Part shown: piece after piece, positions 1 through 64,000 of the stretch | Position numbering within the stretch: position 1 is the stretch's first letter | How the letters are laid out: each line of letters opens with the position of its first letter | NCBI RefSeq assembly: GCF_030409875.1 | Contig: NZ_JAUFQR010000001.1 | Coordinates: 868,001-932,000, forward strand | Direction of reading: 5' to 3' | Source of the DNA: Chryseobacterium tructae | GTDB lineage: Bacteria > Bacteroidota > Bacteroidia > Flavobacteriales > Weeksellaceae | Length of the DNA stretch: 64,000 nt | Notes under the pieces: generated by a model | Database searches by the model: none | The model's input: only the letters and a program-made list of their open reading frames with translations | What the model was told of the DNA's origin: nothing | Translations under genes and position numbers: made by a program

Positions 1-528
1 AAGGAATATCCCGGCCAGATAAATGAATAGTAATATACTGATGAAAGAAGCAATACTGATTGTGAGAAGGTGAGTAAGGTATTCATATCCATATTTGTCA
101 TAGGAAGCAGCGGTAACAGCATAAGTATTTCCATTATGATGATACACCATCCCAACAACCTGTAAATTTTCCAGAAAGAAGCTTATTTTCTTTTTCTCAA
201 ATATCTGAGTAAGCATTTCCGGTGTTTCTTTTACATAATCTACTTTAGCATCATCATGATAAACAAGTTGATCTTTTGAATCATAGATCGCCACCTGAAC
301 TTCATTCAGAGTTCTGTTATTATTTCTATACAATTTATGCATTTCCTGCTCCGGTAATGAGCTTTGGAAAAAAAGATCGGCCTTGGCAATGGCCTCATTC
401 TGTAACTCGCTGTAGAAAGACTTTTCCCTAGCTTCTTTGGAGGAATAATAAATGGTGATACTGTAAACGCTTAAAAGCATTGCAGTAATTAATGTAAAAA
501 GCAGTGTAAGCCTTGTTCTTATTTTCAT
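1..528 (-). CDS. Sensor histidine kinase, N-terminal part (partial at window edge)
   Basis: The minus strand reads openly from ATG at 528 to the window edge, giving about 176 residues. The protein starts MKIRTRLTLLFTL with a membrane helix (roughly residues 6-28). A periplasmic sensing region of about 110 residues follows, then a second helix near residues 148-172 (ending SILLFIYLAGIFL). This is the usual layout of an OmpR-partner histidine kinase; the HAMP, HisKA and ATPase domains lie beyond the window. Its start is 26 bp downstream of the stop of the response regulator gene at 555-1256, so the two form one regulator-kinase operon. The stimulus cannot be told from the sequence. The kinase call rests on this architecture and the neighbour, since no catalytic motif is inside the window. 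Confidence 0.75.
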   Translation of the reverse strand, partial: MKIRTRLTLLFTLITAMLLSVYSITIYYSSKEAREKSFYSELQNEAIAKADLFFQSSLPEQEMHKLYRNNNRTLNEVQVAIYDSKDQLVYHDDAKVDYVKETPEMLTQIFEKKKISFFLENLQVVGMVYHHNGNTYAVTAASYDKYGYEYLTHLLTISIASFISILLFIYLAGIFL

Positions 529-554
529 ATGGAAGAAAATTACACTTTACTGTA

Positions 555-1256
555 TTAAATATTTCCCGTTTCGTAGCCTTTTTTCAGAATAAAACCCATT
601 CCGGCTTTAGTATGGATGAGCTTATTTTCAAAATCTCTGTCAATTTTTTTTCGCAGATAATTGATATATACATCAATAAAGTTGGTTCCGGTATCAAAAT
701 GAGTTTCCCATACTTTTTCTGCAATATCACTTCTGGAAAGTACTTTTTCAGAATTTTCCATCATGAATTTGAGTAGGTTAAACTCTTTAGGAGTCAGCTT
801 GATAGGAACCTGATCTCTGCTTACTGTCTTTTGCTCCAGATTCATTTCAATACCTTCATATTTAAGCACAAAAATTTTTTGTTGTCTTTGTTGTGAAAAA
901 CGCTTCAACAGAACATTGATTCTTGCCACCAACTCACGCATTTCAAAAGGTTTGGTCATATAATCATCAGCTCCGGCATCAAACCCTTCCAATTTATCAT
1001 CTGTTGTTCCTAATGCTGTAAGCATGACCACGGGAAGATTAGGTTTCAAAGCTTTTATTTCATTACAAAATTCAAGACCGCTTTTTTTAGGGAGAACAAT
1101 ATCGGTGACTACCAGGTCATAATTTTTTTGCAATGCCAGTTTCAATCCTGTTGCTCCATCATATGCTGTGCTTACTTCAAATTCAGCTTCCTGAAGCCCT
1201 TTTGTAATAAGCTTAGAAAGTCTGTCATCGTCTTCTACTAATAAAATATGAGGCAT
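555..1256 (-). CDS. Two-component response regulator, OmpR/PhoB family
   Basis: The receiver domain begins MPHILLVEDDDRL (acidic pocket), has the phospho-acceptor Asp in LVVTDIVLPKKSG and the conserved Lys in DYMTKPFEMRELVARI. A winged-helix DNA-binding domain follows (LTPKEFNLLKFMM, SDIAEKVWE, VYINYLRKKID). The length of about 233 residues is normal for the family. I start at the ATG at 1256. The longer reading frame would begin with a GTG at 1307 that overlaps a good minus-strand -7 box (TACATTTG, 1314-1307), so that extension is more likely 5' UTR. It probably acts with the histidine kinase just downstream. The regulon is not evident. Confidence 0.92.
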   Translation of the reverse strand: MPHILLVEDDDRLSKLITKGLQEAEFEVSTAYDGATGLKLALQKNYDLVVTDIVLPKKSGLEFCNEIKALKPNLPVVMLTALGTTDDKLEGFDAGADDYMTKPFEMRELVARINVLLKRFSQQRQQKIFVLKYEGIEMNLEQKTVSRDQVPIKLTPKEFNLLKFMMENSEKVLSRSDIAEKVWETHFDTGTNFIDVYINYLRKKIDRDFENKLIHTKAGMGFILKKGYETGNI

Positions 1257-1329
1257 AAGAATAGGTGAAGTGTTTTGTGGGTGTAAAGATGAGGTAATAT
1301 TCTTCACAAATGTAATGAATTCTATTTTG

Positions 1330-1337
1330 TAATTTTG
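1330..1337 (+). promoter_or_regulatory. Probable -7 promoter box for the NlpC/P60-like gene
   Basis: TAATTTTG fits the Bacteroidota TAnnTTTG consensus and lies about 20 bp before the ATG at 1357. A minus-strand box (TACATTTG, 1314-1307) sits next to it, so the two divergent genes share this intergenic region. Confidence 0.5.
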
Positions 1338-1356
1338 ACGGATAGAGAATAATTAG

Positions 1357-2019
1357 ATGTCAGAATTTAAAATGCAAATTATTAAAAAGGCTGGAATTGC
1401 AGGGCTTTTATGCTTATTGTTACTGTTTTTGGTTCAATGTACTGCTCATCAAAATACAGTTCAGCTTCAAAACGGAGATTTACTTTTTGTTACCGCTAAA
1501 GAAACAGGGTTGTCCGGAGCTATTAATAATGTTACCCAAACACAAAAAATAGCCTCTTTCGATCACATTGGTATTTTGGAAAAGCAAGGAAAGAAATTAT
1601 TTGTTTTGCATGCAGCTCCAAAAGGAGGCTCACAAAAGCAAAGTTTAAAAGACTTTGTAGAGGATCAAAAAAAAGATCAGCAACATATTGTGCTCTACCG
1701 CCTGAAGCCCGAATATCGGAAATCAATTCCTGTTGCTATTGAAAAAGCACATTCTATGTTGGGGAAGCCTTACAACTTCAATTATATTTTAGATGAAAGT
1801 TCTTATTACTGTTCAGATTTTGTAGAAAGAGCTTTTCGGGAGGATCACATTTTTAAATTGGAACCTATGACGTTCAAAGATCCTAAAACAGGAAAAATCA
1901 ATACATTTTGGGAAGACTTTTACGGCAAGAAAAATCTGAAAGTTCCTGAAGGAGAGCCTGGTTGTAATCCCAATGGATTAGCAGGATCAGAAAAACTAGA
2001 AAGGATAGGAGAGCTTTAA
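1357..2019 (+). CDS. YiiX/YebB-like NlpC/P60-family cysteine hydrolase, lipoprotein
   Basis: A 220-residue protein with a lipoprotein signal (hydrophobic run then FLVQC, lipidated Cys near residue 28). NlpC/P60 superfamily features of the permuted YiiX type are visible: GDLLFV near the start, a His in ASFDHIGIL, and the likely nucleophile Cys in YYCSDFVERAF. Family members act as cell-wall or lipid/amide hydrolases, and the exact substrate is unknown. A second in-frame ATG at 1372 would give a more compact signal peptide and is an alternative start. The gene is divergent from the response regulator. Confidence 0.85.
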   Translation: MSEFKMQIIKKAGIAGLLCLLLLFLVQCTAHQNTVQLQNGDLLFVTAKETGLSGAINNVTQTQKIASFDHIGILEKQGKKLFVLHAAPKGGSQKQSLKDFVEDQKKDQQHIVLYRLKPEYRKSIPVAIEKAHSMLGKPYNFNYILDESSYYCSDFVERAFREDHIFKLEPMTFKDPKTGKINTFWEDFYGKKNLKVPEGEPGCNPNGLAGSEKLERIGEL

Positions 2020-2253
2020 GATCTTCTTAGATTGAATTGGTCTGGAAGATGGAAGAGGGAGTTTGGAAGTTATTATTGGCGATCTAAGTTATGAAGATCG
2101 AGCTAATTAAATCTAGAAGTATTAGAATTGATAAAAGTATATTATTGATTCTTTTAACTTGCTGATTTTTAGTATACAATTTCTATATTCCAATCTTTTA
2201 AAATAATTAGAGAAGCTATAATGGCTTCTTTTATTTTGTTAAATTTTCAAAAA
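2020..2253. other. Intergenic stretch with a GGAAG-type repeat fragment
   Basis: No convincing reading frame is present. Around 2040-2085 there is a fragment of the dispersed repeat seen elsewhere (TGGAAGATGGAAGAGGGAG followed by GGAAGTTATTATT). The rest is AT-rich and leads into the promoter of the NIL-domain gene. Confidence 0.6.
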
Positions 2254-2298
2254 TATTAGTCTACTAATTTTGTGGACTAATATTTTTTTATATTTTTG
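2254..2298 (+). promoter_or_regulatory. Promoter with overlapping palindromic operator, NIL-domain gene
   Basis: TTTTG at 2268-2272 and TATTTTTG at 2291-2298 match the Bacteroidota -33 and -7 elements with an 18-bp spacer. An imperfect palindrome with 11-bp arms (TATTAGTCTAC at 2254-2264 and GTGGACTAATA at 2272-2282, one mismatch, 7-bp loop) covers the -33 element, as expected of a repressor operator. Which regulator binds is not known. Rrf2-type control of sulfur genes is a guess from the gene's domain. Confidence 0.6.
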
Positions 2299-2360
2299 TG
2301 ACAGATTTAAATGCAGAACAAAATATGATCTGAGAATGTTTAACTAAAAAATGTTTAGCA

Positions 2361-2672
2361 ATGATTACACCTAACCCTAGTTTGCAGGTTTTCCAAAATA
2401 CACTGAGCCTGCCCAAAAAAGAATTATTATTGGAAATAGAATTGAATGGCAAAATGAAATTTGAACATTTAATGAGTACCATCTATAATCAAATGGGGAT
2501 CTGTCATAGAGTGTTATCAGCAAACGTGGAATATGTGAACGGATATAGTTTTGGTTCGGTACAATTGTATATTAATGTGAATTCAGAAGACTATCAGAAG
2601 CTGGAAGCCTATCTGAATAAAAATAAACTTTTGAGTACCACGGTGGAGTATCTCTGCCGAAAGTATTCTTAG
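2361..2672 (+). CDS. Stand-alone NIL-domain protein
   Basis: A 103-residue soluble protein. It resembles the NIL domain (a ferredoxin-like fold), best known as the C-terminal methionine-sensing domain of the ABC transporter ATPase MetN. Visible traits are the pattern KELLLEIELNG near residue 20, a central GxxxGSVQLYINV strand and ending helix EDYQKLEAYLNKN. Here there is no ATPase domain and no other metNIQ gene nearby, so it may be a free ligand-binding or regulatory subunit. It has its own promoter with an operator (2254-2298) and a terminator (2701-2726), so it is monocistronic. The domain call is by eye. Confidence 0.65.
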   Translation: MITPNPSLQVFQNTLSLPKKELLLEIELNGKMKFEHLMSTIYNQMGICHRVLSANVEYVNGYSFGSVQLYINVNSEDYQKLEAYLNKNKLLSTTVEYLCRKYS

Positions 2673-2700
2673 GAAGATTCATATAGTTTTAATTACTCGA

Positions 2701-2726
2701 AGTGTCTGGTTATTTTACCGGGCACT
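2701..2726 (+). terminator. Terminator of the NIL-domain gene
   Basis: An AGTGTCTGGT / ACCGGGCACT stem with a 6-base loop is followed directly by a T-run. Confidence 0.75.
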
Positions 2727-2750
2727 TTTTATTTTGAATAATTTTTTATT

Positions 2751-2780
2751 ATCTCGCAGATTAAACAGATTACGCAGATA
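2751..2780. repeat. TCTCGCAGATT-type dispersed repeat fragment
   Basis: A fragment reading CTCGCAGATTAAACAGATTA followed by CGCAGAT. It is related to the copy at 6826-6905, and its subunits are degenerate repeats of CGCAGATT / CAGATT. Confidence 0.6.
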
Positions 2781-2800
2781 TTTTAAAGTGGGAAAAGATA

Positions 2801-2891
2801 GAATAAAGAATAAAGAATAAAGAATAAAGAATAAAGAATAAAGAATAAAGAATAAAGAATAAAGAATAAAGAATAAAGAATAAAGAATAAA
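2801..2891. repeat. 13 perfect tandem copies of GAATAAA
   Basis: Exactly 91 bp of uninterrupted GAATAAA units lie between the convergent ends of the NIL-domain gene and murA. It is a simple sequence repeat prone to length change. Because it lies downstream of both flanking genes, phase variation of a promoter is not supported. The minus-strand reading frames over it (ILYSLFF repeats) are artefacts. Confidence 0.97.
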
Positions 2892-2948
2892 GATTCCAAA
2901 GTAAATGTCCAATTCTGTGAAGAATTATAATGGGAAGAGTGAAAATTC

Positions 2949-3000
2949 GCCTCCTCCGGAGGGGTGTCAAAAATTCAAAGAATTTTTGACGGGGTGGTTC
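2949..3000. repeat. Palindromic intergenic repeat (CCTCCGGAGG ... GACGGGGTGG)
   Basis: Two nested palindromes are visible: CCTCCGGAGG, and AAAAATTC AAA GAATTTTT flanked by GTGTC / GACGGGG. The remainder of 2892-3130 shows no gene. The structure suggests a mobile or RNA-level palindromic element. Confidence 0.6.
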
Positions 3001-3135
3001 TAAAAAGAACTTGTATTATTTTTTAAACGCAAGGTTTTATTTCCAAATCTTATATTTTAAGGAAGCAAAGTAATAATCAATTAAAATTGATTTAGCGAAG
3101 CTTATGTTAGAATGGTGAGATATAGTAATAAAAAA

Positions 3136-3159
3136 AGCGCTCAGATTTCTCTGAACGCT
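3136..3159 (-). terminator. Terminator of the DUF4290-murA operon
   Basis: AGCGCTCAGA / TCTGAACGCT stem with a TTTC loop. On the minus strand it is followed by a run of T (the A-run at 3130-3136). Confidence 0.75.
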
Positions 3160-3179
3160 CTATAGTAATAAAAATAAAT

Positions 3180-4487
3180 TTAGATTCTTTCGATGTCAGC
3201 ACCAAGTGCTTTTAGTCTTCCGTCGATGTTTTCATACCCTCTGTCGATTTGCTCGATGTTGTGGATAATAGATTTTCCTTCTGCAGAAAGGGCTGCGATA
3301 AGAAGGGCATTTCCGGCTCTGATATCAGGAGAAACCATTGTAGTTCCTCTTAACGGAGCCTCCTGGTTTAATCCGATTACTGTTGCTCTGTGCGGATCAC
3401 ATAAAATGATCTGAGCTCCCATATCGATTAATTTATCTACAAAGAATAATCTTGATTCAAACATTTTCTGGTGAACAAGGATACTTCCTTTAGCCTGAGT
3501 AGCCACTACTAAGATAATAGATAGTAAATCCGGAGTGAATCCAGGCCATGGAGCATCAGAAATCGTAAGGATAGATCCGTCAATAAATTTCTGAATTTTA
3601 TAATGTTCCTGAGCAGGGATGTAGATATCATCACCACTTTGCTCAAGCTGAATTCCCAGTTTTCTGAAGGTATTAGGAATTACTCCCAATTGGTTCCAGT
3701 TTACGTTTTTGATGGTGATTTCAGATTTTGTCATAGCAGCAAGGCCAATCCATGATCCGATTTCTACCATATCAGGAAGCATAGTGTGTTCAGTTCCTCT
3801 TAAATAATCCACTCCTTCAATGGTAAGAAGGTTAGATCCGATTCCTGAAATATTAGCGCCCATTCTGTTCAGCATTTTACATAATTGCTGAAGGTAAGGT
3901 TCGCAGGCAGCGTTATAAATTCTTGTTTTTCCTTTTGCTAAAGCAGCAGCCATTACAATATTTGCTGTTCCGGTTACAGAAGCTTCTTCCAATAAGATGA
4001 ATTTTCCTCTAAGTTCTGTTGCTTTTAAAGAATAGAAATATTCTTCTTCATCATAGTGGAATTCAGCACCAAGTTCAACCAATCCCTGGAAATGAGTGTC
4101 TAGTCTTCTTCTTCCGATCTTATCTCCTCCCGGAGTTGGCATATAAGCTTCCCCATAACGAGCTAACATTGGCCCCATCAGCATGATAGATCCACGAAGT
4201 TTTGCACCGTCTTTTTTAAATTCGTTGGATTTTACGTAGTCGAAGTTGACTTGATCGGCCTTGAAAGTGTAATCTCCATGACCATTTTTAGTAACCTTTA
4301 CCCCAAAGTCTCCAAGAATTTCAATCAATCTGTTGACATCATGGATATCCGGAATATTTTTAATTCTTACTTCCTCGTCTGTCAACAGAACCGCACATAA
4401 AATTTGTAGAGCCTCATTTTTGGCTCCTTGTGGAGTTATTTCGCCCTGCAGTCTTTTCCCTCCTCTTATCTGAAATGTTCCACTCAT
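3180..4487 (-). CDS. murA: UDP-N-acetylglucosamine 1-carboxyvinyltransferase (Asp-type, fosfomycin-insensitive form)
   Basis: The protein transfers enolpyruvate from PEP to UDP-GlcNAc, the first committed step of peptidoglycan synthesis, in the cytoplasm. The 435 residues show the two-domain EPT fold with the substrate Lys in QGAKNEALQIL (residue 23) and the active-site loop PTPGGDKIGRRRLD. At the position of the catalytic Cys115 of E. coli MurA this protein has Asp (residue 122). Cys-to-Asp enzymes are known in mycobacteria and Chlamydia; they stay active but are not alkylated by fosfomycin. The gene follows DUF4290 with a TAATG stop/start overlap, so the two are co-translated. Confidence 0.96.
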   Translation of the reverse strand: MSGTFQIRGGKRLQGEITPQGAKNEALQILCAVLLTDEEVRIKNIPDIHDVNRLIEILGDFGVKVTKNGHGDYTFKADQVNFDYVKSNEFKKDGAKLRGSIMLMGPMLARYGEAYMPTPGGDKIGRRRLDTHFQGLVELGAEFHYDEEEYFYSLKATELRGKFILLEEASVTGTANIVMAAALAKGKTRIYNAACEPYLQQLCKMLNRMGANISGIGSNLLTIEGVDYLRGTEHTMLPDMVEIGSWIGLAAMTKSEITIKNVNWNQLGVIPNTFRKLGIQLEQSGDDIYIPAQEHYKIQKFIDGSILTISDAPWPGFTPDLLSIILVVATQAKGSILVHQKMFESRLFFVDKLIDMGAQIILCDPHRATVIGLNQEAPLRGTTMVSPDIRAGNALLIAALSAEGKSIIHNIEQIDRGYENIDGRLKALGADIERI

Positions 4488-5161
4488 TATTTTCTGTTTT
4501 TATGATTGTTATTATGCCTCCTCTTATTAGGCTGGTTATTATTGTTTTTATTATTGCTGTTGTTGCTGTTCCTGTTGTTATTGTTATTATTTCGGTTGTT
4601 GTTATTACTGGTGTAGTAGATTTTACTTTTTTCAAGAGAGTCAATTCCTGTAAGATCCAACCTGTTTTCAGACAATTCTTTCAAGTGTCTGAAGATAACA
4701 TCATCCGTTACGTGTTCTTTATTGTAAACATTATAGGATTTCTTCATATTGTTGGCAATAACCTCGATAAGGGCTTCTTTTTCGTCGCCTGTTTCCAGTT
4801 CAATTGCTTTTTCTATTAATTGAAGAATACTTTTTCCGTAAAATTTAAAGTCACCTTGAAGTTTTGGGTATTCCATTCTTTTAGGCTTTTCTGCCAATTG
4901 TTCCATAGTAGGAAACGGATAAGGAGATTCTACATCCAGATCATGATTAGCAAGAATAAAAAGATGGTCCCAAAGTTTATGTTTATAATTTTCCTCGTCG
5001 CGAAGTTGTGGGTTTCTCTGACCCATAAAATCGATGATTGCCATAGCCATTTCGTTCCTTTCCTCTTTGGTTGGAAGTTCTTTGCAGCGCTCAACCAACT
5101 GTTGTATAATTCTGCCGTATTCCGGCATATGAAGCTGAGTTTTTTGGGTATTGTATTCCAT
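4487..5161 (-). CDS. DUF4290 family protein with Asn-rich tail
   Basis: Recognised as DUF4290 (MEYNTQKTQLHMPEYGRII, LPTKEERNEMAMAIIDFMGQ, LRDEENYKHKLWDHLF), a family of unknown function found upstream of murA in Bacteroidota. The first about 180 residues are helical and conserved. The last about 40 are almost only Asn with Arg/Lys/Ser, encoded by repeated AAT/AAC codons. I choose the ATG at 5161 rather than 5170 because the minus-strand -7 box TATATTTG (5175-5168) would overlap the upstream ATG. This makes a leaderless or near-leaderless mRNA. A role in cell-wall growth is only suggested by the murA linkage. Confidence 0.88.
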   Translation of the reverse strand: MEYNTQKTQLHMPEYGRIIQQLVERCKELPTKEERNEMAMAIIDFMGQRNPQLRDEENYKHKLWDHLFILANHDLDVESPYPFPTMEQLAEKPKRMEYPKLQGDFKFYGKSILQLIEKAIELETGDEKEALIEVIANNMKKSYNVYNKEHVTDDVIFRHLKELSENRLDLTGIDSLEKSKIYYTSNNNNRNNNNNNRNSNNSNNKNNNNQPNKRRHNNNHKNRK

Positions 5162-5167
5162 AGTATG

Positions 5168-5175
5168 CAAATATA
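5168..5175 (-). promoter_or_regulatory. -7 box for DUF4290-murA
   Basis: TATATTTG on the minus strand ends 6 bp before the ATG at 5161, so transcription would start at or very near the start codon. Confidence 0.55.
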
Positions 5176-5348
5176 TGGATTAAAAGAAAAATTGTTTCGA
5201 GAATCTTAAAAATTTATGATTTTTTAATGAAAATCTCAGTTGTGATTCTTATTGAATTATTATTTAAAACAAAAATATTTCTCTTTATTTTGAATTTGTT
5301 TTTAATAAAAATGTAACTTGTTTGTTATATTGATAATTGAATTTTCTC

Positions 5349-6787
5349 ATGAAAAAAACACATTTTATTCTTTCCCTATTGGCTTTAGCGCTTGTTGGCT
5401 CGTGCCAGAGTAACGATGAATTGAGTACAAAATCCTCGAAGGGGCAAGAGGTACACGACAAAATAGTAAATGTAACCCATCATGATGGAAGACCTTTCAG
5501 TACCGGAAAGGTATCCGGATCGGCACAAGGAAAATTTGTTGCCGGCCCGGGAGGAAGTGTTTTGATGCAAGGGTTTTACTGGGATGTTCCTGATGGTGGT
5601 AATTGGTGGAATACCGTTAAGGATAAATTAACGGCTTGGTCTAATGCAGGAATTGGTGCAGTATGGCTTCCTCCTGCTTCAAAAGCACAGAACGGAGCCT
5701 ATTCTATGGGATATGATCCTACCGATTATTATGACTTCGGAAACTTTAATCAAAATGGTAGTGTAGAGACCCGATTTGGATCAAGAACAGAACTGGAAGC
5801 TTTGATCACAAAGCCCATGCAGAAAATATGCAGGTCTATGCTGATATTGTAATCAATCATAACAGTGGTGGGCAATCTGAAGCCAATCCGTTTACGGGAA
5901 CTAATACCTGGACAAATTTCTCAGGAGTAGCTTCCGGAAAGTTTCAAAGAAATTACAATGACTTTTATAAAAATGCCTATGGAAATAATGATGAAGGTTC
6001 TTTTGGCGGGTTTCCGGATTTGTGTCACGCGAATCCTCATGTTCAGGATTGGTTATGGGGAAGGGATGATTCAGTGGCAAAATATTATAAAAATGTCATG
6101 AAGTTTGATGGCTGGAGATTCGATTATGTAAAAGGATTTGGGCCATGGGTAGTCAATACCTGGAATTCTAAAGTAGGAGGTTTTTCTGTCGGGGAATTAT
6201 GGGATTCTAATGTCAATACTTTGGAATGGTGGGCTAATAATGCAAACAGTTCCGTATTTGATTTTGCTGCTTATTATAAAATGGATGAAGCTTTTGATAA
6301 TGGAAATTTAAATGCTCTGAATGATGATATGATGTGGAAAAGAAATCCTTACAAAGCGGTGACCTTCGTTGCCAATCATGATACTGATATCATTTATAAC
6401 AAAATGCCGGCCTACGCTTACATTTTAACCCATGAGGGATATCCTACGATTTTTTATAGAGATTATGAAGAATGGTTAAATAAAGAAAGATTAAATAATC
6501 TGATCTGGATTCACAACAACAAAGCTACAGGAACTACTTCTATTTTATATACTGACAATGATGAATATATTGCAAGACGTAACGGCTATAACGGAAATCC
6601 TGGTCTGGTCGTTTACATCAACACATCATCAACTTGGCAGGAAAGATGGATTGATACGAACTGGAGCAATCAGCAAATTAAAGATTTTACCGGAAACTCA
6701 AACTGGTATCCTACAACGCAAGGGGATAAAAGGGTGAAAATTCAATGTCCACCGAACAGTTACTCGGTATGGTCGCTTAATTTATGA
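5349..6787 (+). CDS. Alpha-amylase family glycoside hydrolase (GH13) lipoprotein, frameshifted
   Basis: Starch-type alpha-glucan hydrolase, probably exported as a lipoprotein (signal ending LALVGSC). GH13 motifs are in order: [10 protein letters not shown] (region I), [11 protein letters not shown] (nucleophile Asp), VGELWD (acid Glu) and FVANHDTD (transition-state Asp). The reading frame breaks near 5813, where AAGCCCATGC should be AAGGCCCATGC. Restoring one G joins [14 protein letters not shown] exactly. All catalytic residues survive, so the break is probably a sequencing deletion. The full protein would be about 479 residues. The start is the ATG at 5349; a TTG at 5337 is less likely. No sus-type transport genes are adjacent. 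Confidence 0.88.
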
Positions 6788-6825
6788 GTGATGAGTTCAC
6801 AGCTCAAAATTGAATAAATAATATA

Positions 6826-6905
6826 ATCTCTCGCAGATTTTGCTGATAACGCAGACTCTTTATTATAATATAAACATCTGTGTAGAACTGTGAAATCTGT
6901 GGGAA
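6826..6905. repeat. TCTCGCAGATT dispersed repeat
   Basis: Starts TCTCGCAGATTTTGCTGATA and contains ACGCAGACT, then in the other orientation CTGTGTAGAACTGTGAAATC. It is an imperfect inverted arrangement and shares its core with 2751-2780. Confidence 0.6.
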
Positions 6906-6906
6906 A

Positions 6907-7317
6907 TTACACCTGAATAAATTTTTTCTTCTGATGCTGATCGGGAAGATAGCACTTTTGATTGGCCAGCTTCATTCTGTTTCTTGAAATGATATCATAT
7001 ACTTTGTCACTAAGAAAGGTTGGCATGAGTTTGCCAATTGCTGAAAGCTTATAAATCCCACCTAGTATATTCGCAATTTGGAGTACGGCTCTTGACTTTA
7101 TAAAATAATATTGTTTTGGTTTCCAAAGGTATAAAGTGTTGAAAACTTTAGTTTCTAAGCCTCTTTCCGATAAAAATTGCTGCCCGAATTCAGATTGAAG
7201 TGAGGCAAACATGAATTTGTCTTTTTGATCTCTCTCCAGAATCCATTGCACCCAGAAATTGCAGACTCCACAATCTCCGTCAAACAGCACAATATGTTTA
7301 TCTTCCCAGTTTTCCAC
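6907..7317 (-). CDS. DCC-family thiol-disulfide oxidoreductase (DUF393)
   Basis: 136 residues with the defining N-terminal motif LFDGDCGVCNFWVQWI (DxxCxxC near residues 14-19) of the DCC/DUF393 family. Members are small thioredoxin-like proteins thought to act in thiol-disulfide exchange; the partner is unknown. The length is normal. The gene ends the pair that starts with the haem-binding protein 5 bp upstream, suggesting a shared redox role. Confidence 0.9.
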   Translation of the reverse strand: MENWEDKHIVLFDGDCGVCNFWVQWILERDQKDKFMFASLQSEFGQQFLSERGLETKVFNTLYLWKPKQYYFIKSRAVLQIANILGGIYKLSAIGKLMPTFLSDKVYDIISRNRMKLANQKCYLPDQHQKKKFIQV

Positions 7318-7322
7318 TCCTT

Positions 7323-7790
7323 TTATTTATTAAACATGATCCTCCTTTCTGTATCTTCTTTGGTTTGCTTGAAATATTTAACAAGATCTGCACGCTGTTC
7401 ATCAGTCAGTTTTGCATCCTGATGCCCAATATAGTAAGATTCAAGCGGCATTTCTTTTTTCTCAACCATCTCAATACATTCTTCCAATTTACGAAGCTGT
7501 CTTTGAGGCTCATATACTGCAAAGGTAGAAAAATTAAGATGCTTTCTGCCTTCATTAATATGATTTTTCACATACCATGAAGCGGGCGAAATATCGGCAT
7601 ACCATGGATATTTTGTTTCATTGGAATGACAATCATAGCAGGATGTTCTGATGATCTTAGCTACTTTTTCAGGGGTGTTTTTAATTTTCAAAAAATCCAT
7701 GCCGGGTGTAGGACGAGGATTGGTTTTGTCAATAGGAAAAAACTGAATGATAACGAAAGCTACGAGGAGAATGATTAGTACTTTTTTCAT
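7323..7790 (-). CDS. Haem-binding domain protein (single CxxCH)
   Basis: 155 residues with an N-terminal membrane anchor or signal (VLIILLVAFVIIQFFP). A single c-type haem motif lies in TSCYDCHSNETKYPWYADISP, typical of the Bacteroidota haem-binding domain family. The likely location is the periplasmic face of the inner membrane, and an electron-transfer or haem-handling role is inferred. It lies 5 bp upstream of the DCC-family gene in the same operon. Confidence 0.88.
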   Translation of the reverse strand: MKKVLIILLVAFVIIQFFPIDKTNPRPTPGMDFLKIKNTPEKVAKIIRTSCYDCHSNETKYPWYADISPASWYVKNHINEGRKHLNFSTFAVYEPQRQLRKLEECIEMVEKKEMPLESYYIGHQDAKLTDEQRADLVKYFKQTKEDTERRIMFNK

Positions 7791-7829
7791 GAGGCGGTAT
7801 TTATGTTGGTGAATTAAAGTTAGTTATTT

Positions 7830-8020
7830 TTTTTGGATGGAAGTTGGAAGCTAGAAGTTCTTGAGGACAAGGTTTAGGTGTTGTTTTTTTTAATAAAATT
7901 TATTCGGAGGCTTGAGTGAGAAGGTTTTTGGATGGATGTTGGAAGAGGGAAGCTGGAGGTACTTGAGGACAAGATTTAGATGTTGCTTTTTTAACAAAAT
8001 CTATTCGGAAGGCTGCATGA
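7830..8020. repeat. Direct repeat of two GGAAG-rich units
   Basis: Two copies of about 90 bp (roughly 7835-7925 and 7930-8028) share TTTTTGGATGGA, GTTGGAAG, ACTTGAGGACAAG and TTATTCGGA / CTATTCGGA blocks. An inverted relative lies at 8083-8125. The whole 7791-8280 stretch has no gene. Confidence 0.75.
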
Positions 8021-8082
8021 GAAAGGTTAGATATTATTTCTGTATGATCTAAACAGGTGTTCTAAAGCTATTTTCTGTCTAT

Positions 8083-8125
8083 AATAACTTCCAACTTCCA
8101 GCCTCCATCTTCCAGCTTTTCTCCC
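8083..8125. repeat. Inverted copy of the GGAAG repeat
   Basis: Contains ACTTCCAACTTCCAGCCTCC then ATCTTCCAGCT, the reverse complement of motifs at 7840-7960. A long hairpin with the upstream copies could form. Confidence 0.7.
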
Positions 8126-8291
8126 TTACATTGAGTTATTCTAAATAGAGTAGAGGTTGCCAAACGGATTTAAAAAATGAGTAACTTAATACCACAATTG
8201 TGTCTTGAATTCGGAGGCTGTCGAAATGTTTTGTTATAGTTTTTAACTATCATTGAAATAATTATTAATAGATTGTATTTATTATTCGAAC

Positions 8292-8318
8292 GTTGTAAGT
8301 TTGTCATATTCTTACAAC
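8292..8318 (+). promoter_or_regulatory. katG promoter with 8-bp palindrome
   Basis: TAAGTTTG (8296-8303) matches the -7 consensus. It lies inside a perfect palindrome, GTTGTAAG (8292-8299) and CTTACAAC (8311-8318), with an 11-bp centre. This is a good candidate operator for peroxide control of katG. A further palindrome, CTAT...ATAG, lies upstream but is weak. Confidence 0.55.
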
Positions 8319-8364
8319 AGAGGAATTACATTAAACTGTATTAATTAAAATAAAAAATAAATAA

Positions 8365-10645
<2,281 letters not shown>

Positions 10646-10667
10646 ATCTTTTTTAATCTTTATAATA

Positions 10668-10697
10668 AACAGGTTGTCTTGGAAAAGGCAGCCTGTT
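10668..10697 (+). terminator. katG terminator
   Basis: AACAGG...CCTGTT stem, extended by imperfect inner pairing, followed by GTTTTT. Confidence 0.7.
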
Positions 10698-10750
10698 GTT
10701 TTTATATGTATTGATGACTTTAAAGATCAATGGATACTTTGTTTATTTTT

Positions 10751-10975
10751 TTATTGACCTCCTTTTAATTTAATAATTTCATCTACTAATAAAGGAATTG
10801 CATTTCTTGCCATAGCAATGAAATCCTGATCTTCAGGCTTTATTGAAATAAATTCTATATCATAATCTCTATTGCCTTCTTCTCCGGTCATGATAAAGCT
10901 GGAGCCAGAATCAAAATCTCGGCCTTCAATATAGGAAGTCCATGGAGATTGGGTAGCTTTATTACATATTTCCAT
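10751..10975 (-). CDS. Small protein resembling phage Ead/Ea22-type proteins
   Basis: 74 residues: ATQSPWTSYIEGRDFDSGS, then DQDFIAMARNAIPLLVDEI. The SPW start with a later DFIAxARNAIPxLVxEI helix recalls small phage-encoded proteins of the Ead/Ea22 kind, but the match is by eye and the function is unknown. It is the last gene of the minus-strand series downstream of the Rhs gene and could be an orphan immunity-type or phage-derived gene. Confidence 0.55.
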   Translation of the reverse strand: MEICNKATQSPWTSYIEGRDFDSGSSFIMTGEEGNRDYDIEFISIKPEDQDFIAMARNAIPLLVDEIIKLKGGQ

Positions 10976-11070
10976 GATGTTTTTTTAATTCTAAGTCTGT
11001 CATTTCTTTGTATCAGAATTTAGTAAGCTCTAAAGAGTTGGGTAGTTATTGATGATTTTGTTATATCTGA

Positions 11071-11511
11071 TTAGAAATTTAATGTATTTTCTAATCCTTC
11101 GATTAACAGATTATCCTGGCTACTTATCTCCCAAAAACCACCATCAAAATAGGCAATGGTCAGGTAAATATTTCTATACATTATATTTTCTTCCTCAATT
11201 GTATATTTTTTGAACTGATCCGTTTTATGATCAATAAGCAATAATAGATCAAATACCTGGTGAACTCCCGAAATTTTTCTTTTTAAATCATCAATATTCA
11301 TAATCAGTAATTCATCTTCTTTATTGACACGATCATAGAATTCCATAAATGATCCCTCAAAGTTTTCATTAGGCAAACCATCAAAACACGGAATTGAAAA
11401 AAAGCATTCTGTAATATGAGTATTGTAGTTAATTATTACATCCAATATTTTAAGTAATTCTGTACTCTCATCACCAATGCTGTCTATTTTTAATAATTTA
11501 TTTTGTACCAT
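11071..11511 (-). CDS. Hypothetical protein in Rhs-downstream cluster
   Basis: 146 residues, acidic, soluble and mixed alpha/beta, with no signal peptide (MVQNKLLKIDSIGDES... IYLTIAYFDGGFWEISSQ). I do not recognise a family. Its small acidic cytoplasmic character and position among other small orphan genes downstream of an Rhs protein fit an immunity-type protein, but that is inference only. The flanking intergenic DNA (11512-11681) is very AT-rich and shows no other gene. Confidence 0.6.
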   Translation of the reverse strand: MVQNKLLKIDSIGDESTELLKILDVIINYNTHITECFFSIPCFDGLPNENFEGSFMEFYDRVNKEDELLIMNIDDLKRKISGVHQVFDLLLLIDHKTDQFKKYTIEEENIMYRNIYLTIAYFDGGFWEISSQDNLLIEGLENTLNF

Positions 11512-11681
11512 GTATGGAATAATTAAGGGTTGAGGTTTTTTGATCTTTGGAGTTAAGTGTTTTACGCGTAGCAGATAATAGCAATCTTCAAATTACATTT
11601 ATGTTTAATGTTTCTTAACAATGCATCTATTTAAAATAATAAATATCTTAAAAATGACTAAATGAAATAGTAAGAAATTTT

Positions 11682-12133
11682 TTATTTGGTTGCTTCAAGA
11701 ACCCTTTCTGATACATCTGTATTAAGCTTTTTTTTATCAACCCCAAATGGTATTTTATCTATTGCCCAGCCTTCTTTTTCATTAATATCTTTCTTTTTCA
11801 AACTGTCAGTTATATCATAGCTATCCAAAATGATAAAACCATTTTTTATATTAATGGAGTCATAGGCTACAAGATATTTTCGTCCTTTAATTAGGCTTCC
11901 ATCTGAATGAGGTTTTTTTATTCCATTTGAGTATGGAACTCATAATCAAAGCCGTCTCCTGTTGATTTACTATAAAATCTATCTGATGAAACTGTTCCAA
12001 TTGTATACTTAAGATTGTTAAGCATATCTTTATTTAATATTGCTGTATCAGAAAACTTGATATATAAAATTAAAAATATTAACAATAAAACGGAGGCAAT
12101 CAGTAATTTTATACTGTTTTTATTATCATTCAT
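11682..12133 (-). CDS. Hypothetical membrane-anchored protein, frameshifted
   Basis: Starts MNDNKNSIKLLIASVLLLIF with one membrane helix, then a region reading NLKYTIGTVSSDRFYS. The first frame stops at 11918, but a second frame carries on without interruption (TYSNGIKKPHSDGSLIKGRK ... VSERVLEATK) to the TAA at 11682-11684. One missing base near 11935 would join them into about 151 residues, with a likely join EF(T)YSNG. No family is recognised. The start is only 7 bp after the stop of the upstream gene, so the two are translationally coupled. Confidence 0.65.
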
Positions 12134-12140
12134 ACCTTAT

Positions 12141-12901
12141 TTATTTTTGAATAGGAGTTGGAACAGGAATCCGTTGGTTTATGTTTTTATCCGCGAAATT
12201 AAACAAGAGTTGAGTAAAGCTTTCTTCTTGCCAGTGGAATTCTCTTTGTCTAATATATGTTTTCACAAATTTGATATTTTCTTTATTTCTGTTAAGTCAA
12301 AAAAAAGCGCATTATATATTTCTGATTTTAAAATATTTTCAAAATATATAAGATTGCTATGATCCGATTTGATAAGTTCTTTTATAAACGTGAGATAGCT
12401 ATTTTTATGTGTAATTCTAAATAAAATCAGACTGGCTAATAATTGTTCATTTTGATAATAGACATCATTATCTCGTATATATTCTAGACCTTCTATTAAA
12501 TCTTTACAATATAATAATTTAATGTTTTTATGCAGATATTCCAAAGAGGCTAAAACAATCAAATCTTTGTCCTCTTCTTGTATTTTTAAGAATGATAGGA
12601 TTTTTGTGTAATTTAAGTCAAGACCAAAATCTAAGGCTATATAAATTAAATCAGATACAAATTCTCTGTCTTCATTGTCTAAATTGGAATTGATAAAAGA
12701 TTCAATTATGATAAAATCTTTTTGATCTAAAAGACTATATTCATAGAAGAATACATTCACTAGTTCCTTCTCCTGAAAATTGAGAATGAATTTTATGTCT
12801 TCTGGTGATAACTTTATTTTCTTTCTACAGATCTCCAAGATAGCTTCATTTGCTTCTTCAAACGATTTATTTTCAATGTTTTTTAATGTATTATTTATCA
12901 T
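12141..12901 (-). CDS. Hypothetical alpha-helical protein, frameshifted near its C-terminus
   Basis: About 253 residues after repair, Lys/Glu/Ile-rich and predicted all-helical (repeated pairs such as EDREFVSDLIYIALDFG and DKDLIVLASLEYLHKN), reminiscent of HEAT-like repeats. The first frame ends at 12263, but adding one A at about 12290 restores EIKENIKFVKTYIRQREFHW and continues to TAA at 12141-12143 (ending IPVPTPIQK). No enzyme motif is visible. It is in the minus-strand cluster behind the Rhs gene and coupled to 11682-12133. Confidence 0.65.
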
Positions 12902-13170
12902 TTTTTGTTTTTACTTTGTCTGTAAGGTCTTTCTTTTGTATTTCCCGCTTGGGTTATTGTGAAGGTTTTGTATTGTATCACGAGCATGATGCTCACGCCA
13001 GCGAGAGTATTGAGGTATATTTTAGCTAGACTTCAAAATATAGAGCATGATGATCCTGTATTTCCTAATAAGTAGTACCTGTTTTTAAATAGAAGCCACT
13101 GCAATTGCAGTGGCTTTTTGTTGATTTTATTTATTAATAATAAGCATTCTTATTTTATAATTTTAAACCT
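12902..13170. other. Intergenic stretch with possible gene remnant
   Basis: Between two minus-strand genes the plus strand reads MMLTPARVLRYILARL then QNIEHDDPVFPNK-stop (about 12990-13073). This looks like the tail of a protein but has no start context and is not assigned. It is followed by a strong hairpin at 13094-13115. Confidence 0.4.
13094..13115 (+). terminator. Perfect 22-bp palindromic terminator
   Basis: AGCCACTGCAA / TTGCAGTGGCT is completely self-complementary and followed by TTTT on the plus strand. No intact plus-strand gene precedes it, so it may be a leftover of the remnant at about 12990-13073. Confidence 0.6.
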
Positions 13171-13545
13171 TTATCCTAAAGGTGAGTCAAATAAAAGACC
13201 TTTCATCATACCAATGGTAAGTATCACTAAAAAGAAGAGTAAAAAATAGGCGAAGAAATTCACAAATCGCTTTCTATTATTATGACTTTCCAACGAATTG
13301 GTATTATAATTATTTATAAAACTCCTCATTCCTAAAATAAATGCAACAATCATTGATGTAAATGTGATATAAAGGATGAGAGGTTGCTTTAGTTCAAAAA
13401 AGAATAAGATGACTAAAATATCTATTAATCCAATAATCCAGCTTAATTTAAATATTGTAAAGGACTTTATATCTTTTCCCAATAATAAAAATATTGAATT
13501 TGAAAATATAATGATAAGAAGGATTATTTGTAAGATTGTATTCAT
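13171..13545 (-). CDS. Small four-helix membrane protein, candidate immunity protein
   Basis: 124 residues, nearly all hydrophobic, with four membrane segments (about 4-22, 31-50, 54-72 and 95-115) and a short polar loop SLESHNNRKR before the last. No family is recognised. It begins 23 bp after the stop of the Rhs gene on the same strand, the usual place for the immunity gene of a polymorphic toxin. A membrane immunity protein would suit a membrane-active C-terminal domain. This function is inferred only from position and topology. Confidence 0.6.
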   Translation of the reverse strand: MNTILQIILLIIIFSNSIFLLLGKDIKSFTIFKLSWIIGLIDILVILFFFELKQPLILYITFTSMIVAFILGMRSFINNYNTNSLESHNNRKRFVNFFAYFLLFFLVILTIGMMKGLLFDSPLG

Positions 13546-13568
13546 TTATAAGATTAGATATTAAAAAA

Positions 13569-16500
13569 TTAATGAGAGAAAGGATTAGGGAAAGTAAGCT
13601 TTAGATCTCCACCCAGCCCTAGGCCATCTGCTACCTTTCCTGAAACGCCTACAGAAAAACTATTATTTTTAGGGTTGTAAAGATAAGATGCTCCACCTTT
13701 TGCCCCTACTGCTCCAATAGGAATAGAACCTGTTAGGTTAATTCCCCATTGACCATTCGGTGAAGTAGCACTCCAATTTCCTTCAATTTCAGCGAATGCA
13801 GCAATTGCACCCACATCAGCTGACCATCCATATTTATTAGTCTGCATATTAGCTCCTACAAAACCTGTCAGCCCCTTTGCGCCCAAAGAAAAAGCTAAAG
13901 TACTTGTTGTGAAACTCAATTTTGCCTCTCCAACAGTTCCCTCCAAATATCCTTGAATATTTGAGTTACTACCGATTAAGTTTGGCGCAGAGAGCCCACC
14001 TTTTACATTAATTAGCTTTATATTAAGATTGGTATCTAAGCCCTCAAAGTTAAGGTTTTTCAAGCCAGCGTTATAGTCAACTGCTGTGAAATCAAATGAT
14101 GAAGCTGTAAATGATGAAACATTTCCATTCAGTTTAGAGAACCATTTACCATAATACATACCAGATGTATGCTCTTTACCTTCATTGTAAATTTTAGTTT
14201 CAGACCAATCTCCTGGTCCTCCTGGCCCTAGGGTAACCTTTGAATTACGAGAAGTATTATATTCATTATTTGTAAATCCGTCAGTAAAATTACTATATCC
14301 CATGGATCTATAATTATCTGCCGTTACTTTAGCATTCCATTCCCATTGATTACCTTTCAATCCCCAACCATCAGGAGCTCTTCCATCAGGATCAATAAAT
14401 CTGATAGGATTGTTAAATGCATAGTTATATGGGCTATGTCGAGTCATTTTTTCTGCAAGTGGATCTGTTGCTCCCCATCTCCCAAGATCCGGCATATACA
14501 TCCTTGCTCCATAGTCATACATTCCCGTTTCCTCAAGCTCTTTTCCATTGTACTTATTATGATAAGGGATGCCAAAATCTTTAAGGTTATCAAAATCATT
14601 GTATCCCTGATGTGCTAATCCGAACGGATAATAATTATTTTCTTTTAAATAAAACCATCCGCCGCCATCCGCTGCACCAAACGTAAGTCTAATATTCCCT
14701 AAATGATCTTTATAATCATAAATATATTGTGTTCGCTGCAAGTCATAAGTTCCTTCTGTTGTTGGAATTAATTTTAAAATACCATTTTCATATTGAAAGC
14801 CATCCAAATATTCTGTTGTTGTATTTCCATATACTTTTTTTAGTTTAGCTCCATCAGCCCTATAAAGATAGGAGGTGTTTCCTTGTGCCGCTAAAATTTG
14901 TTTAGGTAAATTCAGATAATTATATGTTATAGATGAAATCCCTTTATCTTTTTGATTCGTCATATTACCATTGAGATCATAATCAATAGTATTCCCTCCA
15001 ATAGGGTATCCAGAAGGGTTATTTCTATTATCAGTAACCTTTATTAGCTTATTTGATAAGTTAGGAATCTCGTAATCATAAACAAGCTCATCAATATGCA
15101 TCGCAGTTGAAGACCCGGGAGGAGGGGACTGGAATCTATTTAGCGTTTTAATATTTCCATTAAGGTCATAACTTACCTCTTCGTCATAAAAATGGTTTTG
15201 TGCATTTGAGGTAAGATAAGGGGTTAAGAAAGTTCCTTTAGTAACTCGGTTCAAAGGATCATAAGTATAAGAATATCTTCTATGGATCTTATCACGCGCT
15301 GTTTTCCAATCAGCTTCAGAAATATTTCCATTGTACTTTGCAATCCCGTATTGAGTATCTTGAGGGTTTTGATATTTTAATTGCATAGCAAAAAAATTAT
15401 CCCCTAAATTTTCAGGATCATTAATGTTTGTTAACCAGCCTCTGATATTGTATTTGTAATTAATGGATTGTAAAGGTTCGTAATTGTCTGCGTCATATTG
15501 CCCTATTTTTTTATTAGCCACTTGTCCCAATTCATTATAGTTCAGAATGGCCAATGACTCTTCCTTATAATTATTGACTTTATGCTTGTGCGAAAGCAGT
15601 CTATTCTGATGGTCATAATCAAACACTTCTCTTATCTTAGTTTCTTCATCATTTGCTGTTCTTTTATGATAAACATAGGATTCTTTAATAATACCTGTAA
15701 AGTCTAATAATGCCTCATTTTTAGTAAATCCTCCTAAATAATTGATAGAGTGAGAACCAATTTTTCTTCCCTTTGAATCATACCACGTAAAAGTCTTTGT
15801 CCAGTTGTCATCATCTATATTTTTCACATAGGATGCTACTGCCATAGATTTGGTATTTACTGTTGAATTCTGTATATCCGTTATTGTATTTTGGCCTAAA
15901 ATAGTGGCAGGTATTGCAGGTGTTCCTGTTGGATAAGTGTCATAATAATTCACACCGAGTACAGTCATGCTTCCTGTAGGAAATGCACTTTTGGTATAGT
16001 AAATATCTAACCCATTCTGAGAAAATGGAGTGGCACTTCTTGTTTCATTATTTCCGGGATTAGCGGTCATCTTATTGATGGCTGTTTGCATGACAGTTCT
16101 GGTCGCTGTATTTGAAAAGAAGCCACTATATACAACTCTCCCGAACTTATCATATTTTGTAAACAGCCACCCTTTTTTTGCAAAATTATTAGTGGTTGTT
16201 CCTAATATAGCATCTTGTGATAATATGATTCTATCCTGTTTGTCATACACCATATACTCCCAGCCTTTGCCAGGTAATCTCTTTTCAACAAGTCTGCCTT
16301 TATTATCATAACGATACTGATAACATAGATTATTGAGCAGAACCTCGGTGATTACTTGATGAACAGCATTTGGAGGTATAACAAATGCCAGCTGATCATA
16401 TTCATTATATACATAATAAGTATCTACATGGACTGTAGAGCTCATGATCTTCCTTACCAATAGGGTTTGGCCTTTTGCATTCTTGAATTCTACGGTTTGA

Positions 16501-17111
16501 TTTCCATCCTCATCAGTTACCGTGTTTTTATACAAAGTACCGGGAGCGTAAGTCTCAGTAGTAGACAAGCTTACTTCACTTTTAGTAGCCTCATTTTCCC
16601 AAACAGACTTTGCAGAATACTGATACACTTCATTGACACCATTGGTTTCATATTGGAATTTTATAGGTTTATTCGCCCAGTCTTTTCCCACCTGAATCTG
16701 TTGTTGAACTCTATCCAAAGGGGAATTTTCAAAAACTTTTTCAGCATAAATTTTTTCTGTCCCGTAGAGCGTACTACTTACATTATTTAATGGATCAGGA
16801 GCAATAGCTCCATTTAAAGAGTTAGCTTGAGGAATGGGAAGGAATTCTTTAGACTGCCTTCCAAACTGGTCATATTCGATATGATTAACAATATCTTTTC
16901 CTAATGGAGAAGCTTTTACATTGACAACTTGTTTAGATCTTCCCAGACCATCAAAATATTCTACAACACGAACTTGTTTAGCATTGTCATTAGGTTGGGT
17001 TACAGGTTCTAAATAAGTACGTACCTGTGTATAATTTTCTGTAGTAGATAATTGAGCCTCTATGTTTATTGATATAAGAAGTAATCCTATAGCTATTATT
17101 GATTTTTTCAT
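13569..17111 (-). CDS. Rhs-repeat protein with DUF6443 N-terminus and variable C-terminus
   Basis: 1180 residues with a signal peptide (MKKSIIAIGLLLISINIEAQ). DUF6443 (about residues 25-170, with VEYFDGLGRSKQVV) is followed by many YD-type repeats (YDKFGRVVYSG, YDYKDHLGNIRLTFG) that in related proteins build a beta-shell. The Rhs-associated core YDYGARMYMPDLGRWGATDP ends at DPDGR near residue 905. The remaining about 275 residues form a separate tip. They are rich in Gly, Ala and Ser with alternating beta pattern (NLTGSIPIGAVGAKGGASY) and show no nuclease or deaminase motif. In known Rhs toxins this tip is the effector. The gene follows the YD-repeat partner by 3 bp and precedes the small membrane protein. 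Confidence 0.9.
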   Translation of the reverse strand: MKKSIIAIGLLLISINIEAQLSTTENYTQVRTYLEPVTQPNDNAKQVRVVEYFDGLGRSKQVVNVKASPLGKDIVNHIEYDQFGRQSKEFLPIPQANSLNGAIAPDPLNNVSSTLYGTEKIYAEKVFENSPLDRVQQQIQVGKDWANKPIKFQYETNGVNEVYQYSAKSVWENEATKSEVSLSTTETYAPGTLYKNTVTDEDGNQTVEFKNAKGQTLLVRKIMSSTVHVDTYYVYNEYDQLAFVIPPNAVHQVITEVLLNNLCYQYRYDNKGRLVEKRLPGKGWEYMVYDKQDRIILSQDAILGTTTNNFAKKGWLFTKYDKFGRVVYSGFFSNTATRTVMQTAINKMTANPGNNETRSATPFSQNGLDIYYTKSAFPTGSMTVLGVNYYDTYPTGTPAIPATILGQNTITDIQNSTVNTKSMAVASYVKNIDDDNWTKTFTWYDSKGRKIGSHSINYLGGFTKNEALLDFTGIIKESYVYHKRTANDEETKIREVFDYDHQNRLLSHKHKVNNYKEESLAILNYNELGQVANKKIGQYDADNYEPLQSINYKYNIRGWLTNINDPENLGDNFFAMQLKYQNPQDTQYGIAKYNGNISEADWKTARDKIHRRYSYTYDPLNRVTKGTFLTPYLTSNAQNHFYDEEVSYDLNGNIKTLNRFQSPPPGSSTAMHIDELVYDYEIPNLSNKLIKVTDNRNNPSGYPIGGNTIDYDLNGNMTNQKDKGISSITYNYLNLPKQILAAQGNTSYLYRADGAKLKKVYGNTTTEYLDGFQYENGILKLIPTTEGTYDLQRTQYIYDYKDHLGNIRLTFGAADGGGWFYLKENNYYPFGLAHQGYNDFDNLKDFGIPYHNKYNGKELEETGMYDYGARMYMPDLGRWGATDPLAEKMTRHSPYNYAFNNPIRFIDPDGRAPDGWGLKGNQWEWNAKVTADNYRSMGYSNFTDGFTNNEYNTSRNSKVTLGPGGPGDWSETKIYNEGKEHTSGMYYGKWFSKLNGNVSSFTASSFDFTAVDYNAGLKNLNFEGLDTNLNIKLINVKGGLSAPNLIGSNSNIQGYLEGTVGEAKLSFTTSTLAFSLGAKGLTGFVGANMQTNKYGWSADVGAIAAFAEIEGNWSATSPNGQWGINLTGSIPIGAVGAKGGASYLYNPKNNSFSVGVSGKVADGLGLGGDLKLTFPNPFSH

Positions 17112-17114
17112 TGC

Positions 17115-20100
17115 TTATTCGCTTTTTTGAAATTGAAAGGTAAAATTCAGGTAGTTATATCTGCCAGGTGTTATCGTTCCGGATATTAATTTTGCAGATA
17201 CGTTTCCGATCTTGTCAACTCTGATTTCCCATGTACGATTGGCTGGAGTCGTTCCAAATGGGCCACCTGGGAGTTCATCAAAAGTGAAGACTAATGCCGT
17301 TAGAGATCGTTTACAATCCCCTTCAATATATCCTAATGAGCGGTTGGTATTAAAAAATGTTGGATTTAAACCTTGCGTAGCAATATAAACTTGGAACTTC
17401 ACATTTTTCCCATCATTGTAAATTACAGGAGTATTAGAAAGTACTAATGAATTGAATGTTACAAAATTACATTGTGAAGCTATGCATATTGCATTTTGGT
17501 TGGCTAAATATTGTCCATTTGAATTAAGATCATTTAAAGCTTGCTGCTCTGCGTCATCTTTTGAGGTAGAAGAGTAAGTTTCAGCAGGAACTGTATAAGT
17601 ATAAGGGCCGCCTGCAAAACCTTGTCCACAATTACTTCTTGTAAATGTTTTAGACTGTTCTGTATTGTAAAATATGGTAGGATAAGTATATGGAGAGGCG
17701 TAACCATAATTAAAATTTTTAATGATTTCTCCTGATATGTTAGTGATTTTATCCAGTCTGTTTTTTGTGTCGTATATATAATTCTCTCTTGTTCCTGAAG
17801 AAGATGTTTTACTGGTAAGACCTACTAAAGGATTATAAGTAGATGTCGTTATTGGGTAATCTTGTAAAGCTGGGTTTTTCCTAAAGGTCTCCAATGCATT
17901 AATTAATGTTTGCTCTGAGTTGATGTCTTTGTCGATATCAGACTTTTTTACGATATCTAAGTTCAAATAGGCTGTAGGGCTTGCTGAAAGTCCAAATATT
18001 TGCATTAACTCTGCGTAGGTAATTCCCTGGATCTGAGCAATAGGTATAGTCTGGTGATATCCCCATATTGTTGTAGTAGGAATACCTTGTTTTGCTTTAT
18101 TTTGTAATAAATTTCCTTTATCATCATAGAGTTGATAATACATTTGATCTTCCGTCTGTACATTTGAAATAGAAGAAAAATCAGCATTTAAAAGAGAATT
18201 TCTTGTTGTTCCGACTTTCCAAACATTTGATGTATTGGCATCTTTGATGTAAATCTTTTCAGATAAATTACTTTTACCTGTTGTATTTTTTTCTACGCTC
18301 ATTACAGGTGCGATGAAATTGTCATTGAGCATATTTTTGTAGGTAGCATATTTGCCGCCAGCATAATCAAAATCATTGCAGTTCCCTGTAAGACAGGCAT
18401 CATTTAATCTTAATGCATCTCCTGGATAATAAATATTTTTTGTGATTTCACTTCCATCTGTTAAAACCTCTTTGGTTTCGATAGGAAAAGGATGCCAGTA
18501 CAAATATTTATCATTATAAGTTTTTTTTAAGTTTGTCGTAATGCTATTATTTCCAAAGTATTCTGTTGTTGTGATACTCTCGGGTAAGTATGGAAGAACA
18601 GGAATATACGTTCTTCTTCCATCGGCAGATGGTAAACCTTCTGTAAACACATAATAATTATTATCTGTGATTTTACAATTTGAGCAATTGCTTGTGGGTT
18701 CACTTAGAGGCTCAGCATTATTTAGAAAGTTTTTGTATGTATATTCTGTAGTACTTTTAACAACGCCATTAACATCCATCAATTCCACTTTCTTTGGTTT
18801 TCCTCTTTCGTATTCTTTCGATAATAATTTTGCATCTCCAAGATTAGTTATTCCATGAAAATTAGGATTCTTGAAATACAAAGATTTGGCTTCGTCTGGA
18901 TTAGTTTTTCTGTTAGTAAAAGAATATTTTCTTATTCCTTTTTCATCAATTTCCTGAACTTCTGTATAATGTATTAAGTCAGAACTATACATATTCGGGG
19001 AAAGGTTTTCTGAAGATGTGGTCGTTGCCCCAGTATAAGTGATCAAACCATTTGGGTTCATAAAAACAACAGGCGTGGGTTTTGAATAAACTCCCTGATC
19101 TAAAATTCCCGTTGATTTATTTGAAGTATCTGTATACTTATAATTTTTAGTATATGCATGGATTCCGTCATTATTAACTTCTTTGTATAATCTTGCTCCA
19201 TAATACTTGTTTTCAGCGACATCTTCAACAACATTGCTCTCTTTATAAATCATGGAATACTTGTGGGGTTCGTAAAAAAACTCTTTGTACCCTCGTGTAG
19301 GAAGTAATATTCTTTTTAATAAACCTACTTTGAATATTTCTTTATCTGGGTTTTCAGGATCAGTATAGGTTATTTTACCATTCCAGAAGCCCATTGTATT
19401 CTTGTTTCCGGCATTATATGGTGGAAAAACATTTGTTTTATAATAGTCAAAAGAATATTCCTCATCTTTTTCATTGGAAACCTTTTTTAAAAAAGTTCTC
19501 TTGTAAGTTCCCCCCAGATTATCATAAGATAGAGAGATATTTTTTATGAGCAGATTATTCGTATCAAAGACTGTTATTTTTTTTAAATAAACCTTTGTAA
19601 GTTCTAAGGGATTTGTTGTTTCATCATACTCAAAATTCAAGTTTCCAAAATCACTAATATTGATGGTTTCTAATATACATTGTTTAGAATATATAGTTTC
19701 CGTAGTCTTTTCGGATGAAACTATATCATTAATAGTTCCGTCGTATACAGAGCGTACTGATGTAGTAGAAACAGTATTTTCTTGTCTACCTATAAATAAA
19801 TTATTACTTTTTAAAGCTTGCTTGCCTGGGAATGAAATCGTAAAATTAGCAGTAACATTTTTCCCTTCATTAATAAAACTATTTAAAATGCTTTTGTTAC
19901 TATTTTTGTATGTAGCATTTATTATTCTTCCGTTATATAGAACTACTTTTTTTAAATTCCATCCAACAATATAATTTGTTCTTACATTCCTTTTTACAGA
20001 GGTATTATATATACTAGGGCTAGCGTATTCTGAATTATCAAGATTTAGCTGATGGTAGTTAATTTCTAATTCATTAGACGAGCCTCCAAAGATAAATGTA

Positions 20101-20718
20101 TTCCCCTTATCATCCTTTAAAGTGATTTCAGAAAATGTGATCTCTCCAAAAAGAGGCTGGCAGCCAAGGTTATTTATATCTATAGTCAGATTAGCGTTTT
20201 CACAAAAAACAATAGTTTTTCCATTGTGATCAATAACAAAATATCCTTTATACCCTAAAAAGTCAAAGTAATATTTGTCTGTCATCCACGTAAAATAATT
20301 ATCAGAAGTGTTTGTAGGATTTTCCAATAACATCTTCTTTGTAGAAGCAGAAGAACCAGGTTTAAAACAATCTTGTTCATTACCACTTACTTGATTATAA
20401 AATAATGAATATTTTCGAGTTAAAGGTCTCTTTGTTTCTCTTGTAATTTTGCCAAATAAATTAACATTCCAATTAAGGCCTACAATATCAGGTTCTATAT
20501 GTGGCCTAAACCCATTAGACTCATAGCTAAGGTTACTTGCTAATGTTAGGTCATTCCCAAGACTGATTTGATAAAGAGGAACAGAAACATTTGCTAATCC
20601 TGAGTATAATCTATTATTGGTTTCTACATCTTTAATCAAAGCGTAGCTACTGATACTCTTGTCTTGAGAATACAGAAGAGTATTCATGAGCAGCAGCAGG
20701 AGGTAAATATAATTTCAT
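17115..20718 (-). CDS. Large YD-repeat partner protein with DUF5977 domain
   Basis: About 1,200 residues. The N-terminal region (SISSYALIKDVETNNRLYSG, then NVSVPLYQISLGNDLTLASN) is the type that accompanies DUF6443 Rhs proteins in Bacteroidota. The middle is beta-rich with YD-like repeats (YIYDTKNRLDKITNISGEII), and a DUF5977 domain lies near residues 1015-1075 (SNCGQGFAGGPYTYTVPAETY region). The clean frame starts at 20687 without a signal peptide. An ATG at 20718 followed by a Leu stretch would give MKLYLLLLLLMNTLLYSQ if one surplus C near 20703 is removed, so I place the true start there. Probably exported and working with the Rhs protein 3 bp downstream. Confidence 0.8.
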
Positions 20719-20727
20719 GGTACAGTT

Positions 20728-22348
20728 TTATTTCTTAATCAGCTTCGCATTCGCTGTTTTATTATTATCCGTTTTTATGGTCACCAAATAAGCACCCTGC
20801 ACCAAAGCCTGGGTATTCATCTTAGTCACTCTGTTTTTTGTTTTAAAGTTCTGAAGTTGTCTTCCGCTCATATCATACAGCATAATATCAGCTTCCTTAA
20901 AGTCAAAGCCGATTTCTACATAAGCATAATCGGACACAGGATTCGGATAGATCTTGATATCATATTTTTCAATCAGATCATTGACCTGCTTATCACCCAG
21001 CTTTACTATCTTCCAGTTTTCTTTACCCAATTCTTTGGCGCTTGTTCCGGCTAAAACGATAGAGCCATCCCTATTGAGTTTCAAATCTGAAAGTCTTTCT
21101 TCTTTCTGTCTGGATTCCCCACTCACGTGTTTTCGCCATTGTTCGTTTCCGTTTCCATCCAGATACAGCATCCAGAAGGTTTCGTCATCTTTTTCTATTC
21201 TTCCTTCTGCCTGGGTATAACCGCCTAAAAGAATTCCTTTTGAGGATTTGTCATCCGCTGAATGAATCACACTCATTCCCATCAGGATATCACGGTTTTT
21301 GAAGTTGTAGGACTTTTGCCATTGTTCATCACCTCTTTCATTAAGAGCAATCAGCCATAGGTCTGTCCCTTCTTCAATCCCTACCGTTTTGTTTCCTGAT
21401 CTTTCGGATCTGGATTCACCACCAATGATGTAGCCATTTGAAGTTAAAGCCAGCGTTCTGATATGATCGTCTGCTTTACCCCCAAAGTTCTTTTCCCATT
21501 CTACTTTTCCGCTTTTATCCAGTTTAACGATCCAATAGTCGCCTTCACCGAAGTTTTCTGTGGATTTTGCGTTGCGGGATGTGGGAGCTGTAGTGCGAGG
21601 TTCGGGATTCGGGGTGGTTTCACGAGGTTGATCTCCGGATCTCGGATCACGAACCTCAGAACTTCTTGAATAAATTCCCAATAATGCTCCACCATCTTTC
21701 GTTGGAATCATTTTCTCCACTTCGTCTAAGCCTTTTCCGCCTAATACAAGTTGGGAGAGTTCTTTTCCATCTTTGTCCAGTCTGATGATCCAGACATCTT
21801 TAGAACCATACCCTTTGGAAGAATTTTGTACATTTCCGGCAACGAAAAAGCCAAGATCTGTGCTCTGAATGACTGCTTTGGCTTCTTCATCGGAAGAAGA
21901 TCCTAATGTTTCTGCCAGATTTCATCGCCAAATTCATTGATCCTGATCAGCCAGATATCAGAACCGCCTTTGGAATCCTCTTTTTTATCCAGTCCTTTTC
22001 CGGAATAGGAGGTTCCTGCCAGTAGAAATCCTCCGTCCTGAGTGCCGACAGTAGCTGACAAGTAATCATGGTTATTTCCTGAAAAATGTTTTTCCCAGGC
22101 TTCTTGCCCTTGTTGGTTTAATTTAACCAAATGAAAATCGTAACCGTTGTTCTGCTTACTTCCTGAAGTTTGCTGTTTGTCGCTCTGAATAGAGCTTCCT
22201 GTAATAAGATACTGCTGATCGATAGTGGTAGTGACCTGGCTTAGAAATCCTGAGTAGAGGATTTGATGTCTTTCTGCCAAACAACTTCCTGAGCAGACAT
22301 ACCTACCATTGTGCATAAAGTATATGCACCGAGATAAAGTTTTTTCAT
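20728..22348 (-). CDS. T9SS-sorted repeat protein, frameshifted twice
   Basis: The reconstructed protein of about 540 residues starts at ATG 22348 (MKKLYLGAYTLCTMVGMSAQ signal peptide). It contains at least five units of the form DIWLIRINEFGDEIWQK...DGGFLLAG, which resemble beta-propeller blades. It ends in a type A T9SS sorting domain (IYPNPVSDYAYVEIG ... GAYLVTIKT), so it is exported by the Por system and anchored or released at the surface. Single-base losses near 22246 (GATTTCTAAG, one T missing) and 21910 (AGAAACATTAG, one A missing) split it into three frames. An in-frame segment SSEVRDPRSGDQPRETTPNP (about 21595-21664) looks like an inserted repeat. It heads the operon containing both Rhs-type genes, 9 bp upstream. 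Confidence 0.82.
21570..21664. repeat. Dispersed TTCGGGATTCG repeat inserted in the T9SS gene
   Basis: GGTTCGGGATTCGGGGTGG, followed by ATCTCCGGATCTCGGATCAC and GAACCTC, is related to sequences at 34130-34165, 41210-41250 and 51499-51527. It is translated in frame as a proline/arginine-rich, low-complexity segment. Confidence 0.55.
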
Positions 22349-22637
22349 TCTCAAGTATTCTTTGAATTATTATTAGTTACTTTTTTTGCAAATTTAACAC
22401 TTATTAACATTGTTTTTGTTTCATATTAAGGTGATTTAATGTGATTTTTATCACTGTTTGGTGGGAGTATTATTCACAAAAATATGTATGCAGGACGTCA
22501 AATCATGGCGTATTAAAATTTGATGTTGAAGATGATCAATTGGAATATAGATAGGCAAGTTGAAGCAACAAGTGTAATACTGAATTATTATGAGATTAGA
22601 AGAATAAATTGGGCATAGTTTGTCTATGAAATAAAAA

Positions 22638-22664
22638 AAACCTTGATCCAAAAGATCAAGGTTT
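22638..22664 (-). terminator. Minus-strand terminator without an obvious gene
   Basis: AAACCTTGATC / GATCAAGGTTT stem. On the minus strand it is followed by a run of T (the A-run at 22631-22640). The nearest upstream minus gene is tRNA-Gln, which already has its own terminator, so this may close a small RNA. Confidence 0.6.
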
Positions 22665-22882
22665 AGATGATTGATTACCATTCTATGATAGGTGATTGAT
22701 TTTTAATTAAAATAATTGAGATTATTTAGCAGACCAATCATATTTTTGCGATTAAAAATAATTTGTTTCTTCTATAAAAAAGTATAGATTTTGTATTCAT
22801 CGCTAAGTCTTGCAGCTGATTTGGAACAGAATGTTTATTTATTGGGAGTAGAGAAGGATTTTTGTCAAATTGAATAAAAACA

Positions 22883-22910
22883 AAAACCACTCTTTAAAAA
22901 AGAGTGGTTT
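22883..22910 (-). terminator. tRNA-Gln terminator
   Basis: AAACCACTCTTT / AAGAGTGGTTT stem immediately 3' of the tRNA on the minus strand, followed by a T-rich tail. Confidence 0.75.
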
Positions 22911-22911
22911 G

Positions 22912-22982
22912 TAGACCCACAGGGATTCGAACCCCGACTGACGGTACCAAAAACCGGAGTGCTACCGTTACACTATAGGTCT
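22912..22982 (-). tRNA. tRNA-Gln (TTG anticodon)
   Basis: Read on the minus strand this folds as a 71-nt tRNA: acceptor AGACCTA/TGGGTCT (with a T-G pair), D arm GTGTAACGGTAGCAC, anticodon loop TTTTGGT giving TTG, and T arm CGGGG TTCGAAT CCCTG, with discriminator A. CCA is not encoded. The TTG anticodon reads CAA (glutamine). Confidence 0.93.
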
Positions 22983-23150
22983 GTTTCGATGCTGCGAAAT
23001 TATAGAATTTATTTTAAATACGAAAATTAAAATTAAAAAATTATGAACATAATAGGGGATTAGCAGGCTTATACATTGATATCCAGAGAATTATTTTTTG
23101 TGAAATTTTTCCGAAATCAGGAAGGTTTTTAATGCTAAATAATAAAATCT

Positions 23151-23158
23151 TATCTTTG
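23151..23158 (+). promoter_or_regulatory. -7 box for der
   Basis: TATCTTTG matches TAnnTTTG and gives a leader of about 75 nt before the ATG at 23240. The leader contains a small stem GGGCTCC AAAAGTTG GAGTAACCC. Confidence 0.5.
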
Positions 23159-23239
23159 CAAAAAATTGGGCTCCAAAAGTTGGAGTAACCCATTAATAAC
23201 TTATCCTTAGCGCAGCAAAAGGATTATTAAACATTTTTT

Positions 23240-24550
23240 ATGTCGAATATTGTCGCAATCGTTGGACGTCCCAACGTAGGAAAATCCACGCTTTTTAACC
23301 GTTTATTAGAAAGAAGAGAGGCTATTGTAGATTCTACAGCCGGTGTAACCAGAGACCGTCACTACGGAAAATCTGACTGGAATGGAGTAGACTTTACGGT
23401 AATTGATACCGGAGGATATGATGTAGGTACAGATGATATCTTTGAAGAAGAAATCCGTAAGCAAGTACAATTAGCAGTAGATGAAGCTACTTCTATTATC
23501 TTTATGATGAATGTAGAAGAAGGGCTTACAGATACTGATTATGAAATTTACAGACTACTTAGAAGATCAAACAAACCGATTTATATCGTTATCAACAAAG
23601 TAGACTCATCAAAAGAAGAACTACCAGCAACAGAATTCTACCAGTTAGGAATTGATAAATATTACACTCTGTCTTCTGCTACAGGTTCTGGAACCGGTGA
23701 TCTATTAGATGATATTGTTAAAGATTTCCCTACTACAGAATATCAAGATCCTTTCGAAGGATTGCCTAAGATTACTATCGCAGGTCGTCCAAATGTAGGA
23801 AAATCTACAATGACCAATGCTTTATTGGATGTTGAAAGAAATATCGTAACTGATATTGCAGGAACTACAAGAGACAGTATCCAAACATTGTATAATAAAT
23901 TCGGGCACGAGTTTGTATTAGTAGATACCGCTGGGATGAGAAGAAAGTCTAAAGTAAATGAGGACTTAGAATTTTATTCCGTAATGAGATCTATCCGTTC
24001 TATTGAATATTCTGATGTTGTGATCATCATGGTAGATGCTACCCAAGGATGGGAATCTCAGGATATGAATATCTTCGGATTGGCACAGAAAAACAGAAAA
24101 GGAATTGTAATTCTTGTGAATAAGTGGGATTTGATTGAAGACAAGGAAACCAATACAATGCGTGATTTCGAAAAAGCAATCAAAGATAAAATTGGTCAGT
24201 TCCAGGATATTCCGATTCTATTCGTTTCTGCATTAACGAAGCAGAGAATCTTAAAAGCAGTAGAAGTAGCAATGCAGGTGTACGATGATCGTAAAAAGAA
24301 GATCAAAACTTCAAAACTGAATGAAGTAATGCTTCCTATTTTCGAAAATACTCCACCACCGGCATTGAAAGGGAAATATATTAAAATCAAATATTGTGTT
24401 CAGCTTCCTACACCATCACCACAGTTTGTGTTCTTCTGTAACCTGCCTCAGTATGTGAAGGAGCCATATAAAAGATTTACAGAAAACCAGTTGAGAAAAC
24501 AATTCGGATTTACCGGAGTTCCAATTGAAGTGTATTTCAGACAAAAATAA
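23240..24550 (+). CDS. der: Ribosome-assembly GTPase Der (EngA)
   Basis: Double-GTPase needed for 50S subunit maturation. The 436 residues carry two complete G domains: GRPNVGKST, DTGGY and NKVD in the first; GRPNVGKST, DTAGM and NKWD in the second. The C-terminal KH-like domain follows (FVFFCNLPQYVKEPYKRFTENQLR). The length is normal for the family. Monocistronic, with an upstream promoter and a terminator at 24569-24600. The tRNA-Gln gene is divergent upstream. Confidence 0.98.
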   Translation: MSNIVAIVGRPNVGKSTLFNRLLERREAIVDSTAGVTRDRHYGKSDWNGVDFTVIDTGGYDVGTDDIFEEEIRKQVQLAVDEATSIIFMMNVEEGLTDTDYEIYRLLRRSNKPIYIVINKVDSSKEELPATEFYQLGIDKYYTLSSATGSGTGDLLDDIVKDFPTTEYQDPFEGLPKITIAGRPNVGKSTMTNALLDVERNIVTDIAGTTRDSIQTLYNKFGHEFVLVDTAGMRRKSKVNEDLEFYSVMRSIRSIEYSDVVIIMVDATQGWESQDMNIFGLAQKNRKGIVILVNKWDLIEDKETNTMRDFEKAIKDKIGQFQDIPILFVSALTKQRILKAVEVAMQVYDDRKKKIKTSKLNEVMLPIFENTPPPALKGKYIKIKYCVQLPTPSPQFVFFCNLPQYVKEPYKRFTENQLRKQFGFTGVPIEVYFRQK

Positions 24551-24568
24551 TAGAACAGTGTTCATCAA

Positions 24569-24600
24569 AAAATCTGGTAGGGAAACTTACCAGATTTTTT
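24569..24600 (+). terminator. der terminator
   Basis: AAATCTGGTA / TACCAGATTT stem with an 8-base loop, followed by a T-run. Confidence 0.8.
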
Positions 24601-24668
24601 ATTTTAAACAAATTCTTATATATAAATAGCTAGAATATCCTTATCATAGAGGATAACTTCCAGCTTTC

Positions 24669-25151
24669 TTATAGCCATTTTTCATAAACCACTCTTACAG
24701 GACGATATCCCTGCGAGGCTAGCCAACGCTGCATTGTATCATTGTTGCAAAGCGTAAAGCGGTAGATTTTGCGAATGCTATAATCAGAATAAGAGTTTTC
24801 AAATGCCTCGTTAAGGGCGGAGTAGATCCCTTGTTTTCTGTATTCCTTTTTTACATATCCTTCAGAAACATAAAGATCATCACCGTCTCCCAATTCAAAG
24901 TTACTGTCATCTTTTTCATCAATATATCCAAATAAGAAGCCTATAGCTTTTCCATCAATTTCTGCGATAAGAAAAGTGCCATCGTTTTCATCCTCACATT
25001 CTGTCATAAATTGAAGATAACGATCCCGGATTTGACTCCATTCAGCAGTTTTATCATTCATTTCTTTTTCGGAAACATGAAGCTCACCTACCAGTTCGTC
25101 TACAATAGGTAGATTTTCTGCAATGTTAATTTTTTTGATAGAATAATTCAT
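24669..25151 (-). CDS. GNAT-family N-acetyltransferase
   Basis: 160 residues with the GNAT acetyl-CoA signature region (VSEGYVKKEYRKQGIYSALNEAFENS, with the Q/RxxGx turn) and a preceding strand GKAIGFLFGYI. The end (LCNNDTMQRWLASQGYRPVRVVYEKWL) is typical of the fold's last helix and strand. The substrate is unknown. It follows the Pls-like gene on the same strand, but the gap of about 135 bp contains a GGAAG repeat fragment, so co-transcription is possible but unproved. Confidence 0.88.
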   Translation of the reverse strand: MNYSIKKINIAENLPIVDELVGELHVSEKEMNDKTAEWSQIRDRYLQFMTECEDENDGTFLIAEIDGKAIGFLFGYIDEKDDSNFELGDGDDLYVSEGYVKKEYRKQGIYSALNEAFENSYSDYSIRKIYRFTLCNNDTMQRWLASQGYRPVRVVYEKWL

Positions 25152-25244
25152 AATGGTATTTGGTTTTTATAGAAATGGGAGAAAGGAAGAGGAAAGGTAT
25201 TGTATTTAAAAAATCAATGAAATGATAAATATAAATTCTAACGT

Positions 25245-25285
25245 GTAAGATAACTTCCATCTTCCATCCGCTGGCTTCCTGCTTG
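25245..25285. repeat. GGAAG-type repeat fragment (minus orientation)
   Basis: ATAACTTCCATCTTCCATCC then GCTGGCTTCCTGCTT lies between the GNAT gene and the Pls-like gene, as at 8083-8125 and 57770-57815. Confidence 0.6.
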
Positions 25286-25286
25286 A

Positions 25287-28200
25287 TTATTTTCCTCTTA
25301 ATGGGCTTCCGCACCATGAAGTATTATCAGAAAGAACTTCTCCTTTCATCACGAGTGAAAGAGGATCAATATTAACATTGTTCCCGATTTCCGTATCATA
25401 TAAAATAATGGTTCTGGAATTGATAGTTGTCTGACTTCCTATTTTTACACCTCCTACCTTCATAATTCGGTCTTCAAAAAGATGGGTTTGAGGGCCACAG
25501 TCTTCATTCAGCATAGATTCGTCACCGATGGATACCATGTCAAACTCTGTAATATCAGTGGTATTAAGCCATACTCTTTTACCGATTTTTACTCCTAGGA
25601 AGCGCATAAAGAAAGGCAGCCACCAAGTGCCACGAAGGAAATCAAGGAAGAATTGCACAGGAAGAGCTTCATAGATGGTGGTAATTCCTTCACTTAACCA
25701 TACTTTAAGGCTGTACATAGGCATTTCTGTTTTCTTATATTTTCCTATACATATCCATTTTAGTAATGCTGTAAAGAAAAAAGAAGGTAAGGCAACGATT
25801 CCCAGATAATAAAACGGAGCAAGTAATAATAGATAAAAAATTTTCCCTTCCAGATAAGTACTAGTATAAGCAATAAATAAGACACTGCATATAATAATTA
25901 CGGTTTGTGGAAGAATAATTCTGATTCCTTCTACAATTGCTCTAGCCAGTTTCAGACTGAAAGGTGGATTATAGGTGAGATTATCCTGAAATACATCCGA
26001 TTTTTGTCTAGAAGGTAGTCCTATTGGCGGAGACCCGAACCAGTCTCTTTCAGATGAGTTTTTAAGCTGTTCTTCAGAAGGTGCCTTACTCAATACACCA
26101 ATCAACATATTGTCTCCCAATTCATATCCTTGCGGAATAAGTCCACTGTTTCCTACAAAGCTGTTATTTCCAATGGTTGTTTTGGATAAAATTAATTTTT
26201 CATTTCTCACATCATGTTCTCCCAGAATAACGGCATCAGCAATAAAAGAGCCTTCACCAATTTCCAAAAGATGATGTGAAACATCGCTGGCTGTCGATAT
26301 TTCTGCATTTTTACCCACTTTTGCACCCATCATTCTGTAAAATTTACTGATATAAACTGATGCAAAAAGAGGATGTACGATGATGAGCGATAAATTGAAG
26401 ATCTGATCTTTGATCCACTTTCTATAATAGGTGAAACTATATACCGGGTATATTCCTGGTTTCATTTTGTATTGTAAAATCCTCGTAAGAATACTTACCA
26501 CAGCTATAAACAATAAAATATAGACAGTAGAAAGTATCGGAGCCTGCCATAGATAATAAAAACTATAGTCGGAGGAACGATCATCCAGATAATACAACGT
26601 ATACAATGTGGGGGCTAACGGTAAAACAATCAGAAGCGGAAAGAAAAATAAAGAACACGAATAGAGTAGTGCATATCTGTTTCTCTTGGCAGCTGATGAT
26701 AACTTAGGAGCTTCAACTTCTTCTCCTGTTTTTACCCTTATCTTTTCAGCAGGGCTGCCGTTCCATACTTCACCGAACCCGATTTTTTCACCTTCATTCA
26801 GGCAGCTGAGATCCTGAAGTTCTCCAAATTCTTCAATCACCGTATCTCCACATACAATTACAGAAGATCCTAGATAAGAATGCGCTTTGATATGAACTTT
26901 TCTGATTCTCAAAATACCATTTTCAACGGAAGCATTGTCGATGCTGCAGCCTGAGCTGGTATTTACATTCTCGTCAATGGTAACAAGATCCTCTGCTGCG
27001 ATAGGTAATAAACTTAGCTGGGCACTTGGATGCACTTTTACACCAAGCAATTTTAAATATTTAGGATATAAAGGTGTTTCTACGATAAATTCAGAAGGCA
27101 TCAGTCTTTTGATGGTTTTCCATAGCCACCATCTGAAATAATACCAGCCCCAAAGCGGATAATCTCCTTCTTTGATCTTACCAATTACTAACCATTTGGT
27201 TAAAACAATAATGAGAGAATATACGGGTGGGATTAAAGTATATAATAAAAAGGCACTTAACAAGGCGTAATGCAACCCATATCCGTTAATCTGAAAATAA
27301 TAATAACTTAAATAAGGAAAGAATATCTGGATACTCAATAAGGCAAATACAACCAGAAGGCTTATCGTTTGAGCAATATTACAGGCGATATACTGGAATG
27401 TTGAAACCCTGTGGAAAGGTTCGTGTTGTGATGTCTTTTGGCTTTGTTTATTTTTGAGGCATTCCGAATAGGCAGATAAAGGACGATTTTCATAAATTTC
27501 CTTTAATGAAGCGGTTGGAATTCCTGCTTTTTGACGTAAATGGGATACCAATGTCGCAGCAAGCAGAGAATGTCCCCCAAGATCTGTAAAAAAATCCTGA
27601 TTCAGATTAATTTCTTTTCCCGGAAATACCCATTTCAGTGTTTGTAATAATCTTTCTTCTACAGGAGCTTCAGTATCAATATTTATATTATCATTTTTTT
27701 CATGAACAGTAAAGCTTTCCGGGGTAGGAAGTCGTTTTCTGTCAATCTTACCGCTTGGCATTCTCGGCATTTCCTTCAGCTGAACAATAGAAATAGGAAC
27801 CATATACGGAGCCAGAAATTTAGCCAGCTTTTTTCTCATTTCATTTTCATCAAATGAGGTATCGTTGTTCATAACAACATATCCTACAAGTTGTCCCTGT
27901 TCGTTAGAATCCTCTTTCACCGCTACAGCAGCAGAAGAGACATCCTGAAGCTGGTTCAGGCGTGTTCTATTTCGCCAAGTTCAATTCTATAACCTCGAAG
28001 CTTAATTTGATCATCTATTCTTCCTTGAAAATCAATAAACCCATCCTCTCGTATAACAACGGCATCTCCTGTTTTATAAATTGTATCTCCGGGAAGTTCC
28101 GGAAAAGGATTCAATAAAAACTTTTGCTCAGTCAGCTCCGGAAGATTAAAATATCCATTACTTACTCCCGGCCCGGAAATAATCATTTCGCCACGTTCTC

Positions 28201-29206
28201 CTCTGGGAAGGATATTCATGTTTTCATCAATAACGGCGATATGATAATTGGGAAGAGGAGGGCCAATAGTGAGTTCTTCCTGACTTGTCAGTTTTACCAT
28301 ATTGGATGAAACAGTGGTTTCCGTAGGGCCGTAGCTGTTGATAAATATCCTGTAAGGCTTTGCCCATTTCTCCTGAACCTGCTTGGTACATGCTTCTCCA
28401 CCGGTATTAATAAACCGGATGCCGGGAACTTCATCAATAATAGCCAAAATACTAGGGACAGCATGGAGTACCGTGATTTTATTTTCTGTTAAAACCTGGC
28501 TGAGTTCATCAATAGCTTTTACTGTGGTAGCGTCGGCAATCCAAATGGTGGCGCCTGCAAAAAGACTGATCCATACTTCTTCGCACCACATATCAAAAGA
28601 AACTGAAAACCCTTGATAGACAATATCGGTGTCTTTTATTCCTATAAAGTCTTGTTCGGAGCGAATCAGATGACATATATTCCGATGGGAAATAGGAATT
28701 CCCTTAGGATTTCCCGTACTTCCAGAAGTAAATAATACATAAGCCCAGTTGTCCGGATCTGGAGTGTCATTAAGGGCAGGAACGATTCCTTGAGGTTGAG
28801 CAGGAATTGTTGATGGCTGACAGTGGATATGAGCATCTGTATCAGAAAAATATGTTTTCACATTAATATCAGTAAAAACTTTCTTAATTCTGTCTTCCGG
28901 CATTTCTCTGTCTAAAGGAATATAAGAGGCTCCAGCCTTTAAAATTCCAAGTATAGCAACAGGAAGCTCAAGACTTCTGGGATACCAGACTCCTACACGA
29001 TCACCAGGCTGTATACCCTGACTTTGTAATTGCAGGGCGATAGCATTGCTCCAGCTGTCTAATTCAGCATAGGAGATTCTTTTATCTTTAAATATAAAGG
29101 CTGTTTTGTCTTTATATTTTTCAAAGGTAGGAACCAGTAATTCAGGCAGAGTTTCATCTTTTATAAACTCTGGAGTGATTTTACCTAAAATCAGGCTTTT
29201 CATCAT
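25287..29206 (-). CDS. Pls/PosA-like single-module NRPS (epsilon-poly-amino-acid synthetase type), frameshifted
   Basis: About 1,306 residues after repair. It has an adenylation domain (FTSGSTGNPKG, INSYGPTETTV, DTIYKTGDAV, PSGKIDRKRLP), then a carrier domain with the phosphopantetheine Ser in FFTDLGGHSLLAATLVS. A long C-terminal half has about six membrane helices alternating with left-handed beta-helix (hexapeptide) domains. That layout is the one described for epsilon-poly-L-lysine synthetase Pls and its relatives, which polymerise an amino acid without a condensation or thioesterase domain. The substrate cannot be read from sequence. The frame breaks near 27960 (GCCTGAACC should be GCCCTGAACC). 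The start is taken at 29206 (MMKSLILGK) because the earlier codons look like leader. Confidence 0.85.
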
Positions 29207-29295
29207 TAAAAAAATAATATAATATGTGTTGGGAAAATTATATAAATATAACTTATTTCTACTCATGTCCAATCTGCAAATTCGTTTTTTAATTG

Positions 29296-29303
29296 TAATT
29301 TTG
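29296..29303 (+). promoter_or_regulatory. -7 box for upp
   Basis: TAATTTTG matches the consensus and sits about 45 bp before the upp start. Confidence 0.45.
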
Positions 29304-29348
29304 CAGCAATTAATGTTTTACTAACTCTAATTAAAACCTAAAATCTTC

Positions 29349-29998
29349 ATGCTTACTATTTTATCGCACAATTTTTCCCTTGTAAATGAATGGATTAATG
29401 AACTTCGAAACGTTGAAGTTCAGCATGATCGAATGAGATTCCGAAGAAATATGGAACGAATCGGAGAGATTGCGGCCTTTGAAATCAGCAAAGGATTGGA
29501 AGTAAGAGATGTTGAATCCAAACTCCTTTAGATACTATTAAAAGTAAGGAAATTGCTGTACAACCAGTAATTACAACCATTTTAAGAGCAGGTGTTCCTT
29601 TATTTGAAGGAATTCTTAATTACCTTGACAGAGCAGATTGTGGTTTCGTTGCCGCTTACAGAAAACACGATGCCAATGATTATTTTTCTATCAAACAAGA
29701 TTATCTTACATGTCCTAATATTGAAGGAAGACCTTTGATCGTAGCAGATCCCATGTTGGCTACCGGAGCTTCATTAATTGAAGCAATCAAAGATTTGCTG
29801 ACGAACGGAAATCCAACCCAACTTCATATTGTAGCAGCTATTGCTTCAAGACAAGGAGTAGAAACTGTTCAGAATGCATATCCTGATGCTCATATCTGGG
29901 TAGGAGCCATTGATGAGCAGCTAACATCAAAAGGATATATTACCCCAGGATTAGGAGATGCCGGAGATTTAAGCTACGGAGAAAAACTTCAACGATAA
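29349..29998 (+). CDS. upp: Uracil phosphoribosyltransferase, frameshifted
   Basis: Converts uracil and PRPP to UMP in pyrimidine salvage. About 217 residues after repair. Visible are ILRAGVPLFEGILNYL, the PRPP loop VADPMLATGASLIEAI (a variant of the usual DPMLATGGS) and the C-terminal uracil-binding PGLGDAGDLSYGE. The frame breaks at about 29515: GTTGAATCC should be GTTGAAATCC, which restores VRDVEIQTPLDTIKSKEIA. All catalytic parts survive, so a sequencing deletion is likely. Monocistronic, with a terminator at 30047-30084. Confidence 0.94.
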
Positions 29999-30046
29999 TC
30001 ATTGAAGAAACATTCCAGAAATCTTTTATTAAGTTCAACAATAAAC

Positions 30047-30084
30047 TTGGTCGTACTTTACCCATGAGGTTTTTGTACGACCAA
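30047..30084 (+). terminator. upp terminator
   Basis: TTGGTCGTAC / GTACGACCAA stem with an 18-base loop, followed by TTTT. Confidence 0.65.
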
Positions 30085-30172
30085 TTTTGTATTAGGAGCT
30101 ACCTTCAATAATGTTTTTAATATATTGTGTTGTTTTTTGTAAAAACAAGTTAGCTCACAACAATGATTATTT

Positions 30173-30826
30173 TTAAACATCCATAGCCATCACCAATACG
30201 CTCACTTTATTATCACCAACATTTAAAATCTCCCATGCAATAGATGAAACGGTTGTTCCTGTTGTAAAAACATCATCAATCAATAGAATGTGTTTTCCTG
30301 TAATGGGCTGAGTAACCGAAAATGTATTAATGGTTTTGAGCCGATGTTGTTTATCCTTTAAAGCTTGGGCTTTAGAATAATGATTTCTTTTGATTAGCTG
30401 ATGATCAAATGGTATTTCATAGTATTTTGAAAGCGTTTCTGTAAAAAGATGAAGCTGATTGTAGCCCCTTGCTCTCAATTTTTTAGGATGTAGTGGTACA
30501 CTCACCAAAAGATCCGGTTGCTGGCCTTTAAAGTCTAGTCGTTCTGTTGTCCACTCGGCAAGAATTTTTCCCGTTACTTCTCTGCTTTTATATTTTAATT
30601 CATGAATAATCTTCCGGCTCAAACTTTCTTCTTCAAATTGTATAAGTGCGTAGGTGTTTTCGACAGGAAAAAGAGTCTTACATTTTTCTTTCACCGGATT
30701 ACTTTCGAAATAGTCATAATGCGTAAAATGAATTTGATTAAAGCATACATCACAAACCAAAAGATCTGCTTCAATAATTCTGTTACACTGAAGACATCGG
30801 TTAGGAAAAAGCAAGTCTAAAATCAT
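30173..30826 (-). CDS. comF: ComF-family phosphoribosyltransferase-like protein
   Basis: 217 residues with an N-terminal zinc finger (RCLQCNRIIEADLLVCDVC), a helical middle and the PRPP-binding motif HILLIDDVFTTGTTV near the end, the standard layout of ComF/GntX proteins. In naturally competent bacteria ComF assists DNA transformation; in others the role is unclear. It sits 74 bp downstream of the ScfR-type regulator on the same strand and may share its transcript. Confidence 0.9.
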   Translation of the reverse strand: MILDLLFPNRCLQCNRIIEADLLVCDVCFNQIHFTHYDYFESNPVKEKCKTLFPVENTYALIQFEEESLSRKIIHELKYKSREVTGKILAEWTTERLDFKGQQPDLLVSVPLHPKKLRARGYNQLHLFTETLSKYYEIPFDHQLIKRNHYSKAQALKDKQHRLKTINTFSVTQPITGKHILLIDDVFTTGTTVSSIAWEILNVGDNKVSVLVMAMDV

Positions 30827-30900
30827 AAGTGTGTTTTTACTAAGATATGAAATAGTTTTCAGTCTCTATTTCGAAACCCTCAGATCCTCAGCTCCTCAAT

Positions 30901-32373
30901 TTAAAATTCCTTTCTGATTTTCTCAATAGCATTCTTCATGCTTAGATTAAAATGTTCTTTTTCCAATCGAACCGGTGGGGCTTGTCTTACCTCACAATCC
31001 GGGATACTACAAGACTCACAGGTGACCCCTACATTAATGGTTTTTAACGAAGGTGATTTTATAAAACCTATTTTTTTGATCGTTTGTGTATTGAGCAAGA
31101 TCCCCAGACAATAACTTCTATTGCTGCCATCAGAAAAAGGATTTTTTTGAGAGGTAGAAATGACCAGATAGCTTATTCCCTGATCTTTGTAATGGGAGAT
31201 TTGGGCATCTGTAAGCGTTTCGTTTTCCTTTAAATAATGAAGGTTTTTTACGGCGATCCACCTTCTGCAATAATGTTCATTGGTTGCGTTTGCATGAGGA
31301 GCTTGTTGATGATTGAGATGGAGTTCTTTAAGGATTTGAATCTTTTCTGAACCTTTCTTTTTAACCAGACATAAATAGAATAAGTCTTTAATACCCATTT
31401 CAGCAGAAAGAATATTGGTTAATCGATAATAGAAAGTTTCCGGTGAGTTTGTGAAACTATTGATAAGAGCTGCAAATTTTTCGGGTTCCCAAGCATTTTC
31501 TTGAAAAAATTCAGAGGCCTTTTCAATAGCTGGTTCTTTTGATATTAATAAAGCTCCGGCAAAATAAGAAGCATAGAAATTATTCAGGATTTCTTCAAAA
31601 CTTCCAAAATCAAGCCATGAATAAGTGGTAGGACGAACTTTCAATTCCAGAACATTAAACCCTATTTCTTTGGCAAGAATAAATGTTTTCTGATCCTTTT
31701 CAAGCTTTTTATTCAAAAGCAATAATTTCTTTTCAGGAATAAAAAGAGAACGCAGATTGTCTAATGTTCCATATTTTTCAAAATCCTCAGATTGAATCGT
31801 ATAGCCGAATGTTTCCGTAAGAATCTTTTCCAGAATATCAGACTTTAAGTTTTTATCGATCTGAAGATGATTTTCTTCTGTGAATGAACGTACTTTTTCT
31901 TCAATTTCCGGAAAATAATTGTCATACAATTCCTGGAATGATCTTAAAACAGCAAAATAGAACCTTTCCTTCCCAAGATTATAGTTCTGAGAAATTTCTA
32001 TCAGTGCATTGATGAAGGCAGTTACCTTTCTGGGAGCATCACTAATAATACTGATGAGGTTATTCTTGTTGATTCCAAATAATTCCAAAGGAACCTCCTT
32101 AAAAAAATCAGATTGTAGAATTTCATTGAAAGGAGCAAGGCTTTTATCCAGTTTGGTGGAAACAAGGTCATCGAAAGTACAGTTTAATGCATCAGAAAGC
32201 TGAATGATTTTGTCATGTTTTGGGTATTTCTTTCCATTTTCAATCTCATTGAGGTAAGATTTTGATAATCCGGTTTTTACTGCAAGATCCTGCAAAGACC
32301 AATTTTTCTTTTGTCTCTGTTGTTTCAGTTTTAGCCCGAAAACCGTTTTGATAAAGTCACTTTCTGAATTCAT
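30901..32373 (-). CDS. ScfR/RamB-type transcriptional regulator of short-chain acyl metabolism
   Basis: 490 residues: an XRE helix-turn-helix at the N-terminus (LKQQRQKKNWSLQDLAVKTG ... YLNEIENGKKYP), an IrrE/ImmA-like degenerate middle, and the C-terminal Cys cluster CESCSIPDCEVRQAPPVRLE typical of the short-chain fatty acyl regulator family. Relatives such as RamB and PrpC-type regulators control acetate and glyoxylate or propionate genes. This gene is divergent from aceB-aceA, and two GCGA-N4-TCGC palindromes lie in the shared promoter region, which strongly suggests control of the glyoxylate shunt and possibly autoregulation. Confidence 0.88.
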   Translation of the reverse strand: MNSESDFIKTVFGLKLKQQRQKKNWSLQDLAVKTGLSKSYLNEIENGKKYPKHDKIIQLSDALNCTFDDLVSTKLDKSLAPFNEILQSDFFKEVPLELFGINKNNLISIISDAPRKVTAFINALIEISQNYNLGKERFYFAVLRSFQELYDNYFPEIEEKVRSFTEENHLQIDKNLKSDILEKILTETFGYTIQSEDFEKYGTLDNLRSLFIPEKKLLLLNKKLEKDQKTFILAKEIGFNVLELKVRPTTYSWLDFGSFEEILNNFYASYFAGALLISKEPAIEKASEFFQENAWEPEKFAALINSFTNSPETFYYRLTNILSAEMGIKDLFYLCLVKKKGSEKIQILKELHLNHQQAPHANATNEHYCRRWIAVKNLHYLKENETLTDAQISHYKDQGISYLVISTSQKNPFSDGSNRSYCLGILLNTQTIKKIGFIKSPSLKTINVGVTCESCSIPDCEVRQAPPVRLEKEHFNLSMKNAIEKIRKEF

Positions 32374-32396
32374 TACTCAAATATAAATAATTAGAT

Positions 32397-32443
32397 GCGA
32401 TTATTCGCATAATAGTTTTTAAATAAATTTAGCGAACGTTCGC
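32397..32443. promoter_or_regulatory. Paired operators in the regulator/aceB divergent promoter
   Basis: Two palindromes share the form GCGA-N4-TCGC: GCGATTATTCGC (32397-32408, flanked to ATGCGA..TCGCAT) and GCGAACGTTCGC (32432-32443, flanked to AGCGAACGTTCGCT). Their centres are 35 bp apart. They are the obvious sites for the adjacent ScfR/RamB-type regulator. Confidence 0.75.
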
Positions 32444-32463
32444 TGTTTGTGAAAATTTTTGTT

Positions 32464-32471
32464 TATGTTTG
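32464..32471 (+). promoter_or_regulatory. -7 box for aceB
   Basis: TATGTTTG matches TAnnTTTG, 28 bp upstream of the ATG at 32500. The second operator ends 20 bp before it, about where the -33 contact would be. Confidence 0.55.
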
Positions 32472-32499
32472 TAACATCAAGTCACAAAATCAATATGTT

Positions 32500-34071
32500 A
32501 TGGAAACTAAGACTCATTTAAAAATTACGGCTCAGAAGCAATTTGAAGAAATTTTCACTCCGGATTTGATCGATTTTTTAATCGTATTGCATCAGAAATT
32601 CAATCATAAGAGAGTAGCTCTGTTGGAAGAAAGGAAAAAAACGCAGAAAGAATTCGATCAAGGTATACTTCCAAAATTTTTAAAAGAAACGGAGGATGTC
32701 AGAAATGGGAATTGGGTTTGTGCACCTTTGCCTGAAGATTTATTAGATAGAAGAGTAGAGATCACAGGGCCTGTTGATCGTAAATGATCATCAATGCTTT
32801 AAATTCCGGAGCTTCTACCTTTATGGCAGATTTTGAAGACAGCAGTTCGCCAACTTGGGAAAACTGTATGGAGGGGCAAATCAATCTTACGGATGCGGTG
32901 AACAGAACCATTGATTTTGTCAACGAAAAAGGGAAAGCGTATCAACTTAATGAAAAGACAGCCGTTTTATTGGTACGTCCAAGAGGATTGCATCTTCCTG
33001 AAAAACATATTAAGATCAATGATGAAGAAACATCAGGATCACTTACTGATTTTGGAATCTACTTTTTCCGAAATGTAAAGAACCTTTTGGAAAAGGGAAG
33101 TGGCACCTACTTTTATCTTCCAAAATTAGAACATTATAAAGAAGCAAGATGGTGGAATGAAGTATTTGTTTTTGCTCAGGATTATCTTGGAATTCCACAG
33201 GGGACAATTAAAGCTACCGTGTTAATTGAAACTATTACCGCTTCATTTCAGATTGATGAAATTTTATATGAACTAAAAGAACACAGCTCAGGACTCAACT
33301 GTGGAAGATGGGATTATATCTTTTCTTACATCAAAAAATTCAGAAACCTTCCGGAGTTTATTGTTCCCGATAGAGATCAGGTAACCATGACTTCTCCTTT
33401 TATGAGTGCTTATTCAAAAAGAGTGATAGAAGGTTGCCATAAAAGAAATGTTCATGCCATGGGCGGAATGGCAGCACAAATTCCGGTAAAAGATGATAGT
33501 GAAGCCAATCATATTGCTTTTGAAAAAGTAAGAAGTGATAAAGAAAGAGAAGTAAAAAACGGTCATGATGGAACATGGGTAGCACATCCGGCATTAGTTT
33601 CAGTAGCTAAAAATGTTTTTGATCAATACATGTCATCCAAAAACCAGATCGATAAAAAATTTGAATACAACATCCAAGAAAGCGGTCTGCTGGAAATCCC
33701 GAAAGGTGAAATCACAGAGAAAGGGGTAAGGAAGAATATAAATGTTGGAATCCTTTATCTTGAAAGCTGGTTGATGGGAGTAGGAGCTGCAGCTATTTAC
33801 AATCTTATGGAAGACGCTGCTACTGCAGAAATTTCAAGAACGCAAATCTGGCAATGGCTAAAGAATGAAGCCGTATTAAGCGATGACAGAACCTTAACCC
33901 GGAATATGATTCTTCAATGGGAATCCGAAGAAATGGATAATATTGAAATATGTGGGTGAAGCCCGTTTTAAAAATGGAAAATTTAACCTGGCCAAAAACC
34001 TTTTCAATGAACTGATATTCTCAGAAAACTTTGAAGAATTTTTAACCCTAAAAGCATATCCTTTTATTTAG
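32500..34071 (+). CDS. aceB: Malate synthase A, frameshifted twice
   Basis: Condenses glyoxylate with acetyl-CoA to malate, the second glyoxylate-shunt step. Conserved parts are present: STFMADFEDSSSPTWEN, VLLVRPRGLHL, YLPKLEHYKEARWW, GRWDYIFSYIKKF and the end NLFNELIFSENFEEFLTLKA. The ATG at 32500 (METKTHLKIT) is the natural start; the earlier frame is leader. The frame breaks at about 32783 (CGTAAATG should be CGTAAAATG) and about 33945, where two A are missing so that DNIEKYVGEARF is lost. The repaired length of about 525 residues is normal for the A-type enzyme. Followed by aceA after 116 bp. Confidence 0.94.
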
Positions 34072-34129
34072 TCTGAGAGCCGGAATTAAATGTTTTAGAG
34101 TTTGAATTCAATATCTGTTAATAATCACT

Positions 34130-34165
34130 TTAAATCTCGTATCCCGCATCTCGAAACCTATATCT
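34130..34165. repeat. TATCCCGCATCTCGAAACC-type dispersed repeat
   Basis: TCTCGTATCCCGCATCTCGA followed by AACC sits between aceB and aceA. It is the reverse-complement relative of the TTCGGGATTCG elements at 21590, 41210 and 51500. Confidence 0.5.
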
Positions 34166-34187
34166 CAACAAACAAAATCCAAATATT

Positions 34188-35468
34188 ATGAAAACAAGAC
34201 AAGAACAAATCCAGGCTCTAGAGCAAGATTGGCTGACAAATCCACGTTGGAACGGTGTAAAAAGACCTTACACAGCAGAAGAAGTGTTAAAACTTCGAGG
34301 TTCTTATAAAATTGATTACACCATTGCAACAGAAATGTCTAAAAAATTCTGGGATAAACTTAATACCCAAGATTATGTAGCAGGATTGGGAGCCTTAACG
34401 GGTAACCAGGCTGTTCAGGAGGTAGATGCAGGGTTGGAAGCAATCTATCTTTCAGGATGGCAGGTAGCAGCAGATGCCAATTTATCAGGAGAAATGTATC
34501 CGGATCAGTCTTTATATCCGGCAAATTCAGTGCCTTCTGTGGTAAAAAAAATTAATAATGCTTTATTAAGAGCAGATCAGGTTCAATCGGTAAGTGGTAA
34601 TGGAGATAAAGAATATCTTGTACCCATTATTGCAGATGCTGAAGCAGGTTTTGGAGGAAATCTAAATGCATTTGAGCTCATGAAGCAAATGATTGAAGCA
34701 GGAGCTGCGGGTGTGCATTTTGAAGATCAGCTTTCTTCTGCTAAAAAGTGTGGCCATTTAGGAGGAAAAGTATTGGTTCCCACTCAGGAAGCCATTAATA
34801 AATTAATTGCAGCTCGTTTAGCAGCAGATGTATTGGGCGTTCCAAGTCTTATCATTGCCAGAACTGATGCTGATGCAGCAGACTTATTAACTTCAGATAT
34901 TGATGATAGAGATAAAAAATTTGTAACGGGAGAAAGAACTTCTGAAGGATTTTATGTCGTAAGAAATGGAGTAGAACAAGGGATAGACCGAGGCTTGTCT
35001 TATGCACCTTATGCAGATCTGATCTGGATGGAAACCTCAAACCCGGATTTAGAGCAGGCTAAAAGATTTGCAGATGGAATTCATGCACAATTTCCTGGGA
35101 AAATGCTGGCTTATAACTGCTCACCTTCATTCAACTGGGCAGCTAAATTGAGTGTTGAAGAAATGTCTACTTTCCGTGAGGAGCTGGCAAAAATGGGATA
35201 TAAATTCCAATTTATCACACTGGCAGGATTCCATGCTTTGAATACAGCAATGTTTGAATTGGCTTTAGCGTATAAAGAAAGAGGAATGGCTGGATATTCA
35301 GAACTTCAGGAACGTGAGTTTGCTTTACAGCAAAAAGGATTCAGAGCTGTAAAACATCAGTCTTTTGTAGGAACAGGATATTTTGATGAAGTTCAGAATA
35401 TTGTTACCAACGGATCTTCAGCTACCGTAGCAATGAAAGATTCTACAGAAACAGCACAGTTTCATTAA
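34188..35468 (+). CDS. aceA: Isocitrate lyase
   Basis: Splits isocitrate into succinate and glyoxylate, the first glyoxylate-shunt step that lets the cell grow on acetate or fatty acids. The 426 residues include the catalytic signature KKCGHLGGK (Cys in KKCGH), the substrate and Mg sites [11 protein letters not shown] and HFEDQ, and YNCSPSFNW. The length matches short-form bacterial ICL. Downstream of aceB in the same orientation and followed by a terminator at 35501-35527. Confidence 0.98.
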
Positions 35469-35500
35469 TAGTCAGTTTTTGCATTATACATATTTTCGAA

Positions 35501-35527
35501 GTCCTCCCTGGTTTTTGGGGAGGACTT
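35501..35527 (+). terminator. aceA terminator
   Basis: AGTCCTCCC / GGGAGGACT stem followed by TTATTTTTT. Confidence 0.85.
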
Positions 35528-35682
35528 TATTTTTTGTACATAATATTTTAAAGAATTTGACCAGGCTTTAACGATGTTGATGGCTTCTTTAGGTTGAAAA
35601 AAACAGAATCGTTGTAAATGAAAAATTATATTATATTTGAACACTGAAAAAAAGTGAAATTTTCGAAAAAGTATATATTATA

Positions 35683-36255
35683 ATGAAACTAATTAAATTA
35701 TTTTTTATTGCAGCAGGATTAACTTTAACTGCCAATGCTGCCAATGCTCAACAGAAGATCGGAAACATAAATACTGATGAAGTTTTTAATAGTTTACCTG
35801 AATTAAAAGCAGCTGGAGAAACTGTTAATACCCTAACGAAAACAAAGCAGGTTGAAATTGATAAAATTATCACTGAATATCAAACTAAGCTTAAAACAGC
35901 ACAAGATAAAGAGAAGACTTTAACGGAAGCAAACAGAGCTGCTTTAACAAAAGAGTTGGAAGCTGCGCAAGCAGAACTAGACATTTTAGCTAAGAAAATA
36001 GAAGATACAAGAGCACAAGCGGCTAAGGAAATTTCTACAAAACAAGGTGAATTGTATGCTCCATTACAACAAAAAGTAAAGACTGCGATTGCGGCAGTAG
36101 CTAAAGAAAAAAGCCTAAACTATGTATTTGATATTTCAGCAAGAGGTTCCAATCTTGTGTATACAGATGGTGGAGAAGATATTACTGATGAGGTGAAAAC
36201 AAAATTAGGTGCTTCTGCAACAGCTTCAAAGCCAGTAGGAAAAGCTAAAAAATAA
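35683..36255 (+). CDS. OmpH/Skp-family periplasmic chaperone
   Basis: 190 residues with a Sec signal peptide (KLFFIAAGLTLTANAANAQ). A QKIGNINTDEVFNSLPELK strand/helix opens the mature part, then a long Lys/Glu/Ala coiled coil (about residues 55-130) and a closing beta segment (LNYVFDISARGSNLVYTDGG, then EDITDEV) follow. This is the Skp/OmpH jellyfish fold, which escorts outer-membrane proteins across the periplasm. Bacteroidota carry several copies. Monocistronic, with a terminator at 36277-36306. Confidence 0.93.
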   Translation: MKLIKLFFIAAGLTLTANAANAQQKIGNINTDEVFNSLPELKAAGETVNTLTKTKQVEIDKIITEYQTKLKTAQDKEKTLTEANRAALTKELEAAQAELDILAKKIEDTRAQAAKEISTKQGELYAPLQQKVKTAIAAVAKEKSLNYVFDISARGSNLVYTDGGEDITDEVKTKLGASATASKPVGKAKK

Positions 36256-36276
36256 TTTCAATCTATTGAATATCAT

Positions 36277-36306
36277 AAACGGAATCAGATCAGTCTGGTT
36301 CCGTTT
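36277..36306 (+). terminator. ompH terminator
   Basis: AAACGGAATCAGA / TCTGGTTCCGTTT stem with a 4-base loop and a T-rich tail. Confidence 0.8.
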
Positions 36307-36390
36307 TCTTTTTTATAAATATATTTCTTGTGCTGAAAGTATTGAGCACCTTTGTTTTAAATCATACATTTGAGTAAATATTTCAGCGAG

Positions 36391-36791
36391 ATGAATTTAA
36401 TGTATGAAAAACAGATCAAGGTAACCCAAGAACATATAGACCAGAATAATCATGTTAACAATGTTCAATATGTACATTGGGTGGAAGAAGTTGCTGCCGA
36501 ACACTGGGATCATTTAAAACATAAAACAGAATATGAGAATGATGTCTGGATGCTTCTGGATCATCATATCCGATATAAAAAACAGGTGTATCTGGATGAT
36601 ATTATTACCGTGAGAACCTATCCGCAAGTCCCTGAAGGAGCTAAACAGCCAAGAAAGTAGAATTCTATTGTCATGATGAATTGGTAGTGGATTCTGCTAC
36701 ACTTTGGGTTTTGTTTGATACCGCAGCAAAGAAAATAAAGCGGCTGGAAACTAATTGGCTGGAGAAATTAGAAATTCAGAGTGAAGAGTAA
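36391..36791 (+). CDS. Acyl-CoA/ACP thioesterase (4HBT hotdog), frameshifted
   Basis: About 133 residues with the 4HBT hotdog signature: VTQEHIDQNNHVNNVQYVHW (catalytic Asp/Glu region near the helix start), then VWMLLDHHIRYKKQVYLDD. The frame stops early at 36660 because one A is missing from the run at about 36656. Adding it restores PRKVEFYCHDELVVDSATLW to the TAA at 36789-36791. The family hydrolyses acyl thioesters; the substrate is unknown. I start at ATG 36391 (36400 also possible); a TTG at 36370 is less likely. Confidence 0.85.
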
Positions 36792-37164
36792 ATTAAGAAA
36801 AATAACGGTAGAACATACAGTGTATTTATATTCTGTTACCGATAAATATCATGCCGGTACCGAAACTAATACCCTTACGGTAAAAGTATTTTTGAGTGGT
36901 GAAAAAAAGACTCCATTAATTATTGATTTTCTAACCTTTGAACATTATTTCATGGGGCAATCTCTAAAATCTGGAATCAGTTTGATGAATGCAGTAACAG
37001 ATTCCTTAGAAAGTGTCAATATCAATGAACCAAAATACATCCAAAAACTTATTGTAAAGGGAATAGAAAAGGGCTGGAATGGAAAGAATAAAATGGAAAA
37101 ACAAGATGGATTGAATTATTTAGCGGAATTAGGGTATGAAATAGAACCACTAAAACCTAAATAA
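36781..37164 (+). CDS. Hypothetical protein overlapping the thioesterase end
   Basis: 127 residues from a GTG at 36781, overlapping the repaired thioesterase stop by 11 bp, as in translational coupling. It reads KSKLRKITVEHTVYLYSVTD, then KYHAGTETNTLTVKVFLSGE and SGISLMNAVTDSLESVNINE, a mixed alpha/beta soluble protein. The residues are not those of a hotdog domain and I do not recognise a family. The operon position suggests a link to the thioesterase. Confidence 0.6.
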   Translation: MKSKLRKITVEHTVYLYSVTDKYHAGTETNTLTVKVFLSGEKKTPLIIDFLTFEHYFMGQSLKSGISLMNAVTDSLESVNINEPKYIQKLIVKGIEKGWNGKNKMEKQDGLNYLAELGYEIEPLKPK

Positions 37165-37256
37165 AAAGTGCCAGACAGTGTATTAAAATAAAATTTAAAC
37201 ATCTTTGTAACATAATAAAGTGCATAGATGTCTTATCAACAAAAGACCAACAGACA

Positions 37257-38699
37257 ATGACGAAATCCGTTTTAGCAGCTATTTTTTTTAATGTATCCAT
37301 ATTAGGATTCAGCCAGACAGCAGAACAATCCAAAGCAATTGACAGCTATATAAAAAATGTTATTCAAATCAATGAAATTCCCGGAATAGCCGTAGGAATT
37401 GTAAAAGATGATAAAGTAACATTTCAGCAATATTATGGAAAAGAAAATCTTGAAAGTGATAAAAAAGTAGACTCTAAGTCCATGTTTAGGGTATATTCTA
37501 CGACAAAGCTAATTGCGAATGTTGCCCTTTTTAAACTCATTGAGGAAGGAAAGGTATCGCTGGACGATAAGATTTCAAAATATGTAGACAACCTACCTAA
37601 AGATTGGCAAAACATACAGGTAAAAAATCTTCTTTCTCATTCTTCGGGACTTCCGGATATGGCTGATGTTAAAGATTTTCCAGAGAAAGCTACCCATAAG
37701 GAAGTCATTACTCGTTTGTCTAATGAAAAAATCGAATTTGAAGCGGGAGATCATTACCGGTATAATCAGACCAATTATCTGTTGATTGCGATGATTATCG
37801 AGAAAATGACAGGGAAAACTTTTGAAGAATATACCTTGGAAAATCAATTTCCGGATTCTAGGAATCAGGTGGTCTTTTCTTCCAACTCTGCTGAAAAAAT
37901 TCCTAATAGAGTAGGGAAGTATAATTATAACCCCGAAAAGAAACAGTATGAAAAATTAATGACTATTGATGGAGTGAGAGCTCATGCTGCCAACGGCCTT
38001 GCGGTTACACTTCCTGCGTTTCTGGAATGGAGTATTCATTTCAGCAAAAATGATTTTCTGAAACCGGAAACAAAAAAGATGATGTGGAAACCGTTTGATT
38101 ATAAAAATAACGGGTGGGATTTCGGACATGGCTGGGAGATTACAGACAATAATAATATAAAATCATACGGCTTCTCGGGAGGAAATGTAAGTGCCTATAG
38201 CATTTTTCCGGATAAGAATATGTCAATTATTGTCATATATAATGCTAATAAGGGATTTCCGGTGATGTATCAAATGGTGAATCATATTGCAGGAATTGTA
38301 GATAAAAACCTGATGAATCCTTATATGTTGGCTGAAGAAATAACGATTGCAGAACCCTTTGTTCATCCCAATCTGAAGAAGGAGATATACGGATACAGAA
38401 TAGAAAAAGACAAGGTTGTTTTTTCCTATCAGTATCCTAAAAACTCGAGTACAGAATTCATTAAGAGCATTTCTGTGGCAGGTGCATTTAATAATTGGAA
38501 TATGAATGATCCAGCCTACCAGATGATTCTTAAAAAGAACAATGTCTTTGAGGTTGCAGTACCTAAATCTCAATTTGAAAAAGGAAAGACCTATGGCTTT
38601 AAGTTTGTGATGAACAAAAGTGGTTGGTTAACTATTCCTTATAATACGGCCAACACAGACGGAACGCAGGATAACAATCTCGCGCTGAAAATGGATTAG
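37257..38699 (+). CDS. Serine hydrolase (beta-lactamase/PBP class C fold) with C-terminal CBM48/AMPK-like domain
   Basis: 480 residues with a signal peptide (VLAAIFFNVSILGFSQ). Catalytic SxxK is at Ser81-Lys84 (YSTTKLI). The YxN-like motif is at Tyr169 in YRYNQTNYLL, with Gln in place of the usual Asn. A GHGW segment (DFGHGWEI) takes the KTG-like position. The last about 80 residues (SISVAGAFNNWNM ... YGFKFVMNKSGWLTIP) resemble a glycogen-binding E-set domain of the AMPK/CBM48 type, an unusual partner. The substrate could be a peptide, ester or beta-lactam. Monocistronic. Confidence 0.88.
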   Translation: MTKSVLAAIFFNVSILGFSQTAEQSKAIDSYIKNVIQINEIPGIAVGIVKDDKVTFQQYYGKENLESDKKVDSKSMFRVYSTTKLIANVALFKLIEEGKVSLDDKISKYVDNLPKDWQNIQVKNLLSHSSGLPDMADVKDFPEKATHKEVITRLSNEKIEFEAGDHYRYNQTNYLLIAMIIEKMTGKTFEEYTLENQFPDSRNQVVFSSNSAEKIPNRVGKYNYNPEKKQYEKLMTIDGVRAHAANGLAVTLPAFLEWSIHFSKNDFLKPETKKMMWKPFDYKNNGWDFGHGWEITDNNNIKSYGFSGGNVSAYSIFPDKNMSIIVIYNANKGFPVMYQMVNHIAGIVDKNLMNPYMLAEEITIAEPFVHPNLKKEIYGYRIEKDKVVFSYQYPKNSSTEFIKSISVAGAFNNWNMNDPAYQMILKKNNVFEVAVPKSQFEKGKTYGFKFVMNKSGWLTIPYNTANTDGTQDNNLALKMD

Positions 38700-38739
38700 A
38701 ATTTTATTTGAAAATCATTGTAATAGAGATAGACTTTTC

Positions 38740-38767
38740 TTTGTTAAGCGGTTTTGTCATATCTTTG
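38740..38767 (+). promoter_or_regulatory. Promoter of queD, near-leaderless
   Basis: TTTG (38740-38743) and TATCTTTG (38760-38767) with a 16-bp spacer. The -7 box ends 4 bp before the ATG at 38772, so the mRNA would start at the start codon. Confidence 0.6.
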
Positions 38768-38771
38768 CAAT

Positions 38772-39218
38772 ATGATACGTATTACAAAAATTTTTACATT
38801 CGAAACAGCCCACGTACTGTACAACTACGACGGGAAATGTAAAAATATGCATGGACATTCCTATAAACTGTTCGTGACAGTGAAAGGAAAACCGATTAAT
38901 GATATTGATAACCCTAAAAATGGGATGGTAGTTGATTTCGGAGATATCAAAAGTATCGTAAAATCTGAGATCGTAGACGTTTGGGATCATGCAGTACTTC
39001 TGAATGCACTGACTCCTCATAAAGAATTGGGGGATGATCTTGAACAGAGAGGCCATAAAGTAATCTATTGCAGCTTTCAGCCAACCTGTGAAAATATGCT
39101 GTATGCTATTGCTGCCAAAATAAAATCAAGACTTCCGGAAGGAATTTCTCTGGCTTATCTTAAACTTCATGAGACAGAAAACTCTTATGGAGAATGGTTT
39201 GCAGAAGACAATCAATAA
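38772..39218 (+). CDS. queD: 6-carboxy-5,6,7,8-tetrahydropterin synthase
   Basis: PTPS-family enzyme making the queuosine precursor CPH4 from dihydroneopterin triphosphate. The 148 residues show the zinc ligands His in FETAHVLYNY and HGH in NMHGHSYKLF, the catalytic Cys in PTCENML, and the end LKLHETENSYGEWF with the substrate Glu. I start at ATG 38772 (MIRITKIFTF); the upstream frame overlaps the promoter. lpxH follows after 24 bp and is probably co-transcribed. Confidence 0.93.
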   Translation: MIRITKIFTFETAHVLYNYDGKCKNMHGHSYKLFVTVKGKPINDIDNPKNGMVVDFGDIKSIVKSEIVDVWDHAVLLNALTPHKELGDDLEQRGHKVIYCSFQPTCENMLYAIAAKIKSRLPEGISLAYLKLHETENSYGEWFAEDNQ

Positions 39219-39242
39219 TTATTATCTCATAAAGCTCAGACG

Positions 39243-40013
39243 GTGTTAAAAACAACAATTAATTTAGAACCTGGAAAAAAAGTATACTTTGCTTCAGATC
39301 AGCATTTCGGTGCGCCTACTCCTAAAGAAAGTAAGGTACGTGAAGAAAAATTTATACGTTGGATGGATCAGATCAAGGAAGATGCCCAGGTTTTATTTTT
39401 AATGGGTGATCTTTTTGACTTCTGGCATGAATGGAAACATGTTGTACCCAAAGGATATATACGTGTTTTGGGGAAAATCGCTGAACTGAAAGACCGAGGA
39501 ATCCAAATTTATTTTTTTGTGGGAAATCATGATCTGTGGATGAAAGATTATCTTGAAGAAGAGATCGGATGTACCGTTTTTTACCAGAAACAATATTTTG
39601 AAATGGGTGGAAAGCAGTTTCTATTGGCTCATGGAGATGGTTTGGGGCCTGGTGATAAAGGGTATAAAAGAATGAAAAAAGTCTTTACCAATCCGATAGC
39701 ACAATGGTTTTTCAAATGGCTTCACCCTGATATTGCCATGAAAGTAGCTTTGTATATGTCCCAGAAAAATAAAATGATCTCCGGAGAAGAAGACAAAGAA
39801 TTCTTAGGAGAAGACAAGGAGTTTCTGATCATTTATTCCAAAGAGAAGCTGAAGACTGAAAAGATTGATTATTTCGTATATGGACATCGCCATCTTCCGA
39901 TGGTGTTAGAATTAGAACACCATTCAAAATACATCAACCTTGGTGATTGGATTTCTTACTTTACCTATGGCGTTTTTGAAAAGGACTTTGAATTAAAGAC
40001 ATTCGAAAAATAA
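39243..40013 (+). CDS. lpxH: UDP-2,3-diacylglucosamine diphosphatase
   Basis: Calcineurin-like metallophosphoesterase of lipid A synthesis that cleaves UDP-2,3-diacylglucosamine to lipid X. 256 residues with the five metal motifs in order: SDQHFG, GDLFDFWHEW, GNHDLW, AHGDG and GHRHLP. Starts at GTG 39243. It is 24 bp downstream of queD in an operon and is followed by two hairpins at 40022-40076. Confidence 0.93.
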   Translation: MLKTTINLEPGKKVYFASDQHFGAPTPKESKVREEKFIRWMDQIKEDAQVLFLMGDLFDFWHEWKHVVPKGYIRVLGKIAELKDRGIQIYFFVGNHDLWMKDYLEEEIGCTVFYQKQYFEMGGKQFLLAHGDGLGPGDKGYKRMKKVFTNPIAQWFFKWLHPDIAMKVALYMSQKNKMISGEEDKEFLGEDKEFLIIYSKEKLKTEKIDYFVYGHRHLPMVLELEHHSKYINLGDWISYFTYGVFEKDFELKTFEK

Positions 40014-40021
40014 AACAAAAA

Positions 40022-40076
40022 AAATTACCCCTAAAAGAGGTAATTTGAGAATGAGTGGGGGACTCATTCTGTTTTT
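40022..40076 (+). terminator. Double hairpin terminator after lpxH
   Basis: AAATTACC / GGTAATTT (40022-40046) is followed closely by AGAATGAGT GGGGG ACTCATTCT (40048-40070) and a T-run. Confidence 0.75.
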
Positions 40077-40206
40077 AATCCATATTCCGATTAGGTACTT
40101 GCAAGAAGTTTACCAAACTCATATTCAGATATTAAAAAAAAGTTAAATAAAAATATTTTATCCAGATAATTACTTTCTACAGAAGTAATAGAAGATTGAA
40201 AAAATT

Positions 40207-41199
40207 ATGGAGCCGAAAGATATATTCAACATACAAACCGAACAGGATTTCCTGAATGCATCATTGAAGACATTTCGTTATCAGTATGAAAACGTTGAGA
40301 TATATAGAAAGTTTGTAGATTATCTAAACATCAATCCTGATGAGATCGACGACTTGTCAAAAATACCGTTCCTGCCGATTGAAATGTTTAAAAACCATCA
40401 GATTCTGGATAAAAATGTGAAGACGGATCTTTATTTTCAAAGTTCCGGAACCACACAGATGAATCTTTCCAAACACTTTATTGCTGATACGGATTTGTAT
40501 GAAGAAAGTATTTATAAAAGCTTTGAACAATTTATTGGGAAACCTGAAGATTTTATTTTCCTTGGTTTGCTTCCAAGTTATCTGGAAAGACAAAATTCAT
40601 CCCTGATCTACATGGTGGATTATCTGATGAAAAAATCCAACAAACCGGAAAACGGATATTTCCTTTACAATCATGCTGATCTTTTTGATCTTTTAAGCCA
40701 GTTGCAGAATAAAAAAGTAATCCTTTTCGGAGTTTCTTTTGCGCTGTTAGACTTTTTAGACTATTGTCATTCCGAGCGTAGCGAGGAAACTTTAAGTATT
40801 CTTGAGAACCTAGTTGTTATCGAAACCGGAGGAATGAAGGGAAGGAAAGAAGAAATGACTAAAGATGAGCTTCTGAAAATTTTACAGGATGGTTTTAAGA
40901 CTGATAAGATCTACTCAGAATACTCAATGACAGAATTGTTATCCCAGGCGTATTCCCTTGGTAATAACGAATATCAATGCCCCAACTGGATGCGGATCAA
41001 GATCAGAAATGCAGAAGACCCTTTCTCTTATGAAAAAGAAGGCAGAACCGGGGCTATTAATATCATCGATTTAGCCAATATCCATTCTTGTTCTTTCATT
41101 GCAACTCAGGATTTGGGTAAAATAGTTGGTAATAAATTTCAGGTACTGGGAAGAATAGATCATTCTGATATCAGAGGATGTAGCTTGCTGGTGAGTTAA
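40207..41199 (+). CDS. LuxE-like acyl-protein synthetase
   Basis: 330 residues resembling the acyl-protein synthetase LuxE of fatty-acid reductase systems and the LuxE/PaaK adenylating superfamily. Visible are LYFQSSGTTQMNLSKHF (the SSGTT loop) and YSEYSMTELLSQAYS, with the aryl/acyl-carrier-like end RTGAINIIDLANIHSCSF. It probably activates an acyl or aryl acid. There is no luxC or lux structural gene beside it. Around 40770 a dispersed repeat is read through in frame as CHSERSEETLSI. Confidence 0.85.
   Translation: MEPKDIFNIQTEQDFLNASLKTFRYQYENVEIYRKFVDYLNINPDEIDDLSKIPFLPIEMFKNHQILDKNVKTDLYFQSSGTTQMNLSKHFIADTDLYEESIYKSFEQFIGKPEDFIFLGLLPSYLERQNSSLIYMVDYLMKKSNKPENGYFLYNHADLFDLLSQLQNKKVILFGVSFALLDFLDYCHSERSEETLSILENLVVIETGGMKGRKEEMTKDELLKILQDGFKTDKIYSEYSMTELLSQAYSLGNNEYQCPNWMRIKIRNAEDPFSYEKEGRTGAINIIDLANIHSCSFIATQDLGKIVGNKFQVLGRIDHSDIRGCSLLVS
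40764..40796. repeat. CATTCCGAGCGTAGCGAGG element inside the LuxE-like gene
   Basis: The sequence CATTCCGAGCGTAGCGAGGA with CGAGCGTAGCG symmetry is read in frame as HSERSEE. The same translated sequence is familiar from intergenic repeats of other bacteria. A relative (ATTGCGAGAAACGAAGTCGT) is at 60878. Confidence 0.6.
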
Positions 41200-41280
41200 A
41201 TAAATGTGTTTCGGGATTCGTGGTGTGGAATACAAGATGTGAGACTTTTCGTTTGTAATAGATTTTTGACAGTGCAAACT

Positions 41281-41350
41281 TCTTTGATCATTTAAACCCG
41301 ATGTCTCTTATCTCATATCTCTTGTCTAAATGTCTCTTATCTAAAATCTA
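41281..41350. repeat. Pyrimidine-rich repeat upstream of 41355
   Basis: Repeated TGTCTCTTATCT blocks (ATGTCTCTTATCTCATATCT, then CTTGTCTAAATGTCTCTTAT and CTAAAATCTAAAC). It directly follows a TTCGGGATTCG element at 41212, and nothing coding is seen between 41200 and 41354. Confidence 0.5.
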
Positions 41351-41354
41351 AACT

Positions 41355-41900
41355 ATGCTCAAAATAGAAGAACTTGTTCACGCATATATTCATACCCATT
41401 GCGACTTTGAAAAAGAACTCGTTCTGACGAATTATTTTCAGGCAGATTGGGAAGCCGATATTCTTATTGTTGATGGAGAAGGAGTAAGTCATGAGATTGA
41501 AATCAAGCTTTCAAAAAGTGATTTTAAAAACGATTTCAAAAAATCATATATTCATAAAGATACCGGAGAAAAGTTTCTGAAACACGATAAGATTTCCTGT
41601 GGAGACTATGTTTGTAATGCATTCAGTTTCTTATTACCGATGGGTATGGTAGACGCAAGTCTCATTCCTGAACATTGTGGGATTATAGAATTTTATCATA
41701 ACGCAGATACCTGGGAAACGGAATTCTATCTTATTCGTCCTCCAAAAAGGCTTCACGAAGATTCTTACTGGAACCTGAATGATAAAGATCTTTTTATCAG
41801 AAAGATGGCTCTCAATTTATTACAACGGAAAATGGAAATCAAAGGAAAACATGAAGAACTGATTTTTAAAAATCCTTTTGATCTTAAAAACAAAAAGTAA
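41355..41900 (+). CDS. Uncharacterised protein with PD-(D/E)XK nuclease-like core
   Basis: 181 residues. The pattern ADILIVDGEGVSHEIEIKLSKSDFKNDFKKSYIHK (given as its key residues: Asp, then EIEIK, then a Lys-rich helix) has the arrangement of restriction-endonuclease-like folds, close to the MmcB-type family. The catalytic D-x(n)-ExK triad is plausible at the Asp before GEG and the EIK. No partner gene is recognised nearby. The function is inferred from this pattern only. Confidence 0.6.
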   Translation: MLKIEELVHAYIHTHCDFEKELVLTNYFQADWEADILIVDGEGVSHEIEIKLSKSDFKNDFKKSYIHKDTGEKFLKHDKISCGDYVCNAFSFLLPMGMVDASLIPEHCGIIEFYHNADTWETEFYLIRPPKRLHEDSYWNLNDKDLFIRKMALNLLQRKMEIKGKHEELIFKNPFDLKNKK

Positions 41901-42110
41901 TACCAGATTACTTGTAACAAGAGTAGATGAAATTATTTTTGTTACTTACATTTCATTTTAACAAGTTAATACTACTTACTTTGTTTTTTATCACCACATA
42001 GTCAAATAGATATCATCCTTCATCAGCGACGAAGTCGCCTTCTTTGCGTCCTAAAAATAAAGCATTTTCACCATAAATTTTGCGTTTAATAATAAGAATA
42101 AGCTTCTACA
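41901..42110. other. Intergenic stretch with a GACGAAGTCGCC repeat
   Basis: No gene is seen. ATCAGCGACGAAGTCGCCTT, then CTTTGCGTCCTAAAAATAAA, resembles dispersed repeats of this genome type (a relative is at 60880). It precedes the aqpZ terminator. Confidence 0.4.
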
Positions 42111-42114
42111 TAAA

Positions 42115-42140
42115 AAAATCCTGTCTGATGACAGGATTTT
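42115..42140 (-). terminator. aqpZ terminator
   Basis: AAAATCCTGTC / GACAGGATTTT stem with a TGAT loop, and an A-run on the plus strand giving a T-run on the minus strand. Confidence 0.85.
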
Positions 42141-42166
42141 ATAGTAATTTGTAATTCTAAAATTAA

Positions 42167-42886
42167 TTAATCCGCTATTTCCTCAGAATCTCTCTGAAGT
42201 AAGAATTTGTAGATTAATCCACCTACAATTCCACCAAGAATAGGAGCTACCCAGAACAACCAAAGTTGTGACATAGCCAGTCCACCTGTGAAAACTGCCT
42301 GCGAAAGGGATCTTGCAGGGTTTACAGAAGTATTGGTAATGGGGATAGAAATCAAGTGAATCAAAGTAAGCGCAAGACCAATAGCGATCCCTGCAAACTT
42401 ACCATTAGCCCATTTATCCGTAGCACCCATAATTACGATAAGGAAGAACGCTGTTAGTAAAAACTCTGCCAGGAATGCTGCGCCCATGCTGAATGCTTTT
42501 CCATTGTAGACGGCTTCTCCATAGAAATTGGTCGCAAATGCTCCCGGTTGTGAGAAATCTACAACTCCGGCTCCATTAAGGATCGTGTATAAACATCCTG
42601 CAGCCACAATAGCACCCAGACATTGTGCTACAATATAAGGAACAAGGTCTTTTGCAGAAAATCTTCCTCCTGCTAAAAGTCCGAAAGAAACTGCCGGATT
42701 GAAGTGACCACCGGAAATATGGCCTACCGCATAAGCCATTGTAAGAACAGTAAGACCGAAAGCTAAAGCAACTCCTAAAAGTCCGATACCGATGTCAGCA
42801 ACACCTGCTGCAAAAACAGCGCTCCCACAACCTCCGAAAACAAGCCAAAATGTGCCGAAAAATTCAGCAAAAAGTTTTTTTATCAT
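42167..42886 (-). CDS. aqpZ: Aquaporin Z
   Basis: Inner-membrane water channel. 239 residues, six membrane helices and both half-helix NPA motifs ([11 protein letters not shown] and [11 protein letters not shown]). The AqpZ start [19 protein letters not shown] is clear. The residue before the second motif (NTSVNPARS) matches the water-specific group rather than glycerol facilitators. Monocistronic. Confidence 0.97.
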
Positions 42887-43102
42887 ATTGTTTATTTTTA
42901 AATGTAACTCAAATGTAAAATTTATATCTTAAAGTAAAAAGTTAAAACTGAAAAAATATTTCAAAATTGAGGCAACAAAAATTATAAATTCAGCAAATTG
43001 GTTTAATGTTTGTTTGGGATTTATTGGGATACTATTATGGATAGATTTGAATGAGATAACATAATTGTTTTATCCTTCGTAAGTAATTTAAAGAGGTGGT
43101 TA

Positions 43103-43722
43103 ATGAGAAAGTTTCTTTGTGTGGTCTTTGTACCTTTTATGTATAGTTTACATTATTCGCAGGCAGCAAAAAAAGTGCTTCCCTGCTATGATCTTACAAC
43201 TGTTTTAAAGGTAGAGCCTACTGCACTTTATAAACCTCATTTGGACGCTTCAAAAAGTTTTGGAATCCATTTACTAAAAGATTCTAAAACGGTACAGAAA
43301 TATATCAGTAATGGGAAGTTTCATAAAATAAAGAAATCAGGGAAAGGATATCAGGTACAGAAACTTGATTACAGCAGAGCCTATATGGTTTCCAAAGGAA
43401 AAACAACTCTGGAGAACATGGGCTCCAAATTTAGCAAAACAACAAAAGGGGGTACATTCACAGTTTCATCCATTACCAGAACCCTGGAAGATCAATGCAG
43501 ATTAAGAAGGGTGAACTCCAATGCTTCCCTAGGAATAAGTTCACACAACTATGGCAATTCCTTTGATATTTCTTATGTAAGATTCAATAATGTTCTCAAA
43601 TATAACCCGAAAATGGAAGTGGCTTTAGAGAAAGTTTAAAGCATTATGCAGATGCTGGAAGAATTTATTACATAAAGGAAAGACAACAGAGTTGTTATCA
43701 TATTACAGTGCGGAATTATTAA
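43103..43722 (+). CDS. DUF5715 / M15-like peptidoglycan peptidase, frameshifted near its end
   Basis: About 206 residues after repair, with a signal peptide (FLCVVFVPFMYSLHYSQA). The key segment is SSHNYGNSFDISYVRF, an H-x6-D zinc-binding pattern like VanY/M15 D,D-peptidases, preceded by CRLRRVNSNASLGI. The frame stops at 43639 because one T is missing in GTTTAAAG; with TTTT it continues VLKHYADAGRIYYIKERQQS to TAA at 43722. A cell-wall cutting role in the periplasm is likely. Monocistronic. Confidence 0.75.
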
Positions 43723-43781
43723 TTAAATTCCTACTTGCACAGCATGTTTAGTTTATATAATTTTATACAACTAAAAAAACC

Positions 43782-44558
43782 ATGCTTATGACAACATTAA
43801 ACATCGTAGAATATCTGCTCTCTGTGGAAGAGTGTAAAGCTGCTGCAAATAGTTGGGATTCTTGCCGTTCTGATTTTTCTAAAATGAAAGATTTGATCCC
43901 TACTAATTATGTATTTAATATTTCCGATGGGCCACTCGATTGGATGAGAAGTTACAGAGATTATCCTGAGTTTTGTGCAGCAATGGGGATATGGAATGAT
44001 CAGCTGATTCTGATCTTTTATCCTTTAAATGAAAAAGGTGATCGAATAGATCAAAAGGAATATCCTTTTAGTTATCTTACAGAACTTGAAAATGATCTGC
44101 AACTTCAGGAAGTTCAGGAATACACAATTGTTAAGAATGCAATTCTTTCTAAGAACCTTGAAAAAGTAGAGCAAACCTCAGACATGGCTTACCCTATTTC
44201 TAATAAACCTATTTTGGATCAGGATGTGGCGATAGAAGCTATTGAAACATGGAGAGAATCAGGAATGGATTGGTTTTATAAAGAGTATCAGGAGTCTAAA
44301 GGAATGGGAATCTTTAAAAGATTCTATGTGCCTACAGCAGATTTATGCCTTGGAAATGAAGGTTTAAGAGAAATCAAATGTTCTTTTGGACTTAAATATA
44401 ATAAAGTGTATGGAAGAATGCTGGTAACTCTTATTTTTATTTCATTCCACGAAAATCTTCAAAACTCCCCTCGTGCGCAGATGATTTCCAATATGTATGA
44501 TTGGGCAAAACCATGTCCTCCTATTTGCCGTATACCGGAAATGGAAAATGGATTTTAA
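43782..44558 (+). CDS. Hypothetical cytoplasmic protein
   Basis: 258 residues (or 256 from the second ATG at 43788), soluble, no signal peptide, not recognised. Distinct segments include ISDGPLDWMRSYRDYPEFCA and EAIETWRESGMDWFYKEYQE. Several conserved-looking Cys residues are near the C-terminus (MYDWAKPCPPICRIPEME). It lies 16 bp upstream of the membrane protein and two-component genes and may be part of that operon. Confidence 0.6.
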   Translation: MLMTTLNIVEYLLSVEECKAAANSWDSCRSDFSKMKDLIPTNYVFNISDGPLDWMRSYRDYPEFCAAMGIWNDQLILIFYPLNEKGDRIDQKEYPFSYLTELENDLQLQEVQEYTIVKNAILSKNLEKVEQTSDMAYPISNKPILDQDVAIEAIETWRESGMDWFYKEYQESKGMGIFKRFYVPTADLCLGNEGLREIKCSFGLKYNKVYGRMLVTLIFISFHENLQNSPRAQMISNMYDWAKPCPPICRIPEMENGF

Positions 44559-44574
44559 AATAATAAATTAAGGA

Positions 44575-45198
44575 ATGGCAGATCTTTATAAGACGATTTT
44601 ATTCCTAAACTACGGATTGCTTCTTACTGTTATAGTGTTGGGAGCTATCAAATACCGGATATTAAACCCTAAAGAAAAGCAATATTATTATTGTATTGCT
44701 TTTCTATTTTTTATTGAACTGCTGAATCTTGTTCTGCCTTATATTTTAAGACTTAATGATACTTCATTTCTTTACCCGTTTTACATTGCTGGAGAATTTT
44801 TTCTCCTGACGGGGTTATTTATTAGAAAGCTAGGTTTTCCAAAATATTTTTTGAAATTGGGCGCTGTACTTGCCGTTGGTTTTATGATTTTGAAATATGG
44901 TTTTAATTATCCTGCCAATAGTGATATTGCTAAAGTCGTTTCCAATATTATGATCATCTGCCTTTCGGGATTTACTCTGATTAATGAAATTAAAAAGACT
45001 TCAACTCAGAATCGCTTCCTTTGGGTAGATACCAGTATTTTTTTCTATTATTCTGTTTCTGTATTTATTTTTATTATTCAGCATCAGATCGTCAATCTTT
45101 CAGAGAACAGTTATTATATTCTCTTCAGTGTTAATAATATTCTTTCCAGTATTTTATACTGCTCACTTATATATACATTCATCCGATTAAAGAAGTAA
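44575..45198 (+). CDS. Membrane protein upstream of NarL-type two-component system
   Basis: 207 residues with about six membrane helices (LFLNYGLLLTVIVLGA, IAFLFFIELLNLVL, LYPFYIAGEFFLLTGLF and others), no recognised domain. In Bacteroidota such proteins often accompany small LuxR-type two-component systems as membrane sensors or integral partners. It precedes the kinase with the stop codon in or near its start region, so coupling is likely. Confidence 0.6.
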   Translation: MADLYKTILFLNYGLLLTVIVLGAIKYRILNPKEKQYYYCIAFLFFIELLNLVLPYILRLNDTSFLYPFYIAGEFFLLTGLFIRKLGFPKYFLKLGAVLAVGFMILKYGFNYPANSDIAKVVSNIMIICLSGFTLINEIKKTSTQNRFLWVDTSIFFYYSVSVFIFIIQHQIVNLSENSYYILFSVNNILSSILYCSLIYTFIRLKK

Positions 45199-45260
45199 CC
45201 TTAAATATCAATCTTTTAATCCTTATAATTGTTACCATAGCAGTTATCGTATCTTTTATT

Positions 45261-45980
45261 TTGCTGGCTTACAGAGCTTTTATCAGCAGAATTATTAAGG
45301 AGAAAAATGCCCAGCATGAAGTAGAAGTTCTTCATCAGAAAAAATTGATATTGGAAAACATTAAAGCTCAGGAAGAAGAACGGAAAAGAATGGCCGTTAT
45401 GATTCATGATGATATCGGAAATAGACTTAATATCCTTTCCTTATGGCTTAATAATCTCGATACTCAGGGTGATGAACTTATTAAAAAAAATATTTATAAC
45501 CAGATGTCCTCACTGATTGATGCATCCAGAAGTATTGCTCACTCACTGTATCCGGTTAATCTCGAATCGGTGGGGTTGGTTTTATATGTAGAAGAGCTCA
45601 TAGCCAACCTTTCTCATAAAATTAATATATCTCTGCAAGTAATGCCTGGATATGAAAAGAAGGATCTTTTTGTAGAAGTACAGTTGTACCGAATTATTCA
45701 GGAATTTACGACCAATGTCATCAAGCATTCAACAGCGACAGATCTTTGGATTTATATTAAAGATTATCCGCAAAATATGGTTGTCATTATTTCGGATAAC
45801 GGACAGGGATTTGAATATGAAAAAGTGAAGAAAGGCATGGGAATCAAAAATATTGAATCCAGAATCAAATCGATGAATGCTACCCATAAATGGAAAAAAT
45901 CTTTTTTAAATAAAGGAAGTCGTTTAATCATTAAAATTCCAAAACATCATGAGTTCCCAAATCAAAATAGCACTGATTGA
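45261..45980 (+). CDS. Sensor histidine kinase, HisKA_3 (NarX/LytS-like) type
   Basis: 239 residues from a TTG at 45261. The dimerisation/phospho-acceptor region is EERKRMAVMIHDDIGNRLNIL (His in IHDD) and the ATP-binding domain has DNGQGFEYEK and GMGIKNIESRI. A membrane helix (INLLILIIVTIAVIVSFI) is encoded in frame just upstream (about 45203-45260) but no ATG, GTG or TTG begins it, so the true start is unresolved and may lie earlier after a lost base. Its end overlaps the response regulator start at 45949 by 32 bp. Confidence 0.85.
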   Translation: MLAYRAFISRIIKEKNAQHEVEVLHQKKLILENIKAQEEERKRMAVMIHDDIGNRLNILSLWLNNLDTQGDELIKKNIYNQMSSLIDASRSIAHSLYPVNLESVGLVLYVEELIANLSHKINISLQVMPGYEKKDLFVEVQLYRIIQEFTTNVIKHSTATDLWIYIKDYPQNMVVIISDNGQGFEYEKVKKGMGIKNIESRIKSMNATHKWKKSFLNKGSRLIIKIPKHHEFPNQNSTD

Positions 45981-46626
45981 TGATGAGCAGCTGATCCTTG
46001 AAGGAGTAAAAATGCTGTTGTCCAATGAAAAAAATATATCCGTATGTCTTACTGCCGATAACGGACCAGACTTTATAGAATATCTGGAAAAGCTTTCAGA
46101 AAAAGAATTTCCAGATATTGCACTGGTAGACGTTCAGATGAAACCTATGAATGGATTTGAGCTGGTGGAAATTCTTAAAGAAAAACATCCGGATCTTAAA
46201 ATCATTATCCTCTCCTCCCATTATAAGACTTCTATTCTTGGTTATATGGTCAAATTGGGGGTATCTGCTTTCCTGCCGAAAAATTCAGATAAGAAAACAT
46301 TTATTGATGCCATTACCATGGTAGATAAAAATGGTGTTTTCTTTACTGCTGAAGATCATCAGATGTTGTTTACTTATATGAACAGCTCTGCCAAGAAAAA
46401 CTCACTTTTTGAAACCGAAGATGAGTTGTCTGAAAGAGAAAAAGACGTTGTGAAGCTGATCTGTCAGGAGTTTACAAACAATGAAATAGGAGAAAAACTT
46501 TTCATTAGTCCCCGAACAGTTGAAAGTCACAGGCAGCGTATTCTTGAAAAGATAGGTGCTAAAAATACGGTGGGAATAGTGATTTATGCCATTGTCAATA
46601 ATATTTACACTCTTGAAAAAATATAA
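45949..46626 (+). CDS. LuxR/NarL-family response regulator
   Basis: 225 residues. Receiver domain with IALIDDEQLILEGVKMLL, phospho-acceptor Asp in IALVDVQMKPMNGFE and Lys in SAFLPKNSDKKTF. The C-terminal LuxR helix-turn-helix is ELSEREKDVVKLICQEFTNN then SPRTVESHRQRILEKI. The ATG lies inside the end of the kinase gene, so translation is coupled. A GAAA-loop terminator follows at 46631-46650. The target genes are not visible. Confidence 0.95.
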   Translation: MSSQIKIALIDDEQLILEGVKMLLSNEKNISVCLTADNGPDFIEYLEKLSEKEFPDIALVDVQMKPMNGFELVEILKEKHPDLKIIILSSHYKTSILGYMVKLGVSAFLPKNSDKKTFIDAITMVDKNGVFFTAEDHQMLFTYMNSSAKKNSLFETEDELSEREKDVVKLICQEFTNNEIGEKLFISPRTVESHRQRILEKIGAKNTVGIVIYAIVNNIYTLEKI

Positions 46627-46630
46627 TAAG

Positions 46631-46650
46631 ATTCCGTAGAAATACGGAAT
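46631..46650 (+). terminator. Terminator of the NarL-type operon
   Basis: ATTCCGTA GAAA TACGGAAT followed by TTTTT. The GAAA tetraloop stem is perfect. Confidence 0.85.
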
Positions 46651-46778
46651 TTTTTATTTGGTACTTTTCACTCTAGCCAGACTGCTCTTTCTTCCGTTAT
46701 TTTGGAATGTCTCTTTTAGGGATTTTCAATAAAAACATAAATGTACAGAGATGATCTGTAATAAAAATTAACAAGAGA

Positions 46779-48113
46779 ATGAATGGCAGTAGAGTGATTT
46801 CCGTTGGGATTTTTTTTGACGGTACGGGAAATAATGGAGTAAATGCACTTTCATCAGATAAACCACTGAATAATAATGAAAGCTATCATGGTGCATTCAC
46901 CAATATCTATAAACTATACAAATTATTTATCGGTAACGAAAAAATATACATTGAAGGAATAGGAACAGTAACAGGAGGTGAAGACAATAATTTTGCTATC
47001 GCAACATGTGCTAATCCACCTTATGGAAAAGGGTATTCATCAGATGATAAGCTTCAGAAAGCAGAAGATTTCGTACAGAAAATTATTCATGACCAAGAGG
47101 GTGAATATCATTTTTATCTATACGGATTCGGAAGAGGAGGTATGTTGGCAAGAGCCTTTAGTCATTGGCTGTTTTCAAATTACTCTTTTGCCAATATCAA
47201 AGTAAAGTTTTTGGGAGCTTTTGATACTGTAGAGTCAAAACCTTTTAATACATATAATCTGAGTGTATCCCATCGTATAGAAAAGGCATTGCATATTTGT
47301 GCAGTTAATGAATGCAGATTCTTTTTTCCACTAACTGGTTTTTTTGAAAACTCAAGCATAATGCAGGATTATCAGCTTCGTGATAACACCTCTGTTTTCA
47401 AAGAAATTTTTGTGCCGGGAGTACATGCAGACATCGGCGGTGGATATTTGGAAGGGCCACAGTCCGTTTATATTTCTACAGATTTTGCCACTGCGGATGA
47501 TCTGAAAAATTATATTCAAAATATAAGAAATAGAAAAAGGGATATTGAAGGAAATCAAGTTTGGGATATCTTACTTTCGGGATTTGGGATGGAAAGGAAA
47601 GATGCTTTTTCAAAAGCTTATATCTCCAGAGATAAAGTATATAGTGAGCTTTCGAAAGTATATGGAAGACTGATGTTGGAAGAGACCAATGCGATATCAC
47701 AAGTATTTAAATCAGGAAATGATCTTGAGATAGATTATAACAGGCATGCTGTGTTACAAGGATTGTATGAAGAATTGCGGGACTATGTAGAGCAGTTTTC
47801 CATGGCTAAAAAACCATCATATAATTACAATAAACTGGCTGATTATATCCATATTGCTGCGAATTTTGGTCTTTATAATGACCATTTAAAGAATAGATCT
47901 GAGTATGAAATGAATGTCGAGCTGCTTAATAATGGATTGAATGTTTCAAGCAATACTACGGTAGATCAGACAAACAATGTAAGACTTTCTGTGGAGCTTC
48001 ATCTTCCTGAAGACAGTTTTGTGAGTGATTTTCTATATGGAACCAACGTTCCTAATAATGATATTTGGACTCGATCAATTATAAAAACTCCAGTAACAAG
48101 GCTGGTGAAATAA
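46779..48113 (+). CDS. DUF2235 (Tle1-like) protein without the nucleophile Ser
   Basis: 444 residues opening ISVGIFFDGTGNNG, typical of DUF2235 alpha/beta-hydrolases, to which the T6SS phospholipase effectors Tle1 belong. The elbow GFSRG expected from the family reads GFGRG here (residues 116-120; Ser replaced by Gly, codon GGA). The Asp of VHADIGGGYLEG is retained. The C-terminal part is helical without a signal peptide. It may be a non-catalytic binding or decoy form. Flanked by a two-component operon and a histidine decarboxylase gene; no T6SS genes are in the window. Confidence 0.85.
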   Translation: MNGSRVISVGIFFDGTGNNGVNALSSDKPLNNNESYHGAFTNIYKLYKLFIGNEKIYIEGIGTVTGGEDNNFAIATCANPPYGKGYSSDDKLQKAEDFVQKIIHDQEGEYHFYLYGFGRGGMLARAFSHWLFSNYSFANIKVKFLGAFDTVESKPFNTYNLSVSHRIEKALHICAVNECRFFFPLTGFFENSSIMQDYQLRDNTSVFKEIFVPGVHADIGGGYLEGPQSVYISTDFATADDLKNYIQNIRNRKRDIEGNQVWDILLSGFGMERKDAFSKAYISRDKVYSELSKVYGRLMLEETNAISQVFKSGNDLEIDYNRHAVLQGLYEELRDYVEQFSMAKKPSYNYNKLADYIHIAANFGLYNDHLKNRSEYEMNVELLNNGLNVSSNTTVDQTNNVRLSVELHLPEDSFVSDFLYGTNVPNNDIWTRSIIKTPVTRLVK

Positions 48114-48152
48114 ATAATTAGTGTTAGTCCTTTAGTTTTAAATTTAGGTTGT

Positions 48153-48176
48153 AAGGGCATCATATCGGATGCCCTT
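48153..48176 (+). terminator. Terminator after the DUF2235 gene
   Basis: AAGGGCATC / GATGCCCTT stem followed by T-rich DNA. It could also serve the convergent decarboxylase gene. Confidence 0.75.
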
Positions 48177-48200
48177 TATTTTTTATTTTGGAAAGAAACT

Positions 48201-49349
48201 TTATTTCATTTCTTTTGGATCATTAGAATAAGCACCTTCTTTAAGATCCAGTATCAAAAGATCTATCATCTTTTTTGTAATCCCGGGTCTAATGATAATA
48301 TGACTGAATTCACCATGAGTAGCCAGTTGCCATTTATATTGTAATTCTTTATGGACACGAGGAATAAGAATGGTCAGACTATTCGGATTTTGCCAGGCAT
48401 TAATGCCGATACCTGTCATTTTTTTCAAAGTATAAGCTGTGAGAATAAGGCATTCTTCTAGGCGGTGGCGCAGGCCTTCTGCCCCGAGACATTTGATGCT
48501 GTACCAAAGAAGGAGGGGAGTAATAGCATTTCGTGAGCCTGTAATTGTATCATCAAGGCTGTCCAGAACATCTACATAGCTTGAAACCTTTTCTTTATTA
48601 TGTTTTAAAACAATAATGACTCCACAAGGAATAGGGGATCCTATGAATTTGTGCCCACTTACAATGATAGAATCAGCTCCTTCACTAAAATCAAAATAAG
48701 GTTTAGGAGATAAAAACTGGGCATAGGCTCCACAGAAGGCAGCGTCACAATGGATATAGCGCTTTTTGATGTTAAATTTGTCTAAAATTTGTTGAATTTT
48801 CCGGATGTCATCCCTTGCTTCTTTGAGTGTCGTTCCAATATTAGCAACAATAATAACAGGGTGTTCAGTATTGATAAGAATCTTTTTTTTAAGGTCGTTA
48901 TAGTCTATTTCACCGTTGATTTGAGTCTTAATTTTCTGATGTTGTAATCCTAAAATATCAATATTCTTTTCAACACTGTAATGGGCTTCTTCCGAAAAAT
49001 AAACAATACCTTCGGGATGCAATCGCTTGGCAAGATAAAGGGCATACAGGTTGCCTTCTGAGCTTCCATTGGTAACATATCCCCAATAATTGTTTTCCGG
49101 AGCTTTAAATAAATCAGCAAAAAAACCTATAACCTCTCTTTCGAAAGAATGAGTATTCATGTGATGAGAGCCTCCTGAGTAGAATGAGTCTCCAGCATTG
49201 TTGACTGGAAATTTCAGAAACTTGTAAAGAAGACTGTAGTCAAAATCGATCGTGGAGGGATATCCAAGCAAATAATTATTTCTTTCTTCTAAATGCTTTT
49301 CCAGTTGATCAATTTTAATTTGGTCTCCTGGTAATAAACTTTTATTCAT
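48201..49349 (-). CDS. hdc: Histidine decarboxylase (PLP-dependent, group II type)
   Basis: 382 residues with the fold-type I PLP decarboxylase motifs: VTNGSSEGNLYALYLAKRL, HCDAAFCGAYAQF, and the PLP Lys in VSGHKFIGSPIPCGVII. The start GYPSTIDFDYSLLYKFLKFP and NTHSFEREV resemble bacterial histidine decarboxylases that make histamine, sometimes for siderophores. Plant serine decarboxylases are close relatives, so the exact amino acid is not certain. Monocistronic with no obvious transporter or siderophore gene beside it. Confidence 0.85.
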   Translation of the reverse strand: MNKSLLPGDQIKIDQLEKHLEERNNYLLGYPSTIDFDYSLLYKFLKFPVNNAGDSFYSGGSHHMNTHSFEREVIGFFADLFKAPENNYWGYVTNGSSEGNLYALYLAKRLHPEGIVYFSEEAHYSVEKNIDILGLQHQKIKTQINGEIDYNDLKKKILINTEHPVIIVANIGTTLKEARDDIRKIQQILDKFNIKKRYIHCDAAFCGAYAQFLSPKPYFDFSEGADSIIVSGHKFIGSPIPCGVIIVLKHNKEKVSSYVDVLDSLDDTITGSRNAITPLLLWYSIKCLGAEGLRHRLEECLILTAYTLKKMTGIGINAWQNPNSLTILIPRVHKELQYKWQLATHGEFSHIIIRPGITKKMIDLLILDLKEGAYSNDPKEMK

Positions 49350-49499
49350 TGTATTAATAGATTTGTGTCTTATAAAGATAAAAAAGATATCAGCTTATTT
49401 TCACGTTAATGAGAATAAAATTTTATTAATATTGAAAATATAAAAACAAGGTTTCATCGGTGTGTTTGTTCAAGATTCTGCTATTCATTTCTTTTTCCG

Positions 49500-49507
49500 T
49501 ACTTTTG
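49500..49507 (+). promoter_or_regulatory. -7 box for the ABC-F gene
   Basis: TACTTTTG matches TAnnTTTG and gives a leader of about 37 nt. Confidence 0.45.
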
Positions 49508-49548
49508 CCCCCGAAAATTCAATTATTCATTACTAATTATTAATTAAG

Positions 49549-51485
49549 ATGCTTTCGGTTCAAAGTTTAGGATTACATCATTCAGGAAATTATTTATTTC
49601 AAAACGTAAATTTCACCATTAAAAAGGATGATAAAGTAGGACTCGTAGGGAAAAATGGAGCGGGAAAATCCACTTTATTGAAAATGCTGTCCAAAGAAAT
49701 TAACTTCTACGAAGGAGAGGTTGTAACGGAAGGAAGTGTTACTATTGGTTTCCTGAAGCAGGATCTGGACTTCGTTAAAGGAAGAACCGTTTGGGCTGAA
49801 ACAATGCAGGCTTTTGAACAGATCAATGCATGGAAAAATGAGCTTGAGGAGGTGAATCACCAGATGACGGTAAGAACCGATTATGAAAGTGATTCCTACA
49901 CAGATTTAATTAATAAAATGACCGAGCTGAATGACCTTTTAATGAACCATGATGCCTACAATCTGGAAGGTGATATGGAAAAAGTGTTGTTTGGTTTAGG
50001 ATTTAAAGCTGATGATTTCCAAAAGATTACCGATGAGTTTTCAGGAGGATGGAGAATGAGAATCGAATTGGCAAAATTGCTTCTTCAAAAGAATGATATT
50101 ATGCTTCTCGATGAGCCTACCAACCACCTGGATATGGAATCTATCATCTGGCTGGAAAACTTCCTCAAAGATTATCCGGGAGCAATCGTCTTGGTAAGTC
50201 ACGATAAACAATTCATGACTGCGGTTTGTAACCGTACTTTTGATATCAATAACAAGAAAGTTGACGACTATAAAGCCAACTATACCAAATATCTTGTCAT
50301 GCGTGAAGATCGCCGTGAAAAACTGATCCAGGCTAAAAAGAATCAGGATGCGGAGATCAAGCAGATGGAAGATAATATTAATAAGTTCCGTGCAAGTGCT
50401 ACAAAGCATCTTTCGCACAGTCCCTTATTAAAAGACTAGATAAAATCGAGCGTATTGAAGTAGATAACGAAGATGTTTCAAAATTCAATATCCGTTTCGT
50501 ACAGTCTATGGTTCCTGGAAAAGTAATTTTCGAAGCTGCAAACCTTGGAAAAGCTTATGGGCAGAAGCAAATTTTTGATAATGTAGATTTCATCGTTCAA
50601 AGGGGAGACAGAATTGCGCTTTTAGGACAAAACGGTCAAGGAAAAACAACATTAGCTAAAATTTTAGCAGGAGATATTAAAGACTACTCAGGAGACTGGA
50701 ATCTTGGACATAATGTAAACATCGGGTATTTTGCTCAGAATCAGGAAGAGGTTTTAACACCCAACAAAACGGTGCTTGAAGAAGCAGAAGATGCGGCAAC
50801 AGAAGAAACCAGACCTAGAGTAAGAGACTTATTAGGATCTTTCCTATTCCAGGGAGATGCGGTTACTAAGAAAACAAAAGTACTTTCCGGAGGAGAGAGA
50901 AACCGTCTGGCACTTTGTAAACTGCTACTTCGTCCTTTCAACACGTTGATTATGGATGAACCTACCAACCACTTGGATATTCAGTCTAAGGAGATCATCA
51001 AATTAGCGCTACAGAATTTTGAAGGGACATTAATCGTAATTTCTCACGACAGGGAATTCCTTCAGGGGCTTTGTGATAAAATCTATGAATTCCGTGATGG
51101 TAAGATGAAAGAATTCCTTGGAGATATCAATGAATACCTTGAGTACAGACAAAAAGAAAGCATCAGAGAAATCTCTGCAGAGAAAGCTAAATTGCATAGT
51201 GTTGAGGAAATTAAGGTAGAAGTTAAACCAAAAGTGGAAGAAAAGCCTGTGGCTAGCAACAGTCAGACATCCAATATCATCACTAAAGAACAGAAAAATA
51301 TCCAAAATAAAATCAAGAAGGTAGAAGAGAGAATTTCTGAACTTGAGACTAAAGTAGAAGAAATGGAAGCTTCATTCGCTAAAGAAAATCCTTCCGATGA
51401 AACTTTAGAAAAATATAATAAAGACAAAGAAGAGCTGGATAATGCCCTGCAAGAATGGGAATATTTAGGTTCTCAATTAGATTAA
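49549..51485 (+). CDS. ABC-F family ATP-binding protein, frameshifted
   Basis: About 646 residues after repair, two ABC ATPase domains without membrane segments: GKNGAGKST and SGGWRMRIELAKLL with DEPTNHLDMES; GQNGQGKTT and SGGERNRLALCKLL with DEPTNHLDIQS. The linker and C-terminal coiled coil are those of ABC-F translation factors (Uup/EttA group). The frame breaks at about 50404: ACAAAGCATC should be ACAAAAGCATC, restoring ATKASFAQSLIKRLDKIERI. A role at the ribosome, possibly antibiotic protection, cannot be distinguished from sequence alone. A terminator follows at 51501. Confidence 0.93.
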
Positions 51486-51500
51486 TACAAAATACCAAGG

Positions 51501-51527
51501 TTCGGGACTCGAGATAGGAGTTCCGAA
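51501..51527 (+). terminator. ABC-F terminator built from a dispersed repeat
   Basis: TTCGGGACTC / GAGTTCCGAA stem followed by T8. The sequence is a member of the TTCGGGATTCG family. Confidence 0.75.
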
Positions 51528-51691
51528 TTTTTTTTTATTAGAGAGATAGAGTAAAGCTTAGAATGACATCATAATAGATAATGATCAATTTATCCTTCAA
51601 AATAGAGTTCTCACTTCTGAATTTTAACCTCTAATTTCCACCATCATTAATAGATTATTCAAAATTAACACGAAGTTCTAAATTATTTTCA

Positions 51692-51699
51692 TAATTTTG
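51692..51699 (+). promoter_or_regulatory. Near-leaderless promoter of the metal-cluster gene
   Basis: TAATTTTG ends 4 bp before the ATG at 51704. Confidence 0.5.
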
Positions 51700-51703
51700 A
51701 AAC

Positions 51704-52057
51704 ATGATTAAAGAAAGCGGAACCTTAAAGAGTTTTATCTCCAGACTATTGTGTGGAGTATATTTCCTCGCGCTGCTTTCTCAGAGCTTTCACCATCATG
51801 ATTCAGTAGATTATTTTAAGGCATTTAACCTTAAGAAAGTCGAGAATTCAATGACGAAGGCTACACATAAAGAGAAAGCTGGCGATTGTCTGGCTTGTCA
51901 TTTTTTGGCTACCGGGCATACTTTAGCTCCTGAAGAATTCGGCTTTAGCTTTGAGCATTATACGCACGAAGTAAAGCAAATTATCGTTATTCAGGAGAAA
52001 ATTTGGTCACAGACCAAATTTACCTTTCAACTTCGCGGACCACCCGCAATTTCTTAA
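51704..52057 (+). CDS. Small His/Cys protein upstream of TonB receptor
   Basis: 117 residues with one N-terminal membrane helix or signal (SFISRLLCGVYFLALLSQSF). It carries metal- or haem-like features HHHDS, CLACHFLATGH (a CxxCH) and a His-rich middle (HYTHEV), and ends QLRGPPAIS. Small proteins of this kind, ending RGPP, stand upstream of TonB receptors for metals in Bacteroidota. I do not recognise a named family. It probably binds a metal ion in the envelope and works with the following receptor. Confidence 0.65.
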   Translation: MIKESGTLKSFISRLLCGVYFLALLSQSFHHHDSVDYFKAFNLKKVENSMTKATHKEKAGDCLACHFLATGHTLAPEEFGFSFEHYTHEVKQIIVIQEKIWSQTKFTFQLRGPPAIS

Positions 52058-52243
52058 TCAACACTTCTTATTGGGTTGAAGCTCTATATACTTTAGAGTC
52101 TAAAAATTAATGTTCAAAGTTTAACGTTTTATATTAAAAGTTGTTGGAAAAAACAGCTGTCGTTTTGTAATGGAGCAATAGGTTACATCAAAAGGCTCCC
52201 TACTAACGGCTTATATACAACTCTAAAATTCCATCATTAATAC

Positions 52244-52261
52244 ATTGTACTATTGTACAAT
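52244..52261. promoter_or_regulatory. Perfect palindrome between the small metal protein and the TonB receptor
   Basis: ATTGTAC TATT GTACAAT, perfect 7-bp arms, about 75 bp upstream of the receptor start. It resembles Fur/Zur-type operators in symmetry, but the protein that binds it is not known. Confidence 0.5.
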
Positions 52262-52335
52262 TGAATTAACCCATTCAATAAATTTTAACGAAAAATGTAC
52301 CCTTCATTAGAGGGTATGCAATCAATCTATTTACA

Positions 52336-54719
52336 ATGAAATTGATATATTGCCTGTTGCTGATCTTTTGTGGATCGGTATTTACGAGTGCACAGAAAAC
52401 GTATACTGTACAAGGAACTGTTCAGGATTTTCATGATAAAACCATGCTGGAAAATGCGTTGGTGAAAATTGGAAATCTTACAGCCAAAACAGATAAAAAA
52501 GGAGTTTTTTCCTTTGATAAAGTCCCTGCTGGGAAGTATACACTCATTGCAAAACATCCTGATTGCAATGATTATACTGAAAATATAGGAGTTGATCAGG
52601 ATCTTCACATAACCATCACTTTAGAACATCATTCAGGTGATATAGAAACCATTACTTTACACGGAAGTCATAAAAACAAAGGTTCCGTAGTAATGAAAAC
52701 ACTGGATAAAACCGAAATTGAAAGAAACTCCACGGAAAACCTTGGGAATATTCTTTCGAAAATTTCAGGAGTAACCGTGTTGAAAACAGGAAATAATATT
52801 ACAAAACCTGTTATTCATGGTCTTTATGGAAGCCGTATTTCTATTTTGAATAATGGTGTGAAGCTTGCAGAACAGGAATGGGGTGCAGAACACGCTCCCA
52901 ACGTGGATGTTAATGACTTTGAACATATAGATGTTATTAAAGGAGCATCCGCTTTGAAATATGGAAATGATGGAGTAGCAGGAGTAGTGCTTTTGGAACC
53001 TGCCATACCTCCTAAAAAAGATACTTTGATGGGGAATATTAAACTGTCGGGGATTTCTAATGGAAGAGGAGGCGAAATTTCAACTAACGTGCTTAAATCT
53101 TGGGAAAACGAATGGTTTGTAAAAGCAGGTGGAAGTTATAAAAAGTTGGGTGACCTGTACATTCCGCATCATACGCTTCAAAATACCGGGGCGGAAGTGA
53201 ATTCCTTTAACTTTTCATTCGGGAAGCATGATTTTATGCAAGGATTTGATGTTTCTTACAGTGGTACCAATCAGAACTTTGGAATTTACAGAGGTGCACA
53301 TCTTGGAAATGGATATGATATCTACAAAGCAATGACTTTAGGTCAACCTTATTTCTTAGATGATTTCGGCTATGATATTGGATATCCAAAACAGAATGTA
53401 GAACATCATATTGCAAAGATTTCTGCCTATAAACGTTTTGCTGATTTTGGTAAAATTACTTTTCAGTATAGTTTCCAATTAAACAGACGTAAAGAATATG
53501 ATATCAGAAAAGGAGATTTGAAAGATACTCCTTCTATGGATTTAAGACTGATTACACATTCCGCGAGCCTTACTCACCTTATTGAACGTTCAAAATGGAG
53601 CTTAGAAAGTGGAATTTCAGCAGGGTTTCAGGATAATTATCCCAACCCGGCTACGGAAGTCAGACGTTTAATTCCTGATTATTATCGTTATGATGCAGGA
53701 GCTTTTTCTGTTTTTAAATATCGTTTCTCTCCAAAATTAAATGCGGAAGCAGGAGTAAGATACGATTTTAGCAGATACGACTCCTATAAATATTATGATG
53801 CTAAAGAATGGAATGATAAATATGCTGACGTCTTTCCGGAATTCTACATCAAGCAAAGTGGAAGCAGAGTCTTAACTCGTCCAATTATTGATAATCATAA
53901 TATTTCAGCCAATGTTGGATTGAATTATAATCCCTCTAAAGATTTTGATATCAAATTTAATTTTTCAAGAATGAGTAGAACTCCGAATCCGGCAGAATTA
54001 TTTGCCGATGGGCTTCATCATTCTGCTGCAATTATTGAAAAAGGAGATTTAAGAATCAAAAAAGAAGAGATTTATAATGCGAATCTTTCATTAACAGGTC
54101 GTTTCGATGTTTTGAAAGGGTTGCAGATTGAGGCTAATCCATATATCATTTTTTCTGATAGTTTTATCAACCAGATGCCTACAGAAATTCAAACAACAAG
54201 CAGAGGAACTTTTGCCGTTTGGGCTTATCAACAGGTAAAAGCCAGAATGTACGGAATAGATGCTGATGCACAGCTTAATATCTTGGATAATCTGAAATGG
54301 ACGACTAACTTCAGTGCATTGAGAGGGGATGATTTGACGAATAATGAACCTCTTATTCTCATGATGCCAATGACCCTTAGAAATTCATTGGAATTGAAAT
54401 TGAACAAACCAACCAATTTCTATATCAGATTGGAAATGAAAATGTGTTTAAACAAAATCGTTTCCCGATCAGAGATCAGTCGGTACAATTCATCGAGGAT
54501 GGGCAAATGGTAACTAAAACAATAGATTACAGTACTCCTCCTTCCGGATTTTCAATATTCCATGCATCAATTGGTGCAGATCTATTCAAAAACATGAATC
54601 TGAATTTCAGAATCAACAATATTTTTAACAAAGAGTACAAGGAATATCTCAACAGATTGAGATATTATATGCCAGAACCGGGAAGGAATTTTGTGGTTAC
54701 TCTTAAATACAATTTTTAA
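52336..54719 (+). CDS. TonB-dependent outer-membrane receptor, frameshifted
   Basis: About 795 residues after repair. Signal peptide (LIYCLLLIFCGSVFTSAQ), an N-terminal carboxypeptidase-regulatory-like beta domain (about 25-110), a plug (TVLKTGNNITKPVIHGLYGS) and a beta-barrel ending in FVVTLKYNF with terminal Phe. Lacking a neighbouring SusD gene, it is a metal- or cofactor-type receptor rather than a SusC polysaccharide transporter. The frame is lost at about 54435 (GGAAATG should be GGAAAATG). The His-rich lipoprotein downstream suggests zinc or another transition metal. Confidence 0.9.
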
Positions 54720-54746
54720 CTCTTATTATTTAAAATTTAAATTAAA

Positions 54747-55301
54747 ATGAAAAAATTATTCAACATATCACTTTTATTATTGGCTACAATTCTATTATTC
54801 TCATGCCGTGACGGGAATAACGATATCCCGGAAGATATTCATGAGCATGAAGAAGTAGGACAGGTGATTGTAACAGCTATTAATAAGGCTGATGGAACCA
54901 AACAGACGGTAACAGTTACGAATGGCCAGACAACAGATCACTTTCACTTTACTCAAGGGGCAACATATGCTGTAGACGTTAATTTCCAGATTAAGCATGG
55001 GGATCATTACCATGATGCAGAAGAAATTATAGAAGAAAAAGATATGCACTTTGTTACTTACAAATTCTCAGGAGCAGAAATCAATGTAAAAAGAACAGCG
55101 CAAGATGTGGTAAGAACTGACGGTAAGAAACTAGGACTTAAAACTGAATGGACTGTAGCTAAGTCAGCAGCTGGTAAAGCAAACATTACCCTTGTACATG
55201 GAGCAACTGCCGTGAATGACAATGCACCTTCACCAGATAACCAACAAGGGAGCACTGTAGGAGGGGAAAGCGATGTAGATATTTTCATCGATTTTCATTA
55301 A
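54747..55301 (+). CDS. His-rich lipoprotein downstream of TonB receptor
   Basis: 184 residues with a lipoprotein signal (LLATILLFSCRDG). Histidine-rich stretches IHEHEE, DHFHFTQ and KHGDHYHDAEE suggest metal binding. A beta-rich body and a Gln/Pro/Asp-rich C-terminus follow. It starts 27 bp after the receptor gene and ends before a terminator at 55360, so the two share an operon. Likely role: metal capture at the outer membrane for the receptor (inference). Confidence 0.75.
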   Translation: MKKLFNISLLLLATILLFSCRDGNNDIPEDIHEHEEVGQVIVTAINKADGTKQTVTVTNGQTTDHFHFTQGATYAVDVNFQIKHGDHYHDAEEIIEEKDMHFVTYKFSGAEINVKRTAQDVVRTDGKKLGLKTEWTVAKSAAGKANITLVHGATAVNDNAPSPDNQQGSTVGGESDVDIFIDFH

Positions 55302-55359
55302 TTAAAGAAGTAAGCTCTTCAGAGAAAAGGGCATACATATCGTCATATTAATTTTGGGA

Positions 55360-55382
55360 AACCACTGATTTATTCAGTGGTT
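55360..55382 (+). terminator. Terminator of the TonB/His-lipoprotein operon
   Basis: AACCACTGA / TCAGTGGTT stem with a 5-base loop and a T7 run. Confidence 0.85.
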
Positions 55383-55447
55383 TTTTTATTTAACAATATT
55401 TGGCTGTATTAGTTGATTTTAGATGAGTGATTCTCATAAAAAATTCA

Positions 55448-55455
55448 TATTTTTG
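55448..55455 (+). promoter_or_regulatory. -7 box for tig
   Basis: TATTTTTG fits the consensus, 22 bp upstream of the trigger factor ATG. Confidence 0.5.
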
Positions 55456-55477
55456 CAACCTAAAATTTTAATCGATA

Positions 55478-56812
55478 ATGAAGGTTACCGCACAAAACCA
55501 TGATGATGTAAGTGCATTACTTACTGTAACATTGGATAAATCTGACTACAAAGAAAAAGTAGACAAGCAATTGATTAATTATGCTAAAAATGCGCAAGTT
55601 CCTGGATTCAGAAAAGGGAAAGTGCCTTTGAGTATGGTTAAAAAACAATATGAAGCAGGGATTGCATTTGAAGAAATCAACAAACAGGTTTCTGATGCTT
55701 TGAACAGCTATGTTAACGACAACAAGTTAAGATTAGTTGGTCAGCCTATTCCTCAGCCAGTAAACGAATTAGATTACAATGCTGATCAGGTAACAGTTGC
55801 TTTCGAAGTAGGATATGAGCCTGCATTTACTATAGATTTAGCTAAATATGAAGCACCTCACTACAAAGTAGAAGCTTCTGACAAAGAAATCAGCAAAAGT
55901 ATTGAAAACATGCAGAAGCGTTTCGCTGAGCAGGTTCCTCAAGATAAAATCACTAAAGATTCTTATATCGCTTTAGAAGTTTCTCAAGTTGTTGAAGAAG
56001 ATGCTGAAGGAGAGCACCACCACCACCCAAAGAATGTTACTATTACAGGAGAGAACAAAGAAGCTTTCAAATTAGTAAAAGCGTTGAAAATGGATGGATC
56101 TGTAAAAGTAACTAAAGAAACTCTTGCAGGTGATGAAGAATTAGCTAAAGAATTAGGATTCAGCAAAGAAGAAGTTGAGCACCTACACCACAATGAAATT
56201 GAAGTAAAAGTAAAAGACTTCTATTCATTAGATTTAGCTGAACTTAATCAAGAATTATTTGATAAAGTATACGGAGAAGGAAACATCAAGTCTGAAGACG
56301 AACTTAAAGACAAAGTTAAGACTGAATTAGACGAGTATTTCCAACAAAATGCTGACGTTCACTTTGTGAATAAAGTATTGGAACAAGTTACTGAAAAAGA
56401 AGAAGTAGCGCTTCCTGAAACTTTCTTAGTAAAATGGTTAATGTTCTCTAACCAGAACATCCAGTCTGAAGAGCAGGCTAAAGAAATTCTTGAAAACGAG
56501 AAAAACCAATTAAGATACCAGATCATCGAAGGTAAATTGATGACTGATAACGAAATTAACCTTGACTATGCTGATGTATTGGCACAAGCTGAGCAGTTAG
56601 TTAAAAACCAATTGGCTATCTACGGAATCCACCACTTAGGTGATGAGGAGATCCAAAAATATGCTGTTGAAATGTTGAAAGATCAAGAGCAGGTAAGACA
56701 AATCTCTTCAGAAGTTGCTATGGCTAAATTAAAAGATGTAATTCTTGAAAAAGCTAGCAAAAAAGAAACTAAAATTTCTCACGACGAATTTTTAGAAGAA
56801 CTTAAAAAATAA
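55478..56812 (+). CDS. tig: Trigger factor
   Basis: Ribosome-bound chaperone. 444 residues with the ribosome-binding N-terminal signature VPGFRKGKVPLSMVKKQY (GFRxGKxP) and the long helical C-terminal domain. The FKBP-like middle is shorter and carries an acidic/His insert DAEGEHHHHPKN and EVEHLHHNE, seen in several Bacteroidota. Monocistronic, with promoter 55448 and terminator 56837. Confidence 0.95.
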   Translation: MKVTAQNHDDVSALLTVTLDKSDYKEKVDKQLINYAKNAQVPGFRKGKVPLSMVKKQYEAGIAFEEINKQVSDALNSYVNDNKLRLVGQPIPQPVNELDYNADQVTVAFEVGYEPAFTIDLAKYEAPHYKVEASDKEISKSIENMQKRFAEQVPQDKITKDSYIALEVSQVVEEDAEGEHHHHPKNVTITGENKEAFKLVKALKMDGSVKVTKETLAGDEELAKELGFSKEEVEHLHHNEIEVKVKDFYSLDLAELNQELFDKVYGEGNIKSEDELKDKVKTELDEYFQQNADVHFVNKVLEQVTEKEEVALPETFLVKWLMFSNQNIQSEEQAKEILENEKNQLRYQIIEGKLMTDNEINLDYADVLAQAEQLVKNQLAIYGIHHLGDEEIQKYAVEMLKDQEQVRQISSEVAMAKLKDVILEKASKKETKISHDEFLEELKK

Positions 56813-56836
56813 TTATACTCAGATATAAATATTTCA

Positions 56837-56860
56837 AAACCGTCAATTTATTGACGGTTT
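56837..56860 (+). terminator. tig terminator
   Basis: AAACCGTCAA / TTGACGGTTT stem with a 4-base loop and a T-run. Confidence 0.85.
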
Positions 56861-56988
56861 TTTTATTTTGAAATTTTCACATTCCCTTAGTCTCAGAGTC
56901 ATTGATTATTGATCACTTATTATTCATTACTCATATTTAGCCATGTCCGCCAATATTCCTATATTTACCCTTTAAACTTATTATATAT

Positions 56989-57675
56989 ATGAAAAAGATC
57001 ATCGTTCCATTTTTCTGTGCCGTACTTTTCTCTGTTCCGGCAGCAGCTCAGAAGAAAGATGCCGCTTCTGTAAAAACGGAGGCTGCAAAATCAACGTTAA
57101 CGGCTAAAGAAGTTTTGGATAATTACTTCAAAGCATTAGGCGGAAAAGAAAAATTAGAAGGAGTAAAGACTCTTTATATGGAGAATACCATGTCTGCTCA
57201 GGGAATGGAAATTTCTATGACTACGAAAAAGATGGGTAACAAATTTAAATCTGTACAGTCATTGATGGGACAGCAGATGGTTCAGTTTTTTGATGGTGAA
57301 AAAGGATATTTTGATCAGATGGGGAATAAAACCGCAATTCCTGCTGATAAAGTGGTTGAGCTAAAAAAAGCAAAACCAGTAGATGCATTAGCATTTGATG
57401 GAGCTACTTTTCAAAATGTTGTTGTAGAAAAGCTTGACGGGAAAGACTATAATGTATTGTCTTCAGATAAAGGTAAATTTTATTTTGATGCAGCTACAAA
57501 CCTTTTATATAAAACCGTTGCAGGCGAAGGAAATGTAACGATAAAAAGCTATATGACAGTAGATGGGATACAATTCCCTCAAGACGTTGAAGCAGAAGGA
57601 GCAGGTCAGAAAGTGAGTATCAAAACTACAAAGATTACAGTAAATTCCGGAGTAACGGATGCTGATTTCAAATAG
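56989..57675 (+). CDS. LolA-like outer-membrane lipoprotein-sorting protein
   Basis: 228 residues with a signal peptide (IIVPFFCAVLFSVPAAAQ). The body (LTAKEVLDNYFKALGGKEKL, then VKTLYMENTMSAQGMEISMT) has the LolA/LppX-type half-barrel pattern used to carry lipoproteins or lipids through the periplasm. No His/Arg release motif is obvious, so the ligand is unknown. Monocistronic; convergent with the DUF3109 gene across a shared terminator. Confidence 0.75.
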   Translation: MKKIIVPFFCAVLFSVPAAAQKKDAASVKTEAAKSTLTAKEVLDNYFKALGGKEKLEGVKTLYMENTMSAQGMEISMTTKKMGNKFKSVQSLMGQQMVQFFDGEKGYFDQMGNKTAIPADKVVELKKAKPVDALAFDGATFQNVVVEKLDGKDYNVLSSDKGKFYFDAATNLLYKTVAGEGNVTIKSYMTVDGIQFPQDVEAEGAGQKVSIKTTKITVNSGVTDADFK

Positions 57676-57689
57676 TTAAAAGAGTAGGG

Positions 57690-57815
57690 AAGCCTGAGGC
57701 GGAAAGCTGGAAATTATTGAAGATAACCATTAAATATTGGTTGATATGAGTATCAATTGCTAAAGGCTCAATAATAACTTCCATCATCCATCTTCTAGCT
57801 TCCATCAATCTTCCA
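57690..57815. repeat. GGAAG repeat (inverted pair) between convergent genes
   Basis: GCCTGAGGCGGAAAGCTGGA near 57692 and the opposite ATAACTTCCATCATCCATCT near 57775 form an imperfect inverted pair. Part of the same family as 7830-8125. Confidence 0.6.
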
Positions 57816-57855
57816 TAAAAAAGCCGGAAATTAATAATTCCGGCTTTTTTATGGA
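57812..57855. terminator. Bidirectional terminator
   Basis: CCATAAAAAAGCCGGAA / TTCCGGCTTTTTTATGG palindrome between convergent genes, with T-runs on both strands. Confidence 0.85.
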
Positions 57856-57866
57856 AAGAAGGTTAT

Positions 57867-58451
57867 CTATGAACCATATTCTTTCTTCCATTCATCAGCA
57901 GCTCCACTCAGAACAGTATAAAATTCTTCACCGTACTTTCTGATTAATGGTGTTTTCAGGAATTTATAAACAGGGACCTGAAGCTCTTTTCCAAGCGTAC
58001 AAGCATCACTGCATACATTCCATTCATGGTAATTTAAAGCCGTAAATGCAGAATATTCTGTAATGCGGATAGGATATAGGTGGCATGAAATAGGTTTTTG
58101 CCAGTCTACAGCGCCATCTTCATATGCTTTTTCAATACCACATTTAGTAATTCCTTTATCATCAAAAGTTACATAAGCACATTCACGGTTTTCTACCATG
58201 GGAGTAACATACATTCCGTCGTGTGGATCGGTAGTCCATGTACCTTGCTCTTCTAAGGCTTTAATACCTTCCTGGGTAAGATAAGGTTTAATTTTATCAA
58301 AAATACCGTCCAGTATTTCAAGCTCGTTTTTGTCCAGCGGAGCTCCTACATCACCTTCCACACAACATGCCCCCTTACATTTGCTAAGGTTGCACACAAA
58401 TTCTTCGGAAAAGATTTCCTCAGAAATCAATTTATCGTCTATCTGAATCAT
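57867..58451 (-). CDS. DUF3109 family cysteine-cluster protein
   Basis: 194 residues with the DUF3109 pattern: CNLSKCKGACCVEGDVGAPL at the start and further Cys in VENRECAYV, TKCGIE, ISCHLYP and NVCSDAC. It is a zinc- or iron-sulfur-binding cysteine cluster related to YkgJ proteins, with unknown reaction. It is the second gene of a two-gene operon, 6 bp after the DUF6427 gene. Confidence 0.9.
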   Translation of the reverse strand: MIQIDDKLISEEIFSEEFVCNLSKCKGACCVEGDVGAPLDKNELEILDGIFDKIKPYLTQEGIKALEEQGTWTTDPHDGMYVTPMVENRECAYVTFDDKGITKCGIEKAYEDGAVDWQKPISCHLYPIRITEYSAFTALNYHEWNVCSDACTLGKELQVPVYKFLKTPLIRKYGEEFYTVLSGAADEWKKEYGS

Positions 58452-58457
58452 AATTTT

Positions 58458-59363
58458 TTAAAATAAATCAAAAACTGTACCTGCTTTAAAGGTAAGTAAA
58501 CTCACAATAATAAGCCATAAGCCTACTTCCTGCATCCAATACTTAGGCAAGAATCTCATCATTCTGCTCAGAATAATACTTGAAGGAAATGCCAAAAGCA
58601 GCAAATATTCATAGCTTTTATTCATATAAAGAATGATCGTAACAAGCTGAGCTAAGGAAAAGACCAACAGAAAAGTATATTTGTATCTGCTTATGGGGCT
58701 TTTCTTATTATAATTTTGAAAATGGTCATACACGGCATAAATAAGCATTAATGCCACTGGAATTAAAGGAAATAATTCTGTATAGTCTGTTATCGGTTTC
58801 ATCTTTCCAAATGGAAAATAATCGATGTTCCATGAAGTAAATTGTACAAAATACATCACAGAAAAATAACTGAATACAATCATCACCATTCCTAGAAGGA
58901 ATCTGAAAAGATTCAATCCTATTTTAGCAGAGGTTGCCACTACGTGAATGATCACAAAGACAGCCATTGGCCAGGTAGTTGGCAGGAAGATAAAGTTCAG
59001 GGCAACAATGGCACCTACCAAAACATAGGACTTTTTCCTTATATCTTCATCGGCACTCGTTAAAAGTAAGATAAGAAATGAATTGGTTAACAACGAGACC
59101 GCAATTCCTATGTCTAAATTACCTGGATACAGTCCAAAAATAAAGAACGTATATAAAAATAAGGGCAGATGGGTCTGGTAATTAAGGGCAATACTGTGAA
59201 AACAAAAATATCCCAGAGCAATTCCTAGAAATGTAATTCCGGCAACAATAGCTTCATAAGTATTGAAATTCAGTATGTTAAATATTACGACTACTAAAAG
59301 AAGACAACCAATATAAACAGGAATTGAAAAAATATTGCTTTCTTTTGAAAGTAATTTAAACAT
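58458..59363 (-). CDS. DUF6427 family polytopic membrane protein
   Basis: 301 residues with about eight to ten membrane helices and almost no soluble domain (e.g. VYIGCLLLVVVIFNIL and the run FLILLLTSADEDIRKK). Recognised as DUF6427, found in Flavobacteriia next to DUF6341; both are uncharacterised. It is transcribed with the DUF3109 gene and is divergent from the DUF6341 gene. A TAACTTTG -7 box (59387-59380) is in the shared promoter region. Confidence 0.85.
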   Translation of the reverse strand: MFKLLSKESNIFSIPVYIGCLLLVVVIFNILNFNTYEAIVAGITFLGIALGYFCFHSIALNYQTHLPLFLYTFFIFGLYPGNLDIGIAVSLLTNSFLILLLTSADEDIRKKSYVLVGAIVALNFIFLPTTWPMAVFVIIHVVATSAKIGLNLFRFLLGMVMIVFSYFSVMYFVQFTSWNIDYFPFGKMKPITDYTELFPLIPVALMLIYAVYDHFQNYNKKSPISRYKYTFLLVFSLAQLVTIILYMNKSYEYLLLLAFPSSIILSRMMRFLPKYWMQEVGLWLIIVSLLTFKAGTVFDLF

Positions 59364-59369
59364 TTTTTA

Positions 59370-59387
59370 TAAATTTGTACAAAGTTA
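59370..59387. promoter_or_regulatory. Divergent overlapping promoters, DUF6427 and DUF6341
   Basis: TAAATTTG (59370-59377, plus, 28 bp before the ATG at 59406) and TAACTTTG (59387-59380, minus, 16 bp before the ATG at 59363). The two -7 boxes are 2 bp apart, so the two genes must compete for or share polymerase entry. Confidence 0.6.
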
Positions 59388-59405
59388 ATTTAAAAAAGGA
59401 AAATA

Positions 59406-59639
59406 ATGACGTCTTTCTTTCTATTCTTAAGCAAAGTTTTCAAATCGAGTTTCGGGTTCTTTGATGCTTTTGGAAATGTTTTAAACTGGATCCTATTTGC
59501 AGTTTGCTGTGTATTATTCACTTATTGGTGCTACGTGCTAGTTGTAACGCTAGGTGGTGATAAAGATAAAGATTATTATTCTCCAACGGAAGGTAAGAAT
59601 CCTTACTATGATCCGAATATCTACAAAAAAGAAGGTTAA
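59406..59639 (+). CDS. DUF6341 family small membrane protein
   Basis: 77 residues with a central membrane segment (VLNWILFAVCCVLFTYWCYVLVVTL). The tail KNPYYDPNIYKKEG ends the conserved family pattern. The pairing with DUF6427 on the opposite strand is typical of Flavobacteriia. The function is unknown. Confidence 0.85.
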   Translation: MTSFFLFLSKVFKSSFGFFDAFGNVLNWILFAVCCVLFTYWCYVLVVTLGGDKDKDYYSPTEGKNPYYDPNIYKKEG

Positions 59640-59657
59640 TTAATTGGTTATATAGTA

Positions 59658-59690
59658 AAAAACCGATCAAATAATTTATTTGATCGGTTT
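59658..59690. terminator. Bidirectional terminator between DUF6341 and the USP gene
   Basis: AAACCGATCAAATAA / TTATTTGATCGGTTT with A and T runs on both sides. Confidence 0.85.
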
Positions 59691-59723
59691 TTTTATTACT
59701 AACGATTAAAATAAAATTTTCTT

Positions 59724-60172
59724 TTACTTAGTCTCGTGGATAGGAAGTACCAAAACAGGGATATTTGAGCTCTTAGTAAGTCCTTTTGTAAGACTTCCTA
59801 CAAATACATCATAAATTCCACTTCTACCATGGGAACCCATCACAATATAGTCCGCGTTTTTGGCTTTGGCATGCTCAAGAATAATATCTTTTGCTAAGCC
59901 CTGTTTTAAAAGATGCTCACAATCGATATCATGGGCGATAATTCTTTGTTCAATCTTATTAAGCTGAACCAATTCCTCCCTGATTTCATTGGCTTCCACT
60001 TCCGGGAAATATTGAAATCCCATATCACCAATGGCGAAACCGATATCTGATGGTGCAACATGAATTAGGTAAATTCTACCGTTAAGTTGTTTTTGCAAAT
60101 TTTTATGGCACCTTCCACCAGTTGGTCTGTTTTTGTCCCCCAAAAATCTACGGGTAATACAATATTTATCAT
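59724..60172 (-). CDS. Universal stress protein, frameshifted at N-terminus
   Basis: About 149 residues after repair. The USP core is VMGSHGRSGIYDVFVGSLTK with the ATP-binding G-2x-G-9x-G(S/T) pattern. The N-terminus in the correct frame is MINIVLPVDFWGTKTDQLVE then GAIKICKK, and it joins QLNGRIYLIHVAP if one A is added near 60092. The uninterrupted frame from 60182 gives a different, wrong start. Monocistronic stress-response protein; the exact signal is unknown. Confidence 0.88.
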
Positions 60173-60250
60173 AACCTTTCATTTTTGTTACCTAAAGATA
60201 GGAAAAAAAATTACCAGACTTTTATGTTAAATACTTATAATATTCGAATA

Positions 60251-60852
60251 TCAAGGATTTTTTTCGTCTTCCAGGTAAGCTTCAAGAATATCATTTTTCA
60301 TCTACTTTTTCCAACTCCTTTTTGGGGGTACCTGTATAGATGAGATCTCCTACTCTTAAAGTGAAGTACTGAGAAGCAAAAAGCAATAATATCATCGAAA
60401 TGGAAAAAGCATATCTTTCGTATTTCCATCCTGAACTTTCTCTTTGTTCTTTAGAAGTGAAAAAAAGACAGGTTATCAAGGGCGAAATTTTCCCTTTTTT
60501 TGAAGAAGTTTCCTACGACTGCCGAACCATCAAATCCTTTGGCTAGTTCCCAAGGCAGTCCTTTGGATTTTAATTCGCTCTGAAGATCTCTGGCCGTAAA
60601 GTCAATCCCTAAACTCAGTTCTTCGTAATGTTTGTGAGCGGTCTCTTTCTGAATGTATTTCCCGCCTTTAGATACTTTTATAACTACTTCCAGCTCATAG
60701 TGGATATCATTGGAGAATTCAGGAATATAAAAATCATTTCCCTTTAAAACCGCTGTATCCGGTTTCATAAAAATAACAGGGTTCTCAGGAATTTCATTCC
60801 CTAATTCTTTAGCGTGTTCGCTGTAGTTTCTTCCTATACAGATGATTTTCAT
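60251..60852 (-). pseudogene. Fumarylacetoacetate hydrolase-family gene, broken by several indels
   Basis: The first 120 residues are a clean FAH-family start: MKIICIGRNYSEHAKELGNE, then FMKPDTAVLKGN and HYELEVVIKVSKGG with metal-ligand Glu. The rest is scattered over three frames: LDNLSF, KVQDGNTKDMLFP, then FTLRVGDLIYTGTP, then GVG..DEKNDILEAYLEDEKN-stop at 60251. At least four indels in homopolymers (T-runs near 60470, 60395, 60375 and a C/A run near 60322) must be corrected to read it. The original would be about 200 residues. I suspect heavy sequencing error, but true decay is also possible here. Confidence 0.75.
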
Positions 60853-60867
60853 AACTTTTTTATTTTT

Positions 60868-60905
60868 TACTTCGTTATTGCGAGAAACGAAGTCGTCTTT
60901 TTAAT
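60868..60905. repeat. ATTGCGAGAAACGAAGTCGT element
   Basis: TTATTGCGAGAAACGAAGTC then GTCTT lies upstream of the FAH-family gene. It is a relative of the 40764 and 42020 elements. Confidence 0.5.
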
Positions 60906-60926
60906 GATGTAAATATTTTATTGGGC

Positions 60927-61328
60927 TTACTCGTGGGTAAACTCATTCCCACAATAATAGCACACAAACTTGTGGCTCGTTAAAAATGAAATACCAAAAA
61001 AACTGGTCGCCCTGTCATCTCTGTAGATATGATTGGAGCCACATTTTGGACAGACAAAATCAAATTCCGGATCTTCAATAGTATGCTCCACTTCTAATGA
61101 GTATTGCTCATTTTCCTTATAATCCTGTAGAATCTGTCCTGCCTTTTCAAGATCTTCCTCAAAAACCTGGAGCTGAATACCGCCCACAGCTTGAGATAGC
61201 AGCCAATCCGATTGGATTAGCTGTTCATTCGCAATGAAACTATTGATCCCGTTTTCAGCCAGAATTTGTTTGTCCCTGTTGGCTTCAAGGGCAGTTTCAT
61301 AAAATTTAAAACGAACCAGATCAGACAT
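60927..61328 (-). CDS. DUF2007 / zinc-ribbon signalling-type protein
   Basis: 133 residues. The N-terminal two thirds (VRFKFYETALEANRDKQILA, then GGIQLQVFEEDLEKAGQIL) match DUF2007. The C-terminus is a zinc ribbon (CPKCGSNHIYRDD ... CYYCGNEF). Some such proteins sense nitrogen or membrane state; the role here is unknown. It starts 2 bp after the exonuclease gene ends and is transcribed with it. Confidence 0.85.
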   Translation of the reverse strand: MSDLVRFKFYETALEANRDKQILAENGINSFIANEQLIQSDWLLSQAVGGIQLQVFEEDLEKAGQILQDYKENEQYSLEVEHTIEDPEFDFVCPKCGSNHIYRDDRATSFFGISFLTSHKFVCYYCGNEFTHE

Positions 61329-61330
61329 AA

Positions 61331-62094
61331 TTAAAACCTGCTTGACAGTTGAATTTTAGTGAATACTTTCTTGGTGTACAACGGGAAGTCTGCATTCTGA
61401 AGCCATCCGTAATATCCAAGATCCTTTTGGAACACGGCTTTTACACCTTGTCCTTTATATTTTCCAAAATTGAAGATCTCTTCTTGCTTATCATTATATC
61501 CGATAAATCCGGCAAGATCTGCATTTTTATTGTGGAAAGTAAATTCGCTTAAAGGAGCAATTTCGTTTGGAATATCATCATATTTTCCTACCTGCGCATC
61601 CAGCACTTCAAAAGTTGCCATTACATCAGCTTCAGCAGAGTGTGCATTTTCTAATGTTTTTCCACAGTAAAACTGATAAGCAGCTCCAAGGTTTCTAGGT
61701 TCTTTCTTGTGGAAAATAGTCTGTGCATCTACCAACCTGAATTTACTAAGGTCAAAATCCATTTCTACTCTTAATAATTCTTCAGCCAAAAGAGGTACGT
61801 CGAATCTGTTAGAGTTAAAACCTCCTAAATCAGCACCAGTAATCATTTCCATTACTTTAGAAGCGATTTCCCTGAAGGTAGGAGCATCTTTACATCTTCA
61901 TCATAAATTCCGTGAATTTCACTGCTTTCTTTGGGAATCAGCATTTCAGGATTCACTTTCCATGTTTTGCTTTCTCTGGAAGAGTCTGGATTCACTTTTA
62001 AGATACAGATTTCAACAATTCTATCTTTTCCGATATTTGTTCCTGTTGTTTCCAGATCAAAAATACAAAGGGGTTTATGGAGTTTTAAGTTCAT
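61331..62094 (-). CDS. DnaQ-like 3'-5' exonuclease, frameshifted
   Basis: About 254 residues after repair. The DEDDh exonuclease motifs are visible: FDLETTG (catalytic Asp/Glu), GFNSNRFDVPLLAEELL (third Asp) and HSAEADVMATFEV (His and Asp). The C-terminus reads QVGKYDDIPNEIAPLSEF. The frame breaks at about 61889, where GTAAAGATGC should be GTAAAAGATGC, restoring DEDVKDAPTFREIASKVMEM. The start is the ATG at 62094 (MNLKLHKPLC). The gene is not an epsilon subunit for certain; it may be a proofreading or RNA exonuclease. Confidence 0.88.
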
Positions 62095-62157
62095 GTTAAT
62101 CAATAATAATTTGAAAATATGTTCATTGAAAATCAAAAGTTTTCTAACCTCTGATCT

Positions 62158-62871
62158 TTATTTTAATTGTCTTTGGAAAATAAGTGATACCATCATATAA
62201 TAGATAACGAGCATTGGGATCCCTACCGTTTTGAAGATGGCAAGAATAGCAATACCACCTACTAGCAATACTATTTTTGGATAGTTATCCTTTAATGCTT
62301 TGGATTTAAACTTCATAGCCATCATTTTGATGGGACTTATCAAAAGCCATGAAGTAAGGAAAGCAAGAATGATAAGCAGCAATTCGTTTTCAAAAAGGAA
62401 ACTGAAATTTCCGGTTTCTTTAAAAGCATAATACAATCCGAATAACAAAACAGTATTGGTTGGCGTATTTAATCCTTTGAAATAATATCTCTGTTCTTCA
62501 TCAAGATTGAAAATAGCAAGTCTTAAGCAAGAAAACAGAGTAACGACTAGTCCTATATACTTAATTTCGAATGGAAGATGAATTCCAAGAAGTTCGCTAC
62601 CAAATGGTTCTAATGCTTTATACATTGTAAGTCCCGGAATTAATCCAAAACTTACCATATCGGCAAGAGAATCCAGTTGAAGCCCTAAGTTGGAGTTTGA
62701 TTTTAAGGCTCTGGCTACAAAACCATCAAAGAAATCAAAAATAGCGGAGAGGATAAGGCATATTGCCGTTGTTTGATAATCTCCTAAAATAAGATGTATT
62801 GCACCCACACAGCCTGCAAATAGATTAGCCAGGGTCAAGGCATTGGCCAGATTATTCTTTATAAAATCCAT
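62158..62871 (-). CDS. pssA: CDP-diacylglycerol-serine O-phosphatidyltransferase
   Basis: Integral-membrane enzyme that makes phosphatidylserine from CDP-diacylglycerol and serine, the first step to phosphatidylethanolamine. The CDP-alcohol phosphotransferase motif is split as FDFFDGFVARAL ... LQLDSLADMVSFGLIP (DxxDG..AR..G..LDSLAD). About 6-8 helices, 237 residues, typical of the short Bacteroidota PssA. The -7 box TAATTTTG (62884-62877) ends 5 bp before the ATG at 62871, so the mRNA is almost leaderless. Confidence 0.93.
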   Translation of the reverse strand: MDFIKNNLANALTLANLFAGCVGAIHLILGDYQTTAICLILSAIFDFFDGFVARALKSNSNLGLQLDSLADMVSFGLIPGLTMYKALEPFGSELLGIHLPFEIKYIGLVVTLFSCLRLAIFNLDEEQRYYFKGLNTPTNTVLLFGLYYAFKETGNFSFLFENELLLIILAFLTSWLLISPIKMMAMKFKSKALKDNYPKIVLLVGGIAILAIFKTVGIPMLVIYYMMVSLIFQRQLK

Positions 62872-62876
62872 AGAGA

Positions 62877-62884
62877 CAAAATTA
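62877..62884 (-). promoter_or_regulatory. Near-leaderless promoter of pssA
   Basis: TAATTTTG on the minus strand, 5 bp before the ATG. Confidence 0.5.
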
Positions 62885-62948
62885 CAGTTTTTAAAAATTC
62901 TATCTCAAAATATTATGCATTAAAAAATGCCATAAAGTGATTTTGATG

Positions 62949-62956
62949 TAAATTTG
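62949..62956 (+). promoter_or_regulatory. Near-leaderless promoter of the LtaS-like gene
   Basis: TAAATTTG on the plus strand, 4 bp before the ATG at 62961. Confidence 0.5.
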
Positions 62957-62960
62957 CCCC

Positions 62961-64000
62961 ATGAAATTTTTAAAAGGATTTAGAAAACAGGAAGTTCTGG
63001 CACTGCTTTACAGAATTTTTTTAGCCTATTTTTTTTATCAGATTGCAAGACTTTTATTCTGGTACTTTAATAAGGATCTGATTAAAGTAGATTCTGTTTC
63101 AGAGTATCTTAAGCTTGCATATCATGGGACAGCCTTCGATACTACGGCTATTTTGTATGTCAATGCATTATTTATATTATTGAGTCTTTTGCCATTGGTC
63201 ATTAATACAAAGAAAGGGTTTCAGAAAGTTCTTTTCTGGATTTATTTTTTGACTAATGGATTAGCGTATGGAATGAACTTTGGAGACTTTATTTATTATA
63301 AGTTTTCTCAGTCCAGACTTACATCAGCCGTATTTCAGGTAGCAGAACATGAATCTAATGTCTCTCAGACTTTGATGATCTCAATAGGGCAGCACCCTTT
63401 TGTACTGATTTGGTTTATCATTTTAATGGGATTATGGGTTTTCCTTTACAAAAGAGTGAAGGTTGAGGAAACAAAACCCGCTCAGTTGCTTCCTTATTTT
63501 TTATCTTCCATTGTTACTTTATGCATTACCGTAGTTTTAGTTGTAGGGGGTATTAGAGGAGATTTTAAACATAGTACAAGGCCTATTAATATGGTAGATG
63601 CAACCCGTTTTGTAACAAATCCATTGCAAGGAAATTTAGTTCTTAATAGTACATTCTCATTCTTCAGAACTTTAAATACAAATAATTTCAAGGAAGTTCA
63701 TTTTGTAGATGAAAAATATATTGAAGACAATATATATCCTTATAAAGTGTATGACAGAAAGGTAGAAAACCGCCCCAATATTGTGATTTTTATTGTAGAA
63801 TCATTTGGAAGAGAGTATTCCGGAGCCTTTAATAAAGATAAAAATATTAAAGATTATGTTTCCTATACACCATTCATGGATAGTCTGGCTTCTCAGAGTC
63901 TTATTTTCCCGAATGCTTTGCCAATGGAAGACAATCTATTCATGGGATGAGTAGCGTGTTGGCAGGAATTCCGAGTCTTACCGATGCTTTTACGGGGTCT
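62961..64000 (+). CDS. LTA synthase-like sulfatase, partial and frameshifted
   Basis: N-terminal part of a membrane sulfatase-fold protein: about five helices (VLALLYRIFLAYFFYQIARL and on) then the extracellular domain beginning PNIVIFIVESFGREYSGAFN (metal site). The frame breaks at about 63918, where one T is missing (GCTTTGCC should be GCTTTTGCC). With it the reading continues AFANGRQSIHGMSSVLAGIP, the family's conserved segment with catalytic Ser/Thr nearby, to the window end. Such proteins transfer glycerol- or ethanolamine-phosphate to glycans or lipids. Divergent from pssA. Confidence 0.88.

Follow-up and report, generated by a model that had tools for sequence, protein, structure and literature searches.

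The window considered here, a stretch of 64,000 nucleotides from Chryseobacterium tructae (bases 868001-932000 of contig 1, in an assembly of 5.63 Mb and 3 contigs with an estimated completeness of 97.3%), raises the question of why gene after gene appears to be cut by the loss or gain of a base or two, and whether these breaks exist in the organism or in its sequence record. An earlier note made 20 claims of this kind, comprising 18 point sites, a cluster in a fumarylacetoacetate hydrolase (FAH) gene and the start of a YD-repeat gene, and read them as a sequencing or assembly artefact. That reading is supported in substance, as are most of the individual claims, while some details have changed. 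We consider it highly probable that the breaks stem from uncorrected run-length errors in the consensus of what looks like a long-read assembly; they almost certainly belong to the record and not to the organism. We hold this view because frame-breaking indels are in excess over relatives, because indispensable genes are split, because selection on the broken genes appears normal, and because the rRNA copies of the assembly disagree among themselves.

The nearest genomes by test-gene match, G005, G006, G007 and G015, are 83-86% identical to the target, and alignment of G006, G007 and G015 spans most of the window outside about 10.7-20.7 kb, a region in which G015 provides matches to four genes and G006 to one. 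To locate frame breaks, we aligned the relatives' open frames to the target and noted every indel whose length is not a multiple of three; events that appeared in the comparison with a single relative, or that lay at the ends of genes, were left out of the counts. On this basis 43.6 kb of the window holds 20 clusters on which all covering relatives, at least two in number, agree (44 clusters in total when those below the counting criteria are included); the same test applied to the relatives returns 0 clusters in G007, 2 in G006 and 1 in G015.

Broken and unbroken genes in the window

At 15 of the 18 point sites, which the earlier note had placed at 5813, 8737, 9080, 21910, 22246, 27960, 29515, 32783, 33945, 36656, 43636, 50404, 54435, 61889 and 63918, bases are missing relative to the relatives and the frame is broken by loss, with all three relatives concurring at 14 of the 15. 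The genes concerned are each a single frame in G007 and G015, whose lengths are given here with the Pfam assignment. On the forward strand they are an alpha-amylase gene (5349-6787; break near 5810, on which three relatives agree; 479-483 aa; assigned by Pfam from the G007 protein), a katG-like catalase-peroxidase (8371-10645; breaks near 8736 and 9079; 758 aa; Pfam peroxidase), uracil phosphoribosyltransferase, upp (29349-29998; near 29515; 216 aa; UPRTase), malate synthase, aceB (32500-34071; near 32782 and 33946; 524-541 aa; Pfam), a thioesterase (36370-36791; near 36654; 140 aa; Pfam), a DUF5715 gene (43103-43722; near 43635; 206 aa; Pfam), an ABC-F-type ATPase (49549-51485; near 50403; 642-645 aa; two ABC_tran domains and ABC_tran_Xtn), a TonB-dependent receptor (52336-54719; 794 aa; Pfam), in which the break lies at 54430 by comparison with two relatives and, by the third, 23 bases further on at 54453, and an LtaS-like sulfatase-domain gene that continues beyond the window (62961-64000; near 63917; 642 aa; Sulfatase). 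On the reverse strand they are a secretion-system sorting-domain gene (20728-22348; near 21909 and 22245; 533-549 aa; Por_Secre_tail), a 'Pls-like' gene with AMP-binding and carrier domains and hexapeptide repeats (25287-29206; 1306 aa; Pfam), whose break lies at 27965, and an exonuclease (61331-62094; near 61889; 254-268 aa; RNase_T). The sorting-domain gene had been described as a type IX secretion gene; it is broken as claimed, and its product is cargo carrying a sorting domain, not part of the secretion machinery.

Two further reverse-strand genes are broken by gain. Comparison with three relatives bears out the surplus bases claimed for the FAH-family gene (60235-60852; several breaks; 201-aa frame in G007 and G015; FAA_hydrolase). 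The universal stress protein gene beside it (59724-60172; 145-148 aa in the same relatives; Usp) is indeed broken near 60092, the cause being surplus bases at its 5' end, on the edge of the FAH patch, and not a loss.

Three claims fare less well. A break at 11935 is weakly suggested: the 71-aa frame there aligns with longer frames elsewhere, giving 10 matches in 9 of the 59 other genomes searched at 28-38% identity, of which 9 fall in open frames 143-178 aa long and the remaining one in an 88-aa frame. The break proposed at 12290 falls within an open reading frame that is full length (12263-12901, reverse strand), since its closest homologue, 94% identical among five homologues aligned, is likewise 212 aa long and ends at the same point. 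This 212-aa protein has no Pfam match and at least 53 homologues, those named including Flavobacterium, Empedobacter and Chryseobacterium among others; it represents a conserved family with no assigned function. Nor do we find an event at the start of the YD-repeat gene, which forms one uninterrupted frame of 1180 aa; the sole relative that covers it, G015, shows the same. This RHS-repeat gene with DUF6443 (13569-17111) adjoins a DUF5977 gene of 1190 aa, the two occupying 13569-20687 on the reverse strand, both unbroken, with small orphan genes beyond the pair. Elsewhere in the window, a gene at 46779-48113 on the forward strand encodes a catalytic domain like that of the type VI secretion phospholipase Tle1.

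Breaks beyond the window and in the ribosomal RNA genes

Breaks are spread along the 444 kb sampled around this locus, and close relatives do not carry the same breaks, a comparison that the earlier note had itself proposed. Fully supported events number 80 in the target against 0 in G007, 18 in G015 and 9 in G006. Restricting the set to one- and two-base events about which the relatives concur leaves 75 across 300.8 kb of aligned gene sequence (about 0.25 per kb), against 0, 9 and 3 respectively in about 272 kb of each relative; the references are unequal, since as many as three relatives served for the target and two for each relative. The excess has binomial p values of 1e-21, 8e-13 and 1e-17. 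Limiting the target to two reference relatives, whichever two are chosen, still gives 42-56 events in the 152-167 kb compared within a 264-kb stretch. The 75 events comprise 64 losses of one base, 4 losses of two, 3 gains of one and 4 gains of two, or 68 losses against 7 gains, and all 20 events of this survey that fall in the window coincide with sites, or with the cluster, of the earlier note. Given the 9 and 3 events in G015 and G006, natural indels may account for a small number of the 75.

Breaks are carried by 59 of the 326 frames matched to one relative in the 444 kb, which serves as a warning, on grounds of data quality, against calling pseudogenes in this record. If the rest of the genome, which was only sampled, is alike, automated annotation would yield hundreds of false pseudogenes, among them catalase, malate synthase and even RNA polymerase. 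Open reading frame length alone is a weak measure of the problem: the mean is 309 aa in 25 stretches of contig 1 and 308 aa in 5 stretches of contig 3, against 371 aa in G007 (24 stretches) and 387 aa in G015 (4), and the 319 aa of G006 (4) is hardly above the target.

The ribosomal RNA genes provide a comparison internal to the assembly, in which copies of one gene differ in run length. Seven 23S matches extend over the whole model, with lengths of 2776-2788 bases. Among three copies compared there are 37 indel places, 35 of them of one base and all in runs of 3-8, while BLAST gives 1 mismatch in each of the two pairs run; aligning all three copies together produces 9 mismatch columns, and these we ascribe to gap placement. 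On contig 2, a comparison of two copies over 1.3 kb yields 15 run-length indels and 1 mismatch. These two lie close together near the contig end, in its first 20 kb, and the first is mostly the shorter. Run-length disagreement between 23S copies is far denser than indels in genes, and comparing an assembly's own 23S copies in this way offers a cheap check that needs no reference.

The platform is a separate matter from the artefact itself. More than half of the genomes barred from RefSeq for many frameshifted proteins are attributed, in the available part of that report, to Ion Torrent or Proton sequencing (PMC7604302), so that an origin on a short-read instrument with flow-based chemistry, Ion Torrent for example, deserves some consideration in place of long reads. 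We think it improbable, since three contigs and seven full-length 23S matches imply long reads at least for the scaffold. Nor could the platform be identified from the literature on nanopore sequencing of Chryseobacterium, the accessible text of PMC11194056 covering named isolates of other species with no match to this one, and for CycloneSEQ as a candidate platform the literature yielded a single review. Returning to long-read consensus error, we infer a nanopore-type platform and incomplete polishing behind the breaks.

Run lengths and the surplus patch

The mechanism that we propose has two parts. At scattered sites the consensus would drop one base from a short A/T run, and within a single patch of about 400 bases it would call runs too long; each miscount would shift the frame, so that an intact gene appears split. 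In a tally confined to runs with identical two-base flanks and at least two relatives agreeing, and with the surplus patch excluded, one base is missing from 4 of 4209 A/T runs of three, 24 of 1999 runs of four, 0 of 658 runs of five, 3 of 218 runs of six and 0 of 61 runs of seven to nine; runs of five show besides one loss of two bases and one of three among the 658. Single bases are lost at 6 of 40161 A/T and 4 of 30420 G/C positions, and one base is lost from 1 of 645 G/C runs of three. In the relatives, all runs of four compared (1214, 1216 and 1219) keep their length. By majority labels, which are uncertain where a substitution adjoins the gap, the 68 loss sites of the 444 kb fall in runs of four (36), six (6), five (4) and one to three (22). 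The attribution to homopolymers in the earlier note therefore stands mainly for short A/T runs, long runs not being favoured.

Runs of four are affected more often than runs of three (p 7e-9) and than runs of five (p 0.0015 for one-base losses, p 0.04 for any loss), while against runs of five to nine the difference for any loss has p 0.11, which does not firmly establish that runs of four are preferred to all longer ones. If the rate doubled with every added base, runs of five to seven should show 31 losses; 5 are observed. A climb with run length is usual in long-read artefacts, not defining of them; its absence here is unlike plain compression of long runs and speaks to that extent against the proposed mechanism. 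Long-run compression as such was discarded, run-length spectra being like those of the relatives and no loss occurring in 61 runs of seven to nine. A methylation-type motif was also sought, by eye, and no dominant motif stands beside the 24 four-to-three sites when compared with the 1999 background runs; A and T runs of four do not clearly differ (14 of 936 against 10 of 1063). One-base losses affect 27 of 2223 A/T runs of even length and, among those of odd length from five upwards, 0 of 713 (p about 0.001), a post hoc and unexplained observation.

The surplus patch (60090-60500) has 20 surplus columns and 0 missing relative to three relatives, covers the end of the universal stress protein gene and much of the FAH gene, and contains six of the seven gains in the 444 kb. 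Among its filtered runs, all 5 runs of four have gained one base and all 6 runs of three keep their length; in the multiple alignment, 7 of 10 runs of four are lengthened and 8 of 9 runs of three unchanged. None of 14 runs of four in the surrounding 2 kb has changed, making this a single, sharply bounded stretch, whose cause we can likewise only infer.

Much of this resembles published accounts, as far as their available parts describe it. The authors of Homopolish (PMC8011154) and Kastor (PMC12007338) present indel errors of this kind as a known source of false pseudogenes, and the breaks here are like those nanopore errors in being run indels, mostly losses, in conserved genes whose frames are whole in relatives. 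Kastor reports deletions after long single-base stretches, whereas here runs of five or more are affected no more often than runs of four. The Homopolish authors suspect that basecallers overfit particular run lengths, which would be consistent with a rate that fails to increase in longer runs. The density of 23S disagreements recalls the residual errors in repeats described for Polypolish (PMC8812927); unlike those, the FAH patch is not a known repeat. A literature search on errors specific to short runs found no description of this pattern beyond the papers cited here.

Natural gene loss and recoding as unlikely alternatives

Were the breaks real, in a lineage losing many genes at once, for example a mutator slipping in A/T runs, the predominance of losses over gains (68 to 7) and the location of most filtered losses in A/T runs would both be accounted for. 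Against this, loss rates do not climb with run length and the 23S copies differ only in run length. Nor is selection relaxed in the broken genes: third positions take 79-82% of their substitutions (56-59 matches per relative) against 73-75% in other aligned frames, which may include spurious ones, a bias as strong as elsewhere or stronger, with the proviso that very recent breaks would escape such detection. Genes that cannot be lost are also split, as the earlier note had claimed of essential-type genes. We find alaS in frames of 118 and 777 aa against a single 883-aa frame in four relatives, and rpoC in frames of 729 and 714 aa against one frame of 1426-1442 aa in four relatives. Gene loss on this scale is, in our view, very unlikely.

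Housekeeping genes that are affected yet apparently under selection might instead suggest real breaks that the cell overcomes by recoding or by transcriptional slippage, as happens in some endosymbionts that carry long A/T runs. Short runs are not known to support slippage, and the broken runs here are short, mostly with three bases left; the sites are neither common to relatives nor in long slippery runs, and the affected rRNA is beyond the help of translation, so that we give this reading hardly any credence. The same slight chance attaches to breaks present in cells whose replication or repair is defective in a way that shortens above all A/T runs of four, with extensive recoding sustaining RNA polymerase and alanyl-tRNA synthetase.

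The main dnaE is intact, which is what scattered breaks under consensus error would lead one to expect; a second dnaE-like gene has 861 aa here against 1021-1026 aa in three relatives. A search for ileS brought up two more genes, which from their lengths we take to be valS and metG, in three and two frames here against one in each relative. The first, an ileS-superfamily gene and probably valS, lies at about 1017645-1019871 of contig 1, its three frames corresponding to one 889-aa frame in four relatives.
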